This document shows, one piece after another, positions 1-64,000 of a DNA stretch of 64,000 bases. The position numbers and the translations under genes are program-made. Each line of letters opens with the position of its first letter. Position 1 is the stretch's first letter. Below the pieces are notes generated by a model, which ran no database searches, was not told the origin of the DNA, and was given only the letters and a program-made list of their open reading frames with translations. Location of the stretch: positions 868,001 through 932,000 of the forward strand of contig NZ_CP043051.1 of assembly GCF_008121495.1 (NCBI RefSeq), read 5' to 3'. Source of the DNA: Mediterraneibacter gnavus ATCC 29149. Its GTDB lineage: Bacteria > Bacillota > Clostridia > Lachnospirales > Lachnospiraceae.

Positions 1-149
1 CTCAAATCACGGATAGCCTCTGGCCAACATTTTCTTTGTCCAGGTAACAATAAACATACCATTTTCTGTAAAAATTTTTCTTCACTATCCGGATTCCACT
101 GTATTAAACGCTTTAGTTCTTCATAGGCTTGATTTACTTTATATTCCAT
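1..149 (-). CDS. Hypothetical protein, 3' end outside the window (partial)
   Basis: An open frame begins at an ATG at 149 and stays open for 49 codons to the left edge, starting MEYKVNQAYEELKRL. It lies 4 bases after the stop of the next gene upstream, so the two are probably co-transcribed. The visible part is hydrophilic with a QWNPDSEEKF segment. I do not recognise the family. Its place beside a DUF5348 gene suggests an accessory gene of the mobile element. Confidence 0.55.
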   Translation of the reverse strand, partial: MEYKVNQAYEELKRLIQWNPDSEEKFLQKMVCLLLPGQRKCWPEAIRDL

Positions 150-153
150 TGTA

Positions 154-447
154 CTATTTCTCATCTTCAGATTCTCCTTCGTATGGCTCTAAAATCTTTG
201 AAGCCCTCTCCACAAACATCCTGTCTGCCCCTGAAATCTCATATTCTTTCCAAAGTGTCTTATGTATCTGTTCCTCTGTTAAATCCCTACACTTTTCTTG
301 CAGCATACGGACAAATGGATATATCATAGTCGCATGAATATTTTTCCCGGACCGTACCATATCTCCTTCCATTTGATATGCTTCCTGTAAGCATTCCAGT
401 ATAATGCGAACATCCGTAACACTTTCTCTCATTGCGCTTCCCCTCAT
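154..447 (-). CDS. Hypothetical protein of the mobile element
   Basis: A 97-residue soluble protein with an AGGAGG ribosome site 9 bases before the ATG. A second ATG five codons in (MRESVTD) is also possible. The sequence is rich in acidic and basic residues, with no membrane segment and no motif I recognise. It sits in a tight minus-strand series with the partial gene on its left and the DUF5348 gene on its right. That suggests an accessory operon of the integrated element. Function unknown. Confidence 0.6.
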   Translation of the reverse strand: MRGSAMRESVTDVRIILECLQEAYQMEGDMVRSGKNIHATMIYPFVRMLQEKCRDLTEEQIHKTLWKEYEISGADRMFVERASKILEPYEGESEDEK

Positions 448-464
448 CAGGCTTATCCTCCTAT

Positions 465-686
465 TTACATACGTACTCTCAGTCCATCTAATCTCGACAC
501 GTTCAGTCCAACCAGATACCAGTCATCTCCCATTTCAATTCGGACCGGAACCCAAACATCTTTCACCTTTACATCGAAACATTCTCCGCAATGTAGTCCT
601 CCATAAAAAGATTCCAAATCAAAACGTATATCATACCTCCCTGTTTCAGTATCATAAAACAATGTTCCTTCTCTGTGTTCACTCAT
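465..686 (-). CDS. DUF5348 family small protein
   Basis: A 73-residue protein preceded by AAGGAGG. Its body has the layout of the DUF5348 family: a short strand with YDTETGRYDIRF, then HCGECFDV, then VWVPVRIEMGDDWYLVGL. Proteins of this type are small, predicted all-beta, and usually found on conjugative elements and plasmids of Firmicutes. No biochemical role is established. Its presence supports reading the left edge of the window as still inside a mobile element. Confidence 0.7.
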   Translation of the reverse strand: MSEHREGTLFYDTETGRYDIRFDLESFYGGLHCGECFDVKVKDVWVPVRIEMGDDWYLVGLNVSRLDGLRVRM

Positions 687-734
687 AACATCTGCCTCCT
701 TAAATTTTTCTTTTACTTAGTAATTACCTCATAC

Positions 735-1391
735 CTATACAGATTGAAGAAATTCCGGAAAATTTTCATAAAAGTTTTTCCGATACCGATAATAGGTAGA
801 AGAAGTTAACCCCAACTCCCGCTGCAGTTGTGTTGGTGTTACCTTCTTTTGTACCACCCTCATAAATTCCTGGTTAAACTTTTCCTGTTCTATAGCCCGT
901 GGTCTTCCTACTTCATCCCATTCACCCCGAAGCCTTTTTGCCTCCATACCTTCCTTTTGTCGCTTCTCCTTTTTCTCCATCTCTGCCTGTGCCATGGATG
1001 CATAGAGTTCAATCATCATATTATTGATTGTTTCTATCATCATCTTTGCCAGATTATTTTCCATCTGAGACAGGTCAAACAACGTGGTAGGAAGTTCCAA
1101 TACCATTACCCGAACCCCTTTTTCTTCTAAAAAACGTAGCTGCTTTAAAATCTCCTGCTTGTTCCTGCCAAGTCTGTCCAGCTCTGTAATAATCAGGGTA
1201 TCCCCTACCCGTAAAACATCTTCCACAAGAACGGTATAACGTGGTCTGTCAAAATTTTTACCGGTTATCTTATCTGTAAAAATACTTTCCAGTTTAATTT
1301 TCTGATTTTCACAGAACCTCTTTATTTCTATAATACCTCGGTCCAAGTGTTGTTCCTTAGTACTGATTCTGTGATACCCATAATATGCCAT
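735..1391 (-). CDS. Serine recombinase (resolvase/invertase family)
   Basis: A 218-residue protein with the N-terminal resolvase fold. The nucleophile serine is in YHRISTKEQ (about residue 10), and the arginine-containing helix is in ITELDRLGRN (near residue 70). A long helix follows, and a C-terminal helix-turn-helix is suggested by TPTQLQRELGLTSSTYYRYR. The size matches Tn3-type resolvases rather than large serine integrases. The start has a clear AAGGGGGA site. Such enzymes resolve dimers or cointegrates, or invert segments; which it does here is not visible. A candidate crossover/binding region lies just upstream at 1411-1522. Confidence 0.9.
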   Translation of the reverse strand: MAYYGYHRISTKEQHLDRGIIEIKRFCENQKIKLESIFTDKITGKNFDRPRYTVLVEDVLRVGDTLIITELDRLGRNKQEILKQLRFLEEKGVRVMVLELPTTLFDLSQMENNLAKMMIETINNMMIELYASMAQAEMEKKEKRQKEGMEAKRLRGEWDEVGRPRAIEQEKFNQEFMRVVQKKVTPTQLQRELGLTSSTYYRYRKNFYENFPEFLQSV

Positions 1392-1410
1392 ACGTATCCC
1401 CCTTAATACA

Positions 1411-1522
1411 TTCCCAAAAAGTCTTAAAATATTTTGGCATATCTCAAAACCTTCTTATATACTTTTGGGAAATAAAAAAATAGCCTATTACATCTCCCAT
1501 CAAAAAGCATACTTTTTGGGAG
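1411..1522. repeat. Inverted-repeat region upstream of the serine recombinase, candidate res site
   Basis: The gap between the recombinase and the next gene holds several copies of one short sequence in both directions. TTCCCAAAAAGT (1411-1422) faces ACTTTTGGGAA (1461-1471), and a second pair forms a near-perfect hairpin (CTCCC-AT-CAAAAAG at 1494-1507 facing CTTTTT-GGGAG at 1512-1522). Paired, spaced subsites directly upstream of a resolvase gene are typical of res sites, where the enzyme binds and also represses itself. This is inference from position and symmetry only. Confidence 0.4.
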
Positions 1523-1566
1523 GTGACTTTCACTACTTCTGTACGCAAGATGGCATAAAAAAGCAA

Positions 1567-1605
1567 CAAAAAAAGACAGAGGTTTTAAAAAATTTCCTCT
1601 GTCTT
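1567..1605 (-). terminator. Intrinsic terminator after the orphan winged-helix gene
   Basis: Ten-base stem AAGACAGAGG / CCTCTGTCTT (1573-1582 and 1596-1605), followed on the minus strand by a run of T. It lies 8 bases beyond the stop of the gene at 1614-2015. Confidence 0.8.
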
Positions 1606-1613
1606 CAGATCAA

Positions 1614-2015
1614 CTATTCTGGAAAGATGTCCATCTTTTTTCCTTCAAACTTATATCCTACACCTCTCACTGTTTTAATATAGCGGCATCGCTTTAGCTC
1701 CGGTTCAATTTTCTTTCTCATACTGGATACCAGACAGTACACAATATTATCAATGCTTTCCGGTAGCTCCTCGTTATAAAGAATCTCAAAAATTTTTTCT
1801 TTAGTAAATATCACACCTGGTCTCCCTGACAAAAGCATAAACAATTCATATTCTGCTTTCGTTAAGACGATCTCCGTCTGCCCTCTATAAATCTTATGAT
1901 AATCCGGATAAATCCTAAAATCGGAATTTTCTTCATCCTCTCCCAGAATGCTTTTTATATTTTCCGCCACAAATTCTTTGTATCCCAATACAGTTGAAAT
2001 AGTTACTTTCCCCAA
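1614..2015 (-). CDS. Orphan OmpR-type winged-helix regulator
   Basis: A 133-residue protein whose last 90 residues match the OmpR/PhoB DNA-binding domain: LTKAEYELFMLLSGRPG, the recognition region VYCLVSSMRKKIE, and the ending IKTVRGVGYKFEG. A receiver domain is missing; the N-terminal 40 residues are too short for one. The start is a TTG with an AGGGAAG site. Such stand-alone winged helices occur in clostridial accessory regions. No cognate kinase is adjacent, and its targets may be the neighbouring hydrolase/metK genes. Confidence 0.75.
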   Translation of the reverse strand: MGKVTISTVLGYKEFVAENIKSILGEDEENSDFRIYPDYHKIYRGQTEIVLTKAEYELFMLLSGRPGVIFTKEKIFEILYNEELPESIDNIVYCLVSSMRKKIEPELKRCRYIKTVRGVGYKFEGKKMDIFPE

Positions 2016-2070
2016 GCTACACTTCCCTTCTGTTTTCTCTTATTTGGAAATCTCATGACACAAATTCCTT

Positions 2071-3090
2071 TTAAAAATGATTCTCCATTCTCCATTCATT
2101 AATAAGCTGCACAACCTGGTTCAAATTGGTATACCAGATATAATGTCCTCCATTTACAATATATAACTGGTGATTACCAGATTCTAAATCCAATTGATTT
2201 CTATGAGCAGTCTCCCATGCCGGAACATTTTGTACATTCTCTGAAGAAATCATAGTTAATACAGGAAGTGCCGATGGGAATTTTTTATTTTTTATAGAGA
2301 GTAATGACTGATCCATCCCGTTCACTTCATTTCTAATCGTATCGTTGCTGCTTAAAGAATATGCCTGAATGTATTCCTCCCCATCACTCTCCGTATAAGT
2401 GTACCCGGAAACCTGTGGTAATGCTGCCCCATATTTCTCTGGATCTGTTTTCAGTGCCGTCTGGAATTCTTCCAAAGAAGAAAAGGAATTCTTGATTTTC
2501 TGAAATTCATCAATTCCCTGCAGCATATATTTCTTTTCCATTTCCATAGCCTCTGCCAGTTCTTCATCATATACTGTATTATCAACAGCAATGAAACCTT
2601 TTACTTTTTCCGGATAATTCTGTACAAAGTTGAGTCCATATACTCCAGAAATCGAATGTACCAGCAATACACACTGCTTAATTCCCATGGTGTCCAGTGC
2701 AGCATTCAATTCACTATTGATATTATCTACAGTTCGGTTAGTCGATGCACCATCACTAAGTCCATATCCAAACGGCTCTACAATCACTATGTTAAAACTC
2801 TCATCTAAAGATTGTGCCAGAGGTTTGAAGTAGATATGCGGTGATGGAACTCCCAGTGCCGGCATCATCACCAATGTGGTTTTTCCTTCATCTGCATATT
2901 TTTCACCATTTGCATCCAATTTTCCATACAAAGCAAGATGCATATTATTACCTTTCACTGTGATATATTTACTCGCATACCCAACTTGTGTCTTTTCCAT
3001 AGCATGTACCATATTAGAATTTCCTATCAGAAATACAAACAGCATCGCAACCGCCACAATTCTTGAGATTCTCTTTTTGTATCTTCTCAT
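2071..3090 (-). CDS. Secreted or membrane-anchored alpha/beta hydrolase
   Basis: 339 residues. The N-terminus has a basic stretch and a hydrophobic segment ending near VHAME (about residue 31), so it is a signal peptide or anchor. The body is an alpha/beta hydrolase: an oxyanion region in PALGVPSPH, VEPFGYGLSDG, the nucleophile elbow VLLVHSISG (a relaxed G-x-S-x-G) and a late catalytic-His segment GGHYIWY. The substrate cannot be told. It begins 19 bases after the metK stop with a GGGGGAA site, so the two genes form an operon. Confidence 0.8.
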   Translation of the reverse strand: MRRYKKRISRIVAVAMLFVFLIGNSNMVHAMEKTQVGYASKYITVKGNNMHLALYGKLDANGEKYADEGKTTLVMMPALGVPSPHIYFKPLAQSLDESFNIVIVEPFGYGLSDGASTNRTVDNINSELNAALDTMGIKQCVLLVHSISGVYGLNFVQNYPEKVKGFIAVDNTVYDEELAEAMEMEKKYMLQGIDEFQKIKNSFSSLEEFQTALKTDPEKYGAALPQVSGYTYTESDGEEYIQAYSLSSNDTIRNEVNGMDQSLLSIKNKKFPSALPVLTMISSENVQNVPAWETAHRNQLDLESGNHQLYIVNGGHYIWYTNLNQVVQLINEWRMENHF

Positions 3091-3109
3091 ACGCTTCCCC
3101 CTAAGTAAA

Positions 3110-4300
3110 TTATTCCAAATATTTTTTCAGTTCTTCTACCCTATCTAATCTTTCCCATGGAAGGTTAATATCATCTCTCCCAAAATGTCCATAGGCTGCC
3201 GTCTGTTTATAAATTGGACGGCGAAGATCCAACATCTGAATGATTCCTGCTGGTCGCAGATCGAATTCTCTTCTTATGATCTCTACCAGACTCTCATCTG
3301 AAATTTTTCCGGTTCCAAAAGTGTCTACCATAATAGAGGTCGGATGTGCTACCCCAATTGCGTAAGACAACTGAATTTCACATTTTTTTGCCAGACCTGC
3401 GGCCACAATATTCTTCGCAACATAACGAGCAGCATAAGATGCAGAACGATCTACTTTCGTACAGTCTTTTCCAGAAAAAGCTCCGCCGCCATGCCGTGCC
3501 ATACCACCGTATGTATCTACAATAATCTTGCGTCCTGTTACACCACTATCTCCGTGAGGACCACCGATGACAAAACGCCCTGTTGGATTGATGAAAAATT
3601 TTGTATTCTCATCTACCAGTTCTGTTGGAATAATCGGTTCCAATACATATTTTTTTATATCATCATGGATCTGCTCCTGTGTCACATCTGGATCATGCTG
3701 TGTTGACAGAACCACTGCATCAAGCCGGTGCGGAATACCTGCTTCGTCATATTCTATAGTAACCTGACTCTTACCGTCCGGTCTTAAATATGGCAATACA
3801 CCATCTTTGCGAATTTTGGTAAGCTGCCGAGTCAATTTGTGTGCCAGTGAAATTGGATATGGCATAAATTCATTCGTTTCGTCACATGCGTAACCAAACA
3901 TCATACCCTGATCCCCAGCACCAATTGCATCAAGCTCTTCTTCTGACATTTTGTGTTCTTTTGCTTCCAATGCCTTATTCACGCCCAAAGCAATATCTGC
4001 TGACTGCTCATCAATTGCCGTTAAGACGGCACAGGTATGTGCATCAAATCCATAATCTCCATTGTCATAACCAATTTCTTTGATTGTTTCTCTGACCACC
4101 TGCTGCATATCTATATATGCATTGGTCGTGATTTCTCCCATCACCAATACCATACCCGTTGTAATCGCAGTCTCACAGGCTACTCTGCTCATCGGATCCT
4201 TCTCCATAAGAGCATCTAATATGGCATCTGATATGGCATCACACATTTTGTCCGGATGCCCTTCTGTTACCGATTCCGAGGTAAATAATCTTTTCTCCAT
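3110..4300 (-). CDS. metK: S-adenosylmethionine synthetase
   Basis: Full-length (396 residues) methionine adenosyltransferase, making SAM from methionine and ATP in the cytoplasm. Seen motifs are GHPDKMCD near the N-terminus, [12 protein letters not shown], the P-loop-like [13 protein letters not shown] and GGGAFSGKD. The start follows AAAGGAG. The 156-base leader shows no SAM riboswitch. It is followed by a secreted hydrolase in the same operon. Its position, between a resolvase/DUF5348 block and a RiPP locus with five SAM-consuming enzymes, suggests a mobile-element copy rather than the housekeeping locus. That last point is inference. Confidence 0.95.
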
Positions 4301-4432
4301 AGTGAATTCTCCTTTGTATCAATATTTCATATTTATCAATAACATAAAATATCTTTGCCATGATTACTATACTTTTTGTCTATATTGACATTTTCTTTGC
4401 CTGATTGGCACTTCCAATTTATAATAAAAAGT

Positions 4433-4461
4433 AAAAAAGCAGTGCCATAAGTACACTGCTT
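4433..4461 (-). terminator. Intrinsic terminator after the XRE regulator
   Basis: Stem AAGCAGTG / CACTGCTT with a 10-base loop, followed on the minus strand by TTTTTTACTTTTT. It separates the XRE gene from metK. Confidence 0.8.
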
Positions 4462-4515
4462 CTTTAAATCAACCTTCAATTCACTGCTATTCATCAAATT
4501 AATACCCCTATACGT

Positions 4516-4854
4516 TTAAACAATATGGTTCTCATTATACTTATGTAATTGACCGCCCAATAATCTTTTCCCAATAATAATCCAGGTGTCTCTGTTATAT
4601 TGATCCATATCCCTATACAATTCCATAATTTCTTTTCTATCATTTTGCTCCCGCTGCTGTTGTTCTTCCTCTTTTCTCAATATATAATCAATTGGAACTC
4701 TAAAAAATTTAGATAATGCAAGTAGCATATCTCCCGGAATATTCTCATCTCCATTTTCATATTTACTAATTGTCTGCTGACTAACTCCTATTTCTTCACC
4801 AAGCCTTGTCTGTGTCAAACCTAATTTTTTCCTTAATTCAGCAATTCGATTCAC
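4516..4854 (-). CDS. XRE-family transcriptional regulator
   Basis: About 112 residues. The helix-turn-helix is at the N-terminus: RIAELRKKLGLTQ, then LGEEIGVSQQTISKYENG. A charged linker and a C-terminal helical tail follow (MELYRDMDQYNRDTWIIIGKRLL). I place the start at a GTG at 4854, because GGAGG lies 9 bases upstream. It resembles the XRE protein at 18953-19315 in size and in its tail with a (G)RRL-type ending. A repeated TATAGT/ACTATA region just upstream (4921-4968) is a candidate operator, so autoregulation is likely. Confidence 0.85.
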   Translation of the reverse strand: MNRIAELRKKLGLTQTRLGEEIGVSQQTISKYENGDENIPGDMLLALSKFFRVPIDYILRKEEEQQQREQNDRKEIMELYRDMDQYNRDTWIIIGKRLLGGQLHKYNENHIV

Positions 4855-4920
4855 AAGTATACACCTCCATGCATCCATTTTACACTTTAATACGCCTCGT
4901 TTTACTCTTATTAGTTGTTT

Positions 4921-4968
4921 TACTACTATATATAGTGGTATACTATGGTATTACTATAATTCAGTAAT
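4921..4968. promoter_or_regulatory. Candidate operator/promoter region of the XRE gene
   Basis: Dense, partly symmetrical repeats of ACTATA, TATAGT, TATACTA and TACTATA in 45 bases, starting about 65 bases upstream of the XRE start. Repeated short dyads in front of an XRE gene usually mark the binding sites of the protein itself. I cannot fix the exact half-site. Confidence 0.4.
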
Positions 4969-5515
4969 CGTTAACAGATTTTTGAATATTCTTTTCCCTG
5001 TGTTCTTCCATAAAATTCCGTATTTTATAAAACTTAAAATACAAAAATCCAATATCCATCTTTGGTTCTGGCATTCGTATTCAATCCCAAACGTAGAAAT
5101 ACAGAAGCACTATGAACAAGCGAAATATTCATTTTTCAGTGGAAATAGATTATTACTAGAACATTCAAAACTATATCATTACTGAATATTCTTGCTTTAA
5201 ATCATGATTCTGGTAATATGTAAACCGGTATTCCGCAGTGGAACCCGCCATTGATTGGCTTAATTACAATTCAGAAGAAATCGAACAAATGTCAAACCCA
5301 AAGCCGCTTTGCGAAGCGTAAGCTGACTCTATATTGTTGAAAATTCTTGTATCCTGCATAATGCCAATCGTTTTCCTGATCACTGGACAGTATGAACTTC
5401 GATACTAGATTATTCAATTACAGTATAGGATTTTTGACTCTTCTAAATAATGTTGTAGTTTTTCCTGCGTGCTCTCATTTCAACATCGAGGTTTCTAAAA
5501 TCTTTTTGCAGTGAT
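4969..5515. other. Gene-free stretch with a short relic frame
   Basis: About 550 bases without a convincing gene. A stop-to-stop plus-strand frame at 5217-5321 reads as protein (VEPAIDWLNYNSEEIEQ...PLCEA) and ends in a normal stop but has no start. It may be the C-terminal relic of a transposase or similar gene; I cannot name the family. The rest is AT-rich with no RNA gene or repeat that I can identify. It separates the metK/XRE segment from the RiPP cargo, so it may be a junction of independently acquired modules. Confidence 0.35.
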
Positions 5516-5565
5516 AAAAAAATTAAGCCTTGAAAGGTTGCTGTAGAATTGCACCCTTTCAAGGC
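5516..5565 (-). terminator. Strong intrinsic terminator at the end of the RiPP locus
   Basis: Stem GCCTTGAAAGG / CCTTTCAAGGC (5527-5565) with an inner GCA/TGC extension, followed on the minus strand by TTAATTTTTTT. It lies about 50 bases after the stop of the Cys-rich peptide gene and closes the cargo locus. Confidence 0.9.
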
Positions 5566-5615
5566 TCAGTACGAATCGCATACTTTTTTACTAATATATC
5601 ATTATTTTCTATTTA

Positions 5616-5876
5616 TTAGTTATCATTATTTGAAAACGGTCCTGGCAACGGAGTAAGGTTTGCTGCACATGCATCGCCCACGCATCCATTAAGTGGGCAA
5701 GCATTAATTCCACATGCTGCTGCTCCGCAACCATCTACTCCACAAACATTAGCTCCACATACTGCTGCTCCGCAGGCATTTCCACCACACCCTACATCAG
5801 CTAAACATCCAACGCCTCCAACACATCCGCCAGCTCTAGACTGACCATATCCATTTCCTATGTATTCGCTACCCAT
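5616..5876 (-). CDS. Cysteine-repeat peptide, candidate RiPP precursor
   Basis: 86 residues with eleven cysteines at 18, 24, 30, 35, 40, 45, 50, 55, 60, 65 and 70. From residue 30 they are exactly five apart, and the repeat unit is C-G-x-x-[ACVG] (CGAAV, CGANV, CGVDG, CGAAA, CGINA). The 17-residue N-terminal part is Gly-rich, and the tail AANLTPLPGPFSNNDN has no Cys. The AAGGAG site is clear. The gene follows an ABC exporter and a radical SAM/SPASM enzyme and precedes a terminator, which is the usual setting of a ranthipeptide/sactipeptide precursor. Many thioether rings would be possible. A structural or metal-binding Cys protein is the alternative. Confidence 0.75.
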   Translation of the reverse strand: MGSEYIGNGYGQSRAGGCVGGVGCLADVGCGGNACGAAVCGANVCGVDGCGAAACGINACPLNGCVGDACAANLTPLPGPFSNNDN

Positions 5877-5992
5877 AGCATTTCTCCTTTCTTGAATAAG
5901 TATGCTCTTCGTTATGTAAATAATATATTAGTCACAATATGTAATAACATATGCCAACCTTTAATATACCGTTTTAACTTTCATAACTTATA

Positions 5993-7639
5993 CTATACGT
6001 CCATATCTAATTTATCCAAATCTACGATTTCGTCTGATATAGATATAAAATCTGAATTATGCGATATTAAAATAATTATTTTATCTCTTTTTATTTGATT
6101 TAAGTAGACTTGTAAACATCTTATGCTCTCTTCATCTAATGCAGATGTCGGCTCATCTAAAATAATTACCGGTGGATTTTTATATAATACCCTTAATATA
6201 GAAAGTTTTTGTTTTTCTCCTCCAGACAAATTTGAATTTTTTTCTCCAATAATGGTCTCTAATTTCTTTGGCAGACTTTCTATGAATGAATACAAATTTA
6301 TCTTTTTTGCTATATAAAACAATCGCTTTAAATCTATGCTGTCTTCACTATCCATTGATACATTATATCTTACCGTATCCGCTAATAACACCGGTTCCTG
6401 TTCACATATTCCAAAACACATTTTTCTTGTTTTATAAATATCAATTTGATCTAAAGATAAAGCATCATAACATATCTCACCTGCATATTCTCTATTATAG
6501 AACCCTATAATCAAATCTACCAAAGTGCTTTTCCCTATTCCATTTTTTCCGATGATGGAATATATTTTCCCTTTTTTAAATTCTAAACTAATATCACGGA
6601 ATATACATTTCTTATCATAACAGAACATTATATTCTTTAATCTTATTTGGCTAATATCCTTTAACTCTACCCCAGCGTTTTCATCACTTTCTAAATCTAA
6701 TATCTGCTTTAATCTTGTATATGCCACTTTATTGTCCTGTATTGTCTTTGTTAATGAAAAAAAATATCTCGAAGCTTCCATCATTATACCAAAGTAACTC
6801 AGCATAATTGTTAATTGACCTACACTAAGTTTACCCCTAATAACTAATGCCCCACCCATTATAAAAATTCCTATTTGAGCTAAAGACATTATCAAAGAAT
6901 CTAAACTTGAAAATAGATACGAAATCTTTTGATATTGAAGACTTACTTTCAAAATATTTTGAAACTCTTTCTTTAACCGACTTAAAAAAGCTTCATATAT
7001 AGCCTGCATTTTTACAAAGAGAATATTATCAAATTGCTCGAATAATTTTGAAAAATAATTTGCTTGTGCTTCTGTCAAAATAAATTGTGCTTTAAAAAGG
7101 ATTTTCTTTAATATCTTATACGATAATGCATAAGCACATATTATGGCTATAAATAGCAATGTAATATTGCAACTAAATTGAACCAATACAAAAATGGACA
7201 GTAAAAGTTTTAAACTATTTATTAATATCCCTTGTACAATATTGATGCAAAATGTAATAACCTGATTAGAATCATTGTTGACTCTTTGGTTTAAATAAGC
7301 CATATTCTGCTTTTTTAAAAATGAAACTGGCAAATGTTGTATGTGGCGTATCACATCACTGTTCAAGTCATAGCCCATTTGAGTTTGCATCTTTATATAC
7401 ACTCTATTAACAATATACCCTATCAACTGATTAAAAACAAAAAGCCCGAAAAAGGCAAAGCAATATCTATAAATTTTACTGATATTATCCGCTACTATCA
7501 GATAATCAATAAAATTGCCGCTTATATAGGGAGAAATCATAGAAAACATACTACTTGTAAGACACAGCACCCCATAACAAATCACGCTATACTTATTTTT
7601 TATCAGATACTTTCCACACATTTTAAAAATGCTTGCCAT
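5993..7639 (-). CDS. ABC transporter, fused permease-ATPase (peptide exporter type)
   Basis: 548 residues: an N-terminal ABC membrane domain with about six hydrophobic segments (residues 15-290), then a nucleotide-binding domain. Walker A is IGKNGIGKSTLVDL, the signature is NLSGGEKQKLSI, Walker B is VIILDEPTSALDEES, and the H-loop is LISHNSD. No C39 peptidase domain is fused, so leader removal must come from elsewhere. It starts 22 bases after the small DUF3592-like gene and precedes the Cys-repeat peptide. It probably exports the mature product of this sub-cluster as a homodimer. Confidence 0.88.
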   Translation of the reverse strand: MASIFKMCGKYLIKNKYSVICYGVLCLTSSMFSMISPYISGNFIDYLIVADNISKIYRYCFAFFGLFVFNQLIGYIVNRVYIKMQTQMGYDLNSDVIRHIQHLPVSFLKKQNMAYLNQRVNNDSNQVITFCINIVQGILINSLKLLLSIFVLVQFSCNITLLFIAIICAYALSYKILKKILFKAQFILTEAQANYFSKLFEQFDNILFVKMQAIYEAFLSRLKKEFQNILKVSLQYQKISYLFSSLDSLIMSLAQIGIFIMGGALVIRGKLSVGQLTIMLSYFGIMMEASRYFFSLTKTIQDNKVAYTRLKQILDLESDENAGVELKDISQIRLKNIMFCYDKKCIFRDISLEFKKGKIYSIIGKNGIGKSTLVDLIIGFYNREYAGEICYDALSLDQIDIYKTRKMCFGICEQEPVLLADTVRYNVSMDSEDSIDLKRLFYIAKKINLYSFIESLPKKLETIIGEKNSNLSGGEKQKLSILRVLYKNPPVIILDEPTSALDEESIRCLQVYLNQIKRDKIIILISHNSDFISISDEIVDLDKLDMDV

Positions 7640-7661
7640 AACTTCTCCCTCAGATTACTAA

Positions 7662-7919
7662 TCACAATTTTATTCTTGCTTTTTTAGGATTATCCATAAG
7701 ATAGAATACTGATAGTTCTTCCCCCTCTTTTGGGCAACTAGTACCTACTCCAATAAATTTTCTTTTTTTATAATTAACACCAGAAACACTATATTGCACA
7801 GTAATAACCGTTGGAAAATTAGCTCCATCTAATAAATGTGTTCGAATAGGTTTTTTATTAATTTTCAACCACCATAATCTATTAGTTGAAATTACTGTTC
7901 CTTTAGTGCAAGCTTCCAT
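7662..7919 (-). CDS. Small DUF3592-like accessory protein of the RiPP locus
   Basis: 85 residues. The second half (TVQYSVSGVNYKKRKFIGVG, then CPKEGEELSVFY and DNPKKARI) has the beta-strand pattern of DUF3592-like domains: V-x-Y-x-V-x-G-x-x-Y, then a P-x-x-G-x-x-V-x-V-x-Y-x-x-x-x-P turn. The N-terminal part contains RLWWLKINKKPIRTHLLDGA. No membrane segment is clear. Small proteins of this look occur next to clostridial Cys-rich radical SAM peptide clusters. Function unknown; it might bind the precursor or the exporter. It is tightly packed between the maturase and the exporter. Confidence 0.65.
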   Translation of the reverse strand: MEACTKGTVISTNRLWWLKINKKPIRTHLLDGANFPTVITVQYSVSGVNYKKRKFIGVGTSCPKEGEELSVFYLMDNPKKARIKL

Positions 7920-7936
7920 ATATATTACCCCCAGTT

Positions 7937-9244
7937 TTATATTTTCCCCTTAAAATACCGTAACACCTGCTTTTCAAGTACGCCTTTTACTTTAAAGCAC
8001 CCTTTCGAGTGGTAACTATTAGTTTCGTTATAACTAACCACCCCACATCCACCACCACAAGCTGGTAAATATACACATTCTTTACATTCTTCATTCTCTA
8101 ATGGGTTATGAGACATCCAATCATAAAATGAATATTTTATGTTATCAATATTACCGTTCTCATTAATATTCCCCATCAAATGTTGCTCATCCCCTGCATG
8201 TTCCCAACATTTATATAATTCACCATTGGGAGTGACAGTAAACTGACTATCAGCATATAATCCACAATAAATCCATCTATGAAATGGTTTTGTATATAAA
8301 GTAAACCCTTCCATTTCAGCCTTACTCCATAATTTACTCAATACCTCTCCTACAATACTTTCACTTAAACAATTCCCTGAATATGCAGAACATGCTTGCG
8401 TAGAACCTCTAACGATTCCAAAGTCAACATTGCAATTTGTTAGACCTTTTCCATTAATTCCAAGATATTCCAAAAGTGTACTCACTTCATCCAAATTATT
8501 CTTATCCACATTGATTCTTATAACCGTATGTATATCGGCACATTTATTGTTTAGCAATTCTAAAGCCGAAATAATCTGTTCAAATGAACCTTTTCCATCC
8601 TTATATTTTCTTCTTGCATTATGCGTATCAGGCATACCATCAAGAGTTATTTGTATCTGCTGACAATTATAATTTATTAATTGGCTTACTATCTCTGCTG
8701 TTAATAAAGTTCCATTCGTTATTATCCCTGATGCAAACTCTATATTTTTTTCTGCACAGAATTTCTTTAATGCATCTAAAATATAAAATCCACATTCTAT
8801 ATTAAGTAATGGCTCTCCTCCAAACAGATTAATATACATACTTTTTGAATTTCTTGCTTTTGCTTGGTTTATCATAAACCCTATAAATCTATCTGCGGTT
8901 GCTTTATTCATTCTTGTTGTTCTACATCCTGCCCCCTCATAGCAATATATACAAGCTAAATTACATGCCCAAGTTAGCAGTACTGTTGCCGATAATACAC
9001 TATTATTGAATCTTGTTTGGTTTTGAATGTAGCTAAAATATCTATTTTCTTCAACCTGATCATCCACAATAATTCCTTTTTTCAAAAAATCATCATATAA
9101 TTCTTTATTAAGTTGATCTGGTAGATTATTATCAATTATTTCTTCAACACCTGTAGATATTTTAAAACACTCTCCTGAAAGCGTATTAAATAAAACTCTT
9201 TTATTCCCTTCTTTGATTATCAGATTAAATTTAGAAAATTTCAT
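7937..9244 (-). CDS. Radical SAM/SPASM peptide maturase A
   Basis: 435 residues. An N-terminal PqqD/RRE-like segment (residues 1-70: NLIIKEGNKRVLFNTLSGECF ... FLKKGIIVDD) probably binds a leader peptide. The radical SAM core follows with CNLACIYC holding the SAM-bound [4Fe-4S] cluster (near residues 94-101) and INLFGGEPLL. The C-terminal SPASM domain ends in CKECVYLPACGGGCG and a final Cys pair, for two auxiliary clusters. I choose the ATG at 9244 because AGGAGG is 8 bases upstream; the GTG two codons earlier is too close. It likely forms thioether links in the Cys-repeat peptide or in the 9353-9478 peptide. Confidence 0.9.
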   Translation of the reverse strand: MKFSKFNLIIKEGNKRVLFNTLSGECFKISTGVEEIIDNNLPDQLNKELYDDFLKKGIIVDDQVEENRYFSYIQNQTRFNNSVLSATVLLTWACNLACIYCYEGAGCRTTRMNKATADRFIGFMINQAKARNSKSMYINLFGGEPLLNIECGFYILDALKKFCAEKNIEFASGIITNGTLLTAEIVSQLINYNCQQIQITLDGMPDTHNARRKYKDGKGSFEQIISALELLNNKCADIHTVIRINVDKNNLDEVSTLLEYLGINGKGLTNCNVDFGIVRGSTQACSAYSGNCLSESIVGEVLSKLWSKAEMEGFTLYTKPFHRWIYCGLYADSQFTVTPNGELYKCWEHAGDEQHLMGNINENGNIDNIKYSFYDWMSHNPLENEECKECVYLPACGGGCGVVSYNETNSYHSKGCFKVKGVLEKQVLRYFKGKI

Positions 9245-9273
9245 GTACACTTCCTCCTTGTTGCCTACATAAA

Positions 9274-9302
9274 ATTATAGTATTTTTTAACTTTAAAGTT
9301 AC
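9274..9302 (-). promoter_or_regulatory. Candidate promoter of maturase A with an adjoining palindrome
   Basis: A perfect TATAAT (9274-9279, minus strand) with GTAACT as a weak -35 at 17-base spacing. The spacer and -35 contain the perfect 12-base palindrome AACTTTAAAGTT (9289-9300). It lies between the small precursor and maturase A, so maturase A can be transcribed separately. A regulator bound to the palindrome would block the promoter (inference). Confidence 0.5.
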
Positions 9303-9352
9303 TTGTTACCTAAACCGTATCTCCTTAATCATCATGTCATCGTAAATCTCTA

Positions 9353-9478
9353 TTAAGATTCGATACTTAGCCATGCACTTCCATCAATACAATCATTTAA
9401 ACAATCTACCTGTATTTTTCCGCAATCATCACTGTACACATTAACTTCTTCCTCTGTCAGTTCCAACTTTTCATTCAT
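9353..9478 (-). CDS. RiPP precursor peptide 1 (C-x6-C-x3-C family)
   Basis: A 41-residue reading frame with a strong AAGGAGG site 8 bases before the ATG. The leader is short and acidic (MNEKLELTEEEV), followed by NVYS and a core with Cys19, Cys26 and Cys30 in the order C-x6-C-L-N-D-C, then GSAWLSIES. The same layout, TEEE-[VI]-x2-YS-x(1,2)-C-x6-CLxDC, is found in the peptide at 20547-20702 more than 11 kb away. Between two radical SAM genes, it is best read as a substrate of one or more of these maturases. Thioether (ranthi- or sactipeptide) chemistry is the likely modification but is not shown. Confidence 0.8.
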   Translation of the reverse strand: MNEKLELTEEEVNVYSDDCGKIQVDCLNDCIDGSAWLSIES

Positions 9479-9591
9479 ACTATTACCTCCTTAATTTTCC
9501 GTATGTAAAACAATTTTAAATATATCCCTTTTCTAATTTAACGACTACAACTTATGTCTATTTTGCATTTTTTTCTTCCTACATGGATTCA

Positions 9592-10851
9592 CTATCTTTC
9601 TCCCATACATTTCTTTATTTTTTCAAGATATTGAACATAATTTTCAAGTTTTTCTCTATTTTTATCCTGCTGTTTGTAATAAAATAGCACATATTTAAAC
9701 ATTGCTTTTGCAAAAATACATTTACGGTCATATTCTCCTTCCGAAGCCATACATTTCCCACCACATATATAACGATAATCGCATTCCTTACATATTTCTT
9801 TATAGTCCACACAAAATAACTGCTTTATTTCATCTTCCTTCAGCAAACAGTCTTGAGTTTTCAAAATCTTTTCAGAACTATCTGTAAGTATATTGCCCAT
9901 TCGAACCTGATTCTTTTCCATACACTGACACATATAAATATCGCCTTCCGGGAAAATTGCCATAACTTTTCCATAACCCCCACAAGAATTTCTTACCTGA
10001 ATCCTTTGGTAAAAGGCTTCTCCTATTTTTTTATTCTCGTATCCCTGTTTCAATATATATTTTGCTATCTTCAGGTTCATATCAAGATGTTCCATATCTG
10101 ATAAAATTTTAGAGTTTTCTTTCGCCCTACCCACGGATGAAACAATATTAAAAAGAACATTAATGTCATATTTAACAGCTATATCAATCAATCGATACAA
10201 ATCCACTTCATTAGTTTTCTCATAAATAAAGCTAAGAACCACCTTTATTCCAGCTTGCTGACACATCTCGATATGATTAATTAGCTGCTGCTCCTTTTCA
10301 GGCGTTCCAAACATGTGCATGGTACTGAAATCAATTTCGTCTATATATCCTTTGAGTTGTTCTGTTAATTCTCTGGTGATTGCAAGACCATTGCTCTGCA
10401 GTGTTATGGGGCAAGTCAAACCATTTCTTAATGCTTTTGCAATTTCCACAATTTGATCTTTAATCAGTGGCTCTCCACCTGTAAGAATCATTTTATGTGG
10501 TTTATTTTTCTGAAAGAACGGAATCACCTTATTCTGTATATCCTCCAGCTTAAATTCTTTTTCTGGACGAAGCTTGTCGTTTGCACTGATCGCACAAAAA
10601 TCACAATTCATATTACATTTCCTGGTTACCATCAAATATACCGTATTGATTTTCTCATGATTATTTTCTATTTCCTTTATAAATTCAGTTTGCTGCTTCC
10701 ATACAGGGAATAACTTTTCCTGAAACTCTGGTTTATCTAAATTGTCTGCAAATCTTTTACTTACCCCCAGGCAGACTTTTCCTACCGGATCAATTAAAGC
10801 CACTTTTTCTCCCTCAGTTATCTTAATAAACTCATTCATCTTACTTTCCAT
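9592..10851 (-). CDS. Radical SAM/SPASM peptide maturase B
   Basis: 419 residues from the ATG at 10851, which has AGGAG 10 bases upstream and overlaps the previous stop by 11 bases. The N-terminal 70 residues (NEFIKITEGEKVALIDPVGKV) resemble a reduced PqqD-like leader-binding domain. The core holds CNMNCDFC and MILTGGEPLI; the C-terminal SPASM region has CKECDYRYICGGKC and a late Cys. It is the last gene of a translationally coupled run (maturase D, exporter, protease, maturase C, maturase B) and stands directly before precursor 1. Confidence 0.9.
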   Translation of the reverse strand: MESKMNEFIKITEGEKVALIDPVGKVCLGVSKRFADNLDKPEFQEKLFPVWKQQTEFIKEIENNHEKINTVYLMVTRKCNMNCDFCAISANDKLRPEKEFKLEDIQNKVIPFFQKNKPHKMILTGGEPLIKDQIVEIAKALRNGLTCPITLQSNGLAITRELTEQLKGYIDEIDFSTMHMFGTPEKEQQLINHIEMCQQAGIKVVLSFIYEKTNEVDLYRLIDIAVKYDINVLFNIVSSVGRAKENSKILSDMEHLDMNLKIAKYILKQGYENKKIGEAFYQRIQVRNSCGGYGKVMAIFPEGDIYMCQCMEKNQVRMGNILTDSSEKILKTQDCLLKEDEIKQLFCVDYKEICKECDYRYICGGKCMASEGEYDRKCIFAKAMFKYVLFYYKQQDKNREKLENYVQYLEKIKKCMGER

Positions 10852-11947
10852 GACGTAAATATCTCCTTTCATATTCTTGTTTCAGCTTTTCAAGCTGTTT
10901 TTCAGTTAAGTTTGTTTGAATCAGATGATACATCCACTTCGTCACTTCACAATTCACTTTTATAGGTTGATATACATTTTGGTGAATTTCATAATTTGCC
11001 ACCTGACAGCCTCTTGTTTTACAATGTCTAATATATTGACATTCTTTACACATTGTATCCTCTTGATCCTCTAGGTAAATAATCTCTCGAATCCTCGGAA
11101 CATCCAACCCGACTTCTACAGAACCGATTTTAAATTCTGGAAGTTCCGCACAAGTATAAATCCCACCATCCGTTGTTACATAGCAAGTTGTCAAACCCGC
11201 CTTACATGCATAAAATGGACATGGAATCAGGAATGATTTCAGATATTGTTCCCAGAGATTCCAGAAGATTACTTCTTGATTTTTTTGTATATATGCTTTA
11301 TATAAGCCAAATACTTTCTCTATCTGCTCTCGTAATCCCTGTATCTGCTCATCACTCCAGGAGCAATAATAATCAATTCCTGATTCTAATTTTTTAATTC
11401 CTAAATCAATCAAAAACTGGAAACTTTCTGCATAATATTGATAGTTATTACTTGTCACAACACTGGCTACCGAAATCTGATTTCCTGTTTCCTGCTCATA
11501 TTTTCTCAATAACGGAAGATTCTTCATGATTTTTTCAAAACTTCCATTTCCTGCATAGTCTCTCCTGTTCAAATTCTGAACATACTCAGGACCATCTAAA
11601 CTCACCTTCACCTCAAATGTATTTTCCACAAAAAAATCAATTATCTCATCTGTAACTAACGTTCCATTTATCGTAGTACTGAACTTGCATATTAAGTTTG
11701 TTTCCTGGCATTTTTTCTTCGTATAATCTACAGCATCTTTTATCAGATTAAATGCCATAAGAGGTTCCCCTCCAATAAAGTAAACCATAAGTGTCCGATC
11801 ATGCTGCTTATTTGCTTCATGCACAGCAATATCGATTACCTTTTGAGCCGTTTCTAAACTCATGTATGTATTTTTCTTCTCGCCCAGGTAGCAGTAAGTA
11901 CAATTCAAATTGCACTTATTTATAATCTCTAATGACAATGTATACAT
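10841..11947 (-). CDS. Radical SAM/SPASM peptide maturase C
   Basis: 368 residues; the core begins at once, with CNLNCTYC at residues 12-19 followed by YLGEKKN, so there is no leader-binding domain of its own. GGEPLM and the SPASM Cys set (CKECQYIRHCKTRGC) are present. It is a clear paralogue of maturase E (19422-20480): both begin MYT-[LI]-x-LE-x4-CNL-x-C-x-YCYLGEK and share TDGGIY-x-CA. This matches the paralogy of the two small precursors. It follows the protease gene by 11 bases with its own AGGAGG. Confidence 0.9.
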   Translation of the reverse strand: MYTLSLEIINKCNLNCTYCYLGEKKNTYMSLETAQKVIDIAVHEANKQHDRTLMVYFIGGEPLMAFNLIKDAVDYTKKKCQETNLICKFSTTINGTLVTDEIIDFFVENTFEVKVSLDGPEYVQNLNRRDYAGNGSFEKIMKNLPLLRKYEQETGNQISVASVVTSNNYQYYAESFQFLIDLGIKKLESGIDYYCSWSDEQIQGLREQIEKVFGLYKAYIQKNQEVIFWNLWEQYLKSFLIPCPFYACKAGLTTCYVTTDGGIYTCAELPEFKIGSVEVGLDVPRIREIIYLEDQEDTMCKECQYIRHCKTRGCQVANYEIHQNVYQPIKVNCEVTKWMYHLIQTNLTEKQLEKLKQEYERRYLRHGK

Positions 11948-11958
11948 TTTCCTGCCTC

Positions 11959-12960
11959 CTAAACTGTAAATTGGTTCAAATTTCTATTTGTTTTCTTCTG
12001 GAAATCCAATCTTTCCACCATATTAAATAAGGGATATCGCAAAACAATTTCTGTCTTCGGATGTTCCATGGCATATATCCTGATTCTCTCTTTATACTCA
12101 CATATTTCCTGATAATTGTTGTGATCAATAAATAGCACCGGATACTGCTCTGCTGTTTTTTTATTTCTCAATTTTTCCATTCCACTTTCAAAAGTATCAC
12201 ATCTCTCTGTTCTCGTAACTTCCCGTATGAAACGCTGCTCTAAAGGTTCTTCTATACGGTTCGTTAGAAAATAACATTGTTTCTGCTTCAATGTTTGATA
12301 TGGATAATAGTGATTCAAAGTGTTGAGAGTAAACTGTAAAATTGCCTGTTGATACTGTTTCTCATAGTTACTCAAATAGCCTGTTACCACAGCACAGGCA
12401 AGGCTATTTCCTGGATGTAGAACCGGTATTCCTAAGTGATATAAAAAGAAAAGCCCACAAGAAAAAATTACATCATTTTTCTTTTCATCATATTGAAGCA
12501 CTTGTACCGGTTTTTCCATATCCAGGCATCTTACTCCCATTACAAAGGGGAATGAAGCTGGATAGGTTGCTTCTGCTTTCTGATTGGAATATGCAGCCAC
12601 AATCAAAATCCCCTTTTCTATAGCTGCCCTACACACTTCCTCGATTTCTTTGTGATACTTGTACTCATCTCCCATACTCATATTAATTATATCTACCTGT
12701 TCCTCTATCAGTAATTCAATACCTTCTATCATATCCAGAACCGTACTCTTTTTGTTCTTCCTCACAATGGGTACCAGAACAATTTCCGCTTCCGGGTTTT
12801 CCTTTAAAATAAAAGAACAGACATATTCCGCATGGGTAAATCCAAAGGTATCTTTACTGTATTCCTGACCATTCCACTTGCAGTCTATTTTTACAATTTT
12901 CTTATCCAGAAAAAAAGGATTATCAAAAGATCCATTGGAATCCAACACACCTATCCTCAC
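11959..12960 (-). CDS. Subtilisin-fold (S8) serine protease, candidate leader peptidase
   Basis: 333 residues with a diverged subtilase triad: Asp7 in IGVLDSN, His43 in FTHAEYVCSF, Ser186 in GNSLACAVVTGY, plus the oxyanion Asn126 in VAAYSNQ and the NMSMG strand. There is no signal peptide or propeptide, so it should act in the cytoplasm. The last 130 residues lie beyond the core and are not recognised. Its ATGA overlap with the exporter gene and its place among maturase genes fit a leader-removing protease, as in other RiPP loci. The exporters lack a C39 domain, which makes this role more likely. Confidence 0.8.
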   Translation of the reverse strand: MRIGVLDSNGSFDNPFFLDKKIVKIDCKWNGQEYSKDTFGFTHAEYVCSFILKENPEAEIVLVPIVRKNKKSTVLDMIEGIELLIEEQVDIINMSMGDEYKYHKEIEEVCRAAIEKGILIVAAYSNQKAEATYPASFPFVMGVRCLDMEKPVQVLQYDEKKNDVIFSCGLFFLYHLGIPVLHPGNSLACAVVTGYLSNYEKQYQQAILQFTLNTLNHYYPYQTLKQKQCYFLTNRIEEPLEQRFIREVTRTERCDTFESGMEKLRNKKTAEQYPVLFIDHNNYQEICEYKERIRIYAMEHPKTEIVLRYPLFNMVERLDFQKKTNRNLNQFTV

Positions 12961-14639
12961 TTTTCACTCACCTGCCTTATATGCATCTTTTCCAAATCCA
13001 CGATAATATCCGCTTCTCGCAATTCTTCCAGATTATGCGTAGAAAAAATAATAATTTTCTCCCTTGATAATTCATGCAATAATTGATAAAAACGCCCTCT
13101 TCGCTTTTCATCAATATTTGCTGTCGCTTCGTCAAAAATCAGAATTTGTGAATTTTTCAAAATATTCCTCATAATATCCAAACGTCGCATTTGTCCCTCT
13201 GAGAAATTGCATGGATCTATCTTTATCTCGGTATCCCATACCATTTCTAAAGTATGCATTTCATCATACAAATCCAAGCACTTTGCCACCATATCCATTT
13301 CTTCCTCCGAAACAGTATGTAGTAATCCCATGTTCCGTCTTACTGTATCATTGAAGAACTGTGTACGCTGCATAACATATCCTGTATTTTCCCAATAGCT
13401 GTTAATATCTAATTCCTGTAAATCTGTGTTATTTACAACTACTTTTCCCTCTGTCGGCTGATACACACCTGTTATAATTTTGAACAAAGTGCTTTTACCC
13501 TGTCCACTTTTCCCATGAACACCGTAAAGAGTGCCTTTTTCAAAATTCAAATTGAGGCGGTCAAATACCTTCTTATTTGACTCTGGATAAGAAAAACTCA
13601 TCGCTTCTAAGGAAATGTTGTTAACTGTTGTTATTTTCTTTCTGTCTCCTTGTTTCTGATCCGGATACTGAAGCAGACCATTGATATCCTTTAAGGAAAC
13701 TACGGCTGTATGGTACTCGTTAGCAAATTGTGCAATTCCAATAATAGGATTCATAATAATTGTCTGGTAATTCATCAATGCCATAATGGTACCTATGGTC
13801 ATATTCCCTTTAAATACTTCTTGTGCACCTACTACCCAAATTATGACTGTTCCAATAAACTGAATTACAAGTATCGTAGATGTATTCAATATGTACAATA
13901 AATTCTGGCGATTCGTCTCTTTTTTATATTTCTGGTTTTTCTCAAAGTACCTATCATGCACATATTGCCCACATTGAAAGAGTCTTGTAATAAACCAATT
14001 ATCATAGGTATTTGTCAGCACACTGGTGATACTATTGTATCCTTCCAGAACTTGACTACTGGTTTCCTGTATCAATTTTCCTAGTATTCTGCTGATAAAA
14101 GGAACGCTGACAAGTAAGATAATATTAGATACGGCAATTCCCTTATGGATAGAAAACATATACGGAGGAACCACTACCAGGATAACAATGTTAGAAATCA
14201 GTGTAATAATGCTTGTGATTCCACATTGTTTCACTGCTGAAACATCTTTATCCACTTTTAGCAAAATGTCACTTAGCTTTATCTTCTCAAAAAAATTTAC
14301 GCTTACTGTTGATAATTTATCTTCTACCTTTTGTCGCATATCTGCTGCTATCTCTTCCGATATGACAGCCACAACATAACGCTGTACATAATTCATAAGG
14401 TAGTTTAGAAGTAACATTCCCAGGAACACCGCCAGAAGAAGCATAAATGCAGATAAACTGGTACCATGCGGATTTCCCAAATCATCTATCACTTTTCCCT
14501 GCAGCTCTGGACGCACCAAAGAAACCCCAGCTGTTAACACAATTATCGCTATCGTTAAAATGTAATAAGGTAGTAGCTTTTTCTTAAAAGCATACTCTTT
14601 TAAAAATCCAAGATATGGGCGTTTTTTTTTACTTTTCAT
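12957..14639 (-). CDS. ABC transporter, fused permease-ATPase (RiPP exporter)
   Basis: 560 residues: six predicted membrane segments, then an ATPase domain with Walker A HGKSGQGKSTLFKI, an altered signature NFSEGQMRRLDI and Walker B ILIFDEATANIDE, then the H-loop FSTHNLEELRE. No peptidase domain is fused. It overlaps maturase D by 11 bases and the protease by 4, so it is translated as part of the same coupled operon. It probably exports the product of the precursor 1/2 type peptides and may also confer self-protection. Confidence 0.88.
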   Translation of the reverse strand: MKSKKKRPYLGFLKEYAFKKKLLPYYILTIAIIVLTAGVSLVRPELQGKVIDDLGNPHGTSLSAFMLLLAVFLGMLLLNYLMNYVQRYVVAVISEEIAADMRQKVEDKLSTVSVNFFEKIKLSDILLKVDKDVSAVKQCGITSIITLISNIVILVVVPPYMFSIHKGIAVSNIILLVSVPFISRILGKLIQETSSQVLEGYNSITSVLTNTYDNWFITRLFQCGQYVHDRYFEKNQKYKKETNRQNLLYILNTSTILVIQFIGTVIIWVVGAQEVFKGNMTIGTIMALMNYQTIIMNPIIGIAQFANEYHTAVVSLKDINGLLQYPDQKQGDRKKITTVNNISLEAMSFSYPESNKKVFDRLNLNFEKGTLYGVHGKSGQGKSTLFKIITGVYQPTEGKVVVNNTDLQELDINSYWENTGYVMQRTQFFNDTVRRNMGLLHTVSEEEMDMVAKCLDLYDEMHTLEMVWDTEIKIDPCNFSEGQMRRLDIMRNILKNSQILIFDEATANIDEKRRGRFYQLLHELSREKIIIFSTHNLEELREADIIVDLEKMHIRQVSEK

Positions 14640-15792
14640 TGCTTAACCTCTGGGCAATCTTCTCACCAAACTCACTGAATTTTAAATTTTCCTCCTGGAT
14701 ATAGTCTATATACATGCCTAATTTTTCTCTAACTATTTCAATCGGCTGCTGTAAATAATATTCAAGAATTTGTACCATTGCCTTATAAAAGATATGTTCA
14801 AAGATGCACTCTGCATCCGATGGTACATTAATCTTCCCTGTATTGACAAAATTCATATACCCACATTTCATACCATGACAAAAATCTCGGATTGTGCATC
14901 CCTTACATTTCGGATCGTTTTTATCAAAATTAGATATTGCTATTAATTTTGCCCTTCTTATGTCGATACCTTCCTTGATATTTCCTATACAATATTTTTC
15001 ATTACTTGTAAGAAATCCGCATGGGTATATCTGACCATTCGGAAATACCTTAAAGTTTCCAATTCCAGCATCGCACATGCCAAAGCAGTTCCCAAAATCA
15101 CACAGCATATTAAACATTTTTCCATCAAATTGATCAATGGTAAAAACTCTGCCCGCTGCAGCCTCATTCAAATAGTACTGCAAAATTTGTCCCACCTGCT
15201 TTTCAAATTTTACCTTCAGCTCATCAGATATTTTTAAATATACATCCATAATCATACAGATGTTATCCAGATTATGCTCATGCAAGTAACGGATATTTTC
15301 GAACATAAACGGAATGGTATTTTCTGTGACTGTCATTCTTACAGAAAAATTCAATCCACTATCCTTTACCTTCATGATATTCTCAAAAATTTTGCCATAG
15401 CAAGAAACTCCATCTTTTGCAATTCTGTTTAAATCATGGGTTTCTTTATTCCCATCAAAGCTGAGGCGTACTGTAAAATGATATTCTTTCATAAATGCAA
15501 TGAACTGATCATCCATTAGGGAACAATTGGTAGTAATATAATACTTTACTTCCCTTTCCGGATAATTATTTTTGATATAGGATACTGCTTGGTAAATTAA
15601 GTTTTTCTTCAGCAAAGGCTCACCGCCTAAAAAATCAATCAAAACTTTCCCTCTATCCCCATAATTCATAATAAACTCCAAAGAATCCACAAGTGTTTTT
15701 TCATTCAACTGATAGTGGTTATGATAGTCCTCATAGCAATATTGGCATTTTAAGTTACAATCTGTCGTTATATAAAGCGTAAAACTAAACAT
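14629..15792 (-). CDS. Radical SAM/SPASM peptide maturase D
   Basis: 387 residues. CNLKCQYC lies at residues 12-19 followed by YEDYHNHYQ, with LGGEPLL and FDGNKETHDLNR in the barrel. The SPASM part has CDAGIGNFKVFPNGQIYPCGF and CKGCTIRDFCHGMKCGYMNF plus a final Cys. It starts directly with the radical SAM core, as maturases C and E do. It is the first gene of the coupled operon maturase D - exporter - protease - maturase C - maturase B, with AAAGGAG before the ATG. Confidence 0.9.
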   Translation of the reverse strand: MFSFTLYITTDCNLKCQYCYEDYHNHYQLNEKTLVDSLEFIMNYGDRGKVLIDFLGGEPLLKKNLIYQAVSYIKNNYPEREVKYYITTNCSLMDDQFIAFMKEYHFTVRLSFDGNKETHDLNRIAKDGVSCYGKIFENIMKVKDSGLNFSVRMTVTENTIPFMFENIRYLHEHNLDNICMIMDVYLKISDELKVKFEKQVGQILQYYLNEAAAGRVFTIDQFDGKMFNMLCDFGNCFGMCDAGIGNFKVFPNGQIYPCGFLTSNEKYCIGNIKEGIDIRRAKLIAISNFDKNDPKCKGCTIRDFCHGMKCGYMNFVNTGKINVPSDAECIFEHIFYKAMVQILEYYLQQPIEIVREKLGMYIDYIQEENLKFSEFGEKIAQRLSNEK

Positions 15793-15891
15793 TAATATTT
15801 CTCCTTTGCTTGTATTTTAAAAATAATTGTAACCAACTTTTCGCATTTATCCATATAATTTGCTTATTTTATATATTTCAGTGCTTACTCT

Positions 15892-15934
15892 AAAAAGATC
15901 CTGGCATTTGATTTCTCAATACCAAGATCTTTTT
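15892..15934 (-). terminator. Intrinsic terminator after the phospholipase gene
   Basis: Stem AAAAAGATC / GATCTTTTT with an inner TGG/CCA extension, 5 bases beyond the stop of the phospholipase C-like gene. It insulates that gene from the maturase D operon. Confidence 0.8.
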
Positions 15935-15938
15935 AACA

Positions 15939-16784
15939 TTATTTATAAATTCCAACTTCCTTACCAAATTTATACATATATTGTGTTACTGTCTGTATAG
16001 CATGCTGTACAGATTTTCTACCTGCACTATCATAGGAACTTTCCTTTTGAGCCTCCGCCGCAAGCCCTTTCGCATATTTTGCTGCTGAATACATCAAATC
16101 TCCTGTTGATGTATTTAATGCAGTTGTATATACGGAGGAACCAAACGAATTTCCTGCTATTGTGTAAGATTTACGGTTTTTATCAACATATTTTTCAAAA
16201 GCGGAATGATTGCTGTTTACTGCTGTCAAGTTCGATGCATGATGCGGTTCGTTTAAGTCCGATACATAATGGGTGCCTTTTCCTAAGTTTGACATAGCCA
16301 ATTGTACATCCCCTGCACGATACGCATTGACTGCTGCCTGAAAATATGACTCTGCTCTTGTCCTAGCTGTCGGAGATTTTTGACCAAGCCAGTTTTTTCC
16401 AGTATCAGGATCATAAAAGTGTCCTGCAAAAGTTCCTGCATCTGTTTCATTTCCAAGTTTATCCGGCCAGTCGGTTGCCTCCATAAGAATAGATGAGTTA
16501 AGCTCACCATTGAATGCACTATTTCCCTTATCATTGCTCAGAATTTTAAGTGTGTTTGCAACAATATACTGATGTGTATGATCTACACCACCAGACGAAA
16601 ATCTTTCATCTGGATTTGTACCATGCTCAATCGGAACTCCTTCCCCGTAAAGTTCATCAGAACCATTCGCAATATCCTGCACTTTTGTTGGAAGTTCTGG
16701 CTGTTCCGCTGCCATAACTGGCATCGTTCCCAATAAAGCCCCCACTGATACCATGGCAATAAATAGTTTCATTTTTTTTCGCAT
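15939..16784 (-). CDS. Secreted zinc-dependent phospholipase C-like enzyme
   Basis: 281 residues with a signal peptide (lysine-rich start, hydrophobic run, cleavage after PVMA-A). It matches the catalytic domain of the alpha-toxin/PlcB family. All expected metal ligands can be placed: His73 (DHTHQYIV), Asp107 (ATDW), His124 (AGHFYDPDTG), His174 and Asp178 (THYVSDL), His184 (EPHH), then His195 and Glu199 (NHSAFEKY). The membrane-binding C-terminal domain of alpha-toxin is absent. I chose the ATG with AGGAGG 7 bases upstream. It sits alone between two terminators inside the RiPP locus, with a dyad upstream that may be an operator. Confidence 0.88.
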   Translation of the reverse strand: MRKKMKLFIAMVSVGALLGTMPVMAAEQPELPTKVQDIANGSDELYGEGVPIEHGTNPDERFSSGGVDHTHQYIVANTLKILSNDKGNSAFNGELNSSILMEATDWPDKLGNETDAGTFAGHFYDPDTGKNWLGQKSPTARTRAESYFQAAVNAYRAGDVQLAMSNLGKGTHYVSDLNEPHHASNLTAVNSNHSAFEKYVDKNRKSYTIAGNSFGSSVYTTALNTSTGDLMYSAAKYAKGLAAEAQKESSYDSAGRKSVQHAIQTVTQYMYKFGKEVGIYK

Positions 16785-16814
16785 ACCCATGCCTCCTCTT
16801 CTTTTTTCTTTATC

Positions 16815-16830
16815 TTACATCTTAATGTAA
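16815..16830. promoter_or_regulatory. Candidate operator upstream of the phospholipase gene
   Basis: Perfect dyad TTACAT-N4-ATGTAA, about 30 bases before the start codon of the phospholipase gene and in its expected promoter zone. Which regulator binds is not visible; the XRE protein at 18953 is one candidate. Confidence 0.4.
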
Positions 16831-16880
16831 AAAAGAAAACAATATTTGACTAAATTGCGTTTTTTTTACCGTATTTGGAT

Positions 16881-16916
16881 ATAAAAAAGTGATACTTACT
16901 TTCGTAAATACCACTT
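16881..16916 (-). terminator. Intrinsic terminator after the histidine kinase gene
   Basis: Stem AAGTGGTATTTAC / GTAAGTATCACTT closed by a GAAA loop and followed by TTTTTT on the minus strand. It ends 7 bases from the kinase stop codon. Confidence 0.9.
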
Positions 16917-16922
16917 ATTATT

Positions 16923-18263
16923 CTATACTTCGATAGGAATAAGAATCGATACTGAAAACATATCATCCACCACATTAAATGATACCTCTCCCCCATATTC
17001 TCTCACAACACGCTTAATATTCTTCACTCCAAATCCATGATTTTTTTTATCTTCCTTTGATGTTTCCATTACCAAATTTCCACGTAAAGCTTCTGCCTGG
17101 CTTTCTCTCAAACTGTTTTCACATATAATAGATAGAAATCCTTTTATTTTTCTAGCCTTTAGCTGTACTAAACATTCTATTTTCGGATTATCCGCTTTCA
17201 TGAGTTGGCATTCTCGTAGTGCATTGTCGATTGTATTTGAGACAATCACACATAGATCTTCATTTTTAACTCGCTTAAATGGTGTAAAGTCTGCAAATAC
17301 TTTAAACTCAATCTTTTTTTCAAGAGCTTCCAGTCTTTTTGCATGTAATAGGTTATTAAGAAATGCATTACCTGTTTTATAATAGCTTTGATAAATGTCC
17401 AACTTACTTTCAATTCCATCTATGTATTCTTGCTTCTGTTGATAATCCACATTCCCTCTTAATGCCTCCAAATGATTTTTAATATCATGAGAAATCTTTC
17501 TAATGTTTTCCATATCATTGGATTGTTTCATATAATAATCGTATTGTAAGCTCATCTCGCTAATCTGCAAGTTCTTTTCATTCTCAATCTTTTTAACATT
17601 CAAATAATTTTCAAGAACAACAATATTACAAACAGTCCCCATAAACACCACAATACACACAGCTATAATAGTTATTATTGACCATACATTGTCAACAATC
17701 ATCCTTTTGTCGTTATATAACTGATCCGCACATATTGCCATTACTACTATATTGATAAACAACGGAATAATAATTGTAACAACGTTCAGTCCAGAAAGTA
17801 ATAATGGGATTTTATTTACAATCTTTTTTATTACTAAATTCCCAATAATAATTACTATTTCAGCAATCAAAATCATATGGATTTGATATTTTTCAGACAG
17901 ATCTGCTAATATTCCATCACTGCTATATCTATAGAAAAAAATGCAACTAATCAGTTGACCTAAAAGTATAACTGATAAGAAAACGCTCCCAAGTAATAAA
18001 CAATATTTTATACTATACTGGAATAGAAAATGTCCTATAATCATAACTATAATGATAATGCTTACATAATTATATACAATATGTAGTTCTGCTCCATTCG
18101 CCATCATTCTAAAAAGCACTAAACTCACAACGCAAAAAATTAACGAATACTTACTCCTTACAGCATTATACCTTCTACTTTTTCTTTCACCGAGCATGAG
18201 ATATAATATTAATAAAATATTGAGTACAGAAAATATGTTTTTTAATATAACTTGTCCGTGCAC
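16923..18263 (-). CDS. AgrC-like sensor histidine kinase (GHKL type)
   Basis: 446 residues. Residues 8-215 hold about six or seven hydrophobic segments, the sensor of this class. A helix then leads to the phosphoacceptor motif ISHDIKNH (His259), and the GHKL ATPase has SNTIDNALREC and GFGVKNIKRVVREYGG. The start is a GTG with GGGGAGGAG upstream. It is followed after a terminator by the phospholipase gene and preceded by its response regulator (1 base apart). The AgrC class usually senses a peptide, but no AgrB/AgrD pair is present in this window. Confidence 0.88.
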   Translation of the reverse strand: MHGQVILKNIFSVLNILLILYLMLGERKSRRYNAVRSKYSLIFCVVSLVLFRMMANGAELHIVYNYVSIIIIVMIIGHFLFQYSIKYCLLLGSVFLSVILLGQLISCIFFYRYSSDGILADLSEKYQIHMILIAEIVIIIGNLVIKKIVNKIPLLLSGLNVVTIIIPLFINIVVMAICADQLYNDKRMIVDNVWSIITIIAVCIVVFMGTVCNIVVLENYLNVKKIENEKNLQISEMSLQYDYYMKQSNDMENIRKISHDIKNHLEALRGNVDYQQKQEYIDGIESKLDIYQSYYKTGNAFLNNLLHAKRLEALEKKIEFKVFADFTPFKRVKNEDLCVIVSNTIDNALRECQLMKADNPKIECLVQLKARKIKGFLSIICENSLRESQAEALRGNLVMETSKEDKKNHGFGVKNIKRVVREYGGEVSFNVVDDMFSVSILIPIEV

Positions 18264-18264
18264 C

Positions 18265-18984
18265 TTAAACAGCTCCTCCCCGTTCCGCCATTTTCTTCAT
18301 AAGGTTCTGTTTTCTGGAACGTGTAATATATATTTTGTTTCCAGAATAAAGTGTTACAGTGAGATCATGTAATGATTCTATGCAATCTACATTGACAATA
18401 ATTCCGTTATGGCAACGAACAAAGAAGAACTGTTCTAATCGTTCTTCCAAATCTTTCATCTTAAAATATCCTGCTTCTTTCTTTCCACTTCTTAAATGAA
18501 ACAGTACTTTCCGATTTATTGTTTCAATATATTCGATATCTGAAAGAAATAGTTTAAAATAACCTTTTTCATTTTTTACTGCAATATATCTCTGTTCATA
18601 TGTATTCAGTTTTCGTAGTGCCCGGTTCATTTCACAATTTATTTGGACTTGTGTAATCGGCTTCGTAATAAAATTTTGCACGTCATACTTATAACCAGCT
18701 CCCAGGAATTCATTATGCGAAGACACAAAAAGAACAATTGACTTTTCATCATGCTTTCTTATAATATCCACTAATTCCATACCATCCATAGCTGGCATTT
18801 CTATATCTAAAAAGAAAATCTGGAATTCTTCTTTTAAAGATTCCATTAACTGCAATGGCTTAGTATATTTTTTTATTATAAAATCCTGCTCATTTTTCTT
18901 TTCATAAACTTTTAACATTTTTTCTATTGTATCTATAAAACATTTTTCGTCATCACATATCGCTATTTTTATCACTTTCATCAC
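18265..18984 (-). CDS. AgrA-like response regulator with LytTR DNA-binding domain
   Basis: 239 residues. Receiver: acidic pair CDDE, phosphoacceptor in FFLDIEMPAMDG, and conserved Lys in FITKPI. The C-terminal LytTR domain runs from about residue 140, with VKNEKGYFKLFLSDIEYIE, RCHNGIIVNVDCIE and a basic end ITRSRKQNLMKKM. Its start overlaps the XRE gene by 32 bases, and it precedes the kinase by one base, so XRE, regulator and kinase form one operon. Likely targets are LytTR-type repeats near the locus promoters, for example at 20762-20789. Confidence 0.88.
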   Translation of the reverse strand: MMKVIKIAICDDEKCFIDTIEKMLKVYEKKNEQDFIIKKYTKPLQLMESLKEEFQIFFLDIEMPAMDGMELVDIIRKHDEKSIVLFVSSHNEFLGAGYKYDVQNFITKPITQVQINCEMNRALRKLNTYEQRYIAVKNEKGYFKLFLSDIEYIETINRKVLFHLRSGKKEAGYFKMKDLEERLEQFFFVRCHNGIIVNVDCIESLHDLTVTLYSGNKIYITRSRKQNLMKKMAERGGAV

Positions 18985-19315
18985 CCATTTGTCTTTTAAA
19001 CATATTTTCTACTTGTGCTTCACTTAATCTTCTGCCAAGCGTTAGCAAAGTGGTCTTATTTGCCTCATCGAGTTGCTTATATATTTCCCACAATTCTTCT
19101 CCCTGTGAACTAAACAAATTATTCTGTTCTTCATAAATAAGAATGTCAATAGGAACATGGAATATATCTGCCAATTTTATCAAAAGATTACAAGGTATGT
19201 TTTCAATCCCCGCCTTCTCAATCCTACTGATTGTTTGCTGACTGGTTCCCAATTTTTCGCTTAATTCGCTTTGAGAAATTCCTAATTCCTTACGTTTCTT
19301 CCTAATTATGTTCAT
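18953..19315 (-). CDS. XRE-family regulator upstream of the Agr-like pair
   Basis: About 120 residues from the ATG that starts MNIIRKKRKELGISQ. The helix-turn-helix continues LSEKLGTSQQTISRIEKAG, and the tail has EIYKQLDEANKTTLLTLGRRLS. The layout is the same as in the XRE gene at 4516-4854, so the two may be paralogues acting on related operators. Upstream frame extends 22 codons but without a ribosome site; the chosen start has only a weak GGTGA. It overlaps the LytTR regulator gene. Confidence 0.85.
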   Translation of the reverse strand: MNIIRKKRKELGISQSELSEKLGTSQQTISRIEKAGIENIPCNLLIKLADIFHVPIDILIYEEQNNLFSSQGEELWEIYKQLDEANKTTLLTLGRRLSEAQVENMFKRQMGDESDKNSDM

Positions 19316-19421
19316 TTTCATCACCACTTTTACTATCATTTTAATCAAATACCAACATATCAAGTATTTATGATGTCTCATAATAAAAATAACGCATTTT
19401 TACTAATTTATCAAGTTTATT

Positions 19422-20480
19422 TTATCCTATTTTTTTATCATACTTATTCCATAAAGTTATTTTTTTCTTTTCAAAATAGCACATATCTGGATTATATCCA
19501 TTTATCTGATTACTGTATGATAGATTGTTCATAATACATTTACAGCTCTGACATTTGGCATGTATATTACACTTTAAACAAGCATTACTTTGGTTTGCTA
19601 ATTCCCGATATTCTTTTATTTTTCTTACGGAGAAACCTTTCTCCACATCTCCTAAACACCCACTAGACTCTAAATTAGCTGCACATCCATAAATCCCACC
19701 ATCTGTTTTCACATATATTTGGATTAACCCCACTCCACAGAATCCGGAATTCACGTATTCTTCTCCATATTTTTTTAAATCCAATATTGGTGCCCACAAA
19801 AATGCTTGTCCGTTCTCTTTTTTCTTTATATAATAACATAAAATATTTTCCCATTCCTGCCCCAATTTATCTAATTGCTCAACAGTCCACCTATGTGTAA
19901 CATCTATAGAAGAATCTACGATACTAAAATGTAAATCTTCTACTAGATGTTTAACAGACTTAAAAGCTTCCCAGTAATTATTCTGAGTAACTACATGAGC
20001 GACCTGAATATATTGTTTTGTTCTCTCTTCGTACTCTCTAAAGTAACTTATGTTCTGCATTATATTCCTATAACTTCCTATACCATGTTTTGTTTTGCGA
20101 TTTCTGTCATGAGTTTCCATTGTTCCATCTATGCTCAATTTTAAATGAACTCTATTATTTACTAACCATTCCAAAACTTCATTATTCATAATTGTACCAT
20201 TCGTGGTAATAGAATAAGAAACCGCAATTGTTCGTTTCGCAGCCTCCTCTTCAATATATTCGACCAATTTCTGTAAAAGTGCAAAACTAATTAACGCTTC
20301 TCCTCCTACAAAATCAACCCACAATCTTTTATCCTTATGCTTTTCTACATTTAGAAAAGCTATTTCTAGCCCTTTACAGGCAATTTCTTCGGGCATTATC
20401 TGATTTGTTTTCTCTCCAAGATAGCAATAGTCGCATCGTAAATTACAAATTTGATTTACCTCTAAAGTAATCGTATACAT
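19422..20480 (-). CDS. Radical SAM/SPASM peptide maturase E
   Basis: 352 residues from the ATG at 20480, which has GGAGG 6 bases upstream. The longer frame to 20507 would run into the attenuator hairpin. CNLRCDYC lies at residues 12-19 followed by YLGEKTN; the usual GGEP is GGEALI here. The SPASM region has TDGGIYGCAANLESSGCLGD and CLKCNIHAKCQSCKC with a final CYFEKKK. Maturase C is its closest relative in the window. It follows precursor 2 directly, so precursor 2 is the expected substrate. Confidence 0.9.
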   Translation of the reverse strand: MYTITLEVNQICNLRCDYCYLGEKTNQIMPEEIACKGLEIAFLNVEKHKDKRLWVDFVGGEALISFALLQKLVEYIEEEAAKRTIAVSYSITTNGTIMNNEVLEWLVNNRVHLKLSIDGTMETHDRNRKTKHGIGSYRNIMQNISYFREYEERTKQYIQVAHVVTQNNYWEAFKSVKHLVEDLHFSIVDSSIDVTHRWTVEQLDKLGQEWENILCYYIKKKENGQAFLWAPILDLKKYGEEYVNSGFCGVGLIQIYVKTDGGIYGCAANLESSGCLGDVEKGFSVRKIKEYRELANQSNACLKCNIHAKCQSCKCIMNNLSYSNQINGYNPDMCYFEKKKITLWNKYDKKIG

Positions 20481-20491
20481 CTCTTTCCTCC

Positions 20492-20539
20492 AAAAAAGTA
20501 ACCGCACAGCCTATCCATTTTTCAGATAGGTATGCGGTT
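20492..20539 (-). terminator. Attenuator hairpin between precursor 2 and maturase E
   Basis: Stem AACCGCA-TA-CCTATC / GATAGG-CTG-TGCGGTT followed on the minus strand by ACTTTTTT, lying between the precursor stop and the maturase ribosome site. A leaky terminator here would give many precursor transcripts and few maturase transcripts, a common arrangement in RiPP operons (inference). Confidence 0.85.
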
Positions 20540-20546
20540 CTCTAAT

Positions 20547-20702
20547 TTAGCTTGCTGCATTAATATAAGATCCTGGGAACGGCCAGGGACAATCAGTTAA
20601 ACATCTCTGTGTTCTTTCTGAACAGCCGGAATAACTTTCTATTTCTTCTTCTGTTATCTCCACTTCTTTTTGATATTCCTCTGTTGTTTTAATTTCCTGC
20701 AT
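20547..20702 (-). CDS. RiPP precursor peptide 2 (C-x6-C-x3-C family)
   Basis: A 51-residue frame with AAAGGAGAGAAAGG before the ATG. The leader is acidic (MQEIKTTEEYQKEVEITEEE), then IESYS, then the core with Cys27, Cys34 and Cys38 (C-x6-C-L-T-D-C) and the tail PWPFPGSYINAAS, rich in Pro and aromatic residues. The leader end and the Cys spacing match precursor 1 (9353-9478) but the tails differ, as expected for related peptides with diverged cores. It has its own promoter and an attenuator behind it, and maturase E follows. Confidence 0.85.
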   Translation of the reverse strand: MQEIKTTEEYQKEVEITEEEIESYSGCSERTQRCLTDCPWPFPGSYINAAS

Positions 20703-20740
20703 ATCCTTTCTCTCCTTTCAATATCAGTAAGTATGTCCAA

Positions 20741-20769
20741 ACTATACTCTGCTTTTTCCTATATATCAA
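20741..20769 (-). promoter_or_regulatory. Promoter of precursor 2
   Basis: TTGATA (-35, 20764-20769) and TATAGT (-10, 20741-20746) with an exact 17-base spacer, 39 bases upstream of the start codon. The -35 is part of the downstream copy of a LytTR-like repeat, as in AgrA-type activated promoters. Confidence 0.75.
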
Positions 20770-20789
20770 CATTCCATGTCTAAATCGAC
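20762..20789 (-). promoter_or_regulatory. Candidate LytTR binding repeats
   Basis: Two direct copies, GTCGATTTA (20781-20789) and GTTGATATA (20762-20770), start 19 bases apart on the minus strand, about two helical turns. The downstream copy overlaps the -35 box. Tandem half-sites on one DNA face are what LytTR regulators bind. Two LytTR genes flank the region. The match is by spacing and similarity of the two copies only. Confidence 0.45.
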
Positions 20790-20815
20790 TTTTTTTTTTG
20801 CATAAAATATTCAAT

Positions 20816-21544
20816 CTATCTATTTCCTACATAAATAGCTAATTCTTTCATAAATTCTTCTTTTTTATATTTACTCACCGGAATCTCTTTTAACTGTTGA
20901 TTCTTATCCTTAACGAGTACACTATCATTCTTTAAACCTTCTACATAATCAAAATTTACTATGTAGCTGTTATGACATCTGAAGAATAATTTTCGGCTTA
21001 ATCTTTCCTCCAGTTCCCTCATCCTTTGGCTACTTTGTATTTCTCCCTTATTCGTATGCAGAATCAATAGTTTGTTCCTTACCTGTATGTAGATTATATC
21101 TGAAAGCTGTAGCGTAATCAATCCATCTTGGCACTTCAAAAATAATTTTTCCTCTGCACACAACAATTTCTTTTTATATACTTTATTTAAAAGGTGTTCT
21201 ACCTTTTTATATAATAATGGCTTTGATAAGAAATCCTCTGCATCCACTTCAAAACCTTTCCCTGCATTTGATATTGTGTAAAAGGATGTACAAAATACTA
21301 TTACAACATTTTCATCTATACTTCTAATTCGTTCTGCTGTTTCAAACCCATCTAATTCCGGCATAGAAACATCCAAAAAAATTATGTCAAACTTTCTCTT
21401 TTGAAAGTTTAATAACAATTGTGAACCACTTCCGTATGCAGTAATTTTAACCTTTATATGGTTTTCATTACCATAACGTATTATATAGTTCTCCATTTTT
21501 TTGTTATAGTCTGTAATGTCATCACACAATCCTACTTTAATCAA
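20816..21544 (-). CDS. Second LytTR-type response regulator
   Basis: 242 residues. Receiver with LCDDITDYN, phosphoacceptor in IIFLDVSMPELDG and Lys in FLSKPLL. The C-terminal LytTR domain has LKCQDGLITLQLSDIIYIQV, RCHNSYIVNFDYVEGL and VSKYKKEEFM. The start is TTG at 21544 with AGGGAA upstream, one base after the preceding small gene. No kinase is beside it, so it may share the AgrC-like kinase at 16923-18263. It stands immediately before the precursor 2 promoter, the obvious target. Confidence 0.85.
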   Translation of the reverse strand: MIKVGLCDDITDYNKKMENYIIRYGNENHIKVKITAYGSGSQLLLNFQKRKFDIIFLDVSMPELDGFETAERIRSIDENVVIVFCTSFYTISNAGKGFEVDAEDFLSKPLLYKKVEHLLNKVYKKKLLCAEEKLFLKCQDGLITLQLSDIIYIQVRNKLLILHTNKGEIQSSQRMRELEERLSRKLFFRCHNSYIVNFDYVEGLKNDSVLVKDKNQQLKEIPVSKYKKEEFMKELAIYVGNR

Positions 21545-21545
21545 C

Positions 21546-21728
21546 CTATTCCCTGCCTTTCTGATGTGTCAATAATCGTTGAATCAAAATATCTATTGTT
21601 AATTTATTTTCCTCACAAAGATTTCTATATTTTTCTAATAATGCCCATTCTTTCTCCGTTATATTTTGTTTCTCATCATGATTTCTGTTTATTTCATCTA
21701 AACCCTTTTTATTCTGTTCCCTTCCCAT
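21546..21728 (-). CDS. Small charged protein co-transcribed with the LytTR regulator
   Basis: 60 residues with AAGGAGG before the ATG. Highly charged and probably helical (ITEKEWALLEKYRNLCEENKLTIDILIQRLL), with one Cys and no membrane segment. It is unlike a RiPP precursor, because there is no separable leader and core. It lies one base from the LytTR gene, so it may modulate that regulator. The IS copy begins only 25 bases upstream of its start. Confidence 0.6.
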   Translation of the reverse strand: MGREQNKKGLDEINRNHDEKQNITEKEWALLEKYRNLCEENKLTIDILIQRLLTHQKGRE

Positions 21729-21746
21729 GAATACATCCTCCTTATC

Positions 21747-21753
21747 TTTTTAT
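21747..21753. repeat. Target-site duplication, left copy
   Basis: TTTTTAT directly outside the left inverted repeat of the insertion sequence; the identical heptamer is at 23083-23089. Confidence 0.85.
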
Positions 21754-23082
21754 CTATAAATGAGCAAATTTGAAAAATTGCACAAAACTACACTGCGAAT
21801 TTCATAAATGAATCAAAATCATTGCTTTCCTTTGCGCATTGAAAAAGATAACGATACTTTTCCAGCTGAATGGTATCACAGATTTCGTGATATCCAGTTT
21901 CAAATGAACAGAACCTACCAGTACCCACTGCACACATGAAATGTGCCAGTGACATAAGCAGCCAGTACCTTTTGATTCCCTGTGCAGAGCGTATCTGATA
22001 GCTGTCCAGTGCCAGTTTATCCTTACACTGGCGGAAAAATACTTCAATCGGCCATCGACACACATACCAGGAAAGAATCTCCTGTGTAGATAGGGCTGCG
22101 TTTGTACTGATGAAAGCACGCAATGCTTTGGGATTACCAAATGCTTTTTCCGGATAACTCAAAAGAACTACCGCATTTTCTATGCCGTTGAGGTTGCCCT
22201 CGTACCGGTACACATAATAGTTTCGTTTTTTGACTGTCACAAGGTCAAATTCACGATGTGTAACAGACAATTCGGCGGCCAGTTCACGAAGTTTCTTTTT
22301 CATTCCCGATGGATACAGCAAACGGTTTGTTTTCAAAGCACCGATGGTATGGAACCCTCTCTGTGCAAAGGTATTGATTATCTTTTCAGAAACATACCAG
22401 CAGTCGCAAAGAAAATAGGACATTACCGGTGGAACAGGCAGCTCCTTTGCAATGCTTTGTACAATGTCAATCTTGGAAATTGACTTATTGTACATTACAA
22501 AAGCATAGTTCAGAACAATGCCATTGCAGGAAAGCATAACAGCAACTGCCTGATGCCCGTAGTCCTGTTTTCCCTTTAAATGGGATTGGTGAAAATACGC
22601 ATCTTCAATCGGATGTAAAGCCCGTGACGAAGGCTTTGTCTTTGAAGCAATCGTATCGTCCACAATGCAGAAAACAGGCTTTCCGGTGCGTGCTGCTTCT
22701 GAATAAATAATCTCAATGACAGAGCATTTTAACGTATCTGAAAGTAATGAATCATCCCATTTTCCGGAATTGAGAAAATGGGCAATCGTCGTTCTGTGGC
22801 AGGAACTGTTTTTAGCAAAGTCCGTAGTTTTTCCATGATATCCTAAAATGAAAATACTGATTAGGATACTCATAAGATGGTTTATTACTCGGTTCGAATA
22901 AAATTTGCATAAGTTTAATTTTTTAAACTGGTTGTATATGAATGAGGAATGATGTATAGTATTTGCGAGAGACACCTTCTTTCGTAAATGTTGCAAATGT
23001 TTGTTTTGGCACTTTCATTATACAACACATGGAATCGAGGTGTCTTTCTTTTATGCAAAATCACGAACTTGCTCATTTATAG
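21754..23082 (-). mobile_element. Complete IS4-type insertion sequence (1,329 bp)
   Basis: The ends are imperfect inverted repeats of about 29 bases. The left end starts CTATAAATGAGCAA (21754), and the right end, read inwards on the other strand, starts with the same 14 bases (ending at 23082). Exact 7-base target duplications (TTTTTAT) flank it. One transposase gene fills the interior. Intact ends, an intact gene and a perfect duplication indicate a recent insertion. It lies between the RiPP cargo and the maintenance genes, just upstream of a regulatory operon. Confidence 0.92.
21788..22996 (-). CDS. IS4-family DDE transposase
   Basis: 402 residues, apparently intact. First catalytic Asp in FCIVDDTIASKTKP, second in YFLCDCWYVS, and the Glu in the family signature Y-(2)-R-(3)-E-(6)-K, seen as YVCRWPIEVFFRQCK. 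The start is uncertain: the frame opens at a TTG without a ribosome site, and the GTG seven codons later has only a weak GAAAG. Weak translation signals are normal for transposases. Confidence 0.9.
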   Translation of the reverse strand: MQHLRKKVSLANTIHHSSFIYNQFKKLNLCKFYSNRVINHLMSILISIFILGYHGKTTDFAKNSSCHRTTIAHFLNSGKWDDSLLSDTLKCSVIEIIYSEAARTGKPVFCIVDDTIASKTKPSSRALHPIEDAYFHQSHLKGKQDYGHQAVAVMLSCNGIVLNYAFVMYNKSISKIDIVQSIAKELPVPPVMSYFLCDCWYVSEKIINTFAQRGFHTIGALKTNRLLYPSGMKKKLRELAAELSVTHREFDLVTVKKRNYYVYRYEGNLNGIENAVVLLSYPEKAFGNPKALRAFISTNAALSTQEILSWYVCRWPIEVFFRQCKDKLALDSYQIRSAQGIKRYWLLMSLAHFMCAVGTGRFCSFETGYHEICDTIQLEKYRYLFQCAKESNDFDSFMKFAV

Positions 23083-23089
23083 TTTTTAT
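23083..23089. repeat. Target-site duplication, right copy
   Basis: TTTTTAT immediately outside the right inverted repeat; matches 21747-21753. Confidence 0.85.
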
Positions 23090-23202
23090 AATAAATGTCC
23101 TCATTGATACTAGTCTAGTTTTCTTGTATAGATTGCCTTTTTTATTGCCTACTTGGTAATCACAACATTCTTTTATTATCGTTCAGCTCTCTATGATATA
23201 CG

Positions 23203-23234
23203 GAAGAGGCGTACCTTACCAGTCACGCCTCTTC
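23203..23234 (-). terminator. Hairpin after the small helix-turn-helix gene
   Basis: Perfect 10-base stem GAAGAGGCGT / ACGCCTCTTC with a 12-base loop, 16 bases beyond the gene end. No T-run follows on either side, so termination would be weak or factor-assisted. Confidence 0.5.
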
Positions 23235-23250
23235 CTATACTACTATAATA

Positions 23251-23439
23251 CTATTCTACATCTCTAAAATACCGTATGCACTTCAGCAATTCTGCTGTTA
23301 ATTCCTGATACAGATCTTCATCAAAAATCCCTTCTACCAAAGCATTTTTAATTAAAAGTGGCCGGTACATTTCAAATATTTCCAGTATGGCCTCTTGATT
23401 CCCTTGCCTTGCCCGGTATAACAATTCTTTAAAATTCAT
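23251..23439 (-). CDS. Small helix-turn-helix protein (Tn916 Orf8-like)
   Basis: 62 residues from the ATG at 23439, which has GGGAGG upstream and overlaps the sigma-like gene by four bases (ATGA). The sequence NFKELLYRARQGNQEAILEIFEMYRPLL is like the start of region 2 of sigma factors and of the helix-turn-helix proteins that pair with sigma-like proteins on Tn916-type elements. It ends soon after. Probably works with the neighbouring sigma-like protein in element regulation. Confidence 0.7.
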   Translation of the reverse strand: MNFKELLYRARQGNQEAILEIFEMYRPLLIKNALVEGIFDEDLYQELTAELLKCIRYFRDVE

Positions 23440-23882
23440 GATTTCTTTCCTCCCATTCTCTTGCGTATTTTCCGGATAGCCCAATAATATGCACCTTTAC
23501 ACCGTTCTTCCGGCATCTGATTCAAGATGCTCATTTCTTTAAATGTACGTTCCTCAAATACATGCTGATAGATAAGCTTTCGTTCTTCCTCATGCAAAGA
23601 AAACATGGCTTCCATAAGGTTTATGTCCGTCATCCCATTCCATTCTGGATAAATCCCCTGTGCTTCTTCCATGAGCAGTCGCTCTTTCTGCTCCAATTCC
23701 AGCCTTTCCTCTGGCGAAATATCCGTATCTGTAAATTCTTTATCTTCCAGATTTTCCTCTGCAAATAATATTTTCTGCTGCTTTTCCAGATACCGAAGTC
23801 TTTTTCCTCTTATAGATGCCAACAAGTACGCAGTAAAATAATTTCTTGTCTTAGATCCGTGATATTTTTGTTCTTCTTTCAT
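23436..23882 (-). CDS. Sigma-70-like regulator of the mobile element (Tn916 Orf7-like)
   Basis: 148 residues with GGAGG 6-7 bases before the ATG. The N-terminal part (NYFTAYLLASIRGKRLRYLEKQ) is short and positively charged. The C-terminal part is like sigma region 4: DINLMEAMFSLHEEERKLIYQHVFEERTFKEMSILNQMPEERCKGAYYWAIRKIRKRM. The pairing with a small helix-turn-helix gene through an ATGA overlap is typical of Tn916-type conjugative elements, where such proteins switch on excision and transfer. Confidence 0.75.
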   Translation of the reverse strand: MKEEQKYHGSKTRNYFTAYLLASIRGKRLRYLEKQQKILFAEENLEDKEFTDTDISPEERLELEQKERLLMEEAQGIYPEWNGMTDINLMEAMFSLHEEERKLIYQHVFEERTFKEMSILNQMPEERCKGAYYWAIRKIRKRMGGKKS

Positions 23883-24277
23883 TTTCTACCTCCGAAATTT
23901 GAAATCAATAAGTTTCCAAACTTCAGAGGTGGAGATCTGCATCTATGAAGGATATTTTTATTTTGGTAAAAGAAAACGCCGAACCACATTTCTTCTGGCT
24001 CGACATCTTTCTTATCCCATGCATCATCCTGCACGATGACTTCATATATTAACGCATATACTGCATATAAATAACCCTTTTGGCACCCCTGCAAAAGCAA
24101 GATTTTTTTGACGAATCATTACACAAGTGCCTTGTCTTTCCTTGCAGCATAGATGCTCCTCCTTTGTAGGTTCTCCTGCCCCGCAATTCACATTATATTG
24201 CGTATCTTCATGCACTATAATGCGTTTCTCTTACTATCAATCTACGATAAAATAAAACAATAAGTGAGGTGATGCGG

Positions 24278-24628
24278 ATGCTGATGGATACTGTCAAGAA
24301 AAAATTAGGCTATATGGTAAGAAGTGAAAGAGAAAGGCGTGGTCTGTCACAATCAAGACTTGCAGAACAAGCCGGTGTGTCCACCCGGACCATTTCTGAT
24401 ATTGAAACCTGTAATGGCAATCCGGAACTTGCAACTTTAATCCCAATCGCTCAATTTCTGAATATTTCAATTGATGCAGCTGTTCAGGATGAACGAAAGG
24501 AACCGGACACTACTACCTATCAGATTATGAAAGAACTGCAAAACTGCTCTGAAGATGAGCGGCAAATTGCCCTACGCACCTTGCGTGGGCTTCTTTCTGC
24601 ATTGAAAGAAAAGGATCCACTCAATTAA
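24278..24628 (+). CDS. XRE-family regulator of the mobile element
   Basis: About 117 residues. The helix-turn-helix is RRGLSQSRLAEQAGVSTRTISDIETCNGNPELATLIPIAQFL, and the tail is DERQIALRTLRGLLSALKEK. I place the start at the ATG at 24278 (GAGG 8 bases upstream); the frame opens earlier at a GTG. It is one of the few plus-strand genes of the element, between two oppositely oriented operons, a usual place for the element's main repressor. Confidence 0.88.
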   Translation: MLMDTVKKKLGYMVRSERERRGLSQSRLAEQAGVSTRTISDIETCNGNPELATLIPIAQFLNISIDAAVQDERKEPDTTTYQIMKELQNCSEDERQIALRTLRGLLSALKEKDPLN

Positions 24629-24730
24629 GCCTTTTTCTGACAATATCTGACTTTTGATTATACGGATGAAATCTGTGAGAAACCTGTGCGAAATCTGTGG
24701 GGTTCCTGTGAATTGGCATAAATGTGCAAC

Positions 24731-24766
24731 AAAAAAGAAGCACTCAAAATCCGATGCTTCTTTTTT
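24731..24766. terminator. Bidirectional terminator between the XRE and ParR-like genes
   Basis: AAAAAAGAAGCA / TGCTTCTTTTTT stem with a 12-base loop. A/T tracts on both sides serve the converging XRE gene (plus) and ParR-like gene (minus). Confidence 0.9.
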
Positions 24767-24771
24767 CTTTT

Positions 24772-25146
24772 CTATCTATTTCTAAATGCACTCATTGCAT
24801 CTCTAACGCTTTTGGCAACTTCAGGTGCAAGGACAAATTCAGATACCTTCTGTTTCTCTATTTCTTCTTCCACTTGAACATTCTCCTGTTTTGAAGAATA
24901 GTTCTGCATTGCTTTTTCCACTTCTTGCTTTACCAATTCCAACATCATAATCTGCAAAGCTTCTTGGTTCAATACAGCCCCTTCTTCTGTTCTGCCGCCA
25001 TCTATATGAGTTACCACTGCTGATGCAATTAAGTCGGCTTTATCCCTTACGGCGTTTAAAATCTCTACTGCACGTACATGAGTTGGTTTCGTTTTATCAA
25101 ACCCAAGTGTGAATTTATAAGGATTCTTTTTCTCCACATTAATCAC
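24772..25146 (-). CDS. ParR-like partition adaptor
   Basis: 124 residues directly after the ParM-like gene (6 bases). The N-terminal half (PYKFTLGFDKTKPTHVRAVEILNAV) is like the ribbon-helix-helix start of ParR/StbB proteins, which bind centromere repeats and cap actin-like filaments. The middle is acidic and Gln/Glu-rich, and the end is FVLAPEVAKSVRDAMSAFRNR. The assignment rests on gene order and size as much as on sequence. Confidence 0.65.
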   Translation of the reverse strand: MINVEKKNPYKFTLGFDKTKPTHVRAVEILNAVRDKADLIASAVVTHIDGGRTEEGAVLNQEALQIMMLELVKQEVEKAMQNYSSKQENVQVEEEIEKQKVSEFVLAPEVAKSVRDAMSAFRNR

Positions 25147-25152
25147 ACTCCT

Positions 25153-26073
25153 CTACATAATCTGAAACAGTCTGTCATATCCTTTGGCATTGGCAGAAAT
25201 ATCCTCAATAAAGGTATATTTCCCCAGACGGTCTGATTGTTCTAGGAAATGGCTCAATAGCTTTGCCCCGCCTCCAATAAATACCGTATATGCTGCTTTG
25301 GTATCTATGCCTCTTTCTCGAATACTGTTCAGCAGATCCTTTACAAAATCTTGCACCATGCCTTCTGTCATACGGACTACAGCCTCTTCATAAAACTCTG
25401 TGTTTCCCTGAAGGATACTGTCAATATCACTTTCCTCTAACAAAATATCATATTCACTGTTAATCCCGGAAATAATCTTGTTATACATGGTAATCACGCC
25501 TTTTTCCATGGAATCACAGGCTTCCATATCCGGATTACCTTTCCGCATCAGAAGATAGTCTGTAGTAAATCCTCCTATATCAATTCCTACTACTTTGGGA
25601 ATCTGCTGTAGCTTTTCAATCATAGTCATCATAGCCGCATAGTCCTGTGGAAATGCCATTACCTCTCCAATAGTGATATGATATGTACTACCACAGTAAT
25701 TGATATCATAGATTTTCCCTTGCCTTTTAAAATATGATTCATACCGTTCACAAAGTTCTGCATAATGCTTGGGTGGCAGCCCAATCGGAAGATCCACTTG
25801 AATGACATCCTCTGGCTGAATTTGAGGGTTTTCCTCCAGCTCTTTTACGATTGCAAATAGAGTAAGGATAAAAAAACGATCATCCTGCGTTTTATCTCTT
25901 TGATAAGGAATCCTATTTTCACTCAGCACATAATACTTTCCCTCATAGAACAGGAACTTTTCCCCTCTGGCAGGCTTTTTATCCTGAATGGTAAGCCCTG
26001 TCGTAAATACCTGGGAACAGGTTTTCATATTTCTATTACCATGGTCTACCGCAATCCGAACTTTTTTTATCAT
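25153..26073 (-). CDS. parM: ParM/StbA-like actin-family segregation ATPase
   Basis: 306 residues from the ATG at 26073 (GGAGA upstream). Actin-fold motifs are phosphate 1 RIAVDHGNRNMKT, phosphate 2 VVGIDIGGFTTDYLLM and the adenosine motif YTVFIGGGAKLLSHFL. It would polymerise with ATP to separate copies of a replicating circle. It is paired with the ParR-like gene that follows. On an integrated element this suggests that the excised form replicates and is actively segregated. Confidence 0.85.
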   Translation of the reverse strand: MIKKVRIAVDHGNRNMKTCSQVFTTGLTIQDKKPARGEKFLFYEGKYYVLSENRIPYQRDKTQDDRFFILTLFAIVKELEENPQIQPEDVIQVDLPIGLPPKHYAELCERYESYFKRQGKIYDINYCGSTYHITIGEVMAFPQDYAAMMTMIEKLQQIPKVVGIDIGGFTTDYLLMRKGNPDMEACDSMEKGVITMYNKIISGINSEYDILLEESDIDSILQGNTEFYEEAVVRMTEGMVQDFVKDLLNSIRERGIDTKAAYTVFIGGGAKLLSHFLEQSDRLGKYTFIEDISANAKGYDRLFQIM

Positions 26074-26262
26074 AAAATCATCTCTCCTTTTTTCTTTATA
26101 CTTCTCTTGTACGCAGAACTTCCGTACAAAGCAACTTTTTTTCAAAAAAATTCTGTCTGCGGAATTTTGCCACAGACAGATGCATTCTTCCTATACAATG
26201 ATTTTTAACATTCATCTTTACCTACTATACATTTCCAGTCCTCATTTGAATTATTTCTCTTT

Positions 26263-26679
26263 TTAAAAATTAATCTGTTCTGCCTTTTGAGGCAAAATCT
26301 TTTTAAACAGTTCCATATAGCGTTCGTATCCGGCTGTAATCAATGGACCACGAAGTGATGTTTCTGACCAAAGTAGCAGTTCTTCTTCCTCTGAATAATA
26401 CGGAATATTACTAACTGTAAATTTCCCGCCGAAATAATGGGGTGTACTGACTTTCAAAAAATCCTGCATATCCTGCTTTGTCGATACCAGTGGCAAACCT
26501 TCCATTTTTCGCACAAAAAAAGCCTCTACCACATTGGGTAAGAAGCCTTTCTTTAAATAAGCATTTGCTCTGCCAAATATTGGGGTTAAACACTCCAGCC
26601 GTACTTCTCTTTCTTTTTCGCTGCAAGTTGTATCTAGCACAACCTCTACCAATGCCTTTGCATATTCAAAATCTAACAT
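26263..26679 (-). CDS. Hypothetical protein of the mobile element
   Basis: 138 residues, soluble, beginning LDFEYAKALVEVVLDTTCSEKEREVRL and with LITAGYERYMELFKKILPQ at the end. Not recognised. It ends 117 bases before the following gene's frame and starts 4 bases after sortase B, so it belongs to the same operon (primase, sortase, this gene). Confidence 0.65.
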   Translation of the reverse strand: MLDFEYAKALVEVVLDTTCSEKEREVRLECLTPIFGRANAYLKKGFLPNVVEAFFVRKMEGLPLVSTKQDMQDFLKVSTPHYFGGKFTVSNIPYYSEEEELLLWSETSLRGPLITAGYERYMELFKKILPQKAEQINF

Positions 26680-26682
26680 CTG

Positions 26683-27471
26683 TTATTCCTCCATTTTTAT
26701 TTTCTGTTTCAGTTTTCCATGTACTAAATAGCGATAATCCTTTCGGGTATTTACACAAGTTGATAAGGTCACTACCTGATCCTCCTTGGTAACTGTCATC
26801 CCTGTGTTATACTCAGCACTTCTTTGTAGTGTTTCCAGAAAAACTTCATAGTCCTCAGAAGTAGGAAAATCATAAGTATATGCTGGATGATCCGTCGGTG
26901 CTGCATAACAGGAAAAAATCTGATACTCATAAATATATCCTGTCACATACATATAAAAATAGGGATAGTTTCGATAAAGTGCCTGTGACTGATACTGATC
27001 TAGGGTTCCAAACATGCTCCCATCCTTCATATTATGCCCATAGATAATGGAATTTCTGTCTGATAAATCCTCCTGGTTGTGAAAGTCCATAAAAATACTG
27101 CCACTTTTATGATTTTCTCCCGTAATCAGGTGATGTAGATAATAGTCATTATCCCTCCCCTGGACTACCGGATAACTAATTTCCAAACCAGGAATCTCAA
27201 TCCATGCAATGACATCTGGATTGATTTCTTCCAGCTTGTTAAAATCCACCTGTAGGAATCCCTGCTCTGCGACCTCCTCTGGTGTTTCCCCTGGAACCGC
27301 TTCTGGTGACAGGTTTTGATCCTCTATCTTTTGTGTAAACCCTTCCATCTGCTCATAGACTTTTTGACTTTCCTGATAATTCAAATAAATTTGCAATATC
27401 CTTCCTCCTGCAAATAAAAAAACAGCAATGGCTACAAGCATAAATATACCGTAAATTTTCTTTCGTTTCAT
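26683..27471 (-). CDS. srtB: Class B sortase
   Basis: 262 residues from the ATG at 27471 (GAGGAGG upstream). An N-terminal membrane anchor (IYGIFMLVAIAVFLFAGGRIL) is followed by the sortase barrel: catalytic His in IIYGHNMKDGSMFGTL, Cys in VVTLSTCVN and Arg in RKDYRYLVHG. Spacing and the TLSTC motif fit class B, which is common on conjugative elements of Clostridia where it anchors surface or transfer proteins. Its substrates are not in the window. Confidence 0.92.
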   Translation of the reverse strand: MKRKKIYGIFMLVAIAVFLFAGGRILQIYLNYQESQKVYEQMEGFTQKIEDQNLSPEAVPGETPEEVAEQGFLQVDFNKLEEINPDVIAWIEIPGLEISYPVVQGRDNDYYLHHLITGENHKSGSIFMDFHNQEDLSDRNSIIYGHNMKDGSMFGTLDQYQSQALYRNYPYFYMYVTGYIYEYQIFSCYAAPTDHPAYTYDFPTSEDYEVFLETLQRSAEYNTGMTVTKEDQVVTLSTCVNTRKDYRYLVHGKLKQKIKMEE

Positions 27472-27517
27472 CGAATCCTCCTCTTCCATAAGACCGGACA
27501 ACTTGCCCGGTCCATAT

Positions 27518-28732
27518 TTACCCCGTATTTTTCAATACATAGTAATAATCATCAATTCCTTTGATCTGCCCATTCCACTCACCATAAGAATCCATGTCCC
27601 AAACCATACGGCTCATGGAAATAGACAATCCACTACAGATTTCATACACCTTTCTACAAGCGTTCTGTAGAATCTGCCGTTTCTGCATCTTATGCGGACA
27701 ATAAAAAGTGGCTAGTTTACGTTGACAGGCATCACATTTCTCAGAATCCCCATCACAATATACCTTCATTTTTTTATCCATATCATAAGCTTCATATAGG
27801 TGCTGCAGATGCCTGCTTTTCAGTGTTTCCAAAACTGGCTTTAAATTTCTGTACTGATTGACACCTGCAACGCAAATGAACGTATCTCCAGATAAATAGT
27901 GGGCTATCGTACCTTTTAATGCACCTTCTGTTAAATAGATCTGTTCTGCGTCCAGACTTCCTATGACATGTACCGGACTCCCTGATGATACTCCATTTTG
28001 GAATTTCACACTGGAAAGCCAGATATACTTCCGTCCCTCCATTACCTGATCCAACCGTATCTGAAATCCTTGTATTTTTCCTTCCACGGATCGAATCGGT
28101 ATCAAAATCCCAGAATTTTTAGAAGTAAAATTAATTGTCCATTTCCCATCTTGATCTTCATAAAATCCTGGCACACCTTTTACCGTCTGTCCGGATTCCA
28201 ACAGTTTTTGTACCATATTTTTAATTCCAAACAACGGTACACTACGATACCTCTGTATCTCGATCTGTTCTTTCGTCAGCCCTCTTTTTTTAAGATCTTC
28301 CTGATGTTTATCATTTAAGGTCAATAACGACAACATTTCTTGATATGTTCGGTCAATGACATCTGCATCCGCTAACTCGGCATTGAAAATTTCTACAGGC
28401 TCTTCTTTATGAACTACCTGATAATCCGTCCGGTATTCCCCCTTTCCCAGAGCTTCCCGGATCTGTCGGTTTGCCTCTGCACTGGAAACACCATGCAGTC
28501 TTCCGTATAATTCTAGCATTCCACCTGAAGCATCACACCGATTACACCGGAACACATTTTTCTGAAGATTAACATTCATTTTCCCTTTTGTTTCTCCACA
28601 AAATGGACAATTCACATCCATTGACGAAGAATTTTTATGCCGTACTCTAAGTTGCAGTAAATGCACGACATCTGTGATATCGTAGCTAAAGCCTGACATA
28701 TCATACACTCTATGGTTCCTCCTTTCTTCCAC
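27518..28732 (-). CDS. CHC2 zinc-finger DNA primase-like protein
   Basis: 404 residues. The zinc finger CPFCGETKGKMNVNLQKNVFRCNRCDASGG (about residues 42-70) is of the primase CHC2 type. A Toprim-like part follows, with QIYLTEGALKGTIAHYLSG and LYEAYDMDK, then a Cys cluster CDGDSEKCDACQRKL. It would prime replication of the element. The start is uncertain: AGGAGG lies within the frame, so a GTG at 28708 may be the true start. Confidence 0.8.
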   Translation of the reverse strand: MEERRNHRVYDMSGFSYDITDVVHLLQLRVRHKNSSSMDVNCPFCGETKGKMNVNLQKNVFRCNRCDASGGMLELYGRLHGVSSAEANRQIREALGKGEYRTDYQVVHKEEPVEIFNAELADADVIDRTYQEMLSLLTLNDKHQEDLKKRGLTKEQIEIQRYRSVPLFGIKNMVQKLLESGQTVKGVPGFYEDQDGKWTINFTSKNSGILIPIRSVEGKIQGFQIRLDQVMEGRKYIWLSSVKFQNGVSSGSPVHVIGSLDAEQIYLTEGALKGTIAHYLSGDTFICVAGVNQYRNLKPVLETLKSRHLQHLYEAYDMDKKMKVYCDGDSEKCDACQRKLATFYCPHKMQKRQILQNACRKVYEICSGLSISMSRMVWDMDSYGEWNGQIKGIDDYYYVLKNTG

Positions 28733-28774
28733 AGCCTTTTTTGGCTGTGGAAAGAATGTTAAGCCGGCTATTTG

Positions 28775-29707
28775 CTATGCCTTTGCAAGAATTACTCTGG
28801 CTGCCGCCGGTATGAAATGGTTCTGTCCATGATACTGTTCTGCGAACCATTGCAAGCTGGAAGGACTTTCTATTGCAACCTGTCCCATGGTTTTTCCACT
28901 AAATTTTCCCTGTCCTGTTACGGCTACTTGTATTGCCTGCTCATAACTCATCCTTTTCACCAGTTCTTCCACTGGCATATTGGGATCCAGAAATTGCGGC
29001 TTAGAAGGCATCTGCTGCATAACTGGTACAGATCCAGTTGCCGGAATCATTACCGGATTTGTCATCTGTCCTGTACCCGTTCCCCCGCCAATCGTATTTC
29101 CATTGGCTTGTGCTTCTTGATAAAACTGTTCCATCATCTGCTGCCCCGGAGTTGCTTGAAGCGGAAATGATGGCATGGTTCCTGCTGACTGATTGGGAGT
29201 CTGCTGCATTCCTGGTGCAGGGGTTTGTGCTGGCATCGCAGTCTGCATCTGTGTTCCCTGATTTACAGGAATTCCTGCATCTACCTGCATTGGATCATTT
29301 CCTTCCCCTACATCAGCAAATTGCAGACCATACCCCGCATCTGCCAAAGCTCGCCCAATTGCCGCTGTTTCTGCCATTTCAAGAAATTTATCCCCAAACT
29401 GTGTATCTGCTGTACGAAACTTCTGTGAAAAGGAATTGGCAATATAATTATCTTCCTGATCACACTTATCCAGATAAATTCTGGCTTCTACGACTGCCAT
29501 ATTTTCGGTAAAGTGAACAATCCGGCTGATAATCTTGCCTGTAGGATTTACCAGACGGAACCACAGCTTCCGATATTTCACATCCAGATACCGTTGTTCC
29601 TCCTGCCCTTCATTAGAAATAACTCTGGCAAGTTCCAGAGGATAAAATCCTTCCACTTTATTCAGTTCTTCTACTGCTTTTGACTTGTTATATAATAATT
29701 CGCTCAT
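28775..29707 (-). CDS. Predicted single-strand annealing protein-like
   Basis: 310 residues from the ATG at 29707 (AAAGGAG upstream). The N-terminal half has VEARIYLDKCDQ, NSFSQKFRTAD and the motif EMAETAAIGRALADAGYG, a pattern also seen in phage annealing proteins. The middle is a Gln/Pro/Met-rich linker (residues 150-235), and the end is VTGQGKFSGKTMGQVAIES. With the YqaJ exonuclease upstream, it may form a Red-like recombination pair. I cannot prove this family membership from sequence reading alone. Confidence 0.55.
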   Translation of the reverse strand: MSELLYNKSKAVEELNKVEGFYPLELARVISNEGQEEQRYLDVKYRKLWFRLVNPTGKIISRIVHFTENMAVVEARIYLDKCDQEDNYIANSFSQKFRTADTQFGDKFLEMAETAAIGRALADAGYGLQFADVGEGNDPMQVDAGIPVNQGTQMQTAMPAQTPAPGMQQTPNQSAGTMPSFPLQATPGQQMMEQFYQEAQANGNTIGGGTGTGQMTNPVMIPATGSVPVMQQMPSKPQFLDPNMPVEELVKRMSYEQAIQVAVTGQGKFSGKTMGQVAIESPSSLQWFAEQYHGQNHFIPAAARVILAKA

Positions 29708-29796
29708 TGCCTGCTCCTTTCTTTGGAACCGGCAGGACATCCCTTCATAAAGTAATAACCTGCCAATTCCCAACATTGAACTATTTTGCTATTTTT

Positions 29797-32040
29797 TTAC
29801 ACAGCCCTGTTGTAAATTGTTGCAGGAATCCGTCTGTTTTCCTGTCTCTGATACCTTTCACAATACTGTTGTATTTTTACTGCCAGCATCGTCTTTCTGG
29901 TTCCCGTATCATCTGTGTGGATTGCCTGACAAACGGCTTTCCATTCCCCAACAATATAAACACGCTGTTTTGCCCTGGTGATTCCCGTATAAAAGATGTT
30001 CCGCTTCAGCATGGGATAAAAAGCTTTTAACCACGGAATGATGACCACCTGGCACTCGCTTCCTTGGCTTTTGTGTATGGTTACGGCGTTTGCATGTTCA
30101 ATCATTTCCACCTGCTCTGCCTCATACTTCACCCTGCGGCCATCTGTAAATACGATTTGAACCAGAGGGTTATTGTCCTCATCTTCAGCAATCTGTACCA
30201 ATGTACCCAAATCTCCGTTACTGGCAAATTCTGTATTCTTGTTTTGAAGGATTCTGTCACCTTCCCGAAATATCTCACCGCCAAGATGAAGCTCCCTTTT
30301 TCCGGATACAGGGGGATTTACCTCGTCCTGCAGACTGCGGTTCAGTTCCAAGACACCGGCTGCACTTCTCACTTTATATGGAGAGAGTATCTGTACTTGC
30401 TCCATACCATACATCTGAATTTCCTTGAGATAGATATTTTTAACAATTTGTGCCGCCGCATCTGCTCCTGAACATTCGACCATCTGGAAATCATCCCCCC
30501 ATTGCAGGTTTGTCTTTCCTTCATTGATAAGTTGAGCATTTATGGGGATGTTGCTGTCCTTCCCCTGGCGATATACCAGATTTAAAACAGTAACCGGTAT
30601 TTTCCCGCACAAGATAAGCTGCCGGAACACATCCCCAGCTCCTACTGAAGGAAGCTGATGGACATCCCCGACCAAAAGCACCCTTGCCCCTGCCTTTATC
30701 TTGTAAAAAAATTCATAGGCAAGGTGCATATCTACCATAGATACCTCATCCGCATTAATAAAATCTGCGGATAGTTTATCCGTAAGTGCTTCATAATCAC
30801 CGTCACCAAAAAGCCCCAGTGCCATGTGCATAGTAGTTGCATCTCCATTTCCAGTACTCTCTGCCATTCTCCTTGCAGCACGTCCAGTCGGTGCCATCAG
30901 TTTGACTTCATTCCCACATTTTTTCTGATAGATATACAAAATGACCTTCAAAACCGTTGTTTTGCCGGTTCCAGGTCCTCCAGTAATAATGCAGATCGGG
31001 TTTGCAAAAACCATACGCACTGCTTCTTTCTGCTGTTCGGATAATGTTATGTTTAAATCCTCCTGTGCTTCCTCCAGTTCCTTTTCAATCGTAAGAGCTG
31101 GAATTTGCTCGTGCAATTTTCTTGCAATCATAGAGGCTGTATCCTCTTCTTCCTGATGCTGTTTGGTAATGTAAACCCTATTCTCTTCTACTACGATACT
31201 GTCCTGCATGACCAGACGATATAACACTTTTAAAATCTCTGTTTCCGTCACCGGCTGAAGATCCGGTTCTTTATTCAGAACCTTCAATGCATCTTTCACC
31301 AGAATTTCCTGCTCCAGATATAAATGTCCGTTCTGCTTCATGGCTTCCCGCAACACATAGCTGACGCATCCGGAAATACGCATAGGATCATTTGTTGCAG
31401 CACAGCACTGCCTTGCAATGGCATCCACAGTGAGAAAACCAAACCCTTTGACTGAGCAGAGTATATAAGGCTGCTTCCGAATGATTTCTACGGATTGATC
31501 CCGAAACTTCTGAAGAATCATATTTGCTTTTTTAGGCGTAACATGAAACGGTGATAAAAAAGTCATCAATTCCCGGAATACTTTGTTTTTTCCAAAAGAA
31601 TCCACAATACGGTCCAGTTTTTTCTGAGATATCCCCTGAATCTTTAATAATTCCTGTGGATACTTTTCCATTACCTCCAAGGTATCCAGACCAAAACGAT
31701 CGACAATCCGTTCTGCCGTTTTGGGACCAATTCCCTTTAAAGAACCACAAGAAAGGTATCCTAAGATACCTTCCCTTGTTCTAGGTACAACTTCCAAAAA
31801 AGTTTCTACCTTGTATTGTGTTCCATGGGAATTTGTCTCCCACTCGCCTTCCATTTCTATTTCGATTTCATCCGTAAGAGGCAGGTCATATCCTTTTGCA
31901 GTAAACGCAATGATTTTTTTGTCTGCCCAAAATTTATCTCTGGCAGAAAGAGGAACCTCATGATCCAGCGTGGAAAATAATGCAACCGTATATCCGTTTT
32001 CCTCATTTTGAAAAATCTTACGTATATATTTGCACCTCAT
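29797..32040 (-). CDS. recD2: RecD2-like ATP-dependent DNA helicase
   Basis: 747 residues, the usual length. Helix-hairpin-helix repeats lie at about 100-200 (GSLKGIGPKTAERIVDRFG, IQGISQKKLDRIV). Walker A is ITGGPGTGKTTVLK, motif II is INADEVSMVDM, motif III is LVGDVHQLPSVGAGD, and motif VI is VTIHKSQGSECQVVIIP with FYTGITRAK. A 5'-3' helicase without RecBC partners. It overlaps the upstream gene by 23 bases and belongs to the element's maintenance operon. Confidence 0.92.
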   Translation of the reverse strand: MRCKYIRKIFQNEENGYTVALFSTLDHEVPLSARDKFWADKKIIAFTAKGYDLPLTDEIEIEMEGEWETNSHGTQYKVETFLEVVPRTREGILGYLSCGSLKGIGPKTAERIVDRFGLDTLEVMEKYPQELLKIQGISQKKLDRIVDSFGKNKVFRELMTFLSPFHVTPKKANMILQKFRDQSVEIIRKQPYILCSVKGFGFLTVDAIARQCCAATNDPMRISGCVSYVLREAMKQNGHLYLEQEILVKDALKVLNKEPDLQPVTETEILKVLYRLVMQDSIVVEENRVYITKQHQEEEDTASMIARKLHEQIPALTIEKELEEAQEDLNITLSEQQKEAVRMVFANPICIITGGPGTGKTTVLKVILYIYQKKCGNEVKLMAPTGRAARRMAESTGNGDATTMHMALGLFGDGDYEALTDKLSADFINADEVSMVDMHLAYEFFYKIKAGARVLLVGDVHQLPSVGAGDVFRQLILCGKIPVTVLNLVYRQGKDSNIPINAQLINEGKTNLQWGDDFQMVECSGADAAAQIVKNIYLKEIQMYGMEQVQILSPYKVRSAAGVLELNRSLQDEVNPPVSGKRELHLGGEIFREGDRILQNKNTEFASNGDLGTLVQIAEDEDNNPLVQIVFTDGRRVKYEAEQVEMIEHANAVTIHKSQGSECQVVIIPWLKAFYPMLKRNIFYTGITRAKQRVYIVGEWKAVCQAIHTDDTGTRKTMLAVKIQQYCERYQRQENRRIPATIYNRAV

Positions 32041-32419
32041 CGTCTATACTCCTCCAGTTCTCTACTTTCATCAATTCGCCTGGTTTCATCTTGGAATCAT
32101 ACCAATAAACGTCCTTTCCTTTCTCGAATGCTGTCTGAATCTCTCTTCTCATTCCTTCGCTAATGCAGGAGCCACAAATAATTAATACTTCACATAAATC
32201 CAGCATCAAAGCTCCAATCTGCATTGCAGTCTCACGCTCTTCTGGGATACGGTCATCCAACATTAACGGAAGATGAGCATGTGAAGCAAAAGTACGGCAA
32301 TGATACAGCCGTTTCATCTGCATGAGATAGTATTTTGCCAATTCCATATTATGCTGCACTCCCTCTGGATTCCGGGCAGACAGCGGAGAACAGATATATG
32401 CCTTTTTTCCTTGTAACAT
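32018..32419 (-). CDS. DUF4406/DUF7768-like (nucleoside deoxyribosyltransferase fold)
   Basis: 133 residues. The pattern KAYICSPLSARN, ASHAHLPLMLDDRIPEER, LCEVLIICGSCISEGMRREIQTAFEKG matches small phage and plasmid proteins with the nucleoside 2-deoxyribosyltransferase fold. Enzymatic activity is unproven for the group. It overlaps its neighbours on both sides (1 and 23 bases), so translation is coupled. Confidence 0.75.
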   Translation of the reverse strand: MLQGKKAYICSPLSARNPEGVQHNMELAKYYLMQMKRLYHCRTFASHAHLPLMLDDRIPEERETAMQIGALMLDLCEVLIICGSCISEGMRREIQTAFEKGKDVYWYDSKMKPGELMKVENWRSIDDEVQIYT

Positions 32420-33456
32420 TATGCAACCTCCTTTTTAATCCGGAAAATCCTGCTTTCTGTAGTGCTTGTGTATTCTTCGTAGATATCCGGATGCTGATTT
32501 TTCAGCTTCTCCATATTTTCTTTTCCAATCTGGGTGCGTATCGTAGGATTATAAGTAATCCGGTAACGGAAACTCCCATCCTCGATCACTGCCTTACACC
32601 CTTGTCCAAGAAGCTCGACAAACGGTACACTCAATGCACGTTGTTCCGCTTCAATCTCCTTTTTTCTCTTTTCCAATTGGGATTTTTCTTCAGATAATTT
32701 GAGATATTTTTCAAGACTGCGTGATTCCAAGCTAGATATGCTGATTTCAGGAATTGATTTGTCTGCGTAACCATTATATTTCCGGATACTAGCCAAAATG
32801 AGATCTGGCTTTCCGGAATACGGTGGTTCTATTTTCTTCTCCACATATTCCTCCCAGAAGTATTTCTCCTGGTCAATGAGTTCTTCTTCCTCCATTCTAT
32901 CTCGTTCCAGACACCGGTAAACAAATTCATTTTCATTGTTTCCATAAAGGCAAGCAATATATGCCTTATTCATATTCATGACTGCAAGATAATGACGAAC
33001 CTGCAAAACATAGTTTTCAGGAATCCCATCATCTGCCCATTTGTCTTTTGCATTGTAATTACAGGTTTTACATTCCAAAATCCCAATGCTGCCATCTGGA
33101 AAACGGATAAAGTAATCCACATCCGCTAACATAAACGGATATAGCGGATGCCGGAACATTTTTCGTACAGGGAAAACTTCAAGTCCAGTCTTCTTGGCAA
33201 AAATCATGGCAACCAAATCTTCCAGGCGGTGTCCCACTTCTTTCGCTACCCAGTTTTCTTCCTCTTCTTCGATTACTGGCGTAACACCAATTTTATCGAA
33301 ATACAAATCCCTGATTGTCGCAAATGGGGATAAGCCCATGATTGCCGCTGCATCGCTTCCACCAATACCAAGACGCCGGTAATCCAACCAATCTTCTCGG
33401 CTCAAATCTGCTGTATCAACAAGAACTTCCGGCTGATAATTTAATGCTGTATTCAT
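32419..33456 (-). CDS. YqaJ-type viral recombinase / exonuclease
   Basis: 345 residues. YqaJ features are RRLGIGGSDAAAIMGLSPF, EVGHRLEDLVAMIFAKKTG, the acidic metal site FMLADVDYFIRFPDGSIGILECKTC and VLQVRHYLAVM. A coiled coil follows (residues 255-285). These are lambda-exonuclease-like nucleases that make 3' overhangs for annealing proteins. The ATG follows AGGAGG... and the gene runs into the next by one base. Confidence 0.88.
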   Translation of the reverse strand: MNTALNYQPEVLVDTADLSREDWLDYRRLGIGGSDAAAIMGLSPFATIRDLYFDKIGVTPVIEEEEENWVAKEVGHRLEDLVAMIFAKKTGLEVFPVRKMFRHPLYPFMLADVDYFIRFPDGSIGILECKTCNYNAKDKWADDGIPENYVLQVRHYLAVMNMNKAYIACLYGNNENEFVYRCLERDRMEEEELIDQEKYFWEEYVEKKIEPPYSGKPDLILASIRKYNGYADKSIPEISISSLESRSLEKYLKLSEEKSQLEKRKKEIEAEQRALSVPFVELLGQGCKAVIEDGSFRYRITYNPTIRTQIGKENMEKLKNQHPDIYEEYTSTTESRIFRIKKEVA

Positions 33457-33468
33457 CTCATTTCCTCC

Positions 33469-34611
33469 TTATAATTTAATCGTTCCATATACATCAAACC
33501 CTTTCCAGTCAAAGGCCAGTGTTTTTGCAATATCTTCTTCCAATTTTAAAATCCGTGGTGCAGAAAATCCTTCACAAGCAGCAAAGAAAGCAGCTTCGTG
33601 CATGGCAAAATAAAGATCATGAGCTGTGCATGGTTCTTCCCCATATTGTCCCACAAAAAGATCTACTACTTCATTTCGAATTTTCTGATTGATTTTGAGT
33701 TCCTTCATAATCAGATGCAGACAGTTTACAGGGTTTTGGATATCTATATCCATCAAACCAACAATTCCTTTAACTGCTTCCTGATAACGGGAAAAAATTT
33801 TGTCCAGATTATTCCGGAAATCCTGTAAGGTCGCCCCTCTATCATGTGACAGTTTGATAGGACTGCCCAGGTTAATGACACGGTTACTGGTTTGTGAGAG
33901 CATCATGGGATACAGATTCACACCACTTACTGCTACATCAGAAGTAGTCAGGCGCAGTGCAGGAGCAAGGCTCTTATCCTCAATTCCATGATCCTCCAAA
34001 GCCTGGTGATAAGTATCCAAAAGTTCCTGATTTCCTCCTAAAGTCCACATAGCGGACACAATGGAATGGTCAAAACTTCCAGATCCCTCCAGATAAGTAC
34101 TTCCCTTAAAATGTGCTTTCAGATAATCACTTGTCATATTGAAGATTGTCTGCATATCCAGTACACAGTAATCATGATCATCACCGCCATGTACTGCAGA
34201 TACTTTTCCATCTGCCACCTTGATTAAGGCATCTCCTTTCGCTACCTGAAGACAGTAGTTTACTACCTTTGCATAAGTAGCTTTCTCCAGTTTCTTTAAT
34301 CCTGTTCCATTAATGCCGGCTCTTTTCAGAATTGTATGAATAGCACAGTCACGAACCGGATAAAAATCCTTGTTCACTTTTAATACCAACTGGGTATTCT
34401 TTTCTGTATCCTCTACTATTCCTTCCAGTTCTTTTTCACAGGCTTCTTCAATGGTTTCTGCCTCCTTTTCCAATGGAACCAGTTTTAGCATCCTGGTAGG
34501 CTTTCGAATCCACTTGGACTGCTTTGCCCTCTCAGCCAGAAATTCCAGCATCTCCGTTGTGCTTGCAAATGTAGTGCAAAACTCATCTGCATAAATCTTT
34601 GTTTCTTTCAT
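33469..34611 (-). CDS. DUF932-like protein of the mobile element
   Basis: 380 residues from the ATG at 34611 (AAAGGTGG upstream); the longer frame to 34737 crosses the attenuator leader and is not used. The central part has SGSFDHSIVSAMWTLGG, SGVNLYPMML and INLGSPIKLSHDRGATLQDFRNNL. Large proteins with this look are annotated DUF932 or plasmid/phage-like and accompany recombination genes. No catalytic motif is evident. It is the first gene of the maintenance operon, behind the leader region. Confidence 0.6.
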   Translation of the reverse strand: MKETKIYADEFCTTFASTTEMLEFLAERAKQSKWIRKPTRMLKLVPLEKEAETIEEACEKELEGIVEDTEKNTQLVLKVNKDFYPVRDCAIHTILKRAGINGTGLKKLEKATYAKVVNYCLQVAKGDALIKVADGKVSAVHGGDDHDYCVLDMQTIFNMTSDYLKAHFKGSTYLEGSGSFDHSIVSAMWTLGGNQELLDTYHQALEDHGIEDKSLAPALRLTTSDVAVSGVNLYPMMLSQTSNRVINLGSPIKLSHDRGATLQDFRNNLDKIFSRYQEAVKGIVGLMDIDIQNPVNCLHLIMKELKINQKIRNEVVDLFVGQYGEEPCTAHDLYFAMHEAAFFAACEGFSAPRILKLEEDIAKTLAFDWKGFDVYGTIKL

Positions 34612-34764
34612 GTGTGTACCACCTTTCTTAAATTTATTTATCCATAAACAGCCAAAGCTGATTGTGGCAATCCTGCCTTTCATTTGGGCATAAAAAAAGA
34701 ATGAAAAGAGAAGTATTCCTCCGCTATCCATTCTCATATCCCTGATAATATTACCGAAAAAACA

Positions 34765-34806
34765 AAAGTGCCGCTATTGCCCCATAAGGACAGATAGTGA
34801 CACTTT
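34765..34806 (-). terminator. Attenuator terminator in the leader of the maintenance operon
   Basis: Stem AAAGTG...CTAT / ATAG...CACTTT followed on the minus strand by TGTTTTTT. It lies between the leader peptide and the first gene of the operon, so it must be read through or disrupted for expression. Confidence 0.8.
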
Positions 34807-34868
34807 ATACAATCATAAACAACTTATGCGGAATAAGCAGCCTTACTGCTCTCCTTGAGTCTTCGGAT

Positions 34869-34904
34869 TTATACAAATCCAAAACTCCCCCTATGGGTAC
34901 GCAT
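34869..34904 (-). CDS. Leader peptide MRTHRGSFGFV
   Basis: An 11-residue frame between a good promoter and two small hairpins (GGATTTGTATAAATCC; GCAGTAAGGCTGC) that precede a terminator. There is no strong ribosome site. The arrangement resembles leader-peptide attenuation known from Tn916 tet(M) and erm genes. It could let ribosome stalling decide transcription of the element's replication genes. Confidence 0.5.
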   Translation of the reverse strand: MRTHRGSFGFV

Positions 34905-34922
34905 AAAATTAACTATAGCAGT

Positions 34923-34951
34923 ATAGTAGCACATGATATAGTATATGTCAA
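34923..34951 (-). promoter_or_regulatory. Promoter of the maintenance operon leader
   Basis: Perfect -35 TTGACA (34946-34951), exact 17-base spacer, -10 TACTAT (34923-34928), reading leftwards into the leader peptide and attenuator. Confidence 0.75.
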
Positions 34952-35362
34952 TCTTCATGCACAATATATTGTATGTTCTTAAATACTATGCTTTGCATAT
35001 ATGACTTCAATTAAAATATTGAAATATCACGTATCCCACCTCTCTTTTTTCAAGTTTATAGAAAAATTTTTAATAAAAAGTACATAATCTGTTCAATCTG
35101 AAAAAATCTCAGTTAATTACTTAATGAAATTGCTAAGACAAAACTAAGTCTTACGCCTTTGTACCTTGATAACTTCATACCTTATCTGGAAATGTATATA
35201 GGTGTTGTAGATAGTGTCGCATAATTGCACACCTGCTGCTTGATGTTTACATAGTAACGCCTTCTACGTGCCTGAAACAAGGCATAGGAAACGGTTTCCT
35301 GATAAGATACTTTTATTTTTCAGCAAGAAGTCATTCTGCCTACACAATTACTCAAAATTTGT
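34952..35362. other. Gene-free regulatory stretch between the maintenance and integration operons
   Basis: About 410 AT-rich bases between two divergent promoters. It contains one small hairpin (TAAGAC...GTCTTA, 35132-35151) and several short AT-rich repeats. No gene is seen. It is a reasonable place for repressor operators or a transfer/replication origin, but nothing identifies one. Confidence 0.4.
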
Positions 35363-35398
35363 TATAATAATGAACAGGTATTATGATTACCCTGTTCA
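35363..35398 (+). promoter_or_regulatory. Promoter and dyad operator of the excision/integration operon
   Basis: Extended -10 TGTTATAAT (TATAAT at 35363-35368), followed by the perfect inverted repeat TGAACAGG-N12-CCTGTTCA (35371-35398), which ends 4 bases before the AGGGAGG ribosome site. A repressor bound here, or the RNA hairpin, could silence integrase and excisionase. Confidence 0.65.
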
Positions 35399-35412
35399 TA
35401 GAAGGGAGGTAT

Positions 35413-35610
35413 ATGATTACTGTTACAAAAAAAGATCTGATTGCACTGGGGTATGGTCCATCTTTCTCTTCAGACATTATAAGACAGGCCAAAATTCTTA
35501 TGATTGAACGTGGACATACTTATTACCAGTCAAGAAAATTAGACAGGGTACCCAAAGAAGCCGTTGAAGAAATTCTGGGGATTAAATTGCCAGACGAACA
35601 AAACCAATAG
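35413..35610 (+). CDS. DUF3173 excisionase-like protein
   Basis: 65 residues with AAGGGAGG before the ATG. Sequence MITVTKKDLIALGYGPSFSSDIIRQAKILMIERG then YYQSRKLDRVPKEAVEEILG matches DUF3173, small proteins with a winged-helix or MerR-like DNA-binding region that sit before tyrosine integrases of Firmicute conjugative elements. It probably directs excision. The integrase starts 35 bases later. Confidence 0.8.
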   Translation: MITVTKKDLIALGYGPSFSSDIIRQAKILMIERGHTYYQSRKLDRVPKEAVEEILGIKLPDEQNQ

Positions 35611-35645
35611 TACTTCTTGTGTGTTTATGCAAAGGAGGAATTTTT

Positions 35646-36827
35646 ATGGCAAAGGATCCAATTAAAAGGGCAAACAATGGAACTTACTATTTCAGAGCAA
35701 ATCTGGGCTATGATTCTGTAACTGGAAAGCAGATTCAGAAATATCGAAGTGGTTTCTCTACAAAAAAAGAGGCCCGTGCAGAATATTCCAAACTCATCAT
35801 CGCTGCTGAAGATGAACTGGCAATGGAAAAGAAGCAACCCTCATTTAAACAATTTATTGAAGAAATTTATCTTCCATGGTATAAAACACAAGTCAAAGAG
35901 AGTACCTATAGAAACCGTTTAAATACCATCGAAAAACACTTTAAATTTTTTTATCGGAAAAAGGTAAACGAAATAGAACCGATTCATGTACAAACCTGGC
36001 AGCTAAAACTGGCAAAAGACTACAGTCCTAATTATGTACGAATTATACAAGGTATGCTTTCTCTGGCATTTGACCGTGCAATCATCCTCGGCCTTGCCAA
36101 GAAAAATCCCGCACGTATGGTCGGCAATATTAAATATAAGAAAGTAAAAGTGGATTTTTGGACATTGGAAGAATTCCAGAAAGTAATTTCTCTTTTATAC
36201 AAAGGAGATTACTACGAACATTATTTGTTTATCTGTTTCTGGCTCCTGTTCACAACAGGATTACGAATTGGAGAGGCTGCTGCATTACAGTGGGATGACA
36301 TCGATTTTGAAAGCGGATTACTCAGCGTGACAAAAACGTTATATTACAAATCTATGAATGAATACAAATTTGTAGATCCCAAAACATCTGCCAGCATCAG
36401 GACCGTTGTGCTTGATGAAGATACCATAAGGGAACTGAAAGATTGGAGGGAAGTGCAGAAGAAAGTTCTGAAAGACTGTAATTTTGTACTGAGCTATAGT
36501 GGGATTCCCACCAGCAAGCATACCCTGCCAAGAGCCCTGGAAAAGCTGGCAGGGCTTGCCGGTGTTCACCGCATTAAAATCCATGCATTAAGACATTCAC
36601 ATGTAGCACTTTTAATCAGCATGGGGGTGAATCCATTGATCGTCAAAGACCGTCTGGGACACGAAAAAATCCAGACAACTTTAGGGACCTATGGACATCT
36701 ATATCCTAACAGCAACTTTGAGGTTGCCAAACTGTTAGGCGGAGTTATTAACTTCACTCCTGCTACCGAAAGCATCGCTGATTATACACATAACCAGTTT
36801 ACTGCGTCGTATCACAGGAAAATATAA
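35646..36827 (+). CDS. int: Tyrosine integrase of the mobile element
   Basis: 393 residues from the ATG with AAAGGAGGA upstream. N-terminal arm-binding strand region (GTYYFRANLGYDSVTGKQ), SAM-like core-binding domain (residues 55-150), then the catalytic domain: Arg in TTGLRIGEAAALQW, Lys region in FVDPKTSASIRTV, HALRHSH, and LGHEKIQTTLGTYGHLY with the Tyr nucleophile. All key residues are present, so it should be active. It ends 77 bases from the 3' end of guaA, marking guaA as the attachment gene. Confidence 0.95.
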   Translation: MAKDPIKRANNGTYYFRANLGYDSVTGKQIQKYRSGFSTKKEARAEYSKLIIAAEDELAMEKKQPSFKQFIEEIYLPWYKTQVKESTYRNRLNTIEKHFKFFYRKKVNEIEPIHVQTWQLKLAKDYSPNYVRIIQGMLSLAFDRAIILGLAKKNPARMVGNIKYKKVKVDFWTLEEFQKVISLLYKGDYYEHYLFICFWLLFTTGLRIGEAAALQWDDIDFESGLLSVTKTLYYKSMNEYKFVDPKTSASIRTVVLDEDTIRELKDWREVQKKVLKDCNFVLSYSGIPTSKHTLPRALEKLAGLAGVHRIKIHALRHSHVALLISMGVNPLIVKDRLGHEKIQTTLGTYGHLYPNSNFEVAKLLGGVINFTPATESIADYTHNQFTASYHRKI

Positions 36828-36867
36828 AAATGCAATAATAATGCAATCCAGAGTCATCGATGCCGAC

Positions 36868-36891
36868 AAAGCCCGTAAATAAAGGCTTTTT
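36868..36891 (+). terminator. Intrinsic terminator after the integrase
   Basis: Stem AAAGCC / GGCTTT with a 10-base loop and a TTTTT tail, between the integrase and the converging guaA gene. Confidence 0.75.
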
Positions 36892-36930
36892 AGCCTACCG
36901 CGTACTACTCAAACTCAATCGTTCCAGGTG
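36892..36930. other. Predicted attachment-site junction at the 3' end of guaA
   Basis: The integrase gene points at the last codons of guaA (ending GTIEFE-stop at 36905). Integration into the 3' end of guaA is a known habit of genomic islands; the element then restores the end of the gene. The core of the site should be within CTACTCAAACTCAATCG (36904-36920). The other copy was not found in the window and should lie beyond position 1. The exact core cannot be fixed from one junction. Confidence 0.6.
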
Positions 36931-38452
36931 GTTTTCCCGTCAGATCATACACTACGCGATTCACATGATTTACTTCATTGACAATTCTGCTTGTCACTTT
37001 ATGCAGTACTTCCCATGGAATCTCTGCTGACTCTGCTGTCATAAAGTCAATCGTATTGACTGCGCGAAGTGCAACTGCGTAATCATAGGTTCTTTCATCC
37101 CCCATAACTCCAACGCTTCTCATGTTTGTCAATGCAGCAAAATACTGTCCGACTGTCTTGTTCATGCCTGCTGCGTCCATCTCTTCACGGTAAATAGCAT
37201 CTGCATCCTGAACGATTTTTACTTTTTCTTCTGTTACTTCTCCGATAATACGAATTCCAAGTCCCGGTCCCGGGAACGGCTGTCTGAACACCAGACGCTC
37301 CGGAAGTCCGAGCTCCAGACCTGCTTTTCTTACTTCATCCTTGAACAAATCACGAAGCGGCTCAATAATTTCTTTGAAATCTACGTAATCCGGGAGTCCT
37401 CCTACGTTATGGTGAGACTTAATCACTGCGGATTCACCGCCGAGACCACTTTCTACTACGTCCGGATAAATGGTTCCCTGTACCAGGAAATCAACCGTTC
37501 CAATCTTTTTCGCTTCTTCCTCGAATACACGGATGAATTCTTCTCCGATGATTTTTCTCTTCTGCTCCGGCTCTGTCACTCCTGCAAGTTTCTCATAAAA
37601 TCTCTGCTGTGCGTTCACCCGGATAAAGTTCAGGTCATAGTCACCTTCCGGTCCGAAGATTGCTTCTACCTCATCTCCCTCGTTTTTACGAAGAAGTCCA
37701 TGGTCTACGAATACACAGGTAAGCTGGTTTCCGATTGCCTTGGAAAGCATAACTGCTGCCACGGAAGAATCCACACCGCCGGAAAGTGCACACAATACTT
37801 TTCCGTCGCCTACTTTTGCACGAATCTCTTTGATTGAGTTTTCTACAAACTCATCCATCTTCCAGTCGCCGGCACATCCGCACACATTTCTCACGAAATT
37901 GCTGAGCATCTCTTTTCCCTGTACTGTATGAAGTACTTCCGGATGGAACTGGATCGCATACAGCTGTTTTTCTGCATTCTCTGCGGCTGCTACCGGACAG
38001 TCTGCCGTATGTGCTGTAATCTCAAATCCCGGTGCGATCTGCGCAATATAATCAAAATGACTCATCCAGCAGATTGTAGATGCTGACACGCCTTCAAATA
38101 CTTTTGAAGAGGCTTTATCGATCAACACCTCAGTTTTTCCATATTCTCTGACATCTGCACGTTTTACTTCACCACCAAGTACATGCATCATCAGCTGGGC
38201 TCCATAACACAGTCCCAATACAGGGATTCCAAGTTCAAACAATTCTTTTGTATAGGTCGGGGAGTCTGCCTCATAGCAACTGTTCGGACCACCTGTCAGA
38301 ATGATTCCTTTTGGATTCATATCCTTGATCTTCTGAAGGTCTGTTTTGTAAGAATAAATCTCACAATATACATTGCATTCTCGAACGCGTCTTGCAACCA
38401 GCTGATTGTACTGCCCGCCAAAATCGAGTACGATTACTAATTCGTTTTTCAC
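36905..38452 (-). CDS. guaA: GMP synthase (glutamine-hydrolysing)
   Basis: 515 residues, full length, from a GTG with AGGAGG upstream. It makes GMP from XMP with glutamine as nitrogen donor. The class I glutaminase domain has Cys in [10 protein letters not shown] and His/Glu in IQFHPEV. The ATP pyrophosphatase domain has the P-loop [12 protein letters not shown], and the C-terminal dimer domain ends in PPGTIEFE. Its 3' end is the predicted attachment site of the mobile element on its left; the reading frame is intact. Confidence 0.97.
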
Positions 38453-38577
38453 AAATGTTTCCTCCTAATGTTTATCCTAGTATTTTTATTATAATGTAGC
38501 ACTTCTGAATTTACAAGTTTCTTTTCTTGTAGTTTCACCAGTTTTACTTTCAAATACTCTAATTCTAATCTGTCTGA

Positions 38578-39801
38578 TCAAAGGATATAGCTGTCTGCAT
38601 TGATCACTTTCGCAAAGAGCAGATCCTGAATTCCGATATTCTTACCAGGCAGCTCTTCTCCATCAGCTTCTCCAAGTTGCGCTACATTTTGCGAAATGGC
38701 TACAATCACACTTTTCTGTTCTTCATTACACAATACCTGTGCGCAGTTTTGAATCCTGAGGTAATTTAATATCAATTCCGGCGTTACATCTTGTGCAATC
38801 TTTACAGTGGCTATATTTCTTACAAGAACTTGATCTGAAGAATTTTCAAGCAATATTTTATCTATGCTAATATTAGGCTTATTTTCAATGATTCTGCCCT
38901 CCCATTCAAATTCAAGTCTCTGATAGTCCACATTTAACTTTTTAAATGACGCTTCTTGATTTTTCATCAAAACTACCGTTTCCTTTACCATGAGTTTTGA
39001 AATCCACTCATCTAATGTATCTAATTTGACATCTTCCGGTACTTTTAGATTTCCGTACACATAAATGCTGTCTCCCTCTTTCTTCAGTAATTCTTCATTT
39101 AAAACTGCATCTCCATAATGAAGTGCCATTCCTGCAGGGATGACTACAAAATTCACTTTTTCATCAAATAGCTCGATACACGATTCCACCATTTCTTCCG
39201 GAATGATCAACTGTTCTGTAACAAACCGGACATTTTTTTCGACTAGCTTTTGCATATCTACCGATTTATCCTGAATAATTACTTTGTCTTTTACATAATA
39301 TTTGTTGTCTTCTTTTGCTCTCAAAGGGAAATATTTATCTACAATGAATGTGTCATTTAATATCATACAGTCATCCGGATAGATCGAAACGGAATTACTT
39401 GCGGATAATTTTGTCAGATAACCCGAAATACTTTCCGCACATCGAACAGAACCGTTCACATGAATTTTCTCATATTTCTCTAAAATTTCTTTTGTACCTG
39501 AATGTATATTGAGGGCTCCATTTACGATTAACAATGTATGTTCCTGAACAACCATAGAATCTGTTATTTCATACGATCCATTGATTACTTTTAACTCTGT
39601 CTCAACATCATCTGCAATTTCTATTGTATAATCTTGATTTATCGTGACAGGAAGACGATTTAAAATACTTTTACTGGAAGTACTGACGATAACAATATCT
39701 GCATTGATTATCATGTTTTTATAGTTGTTGTAATCTTCTTCTTTCATTTTTCTGGCATCACAGATATCACAATTTAATACATAGTTTTTCTTATCAAACA
39801 T
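38578..39801 (-). CDS. Unknown cytoplasmic protein coupled to an ECF sigma factor
   Basis: 407 residues, no signal peptide and no membrane segment. It starts FDKKNYVLNCDICDARKMKEEDY. Much of it is a series of short strands with loosely repeated ITDSMVVQEHTLLIVNGALNI, VHVNGSVRCAESISGYL, IYVYGNLKVPEDV and VLVRNIATVKIAQDV units, suggesting a beta-solenoid, a little like bactofilins. It overlaps the sigma gene by 8 bases, so it is probably that factor's regulator or its main product. It does not look like a normal anti-sigma factor (no zinc finger, no membrane anchor). Confidence 0.7.
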   Translation of the reverse strand: MFDKKNYVLNCDICDARKMKEEDYNNYKNMIINADIVIVSTSSKSILNRLPVTINQDYTIEIADDVETELKVINGSYEITDSMVVQEHTLLIVNGALNIHSGTKEILEKYEKIHVNGSVRCAESISGYLTKLSASNSVSIYPDDCMILNDTFIVDKYFPLRAKEDNKYYVKDKVIIQDKSVDMQKLVEKNVRFVTEQLIIPEEMVESCIELFDEKVNFVVIPAGMALHYGDAVLNEELLKKEGDSIYVYGNLKVPEDVKLDTLDEWISKLMVKETVVLMKNQEASFKKLNVDYQRLEFEWEGRIIENKPNISIDKILLENSSDQVLVRNIATVKIAQDVTPELILNYLRIQNCAQVLCNEEQKSVIVAISQNVAQLGEADGEELPGKNIGIQDLLFAKVINADSYIL

Positions 39802-40264
39802 ATTTGTTCCCTCCTAAAATTCTTTTTAAATGTTGACGTGCAGAAGAAAGTTTGGATCGGACCGTTCCTGGTGAAAGCAAAAGGATATCTCCAATTTGTT
39901 TGGAATTATACCCTTCCAAGTAACGTAACGAAAAAATTACTCCTTCCAGATCCGGTAAAGTTTCCAGCAGCTTCTCCCATTCTAATCGAACCAGTTCTTC
40001 AGAATCTATTTGTGGCTGCGAAAACTCATCCAAGATGATTTCCTTCTTGCCATGTCTGAGACGATCTACATATAAATTTTTAACAGTTCGATATAACCAT
40101 GAGCGACTTTGCTGTTCTTTCAGCGTGGATAAGGTATCCTCATGAAGCATTGCGCGCAAGAAAGCTTCATGCACCAGTTCCTCCGCGGTATACAGGTTTC
40201 CTGTCATACTATGGCACCAATTGATCAATTCCTCATAATATTTCTTATACAGTTCCTCTATCAT
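39794..40264 (-). CDS. ECF-type RNA polymerase sigma factor
   Basis: 156 residues. Region 2: LYKKYYEELINWCHSMTGNLYTAEELVHEAFLRAM and RSWLYRTVKNLYVDRLR; region 4: LPDLEGVIFSLRYLEGYNSKQIGDILLLSPGTVRSKLSSARQHLKRIL. It would direct RNA polymerase to a small regulon. The only partner in the operon is the predicted beta-solenoid protein that follows with an 8-base overlap. Confidence 0.92.
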   Translation of the reverse strand: MIEELYKKYYEELINWCHSMTGNLYTAEELVHEAFLRAMLHEDTLSTLKEQQSRSWLYRTVKNLYVDRLRHGKKEIILDEFSQPQIDSEELVRLEWEKLLETLPDLEGVIFSLRYLEGYNSKQIGDILLLSPGTVRSKLSSARQHLKRILGGNKYV

Positions 40265-40376
40265 ACCTTGCGATCCTTTCTTTTGCCTTTCACTTATAAG
40301 ACGGATAACCGGACAAAAGTGTTGAAAAATATTTCTCTATCCTCATTTCTTCTATTTTCTATTTCTTTGTATACTG

Positions 40377-40409
40377 AAAAGGCCAATGCACTTTCGTACA
40401 TCGGCCTTT
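40377..40409 (-). terminator. Terminator after the HPr-like gene
   Basis: Stem AAAGGCC / GGCCTTT with an inner ATG..CAT extension and a CTTTCG-type loop, with T residues following on the minus strand. It ends the HPr-like transcription unit. Confidence 0.7.
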
Positions 40410-40491
40410 GGAATTCTCTCCCTTAGGTTTGCTTAGTTTGGGGAATTTGGAGTCAGATTTTCATCTAACATCATATTTAGGAGGGCTGCCG

Positions 40492-40722
40492 CTAGGCAGC
40501 GTAACGGGAGATTTCCTTTTTCAGTTCTTCGCAATGATCACCGTAAACCTGCAGTGATATCACGTTGTTCAGCCCGAGATTCATGATTCCTAAAATAGAT
40601 TTTGCATCTACCACAAATCTTCCTCTCTTCATATCCATATCATATGGATACTTTGCCACTGTATTTACAAAATTTAGAATTTCCTCGGGGTTTTTAAAGC
40701 TAACTAACATTTCGCTCATCAT
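40492..40722 (-). CDS. HPr-like protein lacking the active-site histidine
   Basis: 76 residues with GAGGAG upstream. The second half, GRFVVDAKSILGIMNLGLNNVISLQVYGDHCEELKKEI, fits the HPr fold around the regulatory Ser-46 motif (KSILGIM). The place of the phosphoryl-accepting His-15 reads AKYPYDMDM, with no His. It therefore cannot act in sugar phosphotransfer, but might be a Crh-like regulator if the Ser is phosphorylated by HPr kinase. A stem GCTGCC-GCTA-GGCAGC overlaps its last codons (40485-40500). Confidence 0.75.
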   Translation of the reverse strand: MMSEMLVSFKNPEEILNFVNTVAKYPYDMDMKRGRFVVDAKSILGIMNLGLNNVISLQVYGDHCEELKKEISRYAA

Positions 40723-40843
40723 AAATACTCCTCTTCTATCTATACTGATGTCTTCCTATGATGCCTTCCATGTTTCACTCTTACGAGGTTATCACATTCT
40801 GTCAAAAGAAACAGGGTGAAATATCTTAAAAAGGGAGATTTTT

Positions 40844-42370
40844 TTAATGAACCGATTTTCTGAAGTCATTTGGAAGCATCCCAACTTCCTCTTTAAATAC
40901 CTTACTCATATATTTCGGATCTGAATATCCGGCAAGCTCCGCAATCTGATTCAGTTTCAAATGTGTATTTAAAAGCAGCTCCTTTACCTTCTCTATCCTG
41001 TATTTGCGGATTGTCTCGGTAAAAGTACTTCCGGTTTCTTTTTTAAACTGTGCGCTTAAATATTCTTCCGATACATAAAGCTTATTCGCAATCTCCTCCA
41101 GTGTAATCCCCTGATCATAATATTTGCGGATCAGCTTTTTCGCCTGTTTTACCAGAACACTTGTCTCCTCGCCTTCCTCTTCCGTCTCAAACTCAAACAA
41201 ACCGAAAAAGGCTTTCAATGCAGCTTCCAGCTGATTCCAGCTCACTGCTACTGTAATTTCCTGCAGGATATTCTGCACTTCCAGATCCAGTTCAACCGAA
41301 ACTTTTGCCTTATAGATTCCGAATACAGCCAGGCTCAAATGAATGATCGCCTGTTTGATATCTGTCGGTGTATGAAACTCTTCTTGATAGCAGTTCGCCA
41401 GTTCCCAGAAACATTTTTTTAATTCCTTTTTGTTCTCCTGTAAAACCGCCTGTTTTGCCTTTTCTTCCAATTCCACAGGATATTTTAACGGTACCGGATG
41501 CTGCTGCTCAATCAACTCGTTGCTGATCAGTGTTCCTTTCGGAAACATCAGATTCCATTCTCTCTGTACACGGATTTCCTGCAATGCAGACGGCATATCC
41601 AACAGCCGTTCTACCGTTTTCCAGAAGCAGACCACCGGAGTTTCCAGCTGACTGCAAACCATTGGGACAACGGACTTTTCAAATCGCTCTTTCTGGGACG
41701 CTCCGTCTTTCACCTGATAAATCACCATCGTCAACAGCTGCCAGCTGTCGGATTCCAAAATGCAGGACTTATAATGTATAGCGTGATCCCCCACCGTTTC
41801 CAAAATCTGCCTGGTCAACGACTTCTGTTTTCTGTAACTGTCCCCTAGCCACACACCAAAAAGTTCTGCCGGTTCTTCCAGAGAAACACCGTATTTTTGC
41901 TGCATTGTTTTATTTAATTGTGAATTCTGGCGCACCTGACCATGCATACAGGCCAACATAATATTTTCCACGGAAAAAATCTGCTCTGTCCCCTGATCCT
42001 CTGAGATTTCTCTCTCTGCCTGTTTTAAGGCACTTTTCAATTCCGGAATCTTAATCGGCTTCAGCAGATAGCTGTCTGCTTTGAGTTCAATCGCCTTTTG
42101 GGCATACTGAAATTCCGAATATGCCGAAAGGATAATGGCTTTACATTTTATATTTTCCTCCCGCAATTTCTTCATCATGGCAATCCCATCCATTTTGGGC
42201 ATCCGAATATCCATAATGACCAGATCCGGATTCAGTTCACGAATCAGCTGATAGCCGGCTTCCCCATCCGCCGCTTTTCCTACCAGCTCATATTCCGGAT
42301 TGATCTTGCTTAGAAGCTTTGCCATTCCTTCACGAATCGGCGCTTCATCCTCAACCACTACAATACGCAT
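40844..42370 (-). CDS. AraC-type response regulator (YesN-like)
   Basis: 508 residues. N-terminal receiver: VVEDEAPIREG, phosphoacceptor in DLVIMDIRMPKMDG, Lys in YLLKPIKIPEL. A long middle region is of unknown fold. The C-terminal AraC pair of helix-turn-helices reads YYDQGITLEEIANKLYVSEEYLSAQFKKETGSTFTETI ... IAELAGYSDPKYMSKVFKEEVGMLPNDFRK. The gene overlaps the kinase gene by 13 bases. Pairs of this type usually control sugar or oligosaccharide uptake. Confidence 0.93.
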   Translation of the reverse strand: MRIVVVEDEAPIREGMAKLLSKINPEYELVGKAADGEAGYQLIRELNPDLVIMDIRMPKMDGIAMMKKLREENIKCKAIILSAYSEFQYAQKAIELKADSYLLKPIKIPELKSALKQAEREISEDQGTEQIFSVENIMLACMHGQVRQNSQLNKTMQQKYGVSLEEPAELFGVWLGDSYRKQKSLTRQILETVGDHAIHYKSCILESDSWQLLTMVIYQVKDGASQKERFEKSVVPMVCSQLETPVVCFWKTVERLLDMPSALQEIRVQREWNLMFPKGTLISNELIEQQHPVPLKYPVELEEKAKQAVLQENKKELKKCFWELANCYQEEFHTPTDIKQAIIHLSLAVFGIYKAKVSVELDLEVQNILQEITVAVSWNQLEAALKAFFGLFEFETEEEGEETSVLVKQAKKLIRKYYDQGITLEEIANKLYVSEEYLSAQFKKETGSTFTETIRKYRIEKVKELLLNTHLKLNQIAELAGYSDPKYMSKVFKEEVGMLPNDFRKSVH

Positions 42371-44076
42371 GTAGTTTCCTCCTCTATCGGTATAAATAAG
42401 TGTACTTTTGTATAGTTTCCAACTTCACTTTCAAAATATAATGCTGCCTGTCCCCCATAATACAATTTCAGGCGCTTTCTTACATTTGCAATTCCAAGAT
42501 GTCCTTCCATCTCGCACTCGTCCTGATTAAGTTTGGCTACCATGTCCGGATCCATTCCCTGTCCATTGTCCTGGATCAGAATATGCAGCTGTTCTCCGCT
42601 TTTCTTCATGCGGATATTCAAAGCACACTCTTCCTGATCTGCAAACGCATATTTGATCGTATTCTCCACAAACGGCTGTAAAAGCAATTTGTGGATTCTG
42701 CATTCCTTCACATCTTCCGGCATATAAATCTTTACATCCAGACGCTTTCCGAATTTTGCACTCTGCAGCATAATATATTGCTTCAGCCAGGCAATTTCTT
42801 CGCTGATACTCGCTGTTCCTCCTGCATTTTTCACTGTATAACGCAGAATGTCCGCAAGTGCACCAACCATTCCACTAATCTCATACTGCTCATTTTCAAT
42901 CGCCTTCCAGTTGATCGTATCCAGCGTATTATAGAGAAAATGAGGATCGATCTGTGCCTCCAGGGCTGACAATTCTGCATTTTTCTGATCCAGAACCGCC
43001 TGTTTTACTTTTGCAATCAACATCTCCAGATGTGCAACCATCTCATTAAATCCTGAACTGATCTGTTGTATCTCCATAGGCAGATGCGGGTTCACTCTCA
43101 CCTGATGATCAAACTCACCCTGTTCTACACAACTCATTACGCCGGTAATTGATTCTACCGCCTGAATGTATGGTCTGCTGAAAAAATGAAGCAATATGAA
43201 CATGATCACGATCGTCATGCTGATAATGATAAACAGATAAATCCATTGACTGACGGACATTTTCCAGTAATACGCAAGTGGCTGCTCATTGCAGATTGCA
43301 AATCCGCTGATTTCATGATCTGCTGTCGTATACTGGTAATTTTCGGAATCCTGTATCTCACTGAGCTTCTTCCCGATCTTCTTTGGATCAGGCGCACTCA
43401 CAATCACATCGTCGCTCAGCAGATATTCTCTGGAACCAATATCCGATGCAATTGCTCTGCGAATTCTCTCCTCATTGACACTTAATACGACCGTTCCCTG
43501 AAAATTCTCGATAATACGATAGTCTGTAATATTTCTTGCAATATAAAACATATAATGATTCTTGTCAGCAATCTTCACTGGCTTTCCATCTCCGAAATAA
43601 ACAGCCCCCCGTTCTATTTTCGGAATCTCAACCTTATCTGCCCACGTCTCACTTCCAGAAAATGACGAAAGACTCTCATAATATATGATCTCTCCCGTCT
43701 TTAACTGTATCGTGATCCCTTCCACTCCGGTAAACTGATTGCAAATATGACTCAGTTTTTTCCTGAGACTGGTGCTGTTACTCTCACGATCCCCCCGGCT
43801 CTCGTTCAATGCTCTTACAATTTCCAGAACATCTTCATCCGTGCTGAAATCATATAAGATTGTCTCGTACTTATCCAGAACCATCTCCAGATTTTTCTCT
43901 GCCGTATCCAGATTACTCTTTATTCGGTCTGATAGATTTTCTTTTAATCGCTGCTGTATATTGATCTGCGAGATAATTGCAAAGATCAAAACCGGAATCA
44001 ATGCTGTCAAAAGAAAATTTGTCATTAATCTGCGTTTCAGGGTGCCTCGTATTTGCCCGTTTTTTCCTTGTCTCAA
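42358..44076 (-). CDS. Sensor histidine kinase (YesM-like)
   Basis: 572 residues. Two membrane segments (about 18-38 and 277-297) enclose an extracytoplasmic sensor. A HAMP-like linker, the phosphoacceptor region LSALEAQIDPHFLYNTLDTINW and a GHKL ATPase (LLLQPFVENTIKYAF, ILIQDNGQGMD, GIANVRKRLKLYYGG) follow. It partners the overlapping AraC-type regulator. No transporter is adjacent, so the signal is unknown. Confidence 0.93.
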   Translation of the reverse strand: MRQGKNGQIRGTLKRRLMTNFLLTALIPVLIFAIISQINIQQRLKENLSDRIKSNLDTAEKNLEMVLDKYETILYDFSTDEDVLEIVRALNESRGDRESNSTSLRKKLSHICNQFTGVEGITIQLKTGEIIYYESLSSFSGSETWADKVEIPKIERGAVYFGDGKPVKIADKNHYMFYIARNITDYRIIENFQGTVVLSVNEERIRRAIASDIGSREYLLSDDVIVSAPDPKKIGKKLSEIQDSENYQYTTADHEISGFAICNEQPLAYYWKMSVSQWIYLFIIISMTIVIMFILLHFFSRPYIQAVESITGVMSCVEQGEFDHQVRVNPHLPMEIQQISSGFNEMVAHLEMLIAKVKQAVLDQKNAELSALEAQIDPHFLYNTLDTINWKAIENEQYEISGMVGALADILRYTVKNAGGTASISEEIAWLKQYIMLQSAKFGKRLDVKIYMPEDVKECRIHKLLLQPFVENTIKYAFADQEECALNIRMKKSGEQLHILIQDNGQGMDPDMVAKLNQDECEMEGHLGIANVRKRLKLYYGGQAALYFESEVGNYTKVHLFIPIEEETTCVL

Positions 44077-44154
44077 TTAGCTTCTCCTGTATCTTACTTT
44101 TTATTCTCAGCATACCTGCTGACTTTCTTCCTTATTATAGCACACATTCCTATG

Positions 44155-44421
44155 TCAGCTCTTGTTCTTCTCATGCTGGTGTAAATATTTTTCCTTTGTA
44201 GCCAGTCCACCGCGTATGTGACGCTCTGATTTGTTCATATCCAACACTTTTCGCGCCTTTGCCGCCAGTATCGGCCGAACCTGAAGTAATCTTTCTGTCA
44301 CATCCTTGTGCACCGTACTCTTACTAATCCCAAACTGCTTCGCTGTCTGCCTCACTGTCGCATTATTTTCTATTATATAAGTTGCGATCTCAACGGCCCT
44401 CTCCTCGATATAATCTTTCAT
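44155..44421 (-). CDS. spoIIID: Sporulation transcription factor SpoIIID
   Basis: 88 residues, full family length: MKDYIEERAVEIATYIIEN, then the helix-turn-helix ATVRQTAKQFGISKSTVHKDVTERL, and a basic C-terminal helix VRPILAAKARKVLDMNKSERHIRGG. A DNA-binding regulator of the mother-cell programme after engulfment. Strong evidence that the host is an endospore former or descended from one. Confidence 0.95.
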   Translation of the reverse strand: MKDYIEERAVEIATYIIENNATVRQTAKQFGISKSTVHKDVTERLLQVRPILAAKARKVLDMNKSERHIRGGLATKEKYLHQHEKNKS

Positions 44422-45353
44422 GGAAACCCCTGTATAATTTGTTTATACAATCTATGCAGGGCTAAGAGACAGTATGCGGAATGTACACTCCGATTCGTCT
44501 ATATTTCTTTTGATATCTACAACAACTAATCTGAACCTGTTTCATTTTTCTGTATCTATTCGATTGTAAATAATTCAGGCAAGTTCCACCACATGATTTA
44601 TACTATCAATTACAATATACTTCCATGATATAATCTCATAACATGCCTCCGTTTTTTTCGGCACAATATCCCTAAGTCTTCTATTATTGTTCCAAAATCT
44701 AAGGTATGCTCAACTTCATAATTTTCTTTTTCTTTTCATTCATCCAAAACCTCCTATTATTTAGCAATGGCAAGATAATCTTTTTCCTGCTTCGCCATTC
44801 TATTATCCTCCCTTTACTCGTATCTTTAAAACAAACCAAACAACGATGACTCATCAAAAAGTACATCATTTGATAAGCATAGCCCATATGTATCTACAAA
44901 CATTCTTATAAATTCACCTGATAGTTCTTTATTTTCTTCATAATCCTTTTGTAGCAACTGCTGAAAATACGCTCACTTCTACAGCTTCATCATATACCTC
45001 GCATATTTCTAAATACGTATTCGAATAATGTCTTCTTTCTTCCGAAAAAGTATTTGTTACATTTCTGCAATTTCCCATACTATTATATCTCCTTCCTATC
45101 CTTCATTTTAACTGCTTTTCATCTGTAACTCAAGAAAATGAGTGACAAAAAGACCGGAATTCCCCTGCAGTCATTACTTTTTCCCCATTCTCCACACTTC
45201 AAAACCTCAAAATTTTATTGTAATATTTTACCAATTTTTATAGTATTACACGCCAAAAAACCATGATATTATAAAAACAATTCTTCCAGTTTTTCAAACA
45301 CGCGCGATCTGAAGGATAACAAGAAGAGTAAATTTTTTATGTAGGAGGGCACT
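44422..45353. other. Gene-poor stretch with decayed small genes
   Basis: About 930 bases without an intact gene of normal size. It holds a frame-shifted gene (44826-45078) and two tiny frames with ribosome sites, MAKQEKDYLAIAK (minus strand, about 44761-44802) and MNEKKKKIMKLSIP, which look like the starts of genes cut short. The rest is AT-rich and gives no recognisable RNA. Confidence 0.5.
44826..45078 (-). pseudogene. Frame-shifted small hypothetical gene
   Basis: The frame starts at an ATG with GGAAGGAG upstream and reads MGNCRNVTNTFSEERRHYSN ... YDEAVEV, then stops at 44938. A one-base shift near 44970 restores a protein-like frame, with FQQLLQKDYEENKELSGEFI, FVDTYGLCLSNDVLF and DESSLFGLF to a stop at 44826. 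Combined length would be about 84 residues. Family not recognised. Confidence 0.5.
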
Positions 45354-47033
45354 ATGAAAAATCGTTTACGATCCATGTTTATAGCCGCCGTACTGGTTGG
45401 CACAGTTGTCGCAGGAAGCTTCATAGCTCCATTTTCTGTTCAGGCAGCGAAAAAGGACACCACATCTTTTGAAGATTTAAACCAGTCTCAAATAGTAGAA
45501 GCAATGGGACCTGGCTGGAATTTAGGAAATCAGCTGGAAAGTGTCACTGACAACGTTCCGGAGGAAACAAACTGGGGAAATCCTGTAATCACAGAAAAAC
45601 TCATTCAAAGTGTAAAGGCTGCAGGCTTTAAATCGATCCGTATCCCTGTATCCTATTTTGCCAAAATCGACGATGACAAAGATTATACGATTGACAGCAA
45701 ATGGCTGGATCGTGTACAGGAAGTTGTAGACTACTGCATTAAAAATGACTTATATGCAGTGATCAACATTCACGGAGATGGCTATAATACCATCGATGGC
45801 AGCTGGCTTTTGTGCAATGGAAAAAATCAAACAGAGATTAAGAAAAAATATAAAAAGGTATGGAAGCAAATTGCAGAAAGATTTAAAAATTACGATGAGC
45901 ACTTACTGTTCGAGTCCATGAATGAAGAATTTGACGGCAGTTATTCTGAACCGAATAAAGAGTACTATCAAAATATTAATGACTACAACCAGATATTCGT
46001 TGATACTGTTCGGAAAACAGGAGATAACAATACAAAGCGTTGGCTGATTATTCCCGGCTGGAACACAAATATTGACTATACCGCCGGAGATTACGGTTTT
46101 AAACTTCCTACGGATCAATACCGCGACAAACCAATCGATAAAGAAGAACAACGAATTATGATTTCTGTTCACTATTATTCTCCTTGGGACTTCTGTGGCG
46201 GAGAAAACGGTGTGATCACTCAATGAGGCAACGAAGCGGATGATCCTTCCAAAACAAGTACAACCTGTGATGAAACTTACATGAAAAATCAGTTAAATCT
46301 GATGAAAACAACATTTGCAGACAAGGGATACCCTGTTTTCATCGGTGAATACGGCTCTATCGACAAAACATCCTATGACAGTGAAAACGAATATTACCGT
46401 GCATATTTTGCCCGAAAATTGTGCCAGCTGAGTCGTAAAAACGGATGTATTCCAATGTACTGGGACAATGGATACAATGGTGTCCACGGATTCGGCTTAT
46501 TTGATCGTACAACATGTGAAGTCACACAGCCTGTCATTATTGATGCCATTATGGAAGGTTTTGGTCAGAAAGCATCTCAAAACAGCACTCTGATGTCCGT
46601 CCGCCTGTATGTGTCAGACAGTAAATACTGGACGACCATTCAAAGTGATAACACTGCAAGAATTACCAAAAAAGGCGGCACCTATACTCTGAAACTGAAA
46701 GGTGATAAAGATATGCTTTTAAACATTACAACCATTGCTTTAAAAGACTGTGACGTTGAACTTGGAAATCAGACAAAATCCGACTTTACCAATGCTCAGA
46801 TTGTAATTGACAAGGTTCTTTTTAATGGAACGGATTACACGGTAAAAGAAAATAAAAATGATGAGGTTTTCTCTGAAAAAGGCAGCCTTCAGATGGATCT
46901 GATCAATCAGTGGAGCGAAGCAGAGCCGATGATCGAAGGTCTGCAGAAAAAAGAATCTTTTTCTTTCCAGAATGCAGACTATAAAGATGAAAATATGTTA
47001 GAGGTTACGTTCACCATCTCCAATTTGAAATAA
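45354..47033 (+). pseudogene. GH5 endoglucanase-like gene interrupted by an in-frame TGA
   Basis: 560 codons with AGGAGG upstream and a signal peptide (ending near FSVQAA). The GH5 domain is AMGPGWNLGNQLES, IRIPVSYF, INIHGDGYN, acid/base Glu in LFESMNEEFDG, and after the stop the nucleophile Glu in FIGEYGSIDK and YWDNG. A C-terminal beta-rich domain of about 160 residues may bind carbohydrate. Codon 291 (46224-46226) is TGA in ITQ-stop-GNEADD; relatives have Trp there, so TGG to TGA is likely. The frame is otherwise intact. The short product (to 46226) lacks the nucleophile and would be inactive. Confidence 0.85.
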
Positions 47034-47064
47034 AAATAACAGACTCATTTTCAATATTTCATGT

Positions 47065-47116
47065 AAAAATGAGGCCGGGAACGCAGATTATTTTGCTTTA
47101 CACCAGCCTCATTTTT
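47065..47116. terminator. Terminator between the cellulase-like and nuclease genes
   Basis: Stem AAAAATGAGGC / GCCTCATTTTT with a 30-base loop region, T-rich on both strands. It suits both converging genes. Confidence 0.7.
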
Positions 47117-47187
47117 GCTTGTCTACTTAATTACCAAGATGGTGAATGAATACCTGTACTGTGCAAGAATCAAATTCTGCTTTGTAT

Positions 47188-48051
47188 TCATTGTTCTTCC
47201 AACCTGTGCACATCTTCCGGTGATAATCCGGAATACTCCGCGATCTTTTCTATCGGCAACTTATCCTCCAACATCTTACGCGCCATTTCCACTGCGTGCT
47301 CATGTTTTCCTTCACGTAATCCTTCACGTAATCCTTCGCGCCTTCCACTAGCTAACATATGGCGATGATCCCGGATTGCCTTTTGTCGTTCCTCATATTC
47401 TAATCGTTTTTCCTCGTCTGCACTGATTTCTTCCAATTTATCATATGCTTTATGGATATATTCATCTTTTTCTGCCAACACTTCAATTTCCTCCCTGCTC
47501 CTTGCACCGAAAAATTGTGCCCATCGAAGGAGTTCTGTCTGTGGATATTCATACTTCGCAAGCTTTGGCAGCTCAAGTACATGAATCTCGAATTTGTCGG
47601 AATACATGTCCCGTATCGTATCCTCCCAGATATGAAAACAAGAATAATATCTCTCATGTTCAAACAGTGTAAAATCCAGAATCCCTACATGGATACATTT
47701 CTTCAACTTATCATAATCTTCCCCTTCGTGGATCTGGTCTACATACATTTTCCCAAGATAAAACAAAGACCGCTCCTGCCAGTAATCATAGGCAATAGAC
47801 TGCATTTCAATGTTTAGCTGCTCTCCCTCTCTTAGACGAACTCGCACATCCAGGATTCCGTACTTCTCTTCCTTATATTTCTTACGAAGCTTCTTCGGAA
47901 GTAATTCCATATCCAGAATCTCTTCCGGTGGAATCCGAAGAAACGCACCTATAAATCCTCGGCGCACTTCTTCATCTTCCATCAGCTCCTGAAAACAAAA
48001 ATCCACGCTAGGTAACATAATAAACTTCTGTTCTTTCGTTTTCTTACACAT
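47188..48051 (-). CDS. Rpn-family recombination-promoting nuclease (PD-(D/E)XK)
   Basis: 287 residues from the ATG at 48051 (AAAGGAG upstream). The layout is the Rpn / TIGR01784 type: SVDFCFQELMEDEEVRRGFIGAFL, EEKYGILDVRVRLREGEQLNIEMQ (the D..E-x-Q nuclease site), YWQERSLFYLGKMY, and a helical tail with repeated REGLREGLREGK and a small helix-turn-helix at the end. These are often multi-copy and variable in gut Firmicutes, and some act in phage defence or DNA breakage. Confidence 0.88.
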   Translation of the reverse strand: MCKKTKEQKFIMLPSVDFCFQELMEDEEVRRGFIGAFLRIPPEEILDMELLPKKLRKKYKEEKYGILDVRVRLREGEQLNIEMQSIAYDYWQERSLFYLGKMYVDQIHEGEDYDKLKKCIHVGILDFTLFEHERYYSCFHIWEDTIRDMYSDKFEIHVLELPKLAKYEYPQTELLRWAQFFGARSREEIEVLAEKDEYIHKAYDKLEEISADEEKRLEYEERQKAIRDHRHMLASGRREGLREGLREGKHEHAVEMARKMLEDKLPIEKIAEYSGLSPEDVHRLEEQ

Positions 48052-48159
48052 ATAACTGCTCCTTTCCACGGTGTGGAAAACACAATCATACATGATGTTC
48101 TTTTTTGATATTTTCATTATAAAGAAATATTGTCTATTGTACAACTGCTTTTCCATCAT

Positions 48160-48765
48160 ATTTACTTGCCTCTTTGTTCAGTTAAATTTTTTCTGAAATA
48201 TCTGACCGAACGGTCTTGACCTTCTAGAAATCATTTAGAAATTTATCAGAAAGTTTAGATGATTCAAGTATAATATGACAGTATATGAAAAGCAATAAAC
48301 TATTTATTAAATTTCCAAAGAATCCCTTTTAATTACTCAAACTTTGCATTTCAATAAGTTCGTATACACCTTGAAAATCCAATAATTGAGGGCGTAAAAA
48401 ATAGTATGGATGCCATCCGGTTTGGTAGAATTGAGTTACTCAAAAACAATTAAAAACCGTAGGCTCATGCTATAAATAAAAGATAACACCAGACACCCAG
48501 AATGATACCCAAATTTTTAAAACTATTCGAAGATTTTTAATGGTTTTCATGTTTCTCCAGTACTCAAAACAGCAAATTCATTGTGTACTTCACTTACTAT
48601 CGTTGTATTTCCGGTACATTTTCTTCTTTGTATGTTACTCTAAAATGTTTTGCCCCAAGATCCTGCACAATCTTTTGTAATTCTCTTATTCGCGCTATTT
48701 TTAAATAACTAAAAATAGTCGTCTAACGCAATATATTCATCTCTATCACTTGGGTCTACATCATA
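48160..48765. other. Gene-poor stretch with a gene relic
   Basis: About 600 AT-rich bases with no intact gene. The minus strand at 48597-48722 reads SYLKIARIRELQKIVQD then LGAKHFRVTYKEENVPE before a stop. It is protein-like but without a start, so probably the relic of a decayed gene. Confidence 0.4.
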
Positions 48766-48791
48766 AAAAGTCGGAATCTCTCCCGACTTTT
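48766..48791 (-). terminator. Terminator after the membrane protein gene
   Basis: Stem AAAAGTCGG / CCGACTTTT with an 8-base loop, 11 bases beyond the stop, followed by T residues. Confidence 0.85.
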
Positions 48792-48802
48792 CCTTTATTC
48801 AC

Positions 48803-49633
48803 TCAATTTAAATCGTTTCTTACTTTTTTACGCCCTGGCATTTTTGCAGCAATCTGCTTTGATACCCCTTTCGGCACATTGATCTGTACTCCAAATAACA
48901 TCCGAATAAACCAGATCATAAACAAGAATATAAAAATTGGAATAAGACAAGATGTAACCAACATCACCGCGATCAACTCAATAAATTGATTTAAAAGTTC
49001 TTCCCCTTTTTCCAACAATCCTGAAATTCCATCTTTGATTTTCGATAATGCTTTCTCTATGATGTTACCTTCTGAATCTGTATTTTTCTCAATTTCATTC
49101 GTTATATCCTGTGCTTCCTTTACAGTCTCTTCCATCGTTGACTCATATGTTTTTTCTATCATTGCCGAAACATTCATGCTGAATGGAATAATCATAAATA
49201 TAACAAGACCGAATGCTGCTATTTTTGCTGCCAATATTTTCAAAACCGTTCGATTAAATCCGATTCCTGCCGCGAACAAAACACACGCTGCCGGAATCAA
49301 TATAGAAAACGTTGCATATCCGGTAAGTGTCACCAAATACTTTTCCAAAAATATAACGACCAGAATAATCAGAAAATATGATGTTAAATCTGTCAGCTTA
49401 TTTGCTATCGGTGTTGTCGCATCTCCGGGAATTGCCGCAATGGCTGTTGATGCTGCCGCTGATGTTGCTGTTAGTTTTAGAATATCTGCCTTCTTCTCAT
49501 CCAGTGCCTCTATCGTTTTTTTATGGTTTTCCGGATTGCTTGCCGCTTTTGAAACAACAGTCATCGAAAGGACCATTATCACAAGTGCCACTGCCACCCA
49601 TGCCAGTTTTTTCACATTCTTCTTTTCTATCAT
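48803..49633 (-). CDS. Hypothetical multi-pass membrane protein
   Basis: 276 residues from the ATG at 49633 (AGGAGG 10 bases upstream). It has a signal-like first segment (LAWVAVALVIMVLSMTVVSKA), then about four more hydrophobic segments. A long charged loop between (residues 165-225) contains EETVKEAQDITNEIEKNTDSEG and a predicted amphipathic helix. The family is not recognised. It stands alone between terminator-like hairpins. Confidence 0.75.
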   Translation of the reverse strand: MIEKKNVKKLAWVAVALVIMVLSMTVVSKAASNPENHKKTIEALDEKKADILKLTATSAAASTAIAAIPGDATTPIANKLTDLTSYFLIILVVIFLEKYLVTLTGYATFSILIPAACVLFAAGIGFNRTVLKILAAKIAAFGLVIFMIIPFSMNVSAMIEKTYESTMEETVKEAQDITNEIEKNTDSEGNIIEKALSKIKDGISGLLEKGEELLNQFIELIAVMLVTSCLIPIFIFLFMIWFIRMLFGVQINVPKGVSKQIAAKMPGRKKVRNDLN

Positions 49634-49728
49634 TTTCTCATTTCCTCCTATGTGCAATCATATACACAGTATACCCTACAATTTGACTTACTTCATTAAT
49701 TTTTTTCATCATGGTCTTTCCTTTCTCC

Positions 49729-49780
49729 GTGTAAATGAGTATATTTCATCACGCTAATGTGATAGCAATACTCATTTACG
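49729..49780. repeat. Long inverted repeat, possible structured RNA or miniature element
   Basis: GTAAATGAGTAT (49731-49742) faces ATACTCATTTAC (49768-49779) without mismatch, with an inner pair ATCAC/GTGAT around a 6-base loop. Shorter outer matches (GGTCTTTCC... and ...AGAAAAGACCG) extend the symmetry to about 49710-49813. Confidence 0.6.
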
Positions 49781-49841
49781 GAATTATTTGTTATTTGTTT
49801 CAGAAAAGACCGTGTAAATTTCGCGAATTATACATCAAAAC

Positions 49842-49865
49842 GGACGTGTTAACTCTAACACGCCC
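49842..49865 (-). terminator. Hairpin after bcp
   Basis: Stem GGCGTGTTA / TAACACGTCC with a 4-5-base loop, then CGTTTTGATG on the minus strand; a modest terminator for the bcp gene. Confidence 0.5.
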
Positions 49866-49918
49866 GCACATCTGTCCTTATTTTATTGTCCCCGTATCCC
49901 AATATACTGTATCGGCCC

Positions 49919-50374
49919 CTATGAAATCTCCGCCAGCATCTTCTCCGGATCTTCTGCTGCCTTCACTTTATCGTTTGCCTGAATGATCACACCCTCTTCA
50001 TCAATCAGATAGGTCGTTCTTACTACTCCCATGGATACTTTTCCGTAATTCTTTTTCTCTTTCCAGACATCATATGCCTGAATCACTTCTAATTCCGTAT
50101 CAGAAAGCAATGTAATCGTCAGACCTTGTTTTTCTTCAAATCTTTTATGCGACGCAACACTGTCTTTGCTGATTCCAAGAATTACCACACCTTTTTCTTC
50201 AAACTGCGGATAACGTTCGCTGTATCCGCAAGCCTGCTTTGTACACCCCGGTGTATTATCCCTTGGATAGAAATACAAAAGAACTCTTTTCCCTCTGTAA
50301 TCTTTTAAACTGTGTAACTCTCCATTCTGATCCGGAAGTGTAAATTCCGGAGCTTTTGTTCCTGTTTGTAACAT
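49919..50374 (-). CDS. bcp: Thiol peroxidase of the Bcp/PrxQ type
   Basis: 151 residues with GGAGG upstream. A one- or two-Cys peroxiredoxin: GTKAPEFTLPDQNG, the peroxidatic Cys in YPRDNTPGCTKQACGYS with the resolving Cys five residues later, and the catalytic Arg in MGVVRTTYLID. It reduces hydroperoxides in the cytoplasm. Confidence 0.93.
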   Translation of the reverse strand: MLQTGTKAPEFTLPDQNGELHSLKDYRGKRVLLYFYPRDNTPGCTKQACGYSERYPQFEEKGVVILGISKDSVASHKRFEEKQGLTITLLSDTELEVIQAYDVWKEKKNYGKVSMGVVRTTYLIDEEGVIIQANDKVKAAEDPEKMLAEIS

Positions 50375-50420
50375 TGCATTTTCCTCCTGTTTTCTGATTT
50401 TTTTGATATTCCAACCTTCT

Positions 50421-51794
50421 TTACAACCGTATCTCTCCCAGTCTGCCTTCTCCTTTCAGATACTTTCTGTAAATCACAAAGAACACCAGACTGGTCAGAC
50501 ATGCTGCCGCTCCATCCGCGAGGGGCTCTGCATAAAATGCACTCTTCGCCGCAAACGCGATCGGCAGGACACATGTCATCACAAAATACACAATCTTTCG
50601 AAACAGTGACAAGCTAAGGGAAAGCCTTGTCATCCCAAGCGCCGTCAGCGCATCCACAAACACATACTGGAGGCTGAGTGGGATCACCATCAATGTAAAC
50701 ACCTGGATTCCCCATATGGACAGTTCCCGGTATCTTGCATTGTCTGTAAAAATCTGCACAAAATACTGCGGCAGAATTCTGGATACAAGGAACATCACCG
50801 TTGTAAATGTAATACATAGCACCAATACCCACTTCACTGTCTTACGGATACGATCCGGTTTGTTCGCACCGTAATTAAAACTGATCAAAGGCTGTGATCC
50901 TCCCGTAATTCCAAGCATCGGAGAGGTAATCAAAAGCATATAGCTCTGTACGATCGTTGCTGCCGTGATCAGCGTATCTCCCTGAGATTCGCCGCCATAA
51001 TACTGAAGTACAGCATTCAATGCAATGATGATCACACTGTCTGTCGCAAGGATCAAAAATGGCGAAAAACCGATTTTACAGATTCGTTTCCCAATCTCCC
51101 ACTCCGGCTTTACAAGATGGATCGGAATCTGCATCTTCTTACTGTGTAAAGTCAAAAGTACAAAAATACAGGACGAAAGCTGTGCGATGACTGTCGCAAC
51201 AGCCGCTCCTGCAATATCCATTTCAAATACAAAAATAAAAATCGGGTCCAGCACAATGTTTACCACTGCTCCGATCAATGTAGTTGCCATTCCCAGAAAC
51301 GGAAATCCCTGCGCTGTAATAAAATAGTTCATGCCCATAGACACAAGGGCAAAAAATGTTCCCAGAGTATAAATCGTCAGATATGTATTCGCATATGGAA
51401 ACGTCACTTCACTGGCACCGAACCAGTTCAGTAAAAAATCCTTGATCAGCAAAAACACAACTGTCAGCACTGCGGAAAATATAAGCAGCATGGAAAAACT
51501 ATTCGCCAATATCCGTTGTGCGCTCTTCTTATCTCCTGCCCCCAGTTTCACCGAAAACGTAACCGATCCTCCGATTCCGATCAGAGCAGCAAACGAAGAC
51601 AAAAGCGTAATGATCGGAGCACATACTCCGGCGCCTGCAAGGGAATCCCCGCCGATCCCCGGAATATTTCCGATATAGATCCGGTCTACAATACTGTAGA
51701 GCACATTGACGAACTGGGCAAACATAAAAGGAATTGATGTCTTTAATACTAAAAGTGGAACTGAATCCCTTCCAAAATCATTTGTCTTTTTCAT
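50421..51794 (-). CDS. MATE-family efflux transporter
   Basis: 457 residues with 12 predicted membrane segments. It shows the MATE pattern in both halves (VPLLVLKTSIPFMFAQFVNVLYSIVDRIYIG near the start and GGSQPLISFNYGA in the middle). It would export cationic compounds using a sodium or proton gradient. It follows the epimerase-like gene by 9 bases. Confidence 0.9.
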   Translation of the reverse strand: MKKTNDFGRDSVPLLVLKTSIPFMFAQFVNVLYSIVDRIYIGNIPGIGGDSLAGAGVCAPIITLLSSFAALIGIGGSVTFSVKLGAGDKKSAQRILANSFSMLLIFSAVLTVVFLLIKDFLLNWFGASEVTFPYANTYLTIYTLGTFFALVSMGMNYFITAQGFPFLGMATTLIGAVVNIVLDPIFIFVFEMDIAGAAVATVIAQLSSCIFVLLTLHSKKMQIPIHLVKPEWEIGKRICKIGFSPFLILATDSVIIIALNAVLQYYGGESQGDTLITAATIVQSYMLLITSPMLGITGGSQPLISFNYGANKPDRIRKTVKWVLVLCITFTTVMFLVSRILPQYFVQIFTDNARYRELSIWGIQVFTLMVIPLSLQYVFVDALTALGMTRLSLSLSLFRKIVYFVMTCVLPIAFAAKSAFYAEPLADGAAACLTSLVFFVIYRKYLKGEGRLGEIRL

Positions 51795-51803
51795 GCTGCA
51801 CCA

Positions 51804-52676
51804 CTATCCCACCAGAATCTGGTATCCTTTTTCAAATATCTCTCCCGGCTGCACCGCATTGATTCCCTTCTTTTCAGAAATATCTTTATCAAATCCGGTA
51901 TCATCACAACGGCCTGCCCATGGCTCCAGACATACGAACGGCGCATTCTTCGGTGACCAGATTCCGTAACTGTAAAATCCTTCACTCTTTACGCCTACAT
52001 ATGGCTTTCTTCCATCCTTTTTGCACAGCCATACTTCTTTTAACTGATAATCATCACAGATCAGTGTATCCACCCCAAACAATTTTTCGGAAAGCTGCAG
52101 ATATCCGTCCTCCAGTTCCAGAGAATAGCTTTCTTCCGGCAGGCCTGTTCCGCATTCCAGATTCAGCCCGCAGCATTCCAGCGTTTCCATCTTCGAAAAC
52201 CACAGAAGATAGTCGTCTTTCGTCTCCTTTGCGCCTTCAAACATAAATGCCGGATGTGCTCCGATCGTAAAGTAAATCGTTTCTTCTGATGGATTTTTTA
52301 CTTTCCAGTCTACAAAAATATTTTTTCCATCCAGACGGTATGTGATATACAGCTCAAAGTCATAGGGATACACTTCTCTCGTCTCTTCATTCGAACAAAA
52401 TAAAAACTGCGCTTCCTCTGCTGCAGATTTTACACAACGAAACTGGCTGTCTCTTGCAAATCCATGCTGAGACGTCGGATACTGTGTTCCTTTGATCAGA
52501 ACAGTATTTCCGTGTGTCTTCCCTACATTTGGGAACAGGATCGGAGAATGCCGGTTCCAAAATTCAGGATTTCCGTTCCACAAGATCTCTGCTCCTGTCT
52601 TTTTGTTAAAAATTCTTGTCAGTTCTGCGCCTTTTTCTGCGATTTCCACACAAAGGCATGCGTTTTCCAATTTCAT
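51804..52676 (-). CDS. Aldose 1-epimerase family protein
   Basis: 290 residues from the ATG at 52676 (GGAGGGAG upstream). Galactose mutarotase fold, LacX-like: GAELTRIFNKKTGAEILWNGN, RHSPILFPNVGK, SQHGFARDSQF (His), FTIGAHPAFM (His) and CLEPWAGRCDD (Glu region). It probably interconverts anomers of a hexose or hexose phosphate. The sugar is unknown. Confidence 0.88.
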   Translation of the reverse strand: MKLENACLCVEIAEKGAELTRIFNKKTGAEILWNGNPEFWNRHSPILFPNVGKTHGNTVLIKGTQYPTSQHGFARDSQFRCVKSAAEEAQFLFCSNEETREVYPYDFELYITYRLDGKNIFVDWKVKNPSEETIYFTIGAHPAFMFEGAKETKDDYLLWFSKMETLECCGLNLECGTGLPEESYSLELEDGYLQLSEKLFGVDTLICDDYQLKEVWLCKKDGRKPYVGVKSEGFYSYGIWSPKNAPFVCLEPWAGRCDDTGFDKDISEKKGINAVQPGEIFEKGYQILVG

Positions 52677-52746
52677 AAAACTCCCTCCGCTTCTTTTCAT
52701 TCGTCTACTACAACTGTACACCATTCTGCCTGTCAGTACAACCAGA

Positions 52747-52783
52747 AAGCACCGGAAAAACAAAATCTGTTTTCCGGCGCTCT
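52747..52783. terminator. Hairpin between the foldase and epimerase genes
   Basis: Stem AGCACCGGAAAAACA / TGTTTTCCGGCGCT. The T-run is clear only on the plus strand, so it may only partly stop transcription from the foldase gene. Confidence 0.55.
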
Positions 52784-52787
52784 CTTT

Positions 52788-53960
52788 TTATTCCTGTGCA
52801 TTATCTGTACTGCTCTGATCTGAACTCTCGTCCGAACTCTGATCGGTATTCTGATCTTTGTTCTCTGTTGTGCTGTTCTGTGTATCTTTCGCATTTTCAT
52901 TCGTCGTTTCGTCTTCCTGCTCTACCTGAACACAACTCTTCTGCAGATACTTGGCAGCTTTTTCCTGCATGATGGACTGCTCGATGTTTTCTTTTCCGTT
53001 TTTCTCTTCATATTCCGCAATCTGATCTGTACGATATCCGGCAAGTGCTGCATACTGCTTCAGCCCGATCTCATACTCTTTATCTGTAGGTTCTAAATTC
53101 TTTTTCTCACAGAGAAGCTCTACTGCCATCTGATTTCTCACGGTATTCTCTGCTACTGTCTGTGCCTTCTCTTTAAACTGATCTTCTGTCATTCCCATGT
53201 ACTGAGTCAAATAATCTCCCAGCTCCATCTGATAGTATTCTGCTGTACTCTCATACTGGTTTATGATCGCCTCTTTCTGCTCTTTTATTTTATCTTTCGG
53301 AAGATCTTTTTTCACTTCGATCTGATCCACCAGAGCATTCAAAAGATTCTGGTACATCTGCTGGTTTTCGATTTTTTCTTTGATCTCTTTTTTATATTCC
53401 TTTACAGTTGTCGCTTCTACACTGTTCTCTTTGACCCACTTATCTGTCAGCTTCGGCACATCTACTGTATAAATGCCATTTAAAGTAATGGTAAACACTG
53501 CGACTTTTCCGGCCATTTCTGTATTCATATACGTATCCGGGAACTGTACCGTAATGTCAAACTGCTCTCCTTTGTTATGACCGACAATCTGGTCTTCAAA
53601 TCCCTGGTAGTCTCCGTTTGCACCGATAAAAGAACCGGAACCAAGCTCCAGGTCTGTTCCCTGGGCAGAACCACCCTGAAATTCCACACCGTCTACTTTT
53701 CCGACATAATCAATATTGACTGTATCCCCTGTCTGCGCTGCACGGTCTGTCACCTCTGTTCTGGTTGCATCTGCCTGCAGAAAATAATTCACATAATTCG
53801 TCACCTGATCATCTGTCAGTTCAGTTGCTTCCACCTGCGGCACTTCCAGTCCCTTGTACTGTTTAATCGTAATATACTCATTGGATAACTGACTGGAACA
53901 CCCTGTCAGTGATCCCATCAGGAATACACCTGCAATTACTGCAATTAACTTCTTTTTCAT
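52788..53960 (-). CDS. Trigger factor-like FKBP-type peptidyl-prolyl isomerase lipoprotein
   Basis: 390 residues from the ATG at 53960. Lipoprotein signal with lipobox LTGC. The FKBP-type domain lies at about residues 75-170 (AQTGDTVNIDYVGKVDGVEFQGG, GFEDQIVGHNKGEQFDITVQFP). A trigger-factor C-terminal helical domain follows (residues 185-345), then a Thr/Asp/Ser/Gln-rich low-complexity tail. It should act outside the membrane as a folding helper for secreted proteins, unlike cytoplasmic trigger factor. Confidence 0.9.
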   Translation of the reverse strand: MKKKLIAVIAGVFLMGSLTGCSSQLSNEYITIKQYKGLEVPQVEATELTDDQVTNYVNYFLQADATRTEVTDRAAQTGDTVNIDYVGKVDGVEFQGGSAQGTDLELGSGSFIGANGDYQGFEDQIVGHNKGEQFDITVQFPDTYMNTEMAGKVAVFTITLNGIYTVDVPKLTDKWVKENSVEATTVKEYKKEIKEKIENQQMYQNLLNALVDQIEVKKDLPKDKIKEQKEAIINQYESTAEYYQMELGDYLTQYMGMTEDQFKEKAQTVAENTVRNQMAVELLCEKKNLEPTDKEYEIGLKQYAALAGYRTDQIAEYEEKNGKENIEQSIMQEKAAKYLQKSCVQVEQEDETTNENAKDTQNSTTENKDQNTDQSSDESSDQSSTDNAQE

Positions 53961-54097
53961 CTTCTTGCCCTTCCATTTCCTATATGATCCTCTGCCTGTC
54001 TTTTTGACAGCCTGTTTTTTATTATACCACATTCTGTTGAATGAGACGTACATTTTTCTTAAGAGTTCATAAGATTTTCACTGTTTTTTCTGTCTGT

Positions 54098-55576
54098 TTA
54101 TAAAAGCGGTGACAGCAATCTTGAAAACTGCTCTTTTCCCCGGATGATAAGACTTCTCTGGTGATACGCATTTCTCGTGATCTGTGTAGATTTTGTCATA
54201 TCATTTTCAAAGCTCTGCTCCAATTTCTGCGTTGTCTCCTCGCTGTATACCACTGCATTGACTTCAAAGTTCAATCCAAAGCTGCGAAAATCCATATTGG
54301 CAGTTCCCACACACGCTACGGTTCCATCCACCATCACTGTCTTTGCATGCAGAAATCCGTTGTCATACACATAACATTTTGCTCCGGCCTCCACCATTTC
54401 ACCAATATAGGAATAGGTCGCCCAGTATACAAACGGATGATCCGGCTTGCACGGAATCATAATCCTTACATCCACACCGGAACGGGCGGCAATCTTCAAT
54501 GCATCCAGAATCGAATCATCCGGAATAAAATACGGTGTCTGCAGATATACATGATCTTTTGCGCTGTGAATCAGTCGCAGATAATTGTCATGGATTGTTT
54601 TGATCTGCGAGTCCGGACCACTGGAAATAATCTGCACCGGGTCTCTTCCCTCCCGCTCATACTTCGGAATCTCAAATAAGGTATCCTCCTGAAACAGATT
54701 TTCCTTTGCCGCATAATTCCAATCCAGTACAAACCGTACGGCCAGAGAGGTTACGGCTGCCCCTTCGATACAAAGATGGGTGTCCCTCCAGTAACCGAAC
54801 TTCTTTTTGTCCAGTCCCAGATATTCCCTTCCTACATTGAAACCACCCACAAATCCGACCCTGCCGTCTATCACGACAATCTTGCGGTGATTCCGGTAGT
54901 TCATTCGAAGCTGAAGATTTCCAAACAGCGCCGGGAAAAATTCTGCCACGTGGATTCCTTCCTTCTCCAGACGTTCCCAGTCCCGGTTATGCATCCCTCG
55001 ACAGCCCATACTGTCAAACAAAATGCGGACCTCAACTCCCTCTTTCGCCCTTTTGATCAGCACCGGCTCAATATGCTGCCACAATTCATCATTACGGATA
55101 ATATAATACTGAAAATGAATATATTTTTTTGCTTTTTGCATCTCTTCCAGCAGCGCTTTGAATTTTTCCTTTCCATCGGTATAGATCCGCACATCGTTAT
55201 TATCTGTCAAAACAGCCTGCCCTGCTTCCAGATTATATAAAATCAGATCCCGATATCTTGCCACCGCTGGATTCGTCAGGCGGAGCCTACGTCTGTATAT
55301 CGTCTCTTCCTGCCTGCGCACAGCATATTTTATCTCTCCTTCAATCTCTTTTGCCTTAAACATCCTGCTTTTATGAAAATCCTGCCCGATCAGCAGATAC
55401 AGGACAAATCCGAGAATCGGTATAAAATACAGCAATAACAGCCAGGTCCATACCGTCTGCGGAGATCTTCTCTGAAAAAACACAATGACCAGAGAAAGCA
55501 AAATATTAATCACAACCAGATTGTCCATCATAAAATGATACACACTGACTGCACTGTTCCATATCGTTTCTGCCAT
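54098..55576 (-). CDS. cls: Cardiolipin synthase
   Basis: 492 residues: two N-terminal membrane segments, then two phospholipase D motifs, HRKIVVIDGRVGFVGGFNVG and HAKTVMVDGTVACVGTANMD. It joins two phosphatidylglycerols into cardiolipin at the membrane. Length and order match the bacterial Cls family. Confidence 0.94.
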   Translation of the reverse strand: MAETIWNSAVSVYHFMMDNLVVINILLSLVIVFFQRRSPQTVWTWLLLLYFIPILGFVLYLLIGQDFHKSRMFKAKEIEGEIKYAVRRQEETIYRRRLRLTNPAVARYRDLILYNLEAGQAVLTDNNDVRIYTDGKEKFKALLEEMQKAKKYIHFQYYIIRNDELWQHIEPVLIKRAKEGVEVRILFDSMGCRGMHNRDWERLEKEGIHVAEFFPALFGNLQLRMNYRNHRKIVVIDGRVGFVGGFNVGREYLGLDKKKFGYWRDTHLCIEGAAVTSLAVRFVLDWNYAAKENLFQEDTLFEIPKYEREGRDPVQIISSGPDSQIKTIHDNYLRLIHSAKDHVYLQTPYFIPDDSILDALKIAARSGVDVRIMIPCKPDHPFVYWATYSYIGEMVEAGAKCYVYDNGFLHAKTVMVDGTVACVGTANMDFRSFGLNFEVNAVVYSEETTQKLEQSFENDMTKSTQITRNAYHQRSLIIRGKEQFSRLLSPLL

Positions 55577-55735
55577 AAATACCTCTCCCCTATCTTTTTC
55601 TCATTTCCTTAGTATACCTGTTTTCTCCAAGAAAAGTAAAGCCCTGCCGTCCAAATCTCTTGCACTTCCAGGGAAACAATGTTACAATATTACATGCATA
55701 ATTATGAAAAAAGAGAATTTTAGGAGGGTTTTATC

Positions 55736-56188
55736 GTGTCTACAGGATGGATCGTACTGATCGTTGTACTTGTGATTCTGATCGGTGTACTCGTCGGCCT
55801 TTATTTCTTCGGAAAAAAAGCAGAGAAGAAGCAGGCAGCACAGCAGGAACAGATGGATGCCATGGCGCAGACTGTCAACATGCTGATCATCGATAAAAAG
55901 AAAATGAAACTCAAAGAAGCCAATCTTCCTTCCGCAGTGCTGGAGAATACGCCAAAATATTTGAGACGTACCAAAGTACCTGTTGTAAAAGCAAAAGTCG
56001 GACCAAGAGTGATGACTTTGATGTGTGATGCTAAGATCTTTGACCTCATCCCAATCAAGAAAGAAGTCAAAGCCACCGTAAGCGGCATCTACATCACTGC
56101 TGTAAAAGGTGTTCGCGGACCACTCGAGGCTCCGGAAAAAGCAAAGAAAAAAGGCTTTTTTGCAAGATTCAAAAAAGACAACAAATAA
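55736..56188 (+). CDS. Hypothetical single-pass membrane protein
   Basis: 150 residues from a GTG with TAGGAGGG 7 bases upstream. One N-terminal membrane helix (WIVLIVVLVILIGVLVGLYFFG), a Lys/Gln-rich linker, then a soluble domain with RTKVPVVKAKVGPRVMTLMCDAKIFD and KAKKKGFFARFKKDNK at the end. The family is common in Lachnospiraceae and has no known role. It is one of few plus-strand genes here, with its own terminator. Confidence 0.8.
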   Translation: MSTGWIVLIVVLVILIGVLVGLYFFGKKAEKKQAAQQEQMDAMAQTVNMLIIDKKKMKLKEANLPSAVLENTPKYLRRTKVPVVKAKVGPRVMTLMCDAKIFDLIPIKKEVKATVSGIYITAVKGVRGPLEAPEKAKKKGFFARFKKDNK

Positions 56189-56190
56189 GA

Positions 56191-56236
56191 CAAAGAGCAT
56201 TGCCGGCAGAAAATCTGCGCTGCAGTGCTCTTTTTT
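56191..56236. terminator. Bidirectional terminator
   Basis: Stem GAGCA-TTGC...GCAG-TGCTC with inner GCAGA/TCTGC pairing and TTTTTT. It serves the plus-strand membrane protein and overlaps the end of the DUF1934 gene. Confidence 0.8.
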
Positions 56237-56696
56237 ATACAGCAATCCCGCTGCCTTTGGATACAATATTCATTCGGATCTTACAATTCGCAAGCGGTTC
56301 ATGATTCACATCCAGTTCATAATCCACCCGTACTTTAATCGTTTCATCCGAAACTTCAATTTCCATATTTCTGGTATTCAATCCTACCAGCATCTGACCA
56401 TATAGTGTTTTGTAATATGTCAGATTCTTCTTGTTTTTCTCAAATATCATATGTGTATTCGATAATCCGCTTTTCATAATCTCAAGACTGTCTGTTCCTG
56501 ATATTTTGATTTTATTCTTGATCGTGTCACTGACTCCTTCTACGATCTCATCATAGATGATATAATGTTTTCCATTTCTGTAGTAGTAAGTAGCCGGTGT
56601 CACAACTTCGATCACATCATCCTCATCCGGTCCCGGAATCTGGGCGTCCATATCCATATGCAGCCCTGAAATACTGACCAATACATCCTTTGTCAT
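56235..56696 (-). CDS. DUF1934 family protein (calycin-like beta barrel)
   Basis: 153 residues beginning TKDVLVSISGLHMD, with DVIEVVTPATYYYRNGKHYIIYDE and VRVDYELDVNHEPLANCKIRMNI. This is the strand pattern of DUF1934 (YwiB-like), which has a lipocalin-type barrel. No ligand is known. It is 10 bases after murI. Confidence 0.85.
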   Translation of the reverse strand: MTKDVLVSISGLHMDMDAQIPGPDEDDVIEVVTPATYYYRNGKHYIIYDEIVEGVSDTIKNKIKISGTDSLEIMKSGLSNTHMIFEKNKKNLTYYKTLYGQMLVGLNTRNMEIEVSDETIKVRVDYELDVNHEPLANCKIRMNIVSKGSGIAV

Positions 56697-56706
56697 CTGT
56701 GTTCCC

Positions 56707-57537
56707 CTAATATTCTTCTATATTCACAATATTTGCTTTCGAAATATCAAACGGCATCACTGTATTTGCAAAATTTACAAACTTTTCCGCCGCATCGCTG
56801 ACATAAAATTCATATTTGCTACTTGTGCCCTCTTCCCCGTCATTTTCCATATCTTCACTCTGAAGAAGCCGTTTGAGATCCATGGCGGTCTCATAGGCCG
56901 GATTGACGATCTGGATTCGTTCTCCCATATAAGAACGGATCTTGGAACGTAAAAGCGGATAATGGGTACATCCTAAGATCATCGCATCGATCTCTGTATG
57001 CTTTAACGATTCCAGATAATATTCAATAACCTCTTCTGTGACCACATGTTCTTTGAATCCTTCTTCCACAAGAGGGACAAACAGCGGGCAGGCTTTCTCC
57101 CTCACATGGATATTCGGATCCATCTGATGAATCACCTTTGTATAAGTACCGCTCTTCACCGTTGCATCCGTTCCTACCACACCGATCTCTCCGTTTGCCG
57201 TAGCTTCTACTGCCGCCCTTGCTCCCGGAACGATCACACCAATGATTGGAATATCAAATTCATCCCGAACAGCATCCAAAGCCAGTGCACTTGCCGTATT
57301 GCAGGCAATGACAATGGCTTTGACCTGTTTTGTTTTGAGAAAACGGATGATCTGCTCAGAAAAGCGAATAATATTGCTCTTAGATTTACTTCCGTATGGA
57401 ACGCGGGCAGTGTCACCAAAATATACAATATTTTCATGCGGCAGCTGCCGTGTTATCTCCCGTACAACAGTAAGTCCCCCTACACCGGAATCAAATACTC
57501 CGATCGGAGCCTTTTTCTTCTCACATTCCATACTCAT
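56707..57537 (-). CDS. murI: Glutamate racemase
   Basis: 276 residues. It supplies D-glutamate for peptidoglycan. Motifs: GVFDSGVGGLTVVRE, FGDTARVPYGSKS, the first catalytic Cys in AIVIACNTASALA and the second in ILGCTHYPLLRS. It follows pfkA by 12 bases, and the four genes pfkA, murI, DUF1934 and probably dnaE run the same way. Confidence 0.95.
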   Translation of the reverse strand: MSMECEKKKAPIGVFDSGVGGLTVVREITRQLPHENIVYFGDTARVPYGSKSKSNIIRFSEQIIRFLKTKQVKAIVIACNTASALALDAVRDEFDIPIIGVIVPGARAAVEATANGEIGVVGTDATVKSGTYTKVIHQMDPNIHVREKACPLFVPLVEEGFKEHVVTEEVIEYYLESLKHTEIDAMILGCTHYPLLRSKIRSYMGERIQIVNPAYETAMDLKRLLQSEDMENDGEEGTSSKYEFYVSDAAEKFVNFANTVMPFDISKANIVNIEEY

Positions 57538-57549
57538 AATTTTTCTCTC

Positions 57550-58563
57550 CTAGATTGCAAATGATTTTGCGATTTTATACTGATACTCCGGAATTGTCTT
57601 CTTCATGGACAATGCCTGATCAATATCGAAATCTACATATTTTCCATCCTGATATCCAATGACACGGTTGGATTTTCCTTCGCACAGTAAGTCAACTGCC
57701 AGTGCCCCCATTGTAGACGCATATACTCTGTCTTTACATGTCGGGCTTCCTCCTCGCTGCATGTGTCCGAGGATTGTTGCTCTTGTCTCGATTCCTGTTG
57801 CTTCTTCAATTCTCTTCGCCATATTGATGGAATCACCGATTCCCTCTGCATTGATGATGATGTAATTCTTTTTACCGCGTTTTTTGTTCTCCAAAATATC
57901 TTCGATCAACGCCTGCTCATCATAGTCTTTTTCTTCCGGAAGAAGAATCTTTTCTGCTCCGTTGGCAATACCGCACCACAACGCAAGGTATCCTGCATCA
58001 CGTCCCATTACCTCAATGATACTGCATCTCTCGTGTGAAGTAGATGTATCACGGACCTTATCGATCGCTTCCATAGCTGTATTGACAGCTGTATCAAATC
58101 CAATCGTATAATCTGTACATGCAATGTCAAGATCGATCGTTCCCGGAAGAGCAATCGTATTTACTCCGAGGTTCGCCAGCTTCTGTGCTCCGGCAAAAGA
58201 TCCGTCTCCTCCGATTACTACAAGACCGTCAATTCCGTATTTTTTACAAATTGCTGCTGCTTTCTGCTGTCCTTCTTCTGTACGCATTGTCTGGCAGCGT
58301 GCTGTCTGAAGAATTGTACCACCTCTCTGGATGATATCAGACACATCGCGTGCCGTCAAATCAATGATCTCTTCTTTTAAAAGTCCGTGATATCCTCTTC
58401 TGATTCCGCGTACCTTCAGTCCTTTTGCAAGAGCTCTTCTTACAACTGCACGGATCGCAGCGTTCATTCCCGGTGCATCTCCACCACTTGTAAGTACTCC
58501 AATGGTACGAACTCTATCTTCAATCTCTTCTAACATTTTTTCTTTGTCTGCTTTGTTTGCCAT
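57550..58563 (-). CDS. pfkA: ATP-dependent 6-phosphofructokinase
   Basis: 337 residues from the ATG at 58563 (AAAGGTGG upstream). The committed step of glycolysis. Motifs: GVLTSGGDAPGMNAAIRAVVRR, VIGGDGSFAGAQKL, catalytic Asp in PGTIDLDIACTDYTIGFDTA and EVMGRDAGYLAL. The usual TIDND is TIDLD here. GGDGS (with Gly) favours ATP over pyrophosphate as donor. Confidence 0.95.
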   Translation of the reverse strand: MANKADKEKMLEEIEDRVRTIGVLTSGGDAPGMNAAIRAVVRRALAKGLKVRGIRRGYHGLLKEEIIDLTARDVSDIIQRGGTILQTARCQTMRTEEGQQKAAAICKKYGIDGLVVIGGDGSFAGAQKLANLGVNTIALPGTIDLDIACTDYTIGFDTAVNTAMEAIDKVRDTSTSHERCSIIEVMGRDAGYLALWCGIANGAEKILLPEEKDYDEQALIEDILENKKRGKKNYIIINAEGIGDSINMAKRIEEATGIETRATILGHMQRGGSPTCKDRVYASTMGALAVDLLCEGKSNRVIGYQDGKYVDFDIDQALSMKKTIPEYQYKIAKSFAI

Positions 58564-58647
58564 AACTTTTCCACCTTTCTGAATTCTTCTACTCTTCAAA
58601 AGTAAAGTTTGCCTATTTTTTAACACTCCGGGTATATTCTACCTTAT

Positions 58648-61600
58648 TTATATTCCTTTATCAATAGATTTTTCTACGACTTTTACTCGCTTTTCCCCGT
58701 AATGATTCATCAATCTGCTCAATACTTCCTGGCCGATCCGAATGTTTCTGTTTCTCGGAAGCCGCTTGATCGCCCGCTCTTTCTGACAATAGATCACAAC
58801 CTCGTCATCTCCTTCCGAGTCTGCCAGGTATCCATATAAAATATGCTCATTTCGCAGAAAATCTTCTTTATCTGAAAACTGCACCCACAGCTCTTTTTTG
58901 GTCTGCTCAAACGGAATGATCGTCTCACAGATTAGCTTGCTCGGCCGCTCCTCTTCCTCGGATACTCTTCCCTTTACAAAGATTTTTTTATCAATCTCCA
59001 GATACTCTCTGTTTTTTTCATAGTCCCGCGGGAAGACGATCACCTCTACCGTTCCCACCAGGTCTTCCAGAGACAAAAATGCCATCATCTGATTTGTCTT
59101 TGTATGCTTGATCGTTTTTGCGGTAATCATGCCGCCTACGATCTCCCTCGTTCCGTCATGTACCTTTGCCCGGCCTGTCTCTTCATCCGGCTGGAAATCC
59201 AGTGTGGTGGCTGAAATGGATTTTCTCCATTTGTCCTCATACTCCTGCAATGGATGTCCGCTTAAGTAGGCTCCCAGCACTTCCTTTTCAAACGCCAGCA
59301 GATTCTCTTTCGAATACTCCCCGACATCCGGCAGTTTGATTTCAAACTGCTCTTTTTCTTCCTCACCCACCATATCAAACAGTGTCATCTGACCGGTCAT
59401 GGCATATTTCTTTTCCTGATTGACGTGATCGACGATCTGAACATAAATGCTCATAAACTGCTTTCTCGTGCCTCCCAGGCAGTCCAGCGCACCTGATTTG
59501 ATCAAATGCTCAATTGCCCGTTTATTCAGTCCATCCTTGAATGACATCCGACTGATAAAATCTTCCAGATTTTTAAACGGCCCAAACTCATCCCGATCTT
59601 CTATGATCGCAGCGATCACCGGTCTTCCAATGCTCTTGATGGCCGCCAGTCCGTACCGGATGTTGTTGCCGTCTACCGAAAAGTTGCCGATCCCGCGGTT
59701 AATATCCGGTGACAGAATCTGAATATTCATCTGCCGGCAGGCATAAATATATTCTGCCACTTTGGACGGATTTTCAATCACAGAAGTCATCAGTGCTGCC
59801 ATGTATTCCACCGGATAATAATATTTCAGGTATGCTGTCTGATAGGAAACAACCGCATAGGCCGCCGCATGGGATTTGTTGAATGCATACTTCGCAAAAT
59901 CGATCATTTCATCATAGATCTTATTGGCTGTCTTTTCATCAATTCCATTTTTAATACAGCCCGGCACACCGTTCTCCTCATCTCCATAGACAAAGATCTG
60001 GCGCTCTTTCTGCATCACATCGCCCTTTTTCTTGGACATGGCACGGCGAAGAAGATCGCTTCGTCCCAGTGTGTATCCGGCAAGGTCACGCACGATCTGC
60101 ATAACCTGCTCCTGATAGACAATACATCCGTAAGTAGGCGCCAGAATCGGCTCCAGCTGCGGACAGTCATAGGTGATCGATCCTGCATCATTTTTTCCCC
60201 GGATATACTGTGGGATAAAGTCCATCGGACCCGGACGGTACAGGGAAATACCGGCAATAATATCCTCCAGACTGTTTGGCTTGAGCTCTTTCATGAAGCC
60301 TTTCATTCCGCCGCTCTCCAGCTGGAAGATTCCATCGGTCTTACCGGTTCCGATATAAGAAAGTACCTGTTTGTCGTTATAGTCAATCTGATCCATATCA
60401 AGTTCCGGATTTTTGCTTTTTGCAAGCTGCACCGCATTCTGGATCACAGTCAGCGTCCGAAGTCCCAGGAAGTCCATTTTTAAAAGTCCCAGTTCTTCCA
60501 GAGTGGTCATTGTAAACTGAGTTGTGATCGAGCCGTCAGAAGCTCTTGAAAGGGGAACAAAATCATCAATTTCTCTCTGACCGATCACAACCCCTGCCGC
60601 ATGCATGGAGCTGTGGCGCGGCAGTCCTTCCAGTCGTTTGCACATGTCGATCAACAGTTTTACCTGCGGATCATTTTCATATGTTTTACGTAATTCCGGA
60701 TTCATCTGCAGTGCTTTATCAATCGTGATATTGAGTTCCTGCGGAATCATCTTGGCAATCGAATCCACAAATGCATACGGAAGATCCATCACGCGTCCCA
60801 CATCACGGATCACACCTCTGGCAGCCAGCGTACCAAACGTCACGATCTGGACTACCCGGTCTTTTCCATACTTACGCACAACATAGTCGATCACCTCCTG
60901 CCGTCTCTCGAAGCAGAAATCCACGTCGATATCGGGCATGGTCACACGCTCCGGGTTGAGAAAACGCTCAAACAGAAGCTGATACCGGATCGGGTCGATA
61001 TTTGTGATCTCCAGACAATAAGAAACAATACTTCCCGCTGCGGAGCCACGCCCCGGTCCTACTGCGATCCCGTGATCTTTGGCATATTTGATAAAATCCC
61101 ATACAATGAGGAAATAATCTACATATCCCATGTTGCGGATCGTATCCAGCTCATAGCGCAGCCGTTCTTTCAGCTCCCTGGAAGGCTCTCCATAATGCTT
61201 TTCAAGTCCTTCCCAGCATAACTTGTTCAAATACTCCCAGGAAGTCATGCCGTCCGGCACATCATACTTTGGCAGCTTTGTGACTCCGAATTCAATCTCT
61301 ACCTCACACCGGTTTGCAATCTTCTGCGTATTCTCCAGTGCCTGTTTTGCATATGGAAACAGCGCTTCCATCTCCTGAGGGGACTTTACATAATACTGGC
61401 CGCCCTCATACCGCATCCTGTTCTCATCGTCCAGCTTCTTCCCGGTCTGAATACAGAGCAGGATATCATGAGGCTTCGCATCTTCCGCGTACGTATAATG
61501 GATATCATTGGTCACAACAAGCTCGATCCCTGTCTCCTTAGAAAGCTGGATCTGTCTCTGGTTTACAAGCTGCTGCTCCGGGATCCCGTGATCCTGCATT

Positions 61601-62121
61601 TCCAGAAAGAAATTTCCTTTTCCGAAAATATCCTGATACTCCAGCGCCACCTTCTTCGCCTCTTCGGTAAGTCCCCGGCTCAGATACCGCTGTACCTCCC
61701 CCGCAAGACAGGCACTTAAGGCAATGATTCCCTCGTGATACTGACGCAGAAGATCCTTATCCACACGGGGCTTATAATAATACCCTTCTGTAAATCCTCT
61801 GGAAACGATCTTCATCAGATTGGCATATCCCGTATTGTTTTCTGCCAGAAGTACCAGATGATGATATCTGCTCTCTCCACCGGCAGTCTCACGGTCAAAC
61901 CGGGAATTCGGCGCCACATAAACTTCACAGCCGAGAATCGGCTTGATTCCCTGCTTTCTGGCTTCCCTGTAAAAATCGATCACACCGTACATAACCCCGT
62001 GGTCCGTGATCGCAGCACTGTTCATGCCCAGTTCTTTAACTCTGGATACATATTCTTTTATTTTGTTGGAACCGTCCAAAAGACTGTACTCCGTATGGAC
62101 GTGTAAATGCGCAAAACTCAT
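58648..62121 (-). CDS. dnaE: DNA polymerase III alpha subunit, DnaE type
   Basis: 1,157 residues, full length. PHP domain (FAHLHVHTEYSLLDGSNKI, ITDHGVMYGV), polymerase palm with PDIDVDFCFERRQEVIDYV, the fingers region, a helix-hairpin-helix and an OB-fold near residues 985-1065 (TAKTIKHTKTNQMMAFLSLEDL). It is the replicative or repair polymerase of Gram-positives that also have PolC. The start is an ATG 84 bases... upstream of pfkA in transcription order, so both may share an operon. Confidence 0.95.
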   Translation of the reverse strand: MSFAHLHVHTEYSLLDGSNKIKEYVSRVKELGMNSAAITDHGVMYGVIDFYREARKQGIKPILGCEVYVAPNSRFDRETAGGESRYHHLVLLAENNTGYANLMKIVSRGFTEGYYYKPRVDKDLLRQYHEGIIALSACLAGEVQRYLSRGLTEEAKKVALEYQDIFGKGNFFLEMQDHGIPEQQLVNQRQIQLSKETGIELVVTNDIHYTYAEDAKPHDILLCIQTGKKLDDENRMRYEGGQYYVKSPQEMEALFPYAKQALENTQKIANRCEVEIEFGVTKLPKYDVPDGMTSWEYLNKLCWEGLEKHYGEPSRELKERLRYELDTIRNMGYVDYFLIVWDFIKYAKDHGIAVGPGRGSAAGSIVSYCLEITNIDPIRYQLLFERFLNPERVTMPDIDVDFCFERRQEVIDYVVRKYGKDRVVQIVTFGTLAARGVIRDVGRVMDLPYAFVDSIAKMIPQELNITIDKALQMNPELRKTYENDPQVKLLIDMCKRLEGLPRHSSMHAAGVVIGQREIDDFVPLSRASDGSITTQFTMTTLEELGLLKMDFLGLRTLTVIQNAVQLAKSKNPELDMDQIDYNDKQVLSYIGTGKTDGIFQLESGGMKGFMKELKPNSLEDIIAGISLYRPGPMDFIPQYIRGKNDAGSITYDCPQLEPILAPTYGCIVYQEQVMQIVRDLAGYTLGRSDLLRRAMSKKKGDVMQKERQIFVYGDEENGVPGCIKNGIDEKTANKIYDEMIDFAKYAFNKSHAAAYAVVSYQTAYLKYYYPVEYMAALMTSVIENPSKVAEYIYACRQMNIQILSPDINRGIGNFSVDGNNIRYGLAAIKSIGRPVIAAIIEDRDEFGPFKNLEDFISRMSFKDGLNKRAIEHLIKSGALDCLGGTRKQFMSIYVQIVDHVNQEKKYAMTGQMTLFDMVGEEEKEQFEIKLPDVGEYSKENLLAFEKEVLGAYLSGHPLQEYEDKWRKSISATTLDFQPDEETGRAKVHDGTREIVGGMITAKTIKHTKTNQMMAFLSLEDLVGTVEVIVFPRDYEKNREYLEIDKKIFVKGRVSEEEERPSKLICETIIPFEQTKKELWVQFSDKEDFLRNEHILYGYLADSEGDDEVVIYCQKERAIKRLPRNRNIRIGQEVLSRLMNHYGEKRVKVVEKSIDKGI

Positions 62122-62155
62122 AATTCACCTCTATATCCAGTATTGCTGTAAATCT

Positions 62156-62189
62156 AAAAAGGGCGTTCCCTTACAGAGAACTGCCCTTA
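62156..62189 (-). terminator. Terminator after the HPr-like gene at 62238
   Basis: Stem AAGGGCAGTTC / GAACGCCCTT followed on the minus strand by TTTTTAG. It separates the HPr-like gene from dnaE. Confidence 0.85.
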
Positions 62190-62237
62190 CATCTTCTCGT
62201 GTCTGTCAAAACCGGCGATTCAAAATCTGAGATATTC

Positions 62238-62474
62238 TTATTCACCGTTGATCATAAAATTGATCAGTCTTTCTGTATCTTCCGGCTCATAAGCAATGAT
62301 CTCAAGCTCCGGAATCTCTCCGTTTGAGAAAATATTTGCCATAGATACATACTGGGAAAGTTTGGATTTCAGGTTCAGTCTGTCTCCCTCTCCTGTTACC
62401 AGTTCTACTCTTCCTTTGCAGTTGTCTACTACTTTAAAAAATGCGTCTATGTCTGTAATATTCTGTACTTTCAT
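62238..62474 (-). CDS. HPr-like small protein
   Basis: 78 residues with AAAGGGGACAG upstream. It has the fold pattern of HPr (FFKVVDNCKGRVELVTGEGDRLNLKSKLSQYVSMANIFSNGEIPELEIIAYEPEDTERLINFM), but neither His-15 nor a clean Ser-46 motif; the place reads KSKLSQYV. So probably not a phosphocarrier. It is a second, independent HPr-like protein in this window. Confidence 0.7.
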   Translation of the reverse strand: MKVQNITDIDAFFKVVDNCKGRVELVTGEGDRLNLKSKLSQYVSMANIFSNGEIPELEIIAYEPEDTERLINFMINGE

Positions 62475-62544
62475 TTCTATCTGTCCCCTTTCTTCTCTAT
62501 TTCTTTCTTCATTATAGCCTATTTACCATGGATTGCAAGGCTTT

Positions 62545-63366
62545 TTAGCGAATTCGGATACTGTCCGGAAAGATTTTTACGCGGTTTTCTTTCAGCAGTC
62601 TTCCGACGGCACGCTTAAATGCAGCCTTGCTCATACCAAACTCTGCCTTGATCGTATCCGGATCTGCCTTGTCATTAAACGGCAGTACTCCGTCATAAGA
62701 CTGGATTCTTTTCAAGATCAGTTCTGCATCTGCATCCATCTGCTGCGGAATCTTCCCTCTGACACTTAAATCCAGCTTTCCATCTTCCTTTACATTTGTC
62801 ACACGCGCTTCGATCTCATCACCGATGCGGATTTTTCCAAAAACATCCTTTTTCGGGATTCTTGCAGAAAACTGATGATCCACCGCAACAAAAACTCCAA
62901 ACTCATCACTTCTGTCGTATACAATTCCTTTTACCTGATCGTCTTTCTGATACGGCGAGTCTGTACGCAGCATATGATAAACTTTCATGGTGGCGCAGAG
63001 TCTTCCGCTCTTGTCTACGTACAATGCAACAAGGCACTTATCTCCTTTCTGTACCTTTGCTGTCTGTTCTTTAAATGGAAGGAACAGATCTTTTTCCAGT
63101 CCCCATTCCAGAAAAGCTCCCATCTTTCCTGTATCTGCCACTTCCAGAACTGCCAGATGTCCCATAGTCAGCTTCGGCTCATTCGTCGTCGCGATCAGAC
63201 GGTCAGATGAATCCCGGTACAAAAATACTTCCACCGGATCCCCCGGTTCAATTCCTTCCGGTACCTGCTTTTTCGGAAGAAGTACACGTTCTTCATCATT
63301 TCCCAGATACACACCAAAATCTACAATCTTTACAACAGTTAAAACCTGCTTTTCTCCTAATTTCAT
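62545..63366 (-). CDS. cvfB: CvfB-type S1-domain RNA-binding protein
   Basis: 273 residues. Three S1-like OB folds in tandem (residues 1-60, 65-130, 140-205: VKIVDFGVYLGNDEERVLLP; MGAFLEWGLEKDLFLPFKEQ; EFGVFVAVDHQFSARIPKKD) and a C-terminal winged helix (DPDTIKAEFGMSKAAFKRAVGRLLKENRVKI). This is the full CvfB architecture. It is a post-transcriptional regulator of virulence and metabolism in relatives. Confidence 0.92.
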   Translation of the reverse strand: MKLGEKQVLTVVKIVDFGVYLGNDEERVLLPKKQVPEGIEPGDPVEVFLYRDSSDRLIATTNEPKLTMGHLAVLEVADTGKMGAFLEWGLEKDLFLPFKEQTAKVQKGDKCLVALYVDKSGRLCATMKVYHMLRTDSPYQKDDQVKGIVYDRSDEFGVFVAVDHQFSARIPKKDVFGKIRIGDEIEARVTNVKEDGKLDLSVRGKIPQQMDADAELILKRIQSYDGVLPFNDKADPDTIKAEFGMSKAAFKRAVGRLLKENRVKIFPDSIRIR

Positions 63367-63412
63367 TTAAAATCTCCTCTTCACCGTTCTTTGAACAGTA
63401 TAACATGGTCCC

Positions 63413-64000
63413 TTACTTGATTTCAATCACTGCATACGGTTTTCCGTTTTCATCGCACAATTCTGTCACAATACGATTTTCCTCTCTTGCCACTTTCGGA
63501 AAGATCACATCTCCAAGAACTGCTGATTTCTTGTATTCCACCCGGATCTGGCGGACTCTTGTCTCTTCCGGCAAAACCTCCAGAGCCATCTGTACATACT
63601 GACAGTTATTCACATGCTCGTTGGTATCAATGTGATACTTCCTCACCGGAAACGATGGTTTTTCCTCCAGATTTTCCGGAAGACGGATCTTTCTGTCTTC
63701 ATACTCCATCTCAAGCGCAGGCTCTGATCCATATGGAAGTACATCTTCCGGCTCAGGTCTTGCCGGTCTTCCTTTTTCCATATCCATAAACACCCACACA
63801 GAATTGGCATACGCAAGCCGGTTTCCCCGGGCATCATCGAGCACAAAATTCCGGTTTCCATACAAGCCTTTAAATTCCGTCGCAAAGGTTCCTGCTGTAA
63901 TACGCTCTCCCAATGCCGGCAGACGTTCGATCACGATCTGCCAGTAAGACAAAATCCATGCTTTTTTCTTTGCCTTTAACACCTCTGTGCCCAACCCGAT
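63413..64000 (-). CDS. Acyl-ACP thioesterase, N-terminus outside the window (partial)
   Basis: The frame is open to the right edge (195 codons visible). KKKAWILSYWQIVIERLPALGE and the second hot-dog domain with FPVRKYHIDTNEHVNNCQYVQMALEVLP (Asn/His active-site region) match bacterial FatA/acyl-ACP thioesterases. These free fatty acids from the carrier. About 50 N-terminal residues are missing because of the window edge, not mutation. Confidence 0.9.
   Translation of the reverse strand: MGLGTEVLKAKKKAWILSYWQIVIERLPALGERITAGTFATEFKGLYGNRNFVLDDARGNRLAYANSVWVFMDMEKGRPARPEPEDVLPYGSEPALEMEYEDRKIRLPENLEEKPSFPVRKYHIDTNEHVNNCQYVQMALEVLPEETRVRQIRVEYKKSAVLGDVIFPKVAREENRIVTELCDENGKPYAVIEIK

Follow-up and report, generated by a model that had tools for sequence, protein, structure and literature searches.

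The locus described here, within a window that comprises the whole stretch of 64,000 nucleotides analysed, is made of two systems, namely a Cef cassette and a unit encoding four further radical SAM (rSAM) enzymes, designated A to D. With fair probability, these are two RiPP sets standing side by side, the four-rSAM set being predicted to cross-link, trim and export three-Cys peptides of its own. Most rSAM RiPP clusters contain one or two maturases, bottromycin and polytheonamide being exceptions with more of them; in the present unit, four distinct and separately old rSAM enzymes remain associated with a single precursor family, so that the division of labour among cooperating rSAM enzymes becomes directly testable.

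The five rSAM genes of the locus lie on the minus strand and all pass the PF04055 (Radical_SAM) cut-off in Pfam, and each of the five proteins carries a CxxxCxxC motif plus 9-11 more Cys in its C-terminal part, in agreement with what an earlier note on this DNA had read. In addition, the Pfam scan corroborated the two ABC exporters devoid of a peptidase domain, the S8 protease, the GHKL kinase and the two LytTR regulators listed in that note, while its three candidate Cys peptides correspond to cefA, pepB and pepC; its DUF3592-like protein stands as a gene, with a family match that is marginal. To this list is added a gene for a zinc-dependent phospholipase C, and the locus reaches further, to the SAM synthetase gene metK (Table 1). 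Across the genome, 28 PF04055 matches were counted in 3.55 Mb, 27 of them over the cut-off, so that five such genes in about 12 kb compare with an expectation of 0.09 (Poisson chance of 6e-8 per place), a figure that rules out scatter only, since the genes of one operon are non-independent. As regards the SPASM domain, A and C pass the Pfam cut-off and CefB falls just below it (20.5 vs 21.5 bits); no SPASM match was listed for B or D in the same scan. Scanning for promoters was uninformative (94 sites vs 94.1 expected), and the terminator scan returned 7 sites vs 5.8 expected.

Table 1. Features of the locus and its surroundings (positions in the window; L numbers designate relatives)
Feature	Positions	Strand	Basis and remarks
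metK, SAM synthetase, one of three in the genome	3110..4300	-	other copies 83% and 52% identical
XRE regulator at downstream end of related units	4516..4878	-	RstR-like, below cut-off; identity 87% in L051, 59% in L055, 53% in L053
cefA, Cys-every-fifth precursor, 11 Cys in 86 aa	5616..5876	-	NF038108 63.2 bits, cut-off 30
ABC1, Cef cassette exporter, no peptidase domain	5993..7639	-	Pfam
DUF3592-like protein of Cef cassette	7662..7919	-	PF12158 22.2 bits, cut-off 25.3
cefB, Cef cassette maturase (rSAM)	7937..9250	-	NF038107 660.5 bits, cut-off 600
pepB, 41-aa three-Cys precursor	9353..9478	-	
rSAM A	9592..10872	-	N-terminal beta3-alpha extension, ~75 residues
rSAM B	10841..11947	-	PF04055 64 bits; nearest solved chain 5wgg (CteB); clade B
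S8 subtilisin-like protease, QhpE-like, no signal peptide evident	11959..12960	-	PF00082
ABC2 exporter, membrane and ATPase domains, no peptidase domain	12957..14639	-	Pfam; 11-base overlap with C
rSAM C	14629..15792	-	PF04055 64 bits, SPASM 23 bits; clade C
Zinc-dependent phospholipase C, secreted-type, catalytic domain only	15939..16790	-	PF00882
GHKL sensor kinase, N-terminal half hydrophobic	16923..18263	-	HATPase_c_5; hydropathy
LytTR1 response regulator	18265..18984	-	Pfam
XRE regulator	18953..19381	-	HTH_3
rSAM D	19422..20507	-	PF04055 35.8 bits; own clade, sister to B; ATG at 20480 more likely as start
Hairpin with U-rich tail between pepC and rSAM D	20495..20543	-	z -4.4 to -7.5 in 5/5 loci folded
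pepC, 51-aa three-Cys precursor	20547..20702	-	orthologues before rSAM D in L049, L159, L160, L161
LytTR2 response regulator	20816..21544	-	Pfam LytTR and Response_reg; position matched in L165, L159, L160, L161
60-aa ORF preceding LytTR2	21546..21728		
Tyrosine integrase, adjoining guaA	35619..36827		

The left part of the locus, in the gene order cefB, DUF3592-like, ABC, cefA, is a member of the Cef systems modelled in NCBIfam (CefA/CefB), its rSAM protein scoring above NF038107 and the nearby precursor above NF038108. This cassette lies beside the four-rSAM unit only here and in one near-identical strain, its position being occupied by an ABC/FtsX transporter in relatives; among the 10 unit-holding genomes searched, a cefB match above 33% identity was found only in the near-identical L048. 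That all five rSAM enzymes, CefB included, would constitute a single pathway with a common set of peptide substrates is very improbable: the single strand, the short gaps and the 102 bases from pepB to cefB would fit such a pathway, but cefB and cefA match families of their own, an ABC exporter is present in each of the two sets, and the single pathway was rejected because the loci of other species hold the four-rSAM unit without Cef. CefB is part of a separate, already modelled cassette that has been joined on here, and the cassette and the unit are related by position only. Both halves of the earlier interpretation hence turn out to be partly right, since four enzymes form one conserved unit and CefB is separate. 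The idea of several modifications on one peptide family applies to A-D, conserved as a unit with one precursor family, but not to CefB; the merging of loci is upheld, with Cef joined to the unit, whereas the sharing of export is not, each set having its own exporter and its own gene run. Likewise, the neighbourhood comparison proposed for the five enzymes as a conserved set found A-D co-conserved and CefB absent from the loci of other species. With regard to the refuting outcome named in that note, namely homologous genomes with nothing but unrelated fragments of the set, this counts against refutation for A-D and in favour of it for CefB.

The four-rSAM unit reads LytTR, pepC, rSAM D, XRE, LytTR, GHKL kinase, zinc phospholipase C, rSAM C, ABC, S8 protease, rSAM B, rSAM A and pepB, with the C, ABC2, S8, B and A genes overlapping or abutting (gaps of -11, -4, +11 and -32). 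This core order, C-ABC2-S8-B-A, is complete in 8 of the 11 other loci, and the unit occurs in several Lachnospiraceae, other genera included. One of its enzymes has a 99%-identical relative filed under Enterococcus faecium. The S8 protease was also tried as a search handle in 200 genomes of the family, and was rejected as such: apart from the gene's own match, the 42 matches were partial and at most 41% identical, and were taken as other subtilases. The unit was not recognised in the titles and abstract starts of the papers listed by searches of an open-licence PMC library.

In a tree of 38 rSAM rows, from which both own_ rows were left out, each of the four enzymes forms one clade: A (11 rows, support 100/100), B (9 rows, 99/95), C (11 rows, 100/96) and D (6 rows, 100/98). 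The N-terminal extension of A is possibly a leader-binding RRE. As whole enzymes, B, C and D have their best NCBIfam match in the PapB ranthipeptide maturases (NF047865), although all three stay below the cut-off of 340 (199.2, 205.9 and 191.1 bits, respectively), and they also score below the cut-off of 453 of the Qhp rSAM model TIGR03906 (147.4, 117.6 and 130.9 bits). Whereas the PapB-type ranthipeptide motif is CX3D, the peptides of the locus carry CxxDC. Their pattern, LxxEEVNxY...CGx5CxxDC, comprises residues E, Y, C, C, D and C that are invariant across the 26 precursors compared, which come from the window and from 7 further loci. Homologues of these precursors number 304 at E<=1e-3. 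None of the 26 matched a RiPP model of NCBIfam at E<=10, a lectin match at 0.091 being due to chance, and the precursors of the unit are named only as hypothetical protein.

The invariant Asp of CxxDC suggests Cys-Asp links. It is rather unlikely that the three-Cys peptides would instead be sactipeptides, with Cys linked to the alpha-carbon, or be modified by carbon-carbon links or epimerisation, the other logic remaining unchanged. Such chemistry would agree with the structural fits of rSAM A to SuiB (a C-C linking enzyme), SkfB and CteB, and four enzymes may perform more than one chemistry, but the proximity of B, C and D to the PapB model in NCBIfam and the presence of that Asp in 26/26 precursors argue for Cys-Asp thioethers.

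The most likely logic of the unit, as we infer it, combines Qhp-like rSAM cross-linking, leader removal by the S8 protease, ABC export and Agr-like control. In this logic, rSAM A, with its possible leader-binding domain, would present the leader ELxxEEVNVY to the PapB/QhpD-like B and C, which would use the three cysteines to build thioether cross-links, and rSAM D would act likewise on pepC. The leader would then be removed inside the cell by the S8 protease, as by QhpE; the putative Asp/His/Ser triad of this protease is retained in 9/9 sequences, and its score with the QhpE model NF049966 (98.2 bits) is below the cut-off of 165. The product would leave the cell via ABC2, and the GHKL/LytTR pair would sense an exported peptide, of which pepC is the best candidate, and turn the locus on. 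In line with such control, the sensor half of the kinase proved more divergent than its kinase half in 4/4 comparisons, and a divergent relative, L162, has AgrB beside its LytTR/GHKL pair. The hairpin between pepC and rSAM D is probably an attenuator, and no LytTR binding repeats were callable in alignments of the upstream regions.

The product of the four-rSAM set would likely be a new antibiotic or a new signal. The ABC/FtsX pumps of related loci suggest that the pepB-type products are antimicrobial. By contrast, it is quite unlikely that the unit makes a signal only, with pepB and pepC both serving as cross-linked pheromones in an Agr-like circuit, the phospholipase C under its control and no antimicrobial made. 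Consistent with such a role, the unit contains the GHKL/LytTR pair and the phospholipase C, it lacks an ABC/FtsX pump in the window, AgrB adjoins the LytTR/GHKL pair in the divergent relative L162, and a title cited in PMC11352710 links SCIFF ranthipeptides to quorum sensing; however, loci with as many as 6 diverse pepB-type genes, and the ABC/FtsX pumps in 7 related loci, suit weapons better, and in L054 and L151 the unit exists without the regulatory arm. The favoured reading, two side-by-side sets of which one makes three-Cys peptides, could also be extended to a new mobile RiPP class, an unlikely proposal as a whole, in which four co-inherited rSAM enzymes would build multiply cross-linked three-Cys peptides, pepC would be a pheromone replacing the Agr thiolactone, read by GHKL/LytTR and launching a variable pepB-type arsenal and the secreted phospholipase C, and an element-borne SAM synthetase would feed the enzymes. 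The phospholipase C has B. cereus PLC as its best solved match (E 1e-15) and retains its putative zinc ligands in 6/6 sequences. Copies or fragments of metK adjoin the unit in L048, L050, L051 and L055, and the element-borne metK may support the SAM supply. The zinc phospholipase C in the cluster and the adjoining accessory SAM synthetase raise concrete questions on the use of the peptides and on their fuelling.

The earlier proposal that the locus is the cargo of a mobile element is supported, and the locus probably sits in a ~99-kb integrated element beside guaA. A VirD4-type gene and a TraG/VirB4-type gene lie ~49 kb and ~34 kb, respectively, left of the window start, and still further left is a second integrase, 76% identical to the one adjoining guaA. 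The same 13-mer follows each integrase, with exactly two copies in the genome, one of them just behind guaA; as the remaining copy stands behind the other integrase, the pair probably marks the two ends of the element. For an exact 14-mer that spans the stop of guaA, the genome has no second copy, and a search with the last 16 bases, allowing up to 3 mismatches, gave two poor sites only in 144 kb. Besides, Lachnospiraceae 3-1 matches 5 kb of the flank of the locus at 97% identity. A search for rSAM B in the 57 other genomes of the genus turned up nothing close (29% identity at best, E 5e-30, vs 3e-256 for the gene itself). Carriage by plasmids was rejected after tblastn returned no match in plasmids for rSAM A (E<=1e-20), S8 (E<=1e-10) or ABC2 (E<=1e-100), and carriage by phages after rSAM A gave none in phages (E<=1e-20); 15 weak relatives, at 25-37% identity, were found in viral_contigs.

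Among known systems, thuricin CD resembles the four-rSAM unit in that more than one rSAM enzyme (TrnC/TrnD) cooperates on more than one precursor; it differs by having two enzymes and a sactipeptide product, and the abstract of PMC12093266 mentions no S8 or Qhp-like protease. In the Qhp system (PMC7876137), QhpD (rSAM), which forms Cys-to-Asp/Glu thioethers, is followed by QhpE (subtilisin-like protease) and QhpF (ABC exporter). A SPASM-type rSAM enzyme, a cytoplasmic S8 leader protease and an ABC exporter encoded beside the substrate are common to that system and to the present locus, where an rSAM enzyme, an S8 protease and an ABC exporter are found beside a precursor gene. However, the locus has several short peptides and four rSAM enzymes, whereas the Qhp system has one enzyme subunit and one rSAM; its enzymes remain below the QhpD and QhpE cut-offs, and no QhpA, QhpB or QhpC gene was recognised at the locus. 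Finally, the LytTR regulators and the GHKL kinase with its hydrophobic sensor half recall Agr. Among the unit's genes in the window, the Pfam scan detected neither AgrB nor the combination of AgrB and AgrD beside GHKL/LytTR; unlike Agr, the locus, which has no recognised AgrB/AgrD, has an rSAM-linked peptide gene preceding its regulators.

The five radical SAM (rSAM) genes noticed in the earlier note, together with the ABC, S8 protease, GHKL, LytTR and XRE genes, were all recovered by Pfam in the window, which spans positions 868001-932000 of a genome consisting of one 3.55-Mb contig, and the presence of five rSAM genes within about 12 kb is not scatter. Pfam in addition detected within the locus a gene coding for a zinc-dependent phospholipase C (PLC), which was absent from the initial list. 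The locus also codes for three Cys peptides, namely CefA (86 residues, 11 Cys), PepB (41 residues) and PepC (51 residues). Regarding the proposal that loci had been merged, it holds for one part, the Cef cassette of the Cys-every-fifth system, while the remainder is a mobile RiPP unit with four rSAM enzymes (A to D), which is not covered by any model searched and whose product chemistry and activity are only predicted. In the Cef cassette, CefB, an rSAM enzyme, and CefA reach 660.5 and 63.2 bits against NCBIfam cut-offs of 600 and 30, respectively, and are accompanied by an ABC exporter and a DUF3592-like protein. Among the 58 genomes of the genus, the CefB cut-off is exceeded in this one only, and the name CefB does not occur in the open-licence PMC papers listed by a search.

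Features and sites in the window, in its own contig (C1) and in related loci
Feature	Position	Strand	Observation
Cef cassette	window 5616-9250	minus	NCBIfam models of the Cys-every-fifth system passed
Radical_SAM genes, five (Pfam)	window 7937-20507	minus	
IS701-family transposase	window 21788-22996		adjoins the unit
ORF resembling this transposase	genome 799902-801110		nearly the same N-terminus
Integrases	window 35619-36827; L165:865-2079		different integrases ending the same element body; 27% identity over 204 residues
13-mer copies	C1:805505; C1:904877		identical, about 50 bases behind each integrase
LanM-like gene (LANC_like, DUF4135); rSAM gene beside S41 peptidase and ABC genes; another rSAM gene	C1:811129-813063, 826233-828621, 843767-844909		L147, L148; between the 13-mers
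Genes related to the L164 surroundings	C1:829290-833803		left of the window
Surface-type protein, 1327 residues	C1:837037-841020		L148; thioester, SpaA-type and T-Q ester-bond domains; in a conjugation-gene region
GTAAATAAAGG	C1:867399-867411		sharp end of a 97% block common with Lachnospiraceae 3-1
Divergent second cluster, Lachnospiraceae 3-1 (L162)	G853:C22:196001-214000		C-, D- and A-like rSAMs, S8, FtsX permease, LytTR, GHKL, AgrB
Second small cluster, B. hansenii (L164)	G847:C23:16001-25897		C- and B-like rSAMs, two pepB-type peptides

A search of genome contigs with a profile of the rSAM A alignment yielded at least nine loci at an identity of at least 33% (L048 to L056), to which a survey of 397 family genomes added two (L151 and L152, from G401 and G113). 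One of them is that of Blautia massiliensis (L048), whose unit genes are 99-100% identical to those of the window. The core C-ABC2-S8-B-A, in which ABC2 is the exporter of the unit, is complete in eight of the 11 loci listed: L048, L049 (B. hansenii), L050 with L160 (B. schinkii, two contigs), L051, L052, L054 (Lachnotalea glycerini), L055 (Lachnospiraceae 3-1) and L151. As for the others, L053 lacks B and C, the contig of L056 starts just before B, and L152 is divergent with an A-like gene in two pieces. The arm LytTR2-pepC-D-XRE-LytTR1-GHKL is present in five of the 11 (L048/L165, L049, whose contig starts just before pepC, L160, L159 from the genome of L051, and L161/L055), and PLC in six (L048, L049, L160, L052, L055 and, in a downstream position, L151). 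In a 38-row tree, where the extra rSAM E of Lachnospiraceae 3-1 was counted with C, the enzymes A, B, C and D form one clade each, B and D being sisters. Taken together, the locus comparison and the tree indicate that A to D are distinct, old enzymes that have been inherited together. A set of five is also found in L055/L161, which carries A to E without Cef. At E<=1e-30, rSAM A occurs in three of 397 family genomes, the present one included, and in one of 398 phylum genomes, again the present one; for rSAM B, the best among the matches listed in the 57 other genomes of the genus has 29% identity (E 5e-30, against 3e-256 for the gene itself). Besides, two further clusters were observed in these genomes (L162 and L164 in the table), the second of which adjoins genes whose starts are apparently near-identical to those at C1:829290-833803.

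Concerning the enzymes themselves, rSAM A belongs to no NCBIfam family (best score 65.8 bits, cut-off 625), and its predicted model (pLDDT 83.4) fits SuiB, anSME, SkfB, CteB and TigE. Eight Cys in its C-terminal part (positions 297-385) do not vary among 19 sequences and would be enough for two auxiliary clusters. The beta3-alpha domain at its N-terminus is a possible RRE; no extension of this type was found in B, C and D. The nearest solved relative of rSAM B is CteB. The putative Asp, His and Ser of S8 are kept in nine of nine sequences and the putative His/Asp/Glu pattern of PLC in six of six, window included, these residues being those that we assigned by eye from the residues of subtilisin and B. 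cereus PLC.

The precursors are often multiplied. One pepB-type gene was found in the window and in L048, two in each of L052, L054 and L151, three in L055, four in L050, six in L051 and in L056, and none in L053; L049, whose contig ends behind A, was left out of this count. Glu, Tyr, Cys, Cys, Asp and Cys are invariant in 26 aligned peptides from the window and seven other loci, the invariance of the last four being built in, since nearly all of the 26 were collected by a pattern for them; the pepB hits of the locus comparison came from tblastn, with no such pattern. None of these precursors matches an NCBIfam RiPP model. A profile search returned 304 homologues; among the 120 listed, CxnCxxDC is present in 117 and the longer motif in 110, two are double precursors (P0211 and P0212), and the name, where given, is 'hypothetical protein'. 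In nine of ten species pairs, the core of PepC is more similar than rSAM D, the exception being the window and the L159 genome (76% against 85%). In all five loci folded, pepC and D are separated by a stable hairpin that ends in a U-rich stretch, as expected if the precursor is made in excess over the enzyme.

That the locus is cargo of a mobile element is in line with its surroundings. On its right lie ParM-, sortase-, DnaG-, RecD2- and YqaJ-like genes, 12.2 kb of this region being 98.9% identical in L165, and a tyrosine integrase adjoining guaA; left of the window are TraG/VirB4- and VirD4-type genes and a second integrase, 76% identical to the first. The 13-mer found behind each integrase occurs nowhere else in the genome, and the two copies likely delimit an integrated element of 99 kb next to guaA, the left integrase likely being part of a neighbour element. 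Seven of the 28 rSAM hits of the genome lie between them, and several RiPP clusters are apparently present on the element. Within the 144 kb examined, GTAAATAAAGG was found only at the end of the 97% block, reversed, and just behind the integrase of the window. In Lachnospiraceae 3-1, the flanks of the unit are 82% (1.5 kb) and 97.2% identical (5.0 kb with metK, a hydrolase and a resolvase), and the proteins between them vary in identity from 46% to 91% (90-91% for rSAM C and ABC2, 49-59% for S8, B and A), a mosaic which shows that recombination swaps parts of the unit. In addition, a protein cluster that bears the name of Enterococcus faecium and represents 1000 contigs, P0164, shares 99.0% identity with the rSAM A of L055. 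The insertion of the IS701-family transposase looks recent, since L165 lacks it at the corresponding position and the genome has, elsewhere, an ORF whose N-terminus is almost identical.

The genome has three metK genes, that of the window being 83% and 52% identical to the other two. This gene adjoins the unit in L048 and L055, with an open frame of 396 codons in the genome of the latter, and lies in broken pieces next to it in L050 and L051. That metK might feed the rSAM enzymes is an attractive but speculative idea; a terminator-like hairpin stands between the gene and the unit.

In seven related loci, genes for an ABC ATPase and an FtsX permease of about 800 residues lie beside the precursors (L050, L051, where Pfam identified them, L052 in part, L054, L055, L056 with the permease only, and L151); the Cef cassette occupies this place in the window and in L048. 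We take these pumps to be BceAB-like, and their position speaks for antimicrobial products of the unit. Control by GHKL and LytTR would be peptide-sensing, as suggested by GHKL, whose sensor half is more variable than its kinase half in four of four comparisons, and by the agrB gene next to the homologous pair in the divergent L162. Among known systems, a link to quorum sensing has been drawn for SCIFF-derived ranthipeptides (cited in PMC11352710), and thuricin CD offers a precedent for rSAM enzymes working as a complex (PMC12093266). In the Qhp system, QhpD forms Cys-to-Asp/Glu thioethers, while cytoplasmic removal of the leader is the task of QhpE and export of the product that of QhpF (PMC7876137). 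The unit has the same kinds of parts, encoded by overlapping genes, from which we infer the same order of events: cross-linking by the rSAM enzymes would be followed by leader removal in the cytoplasm and then by export, here applied to short peptides.
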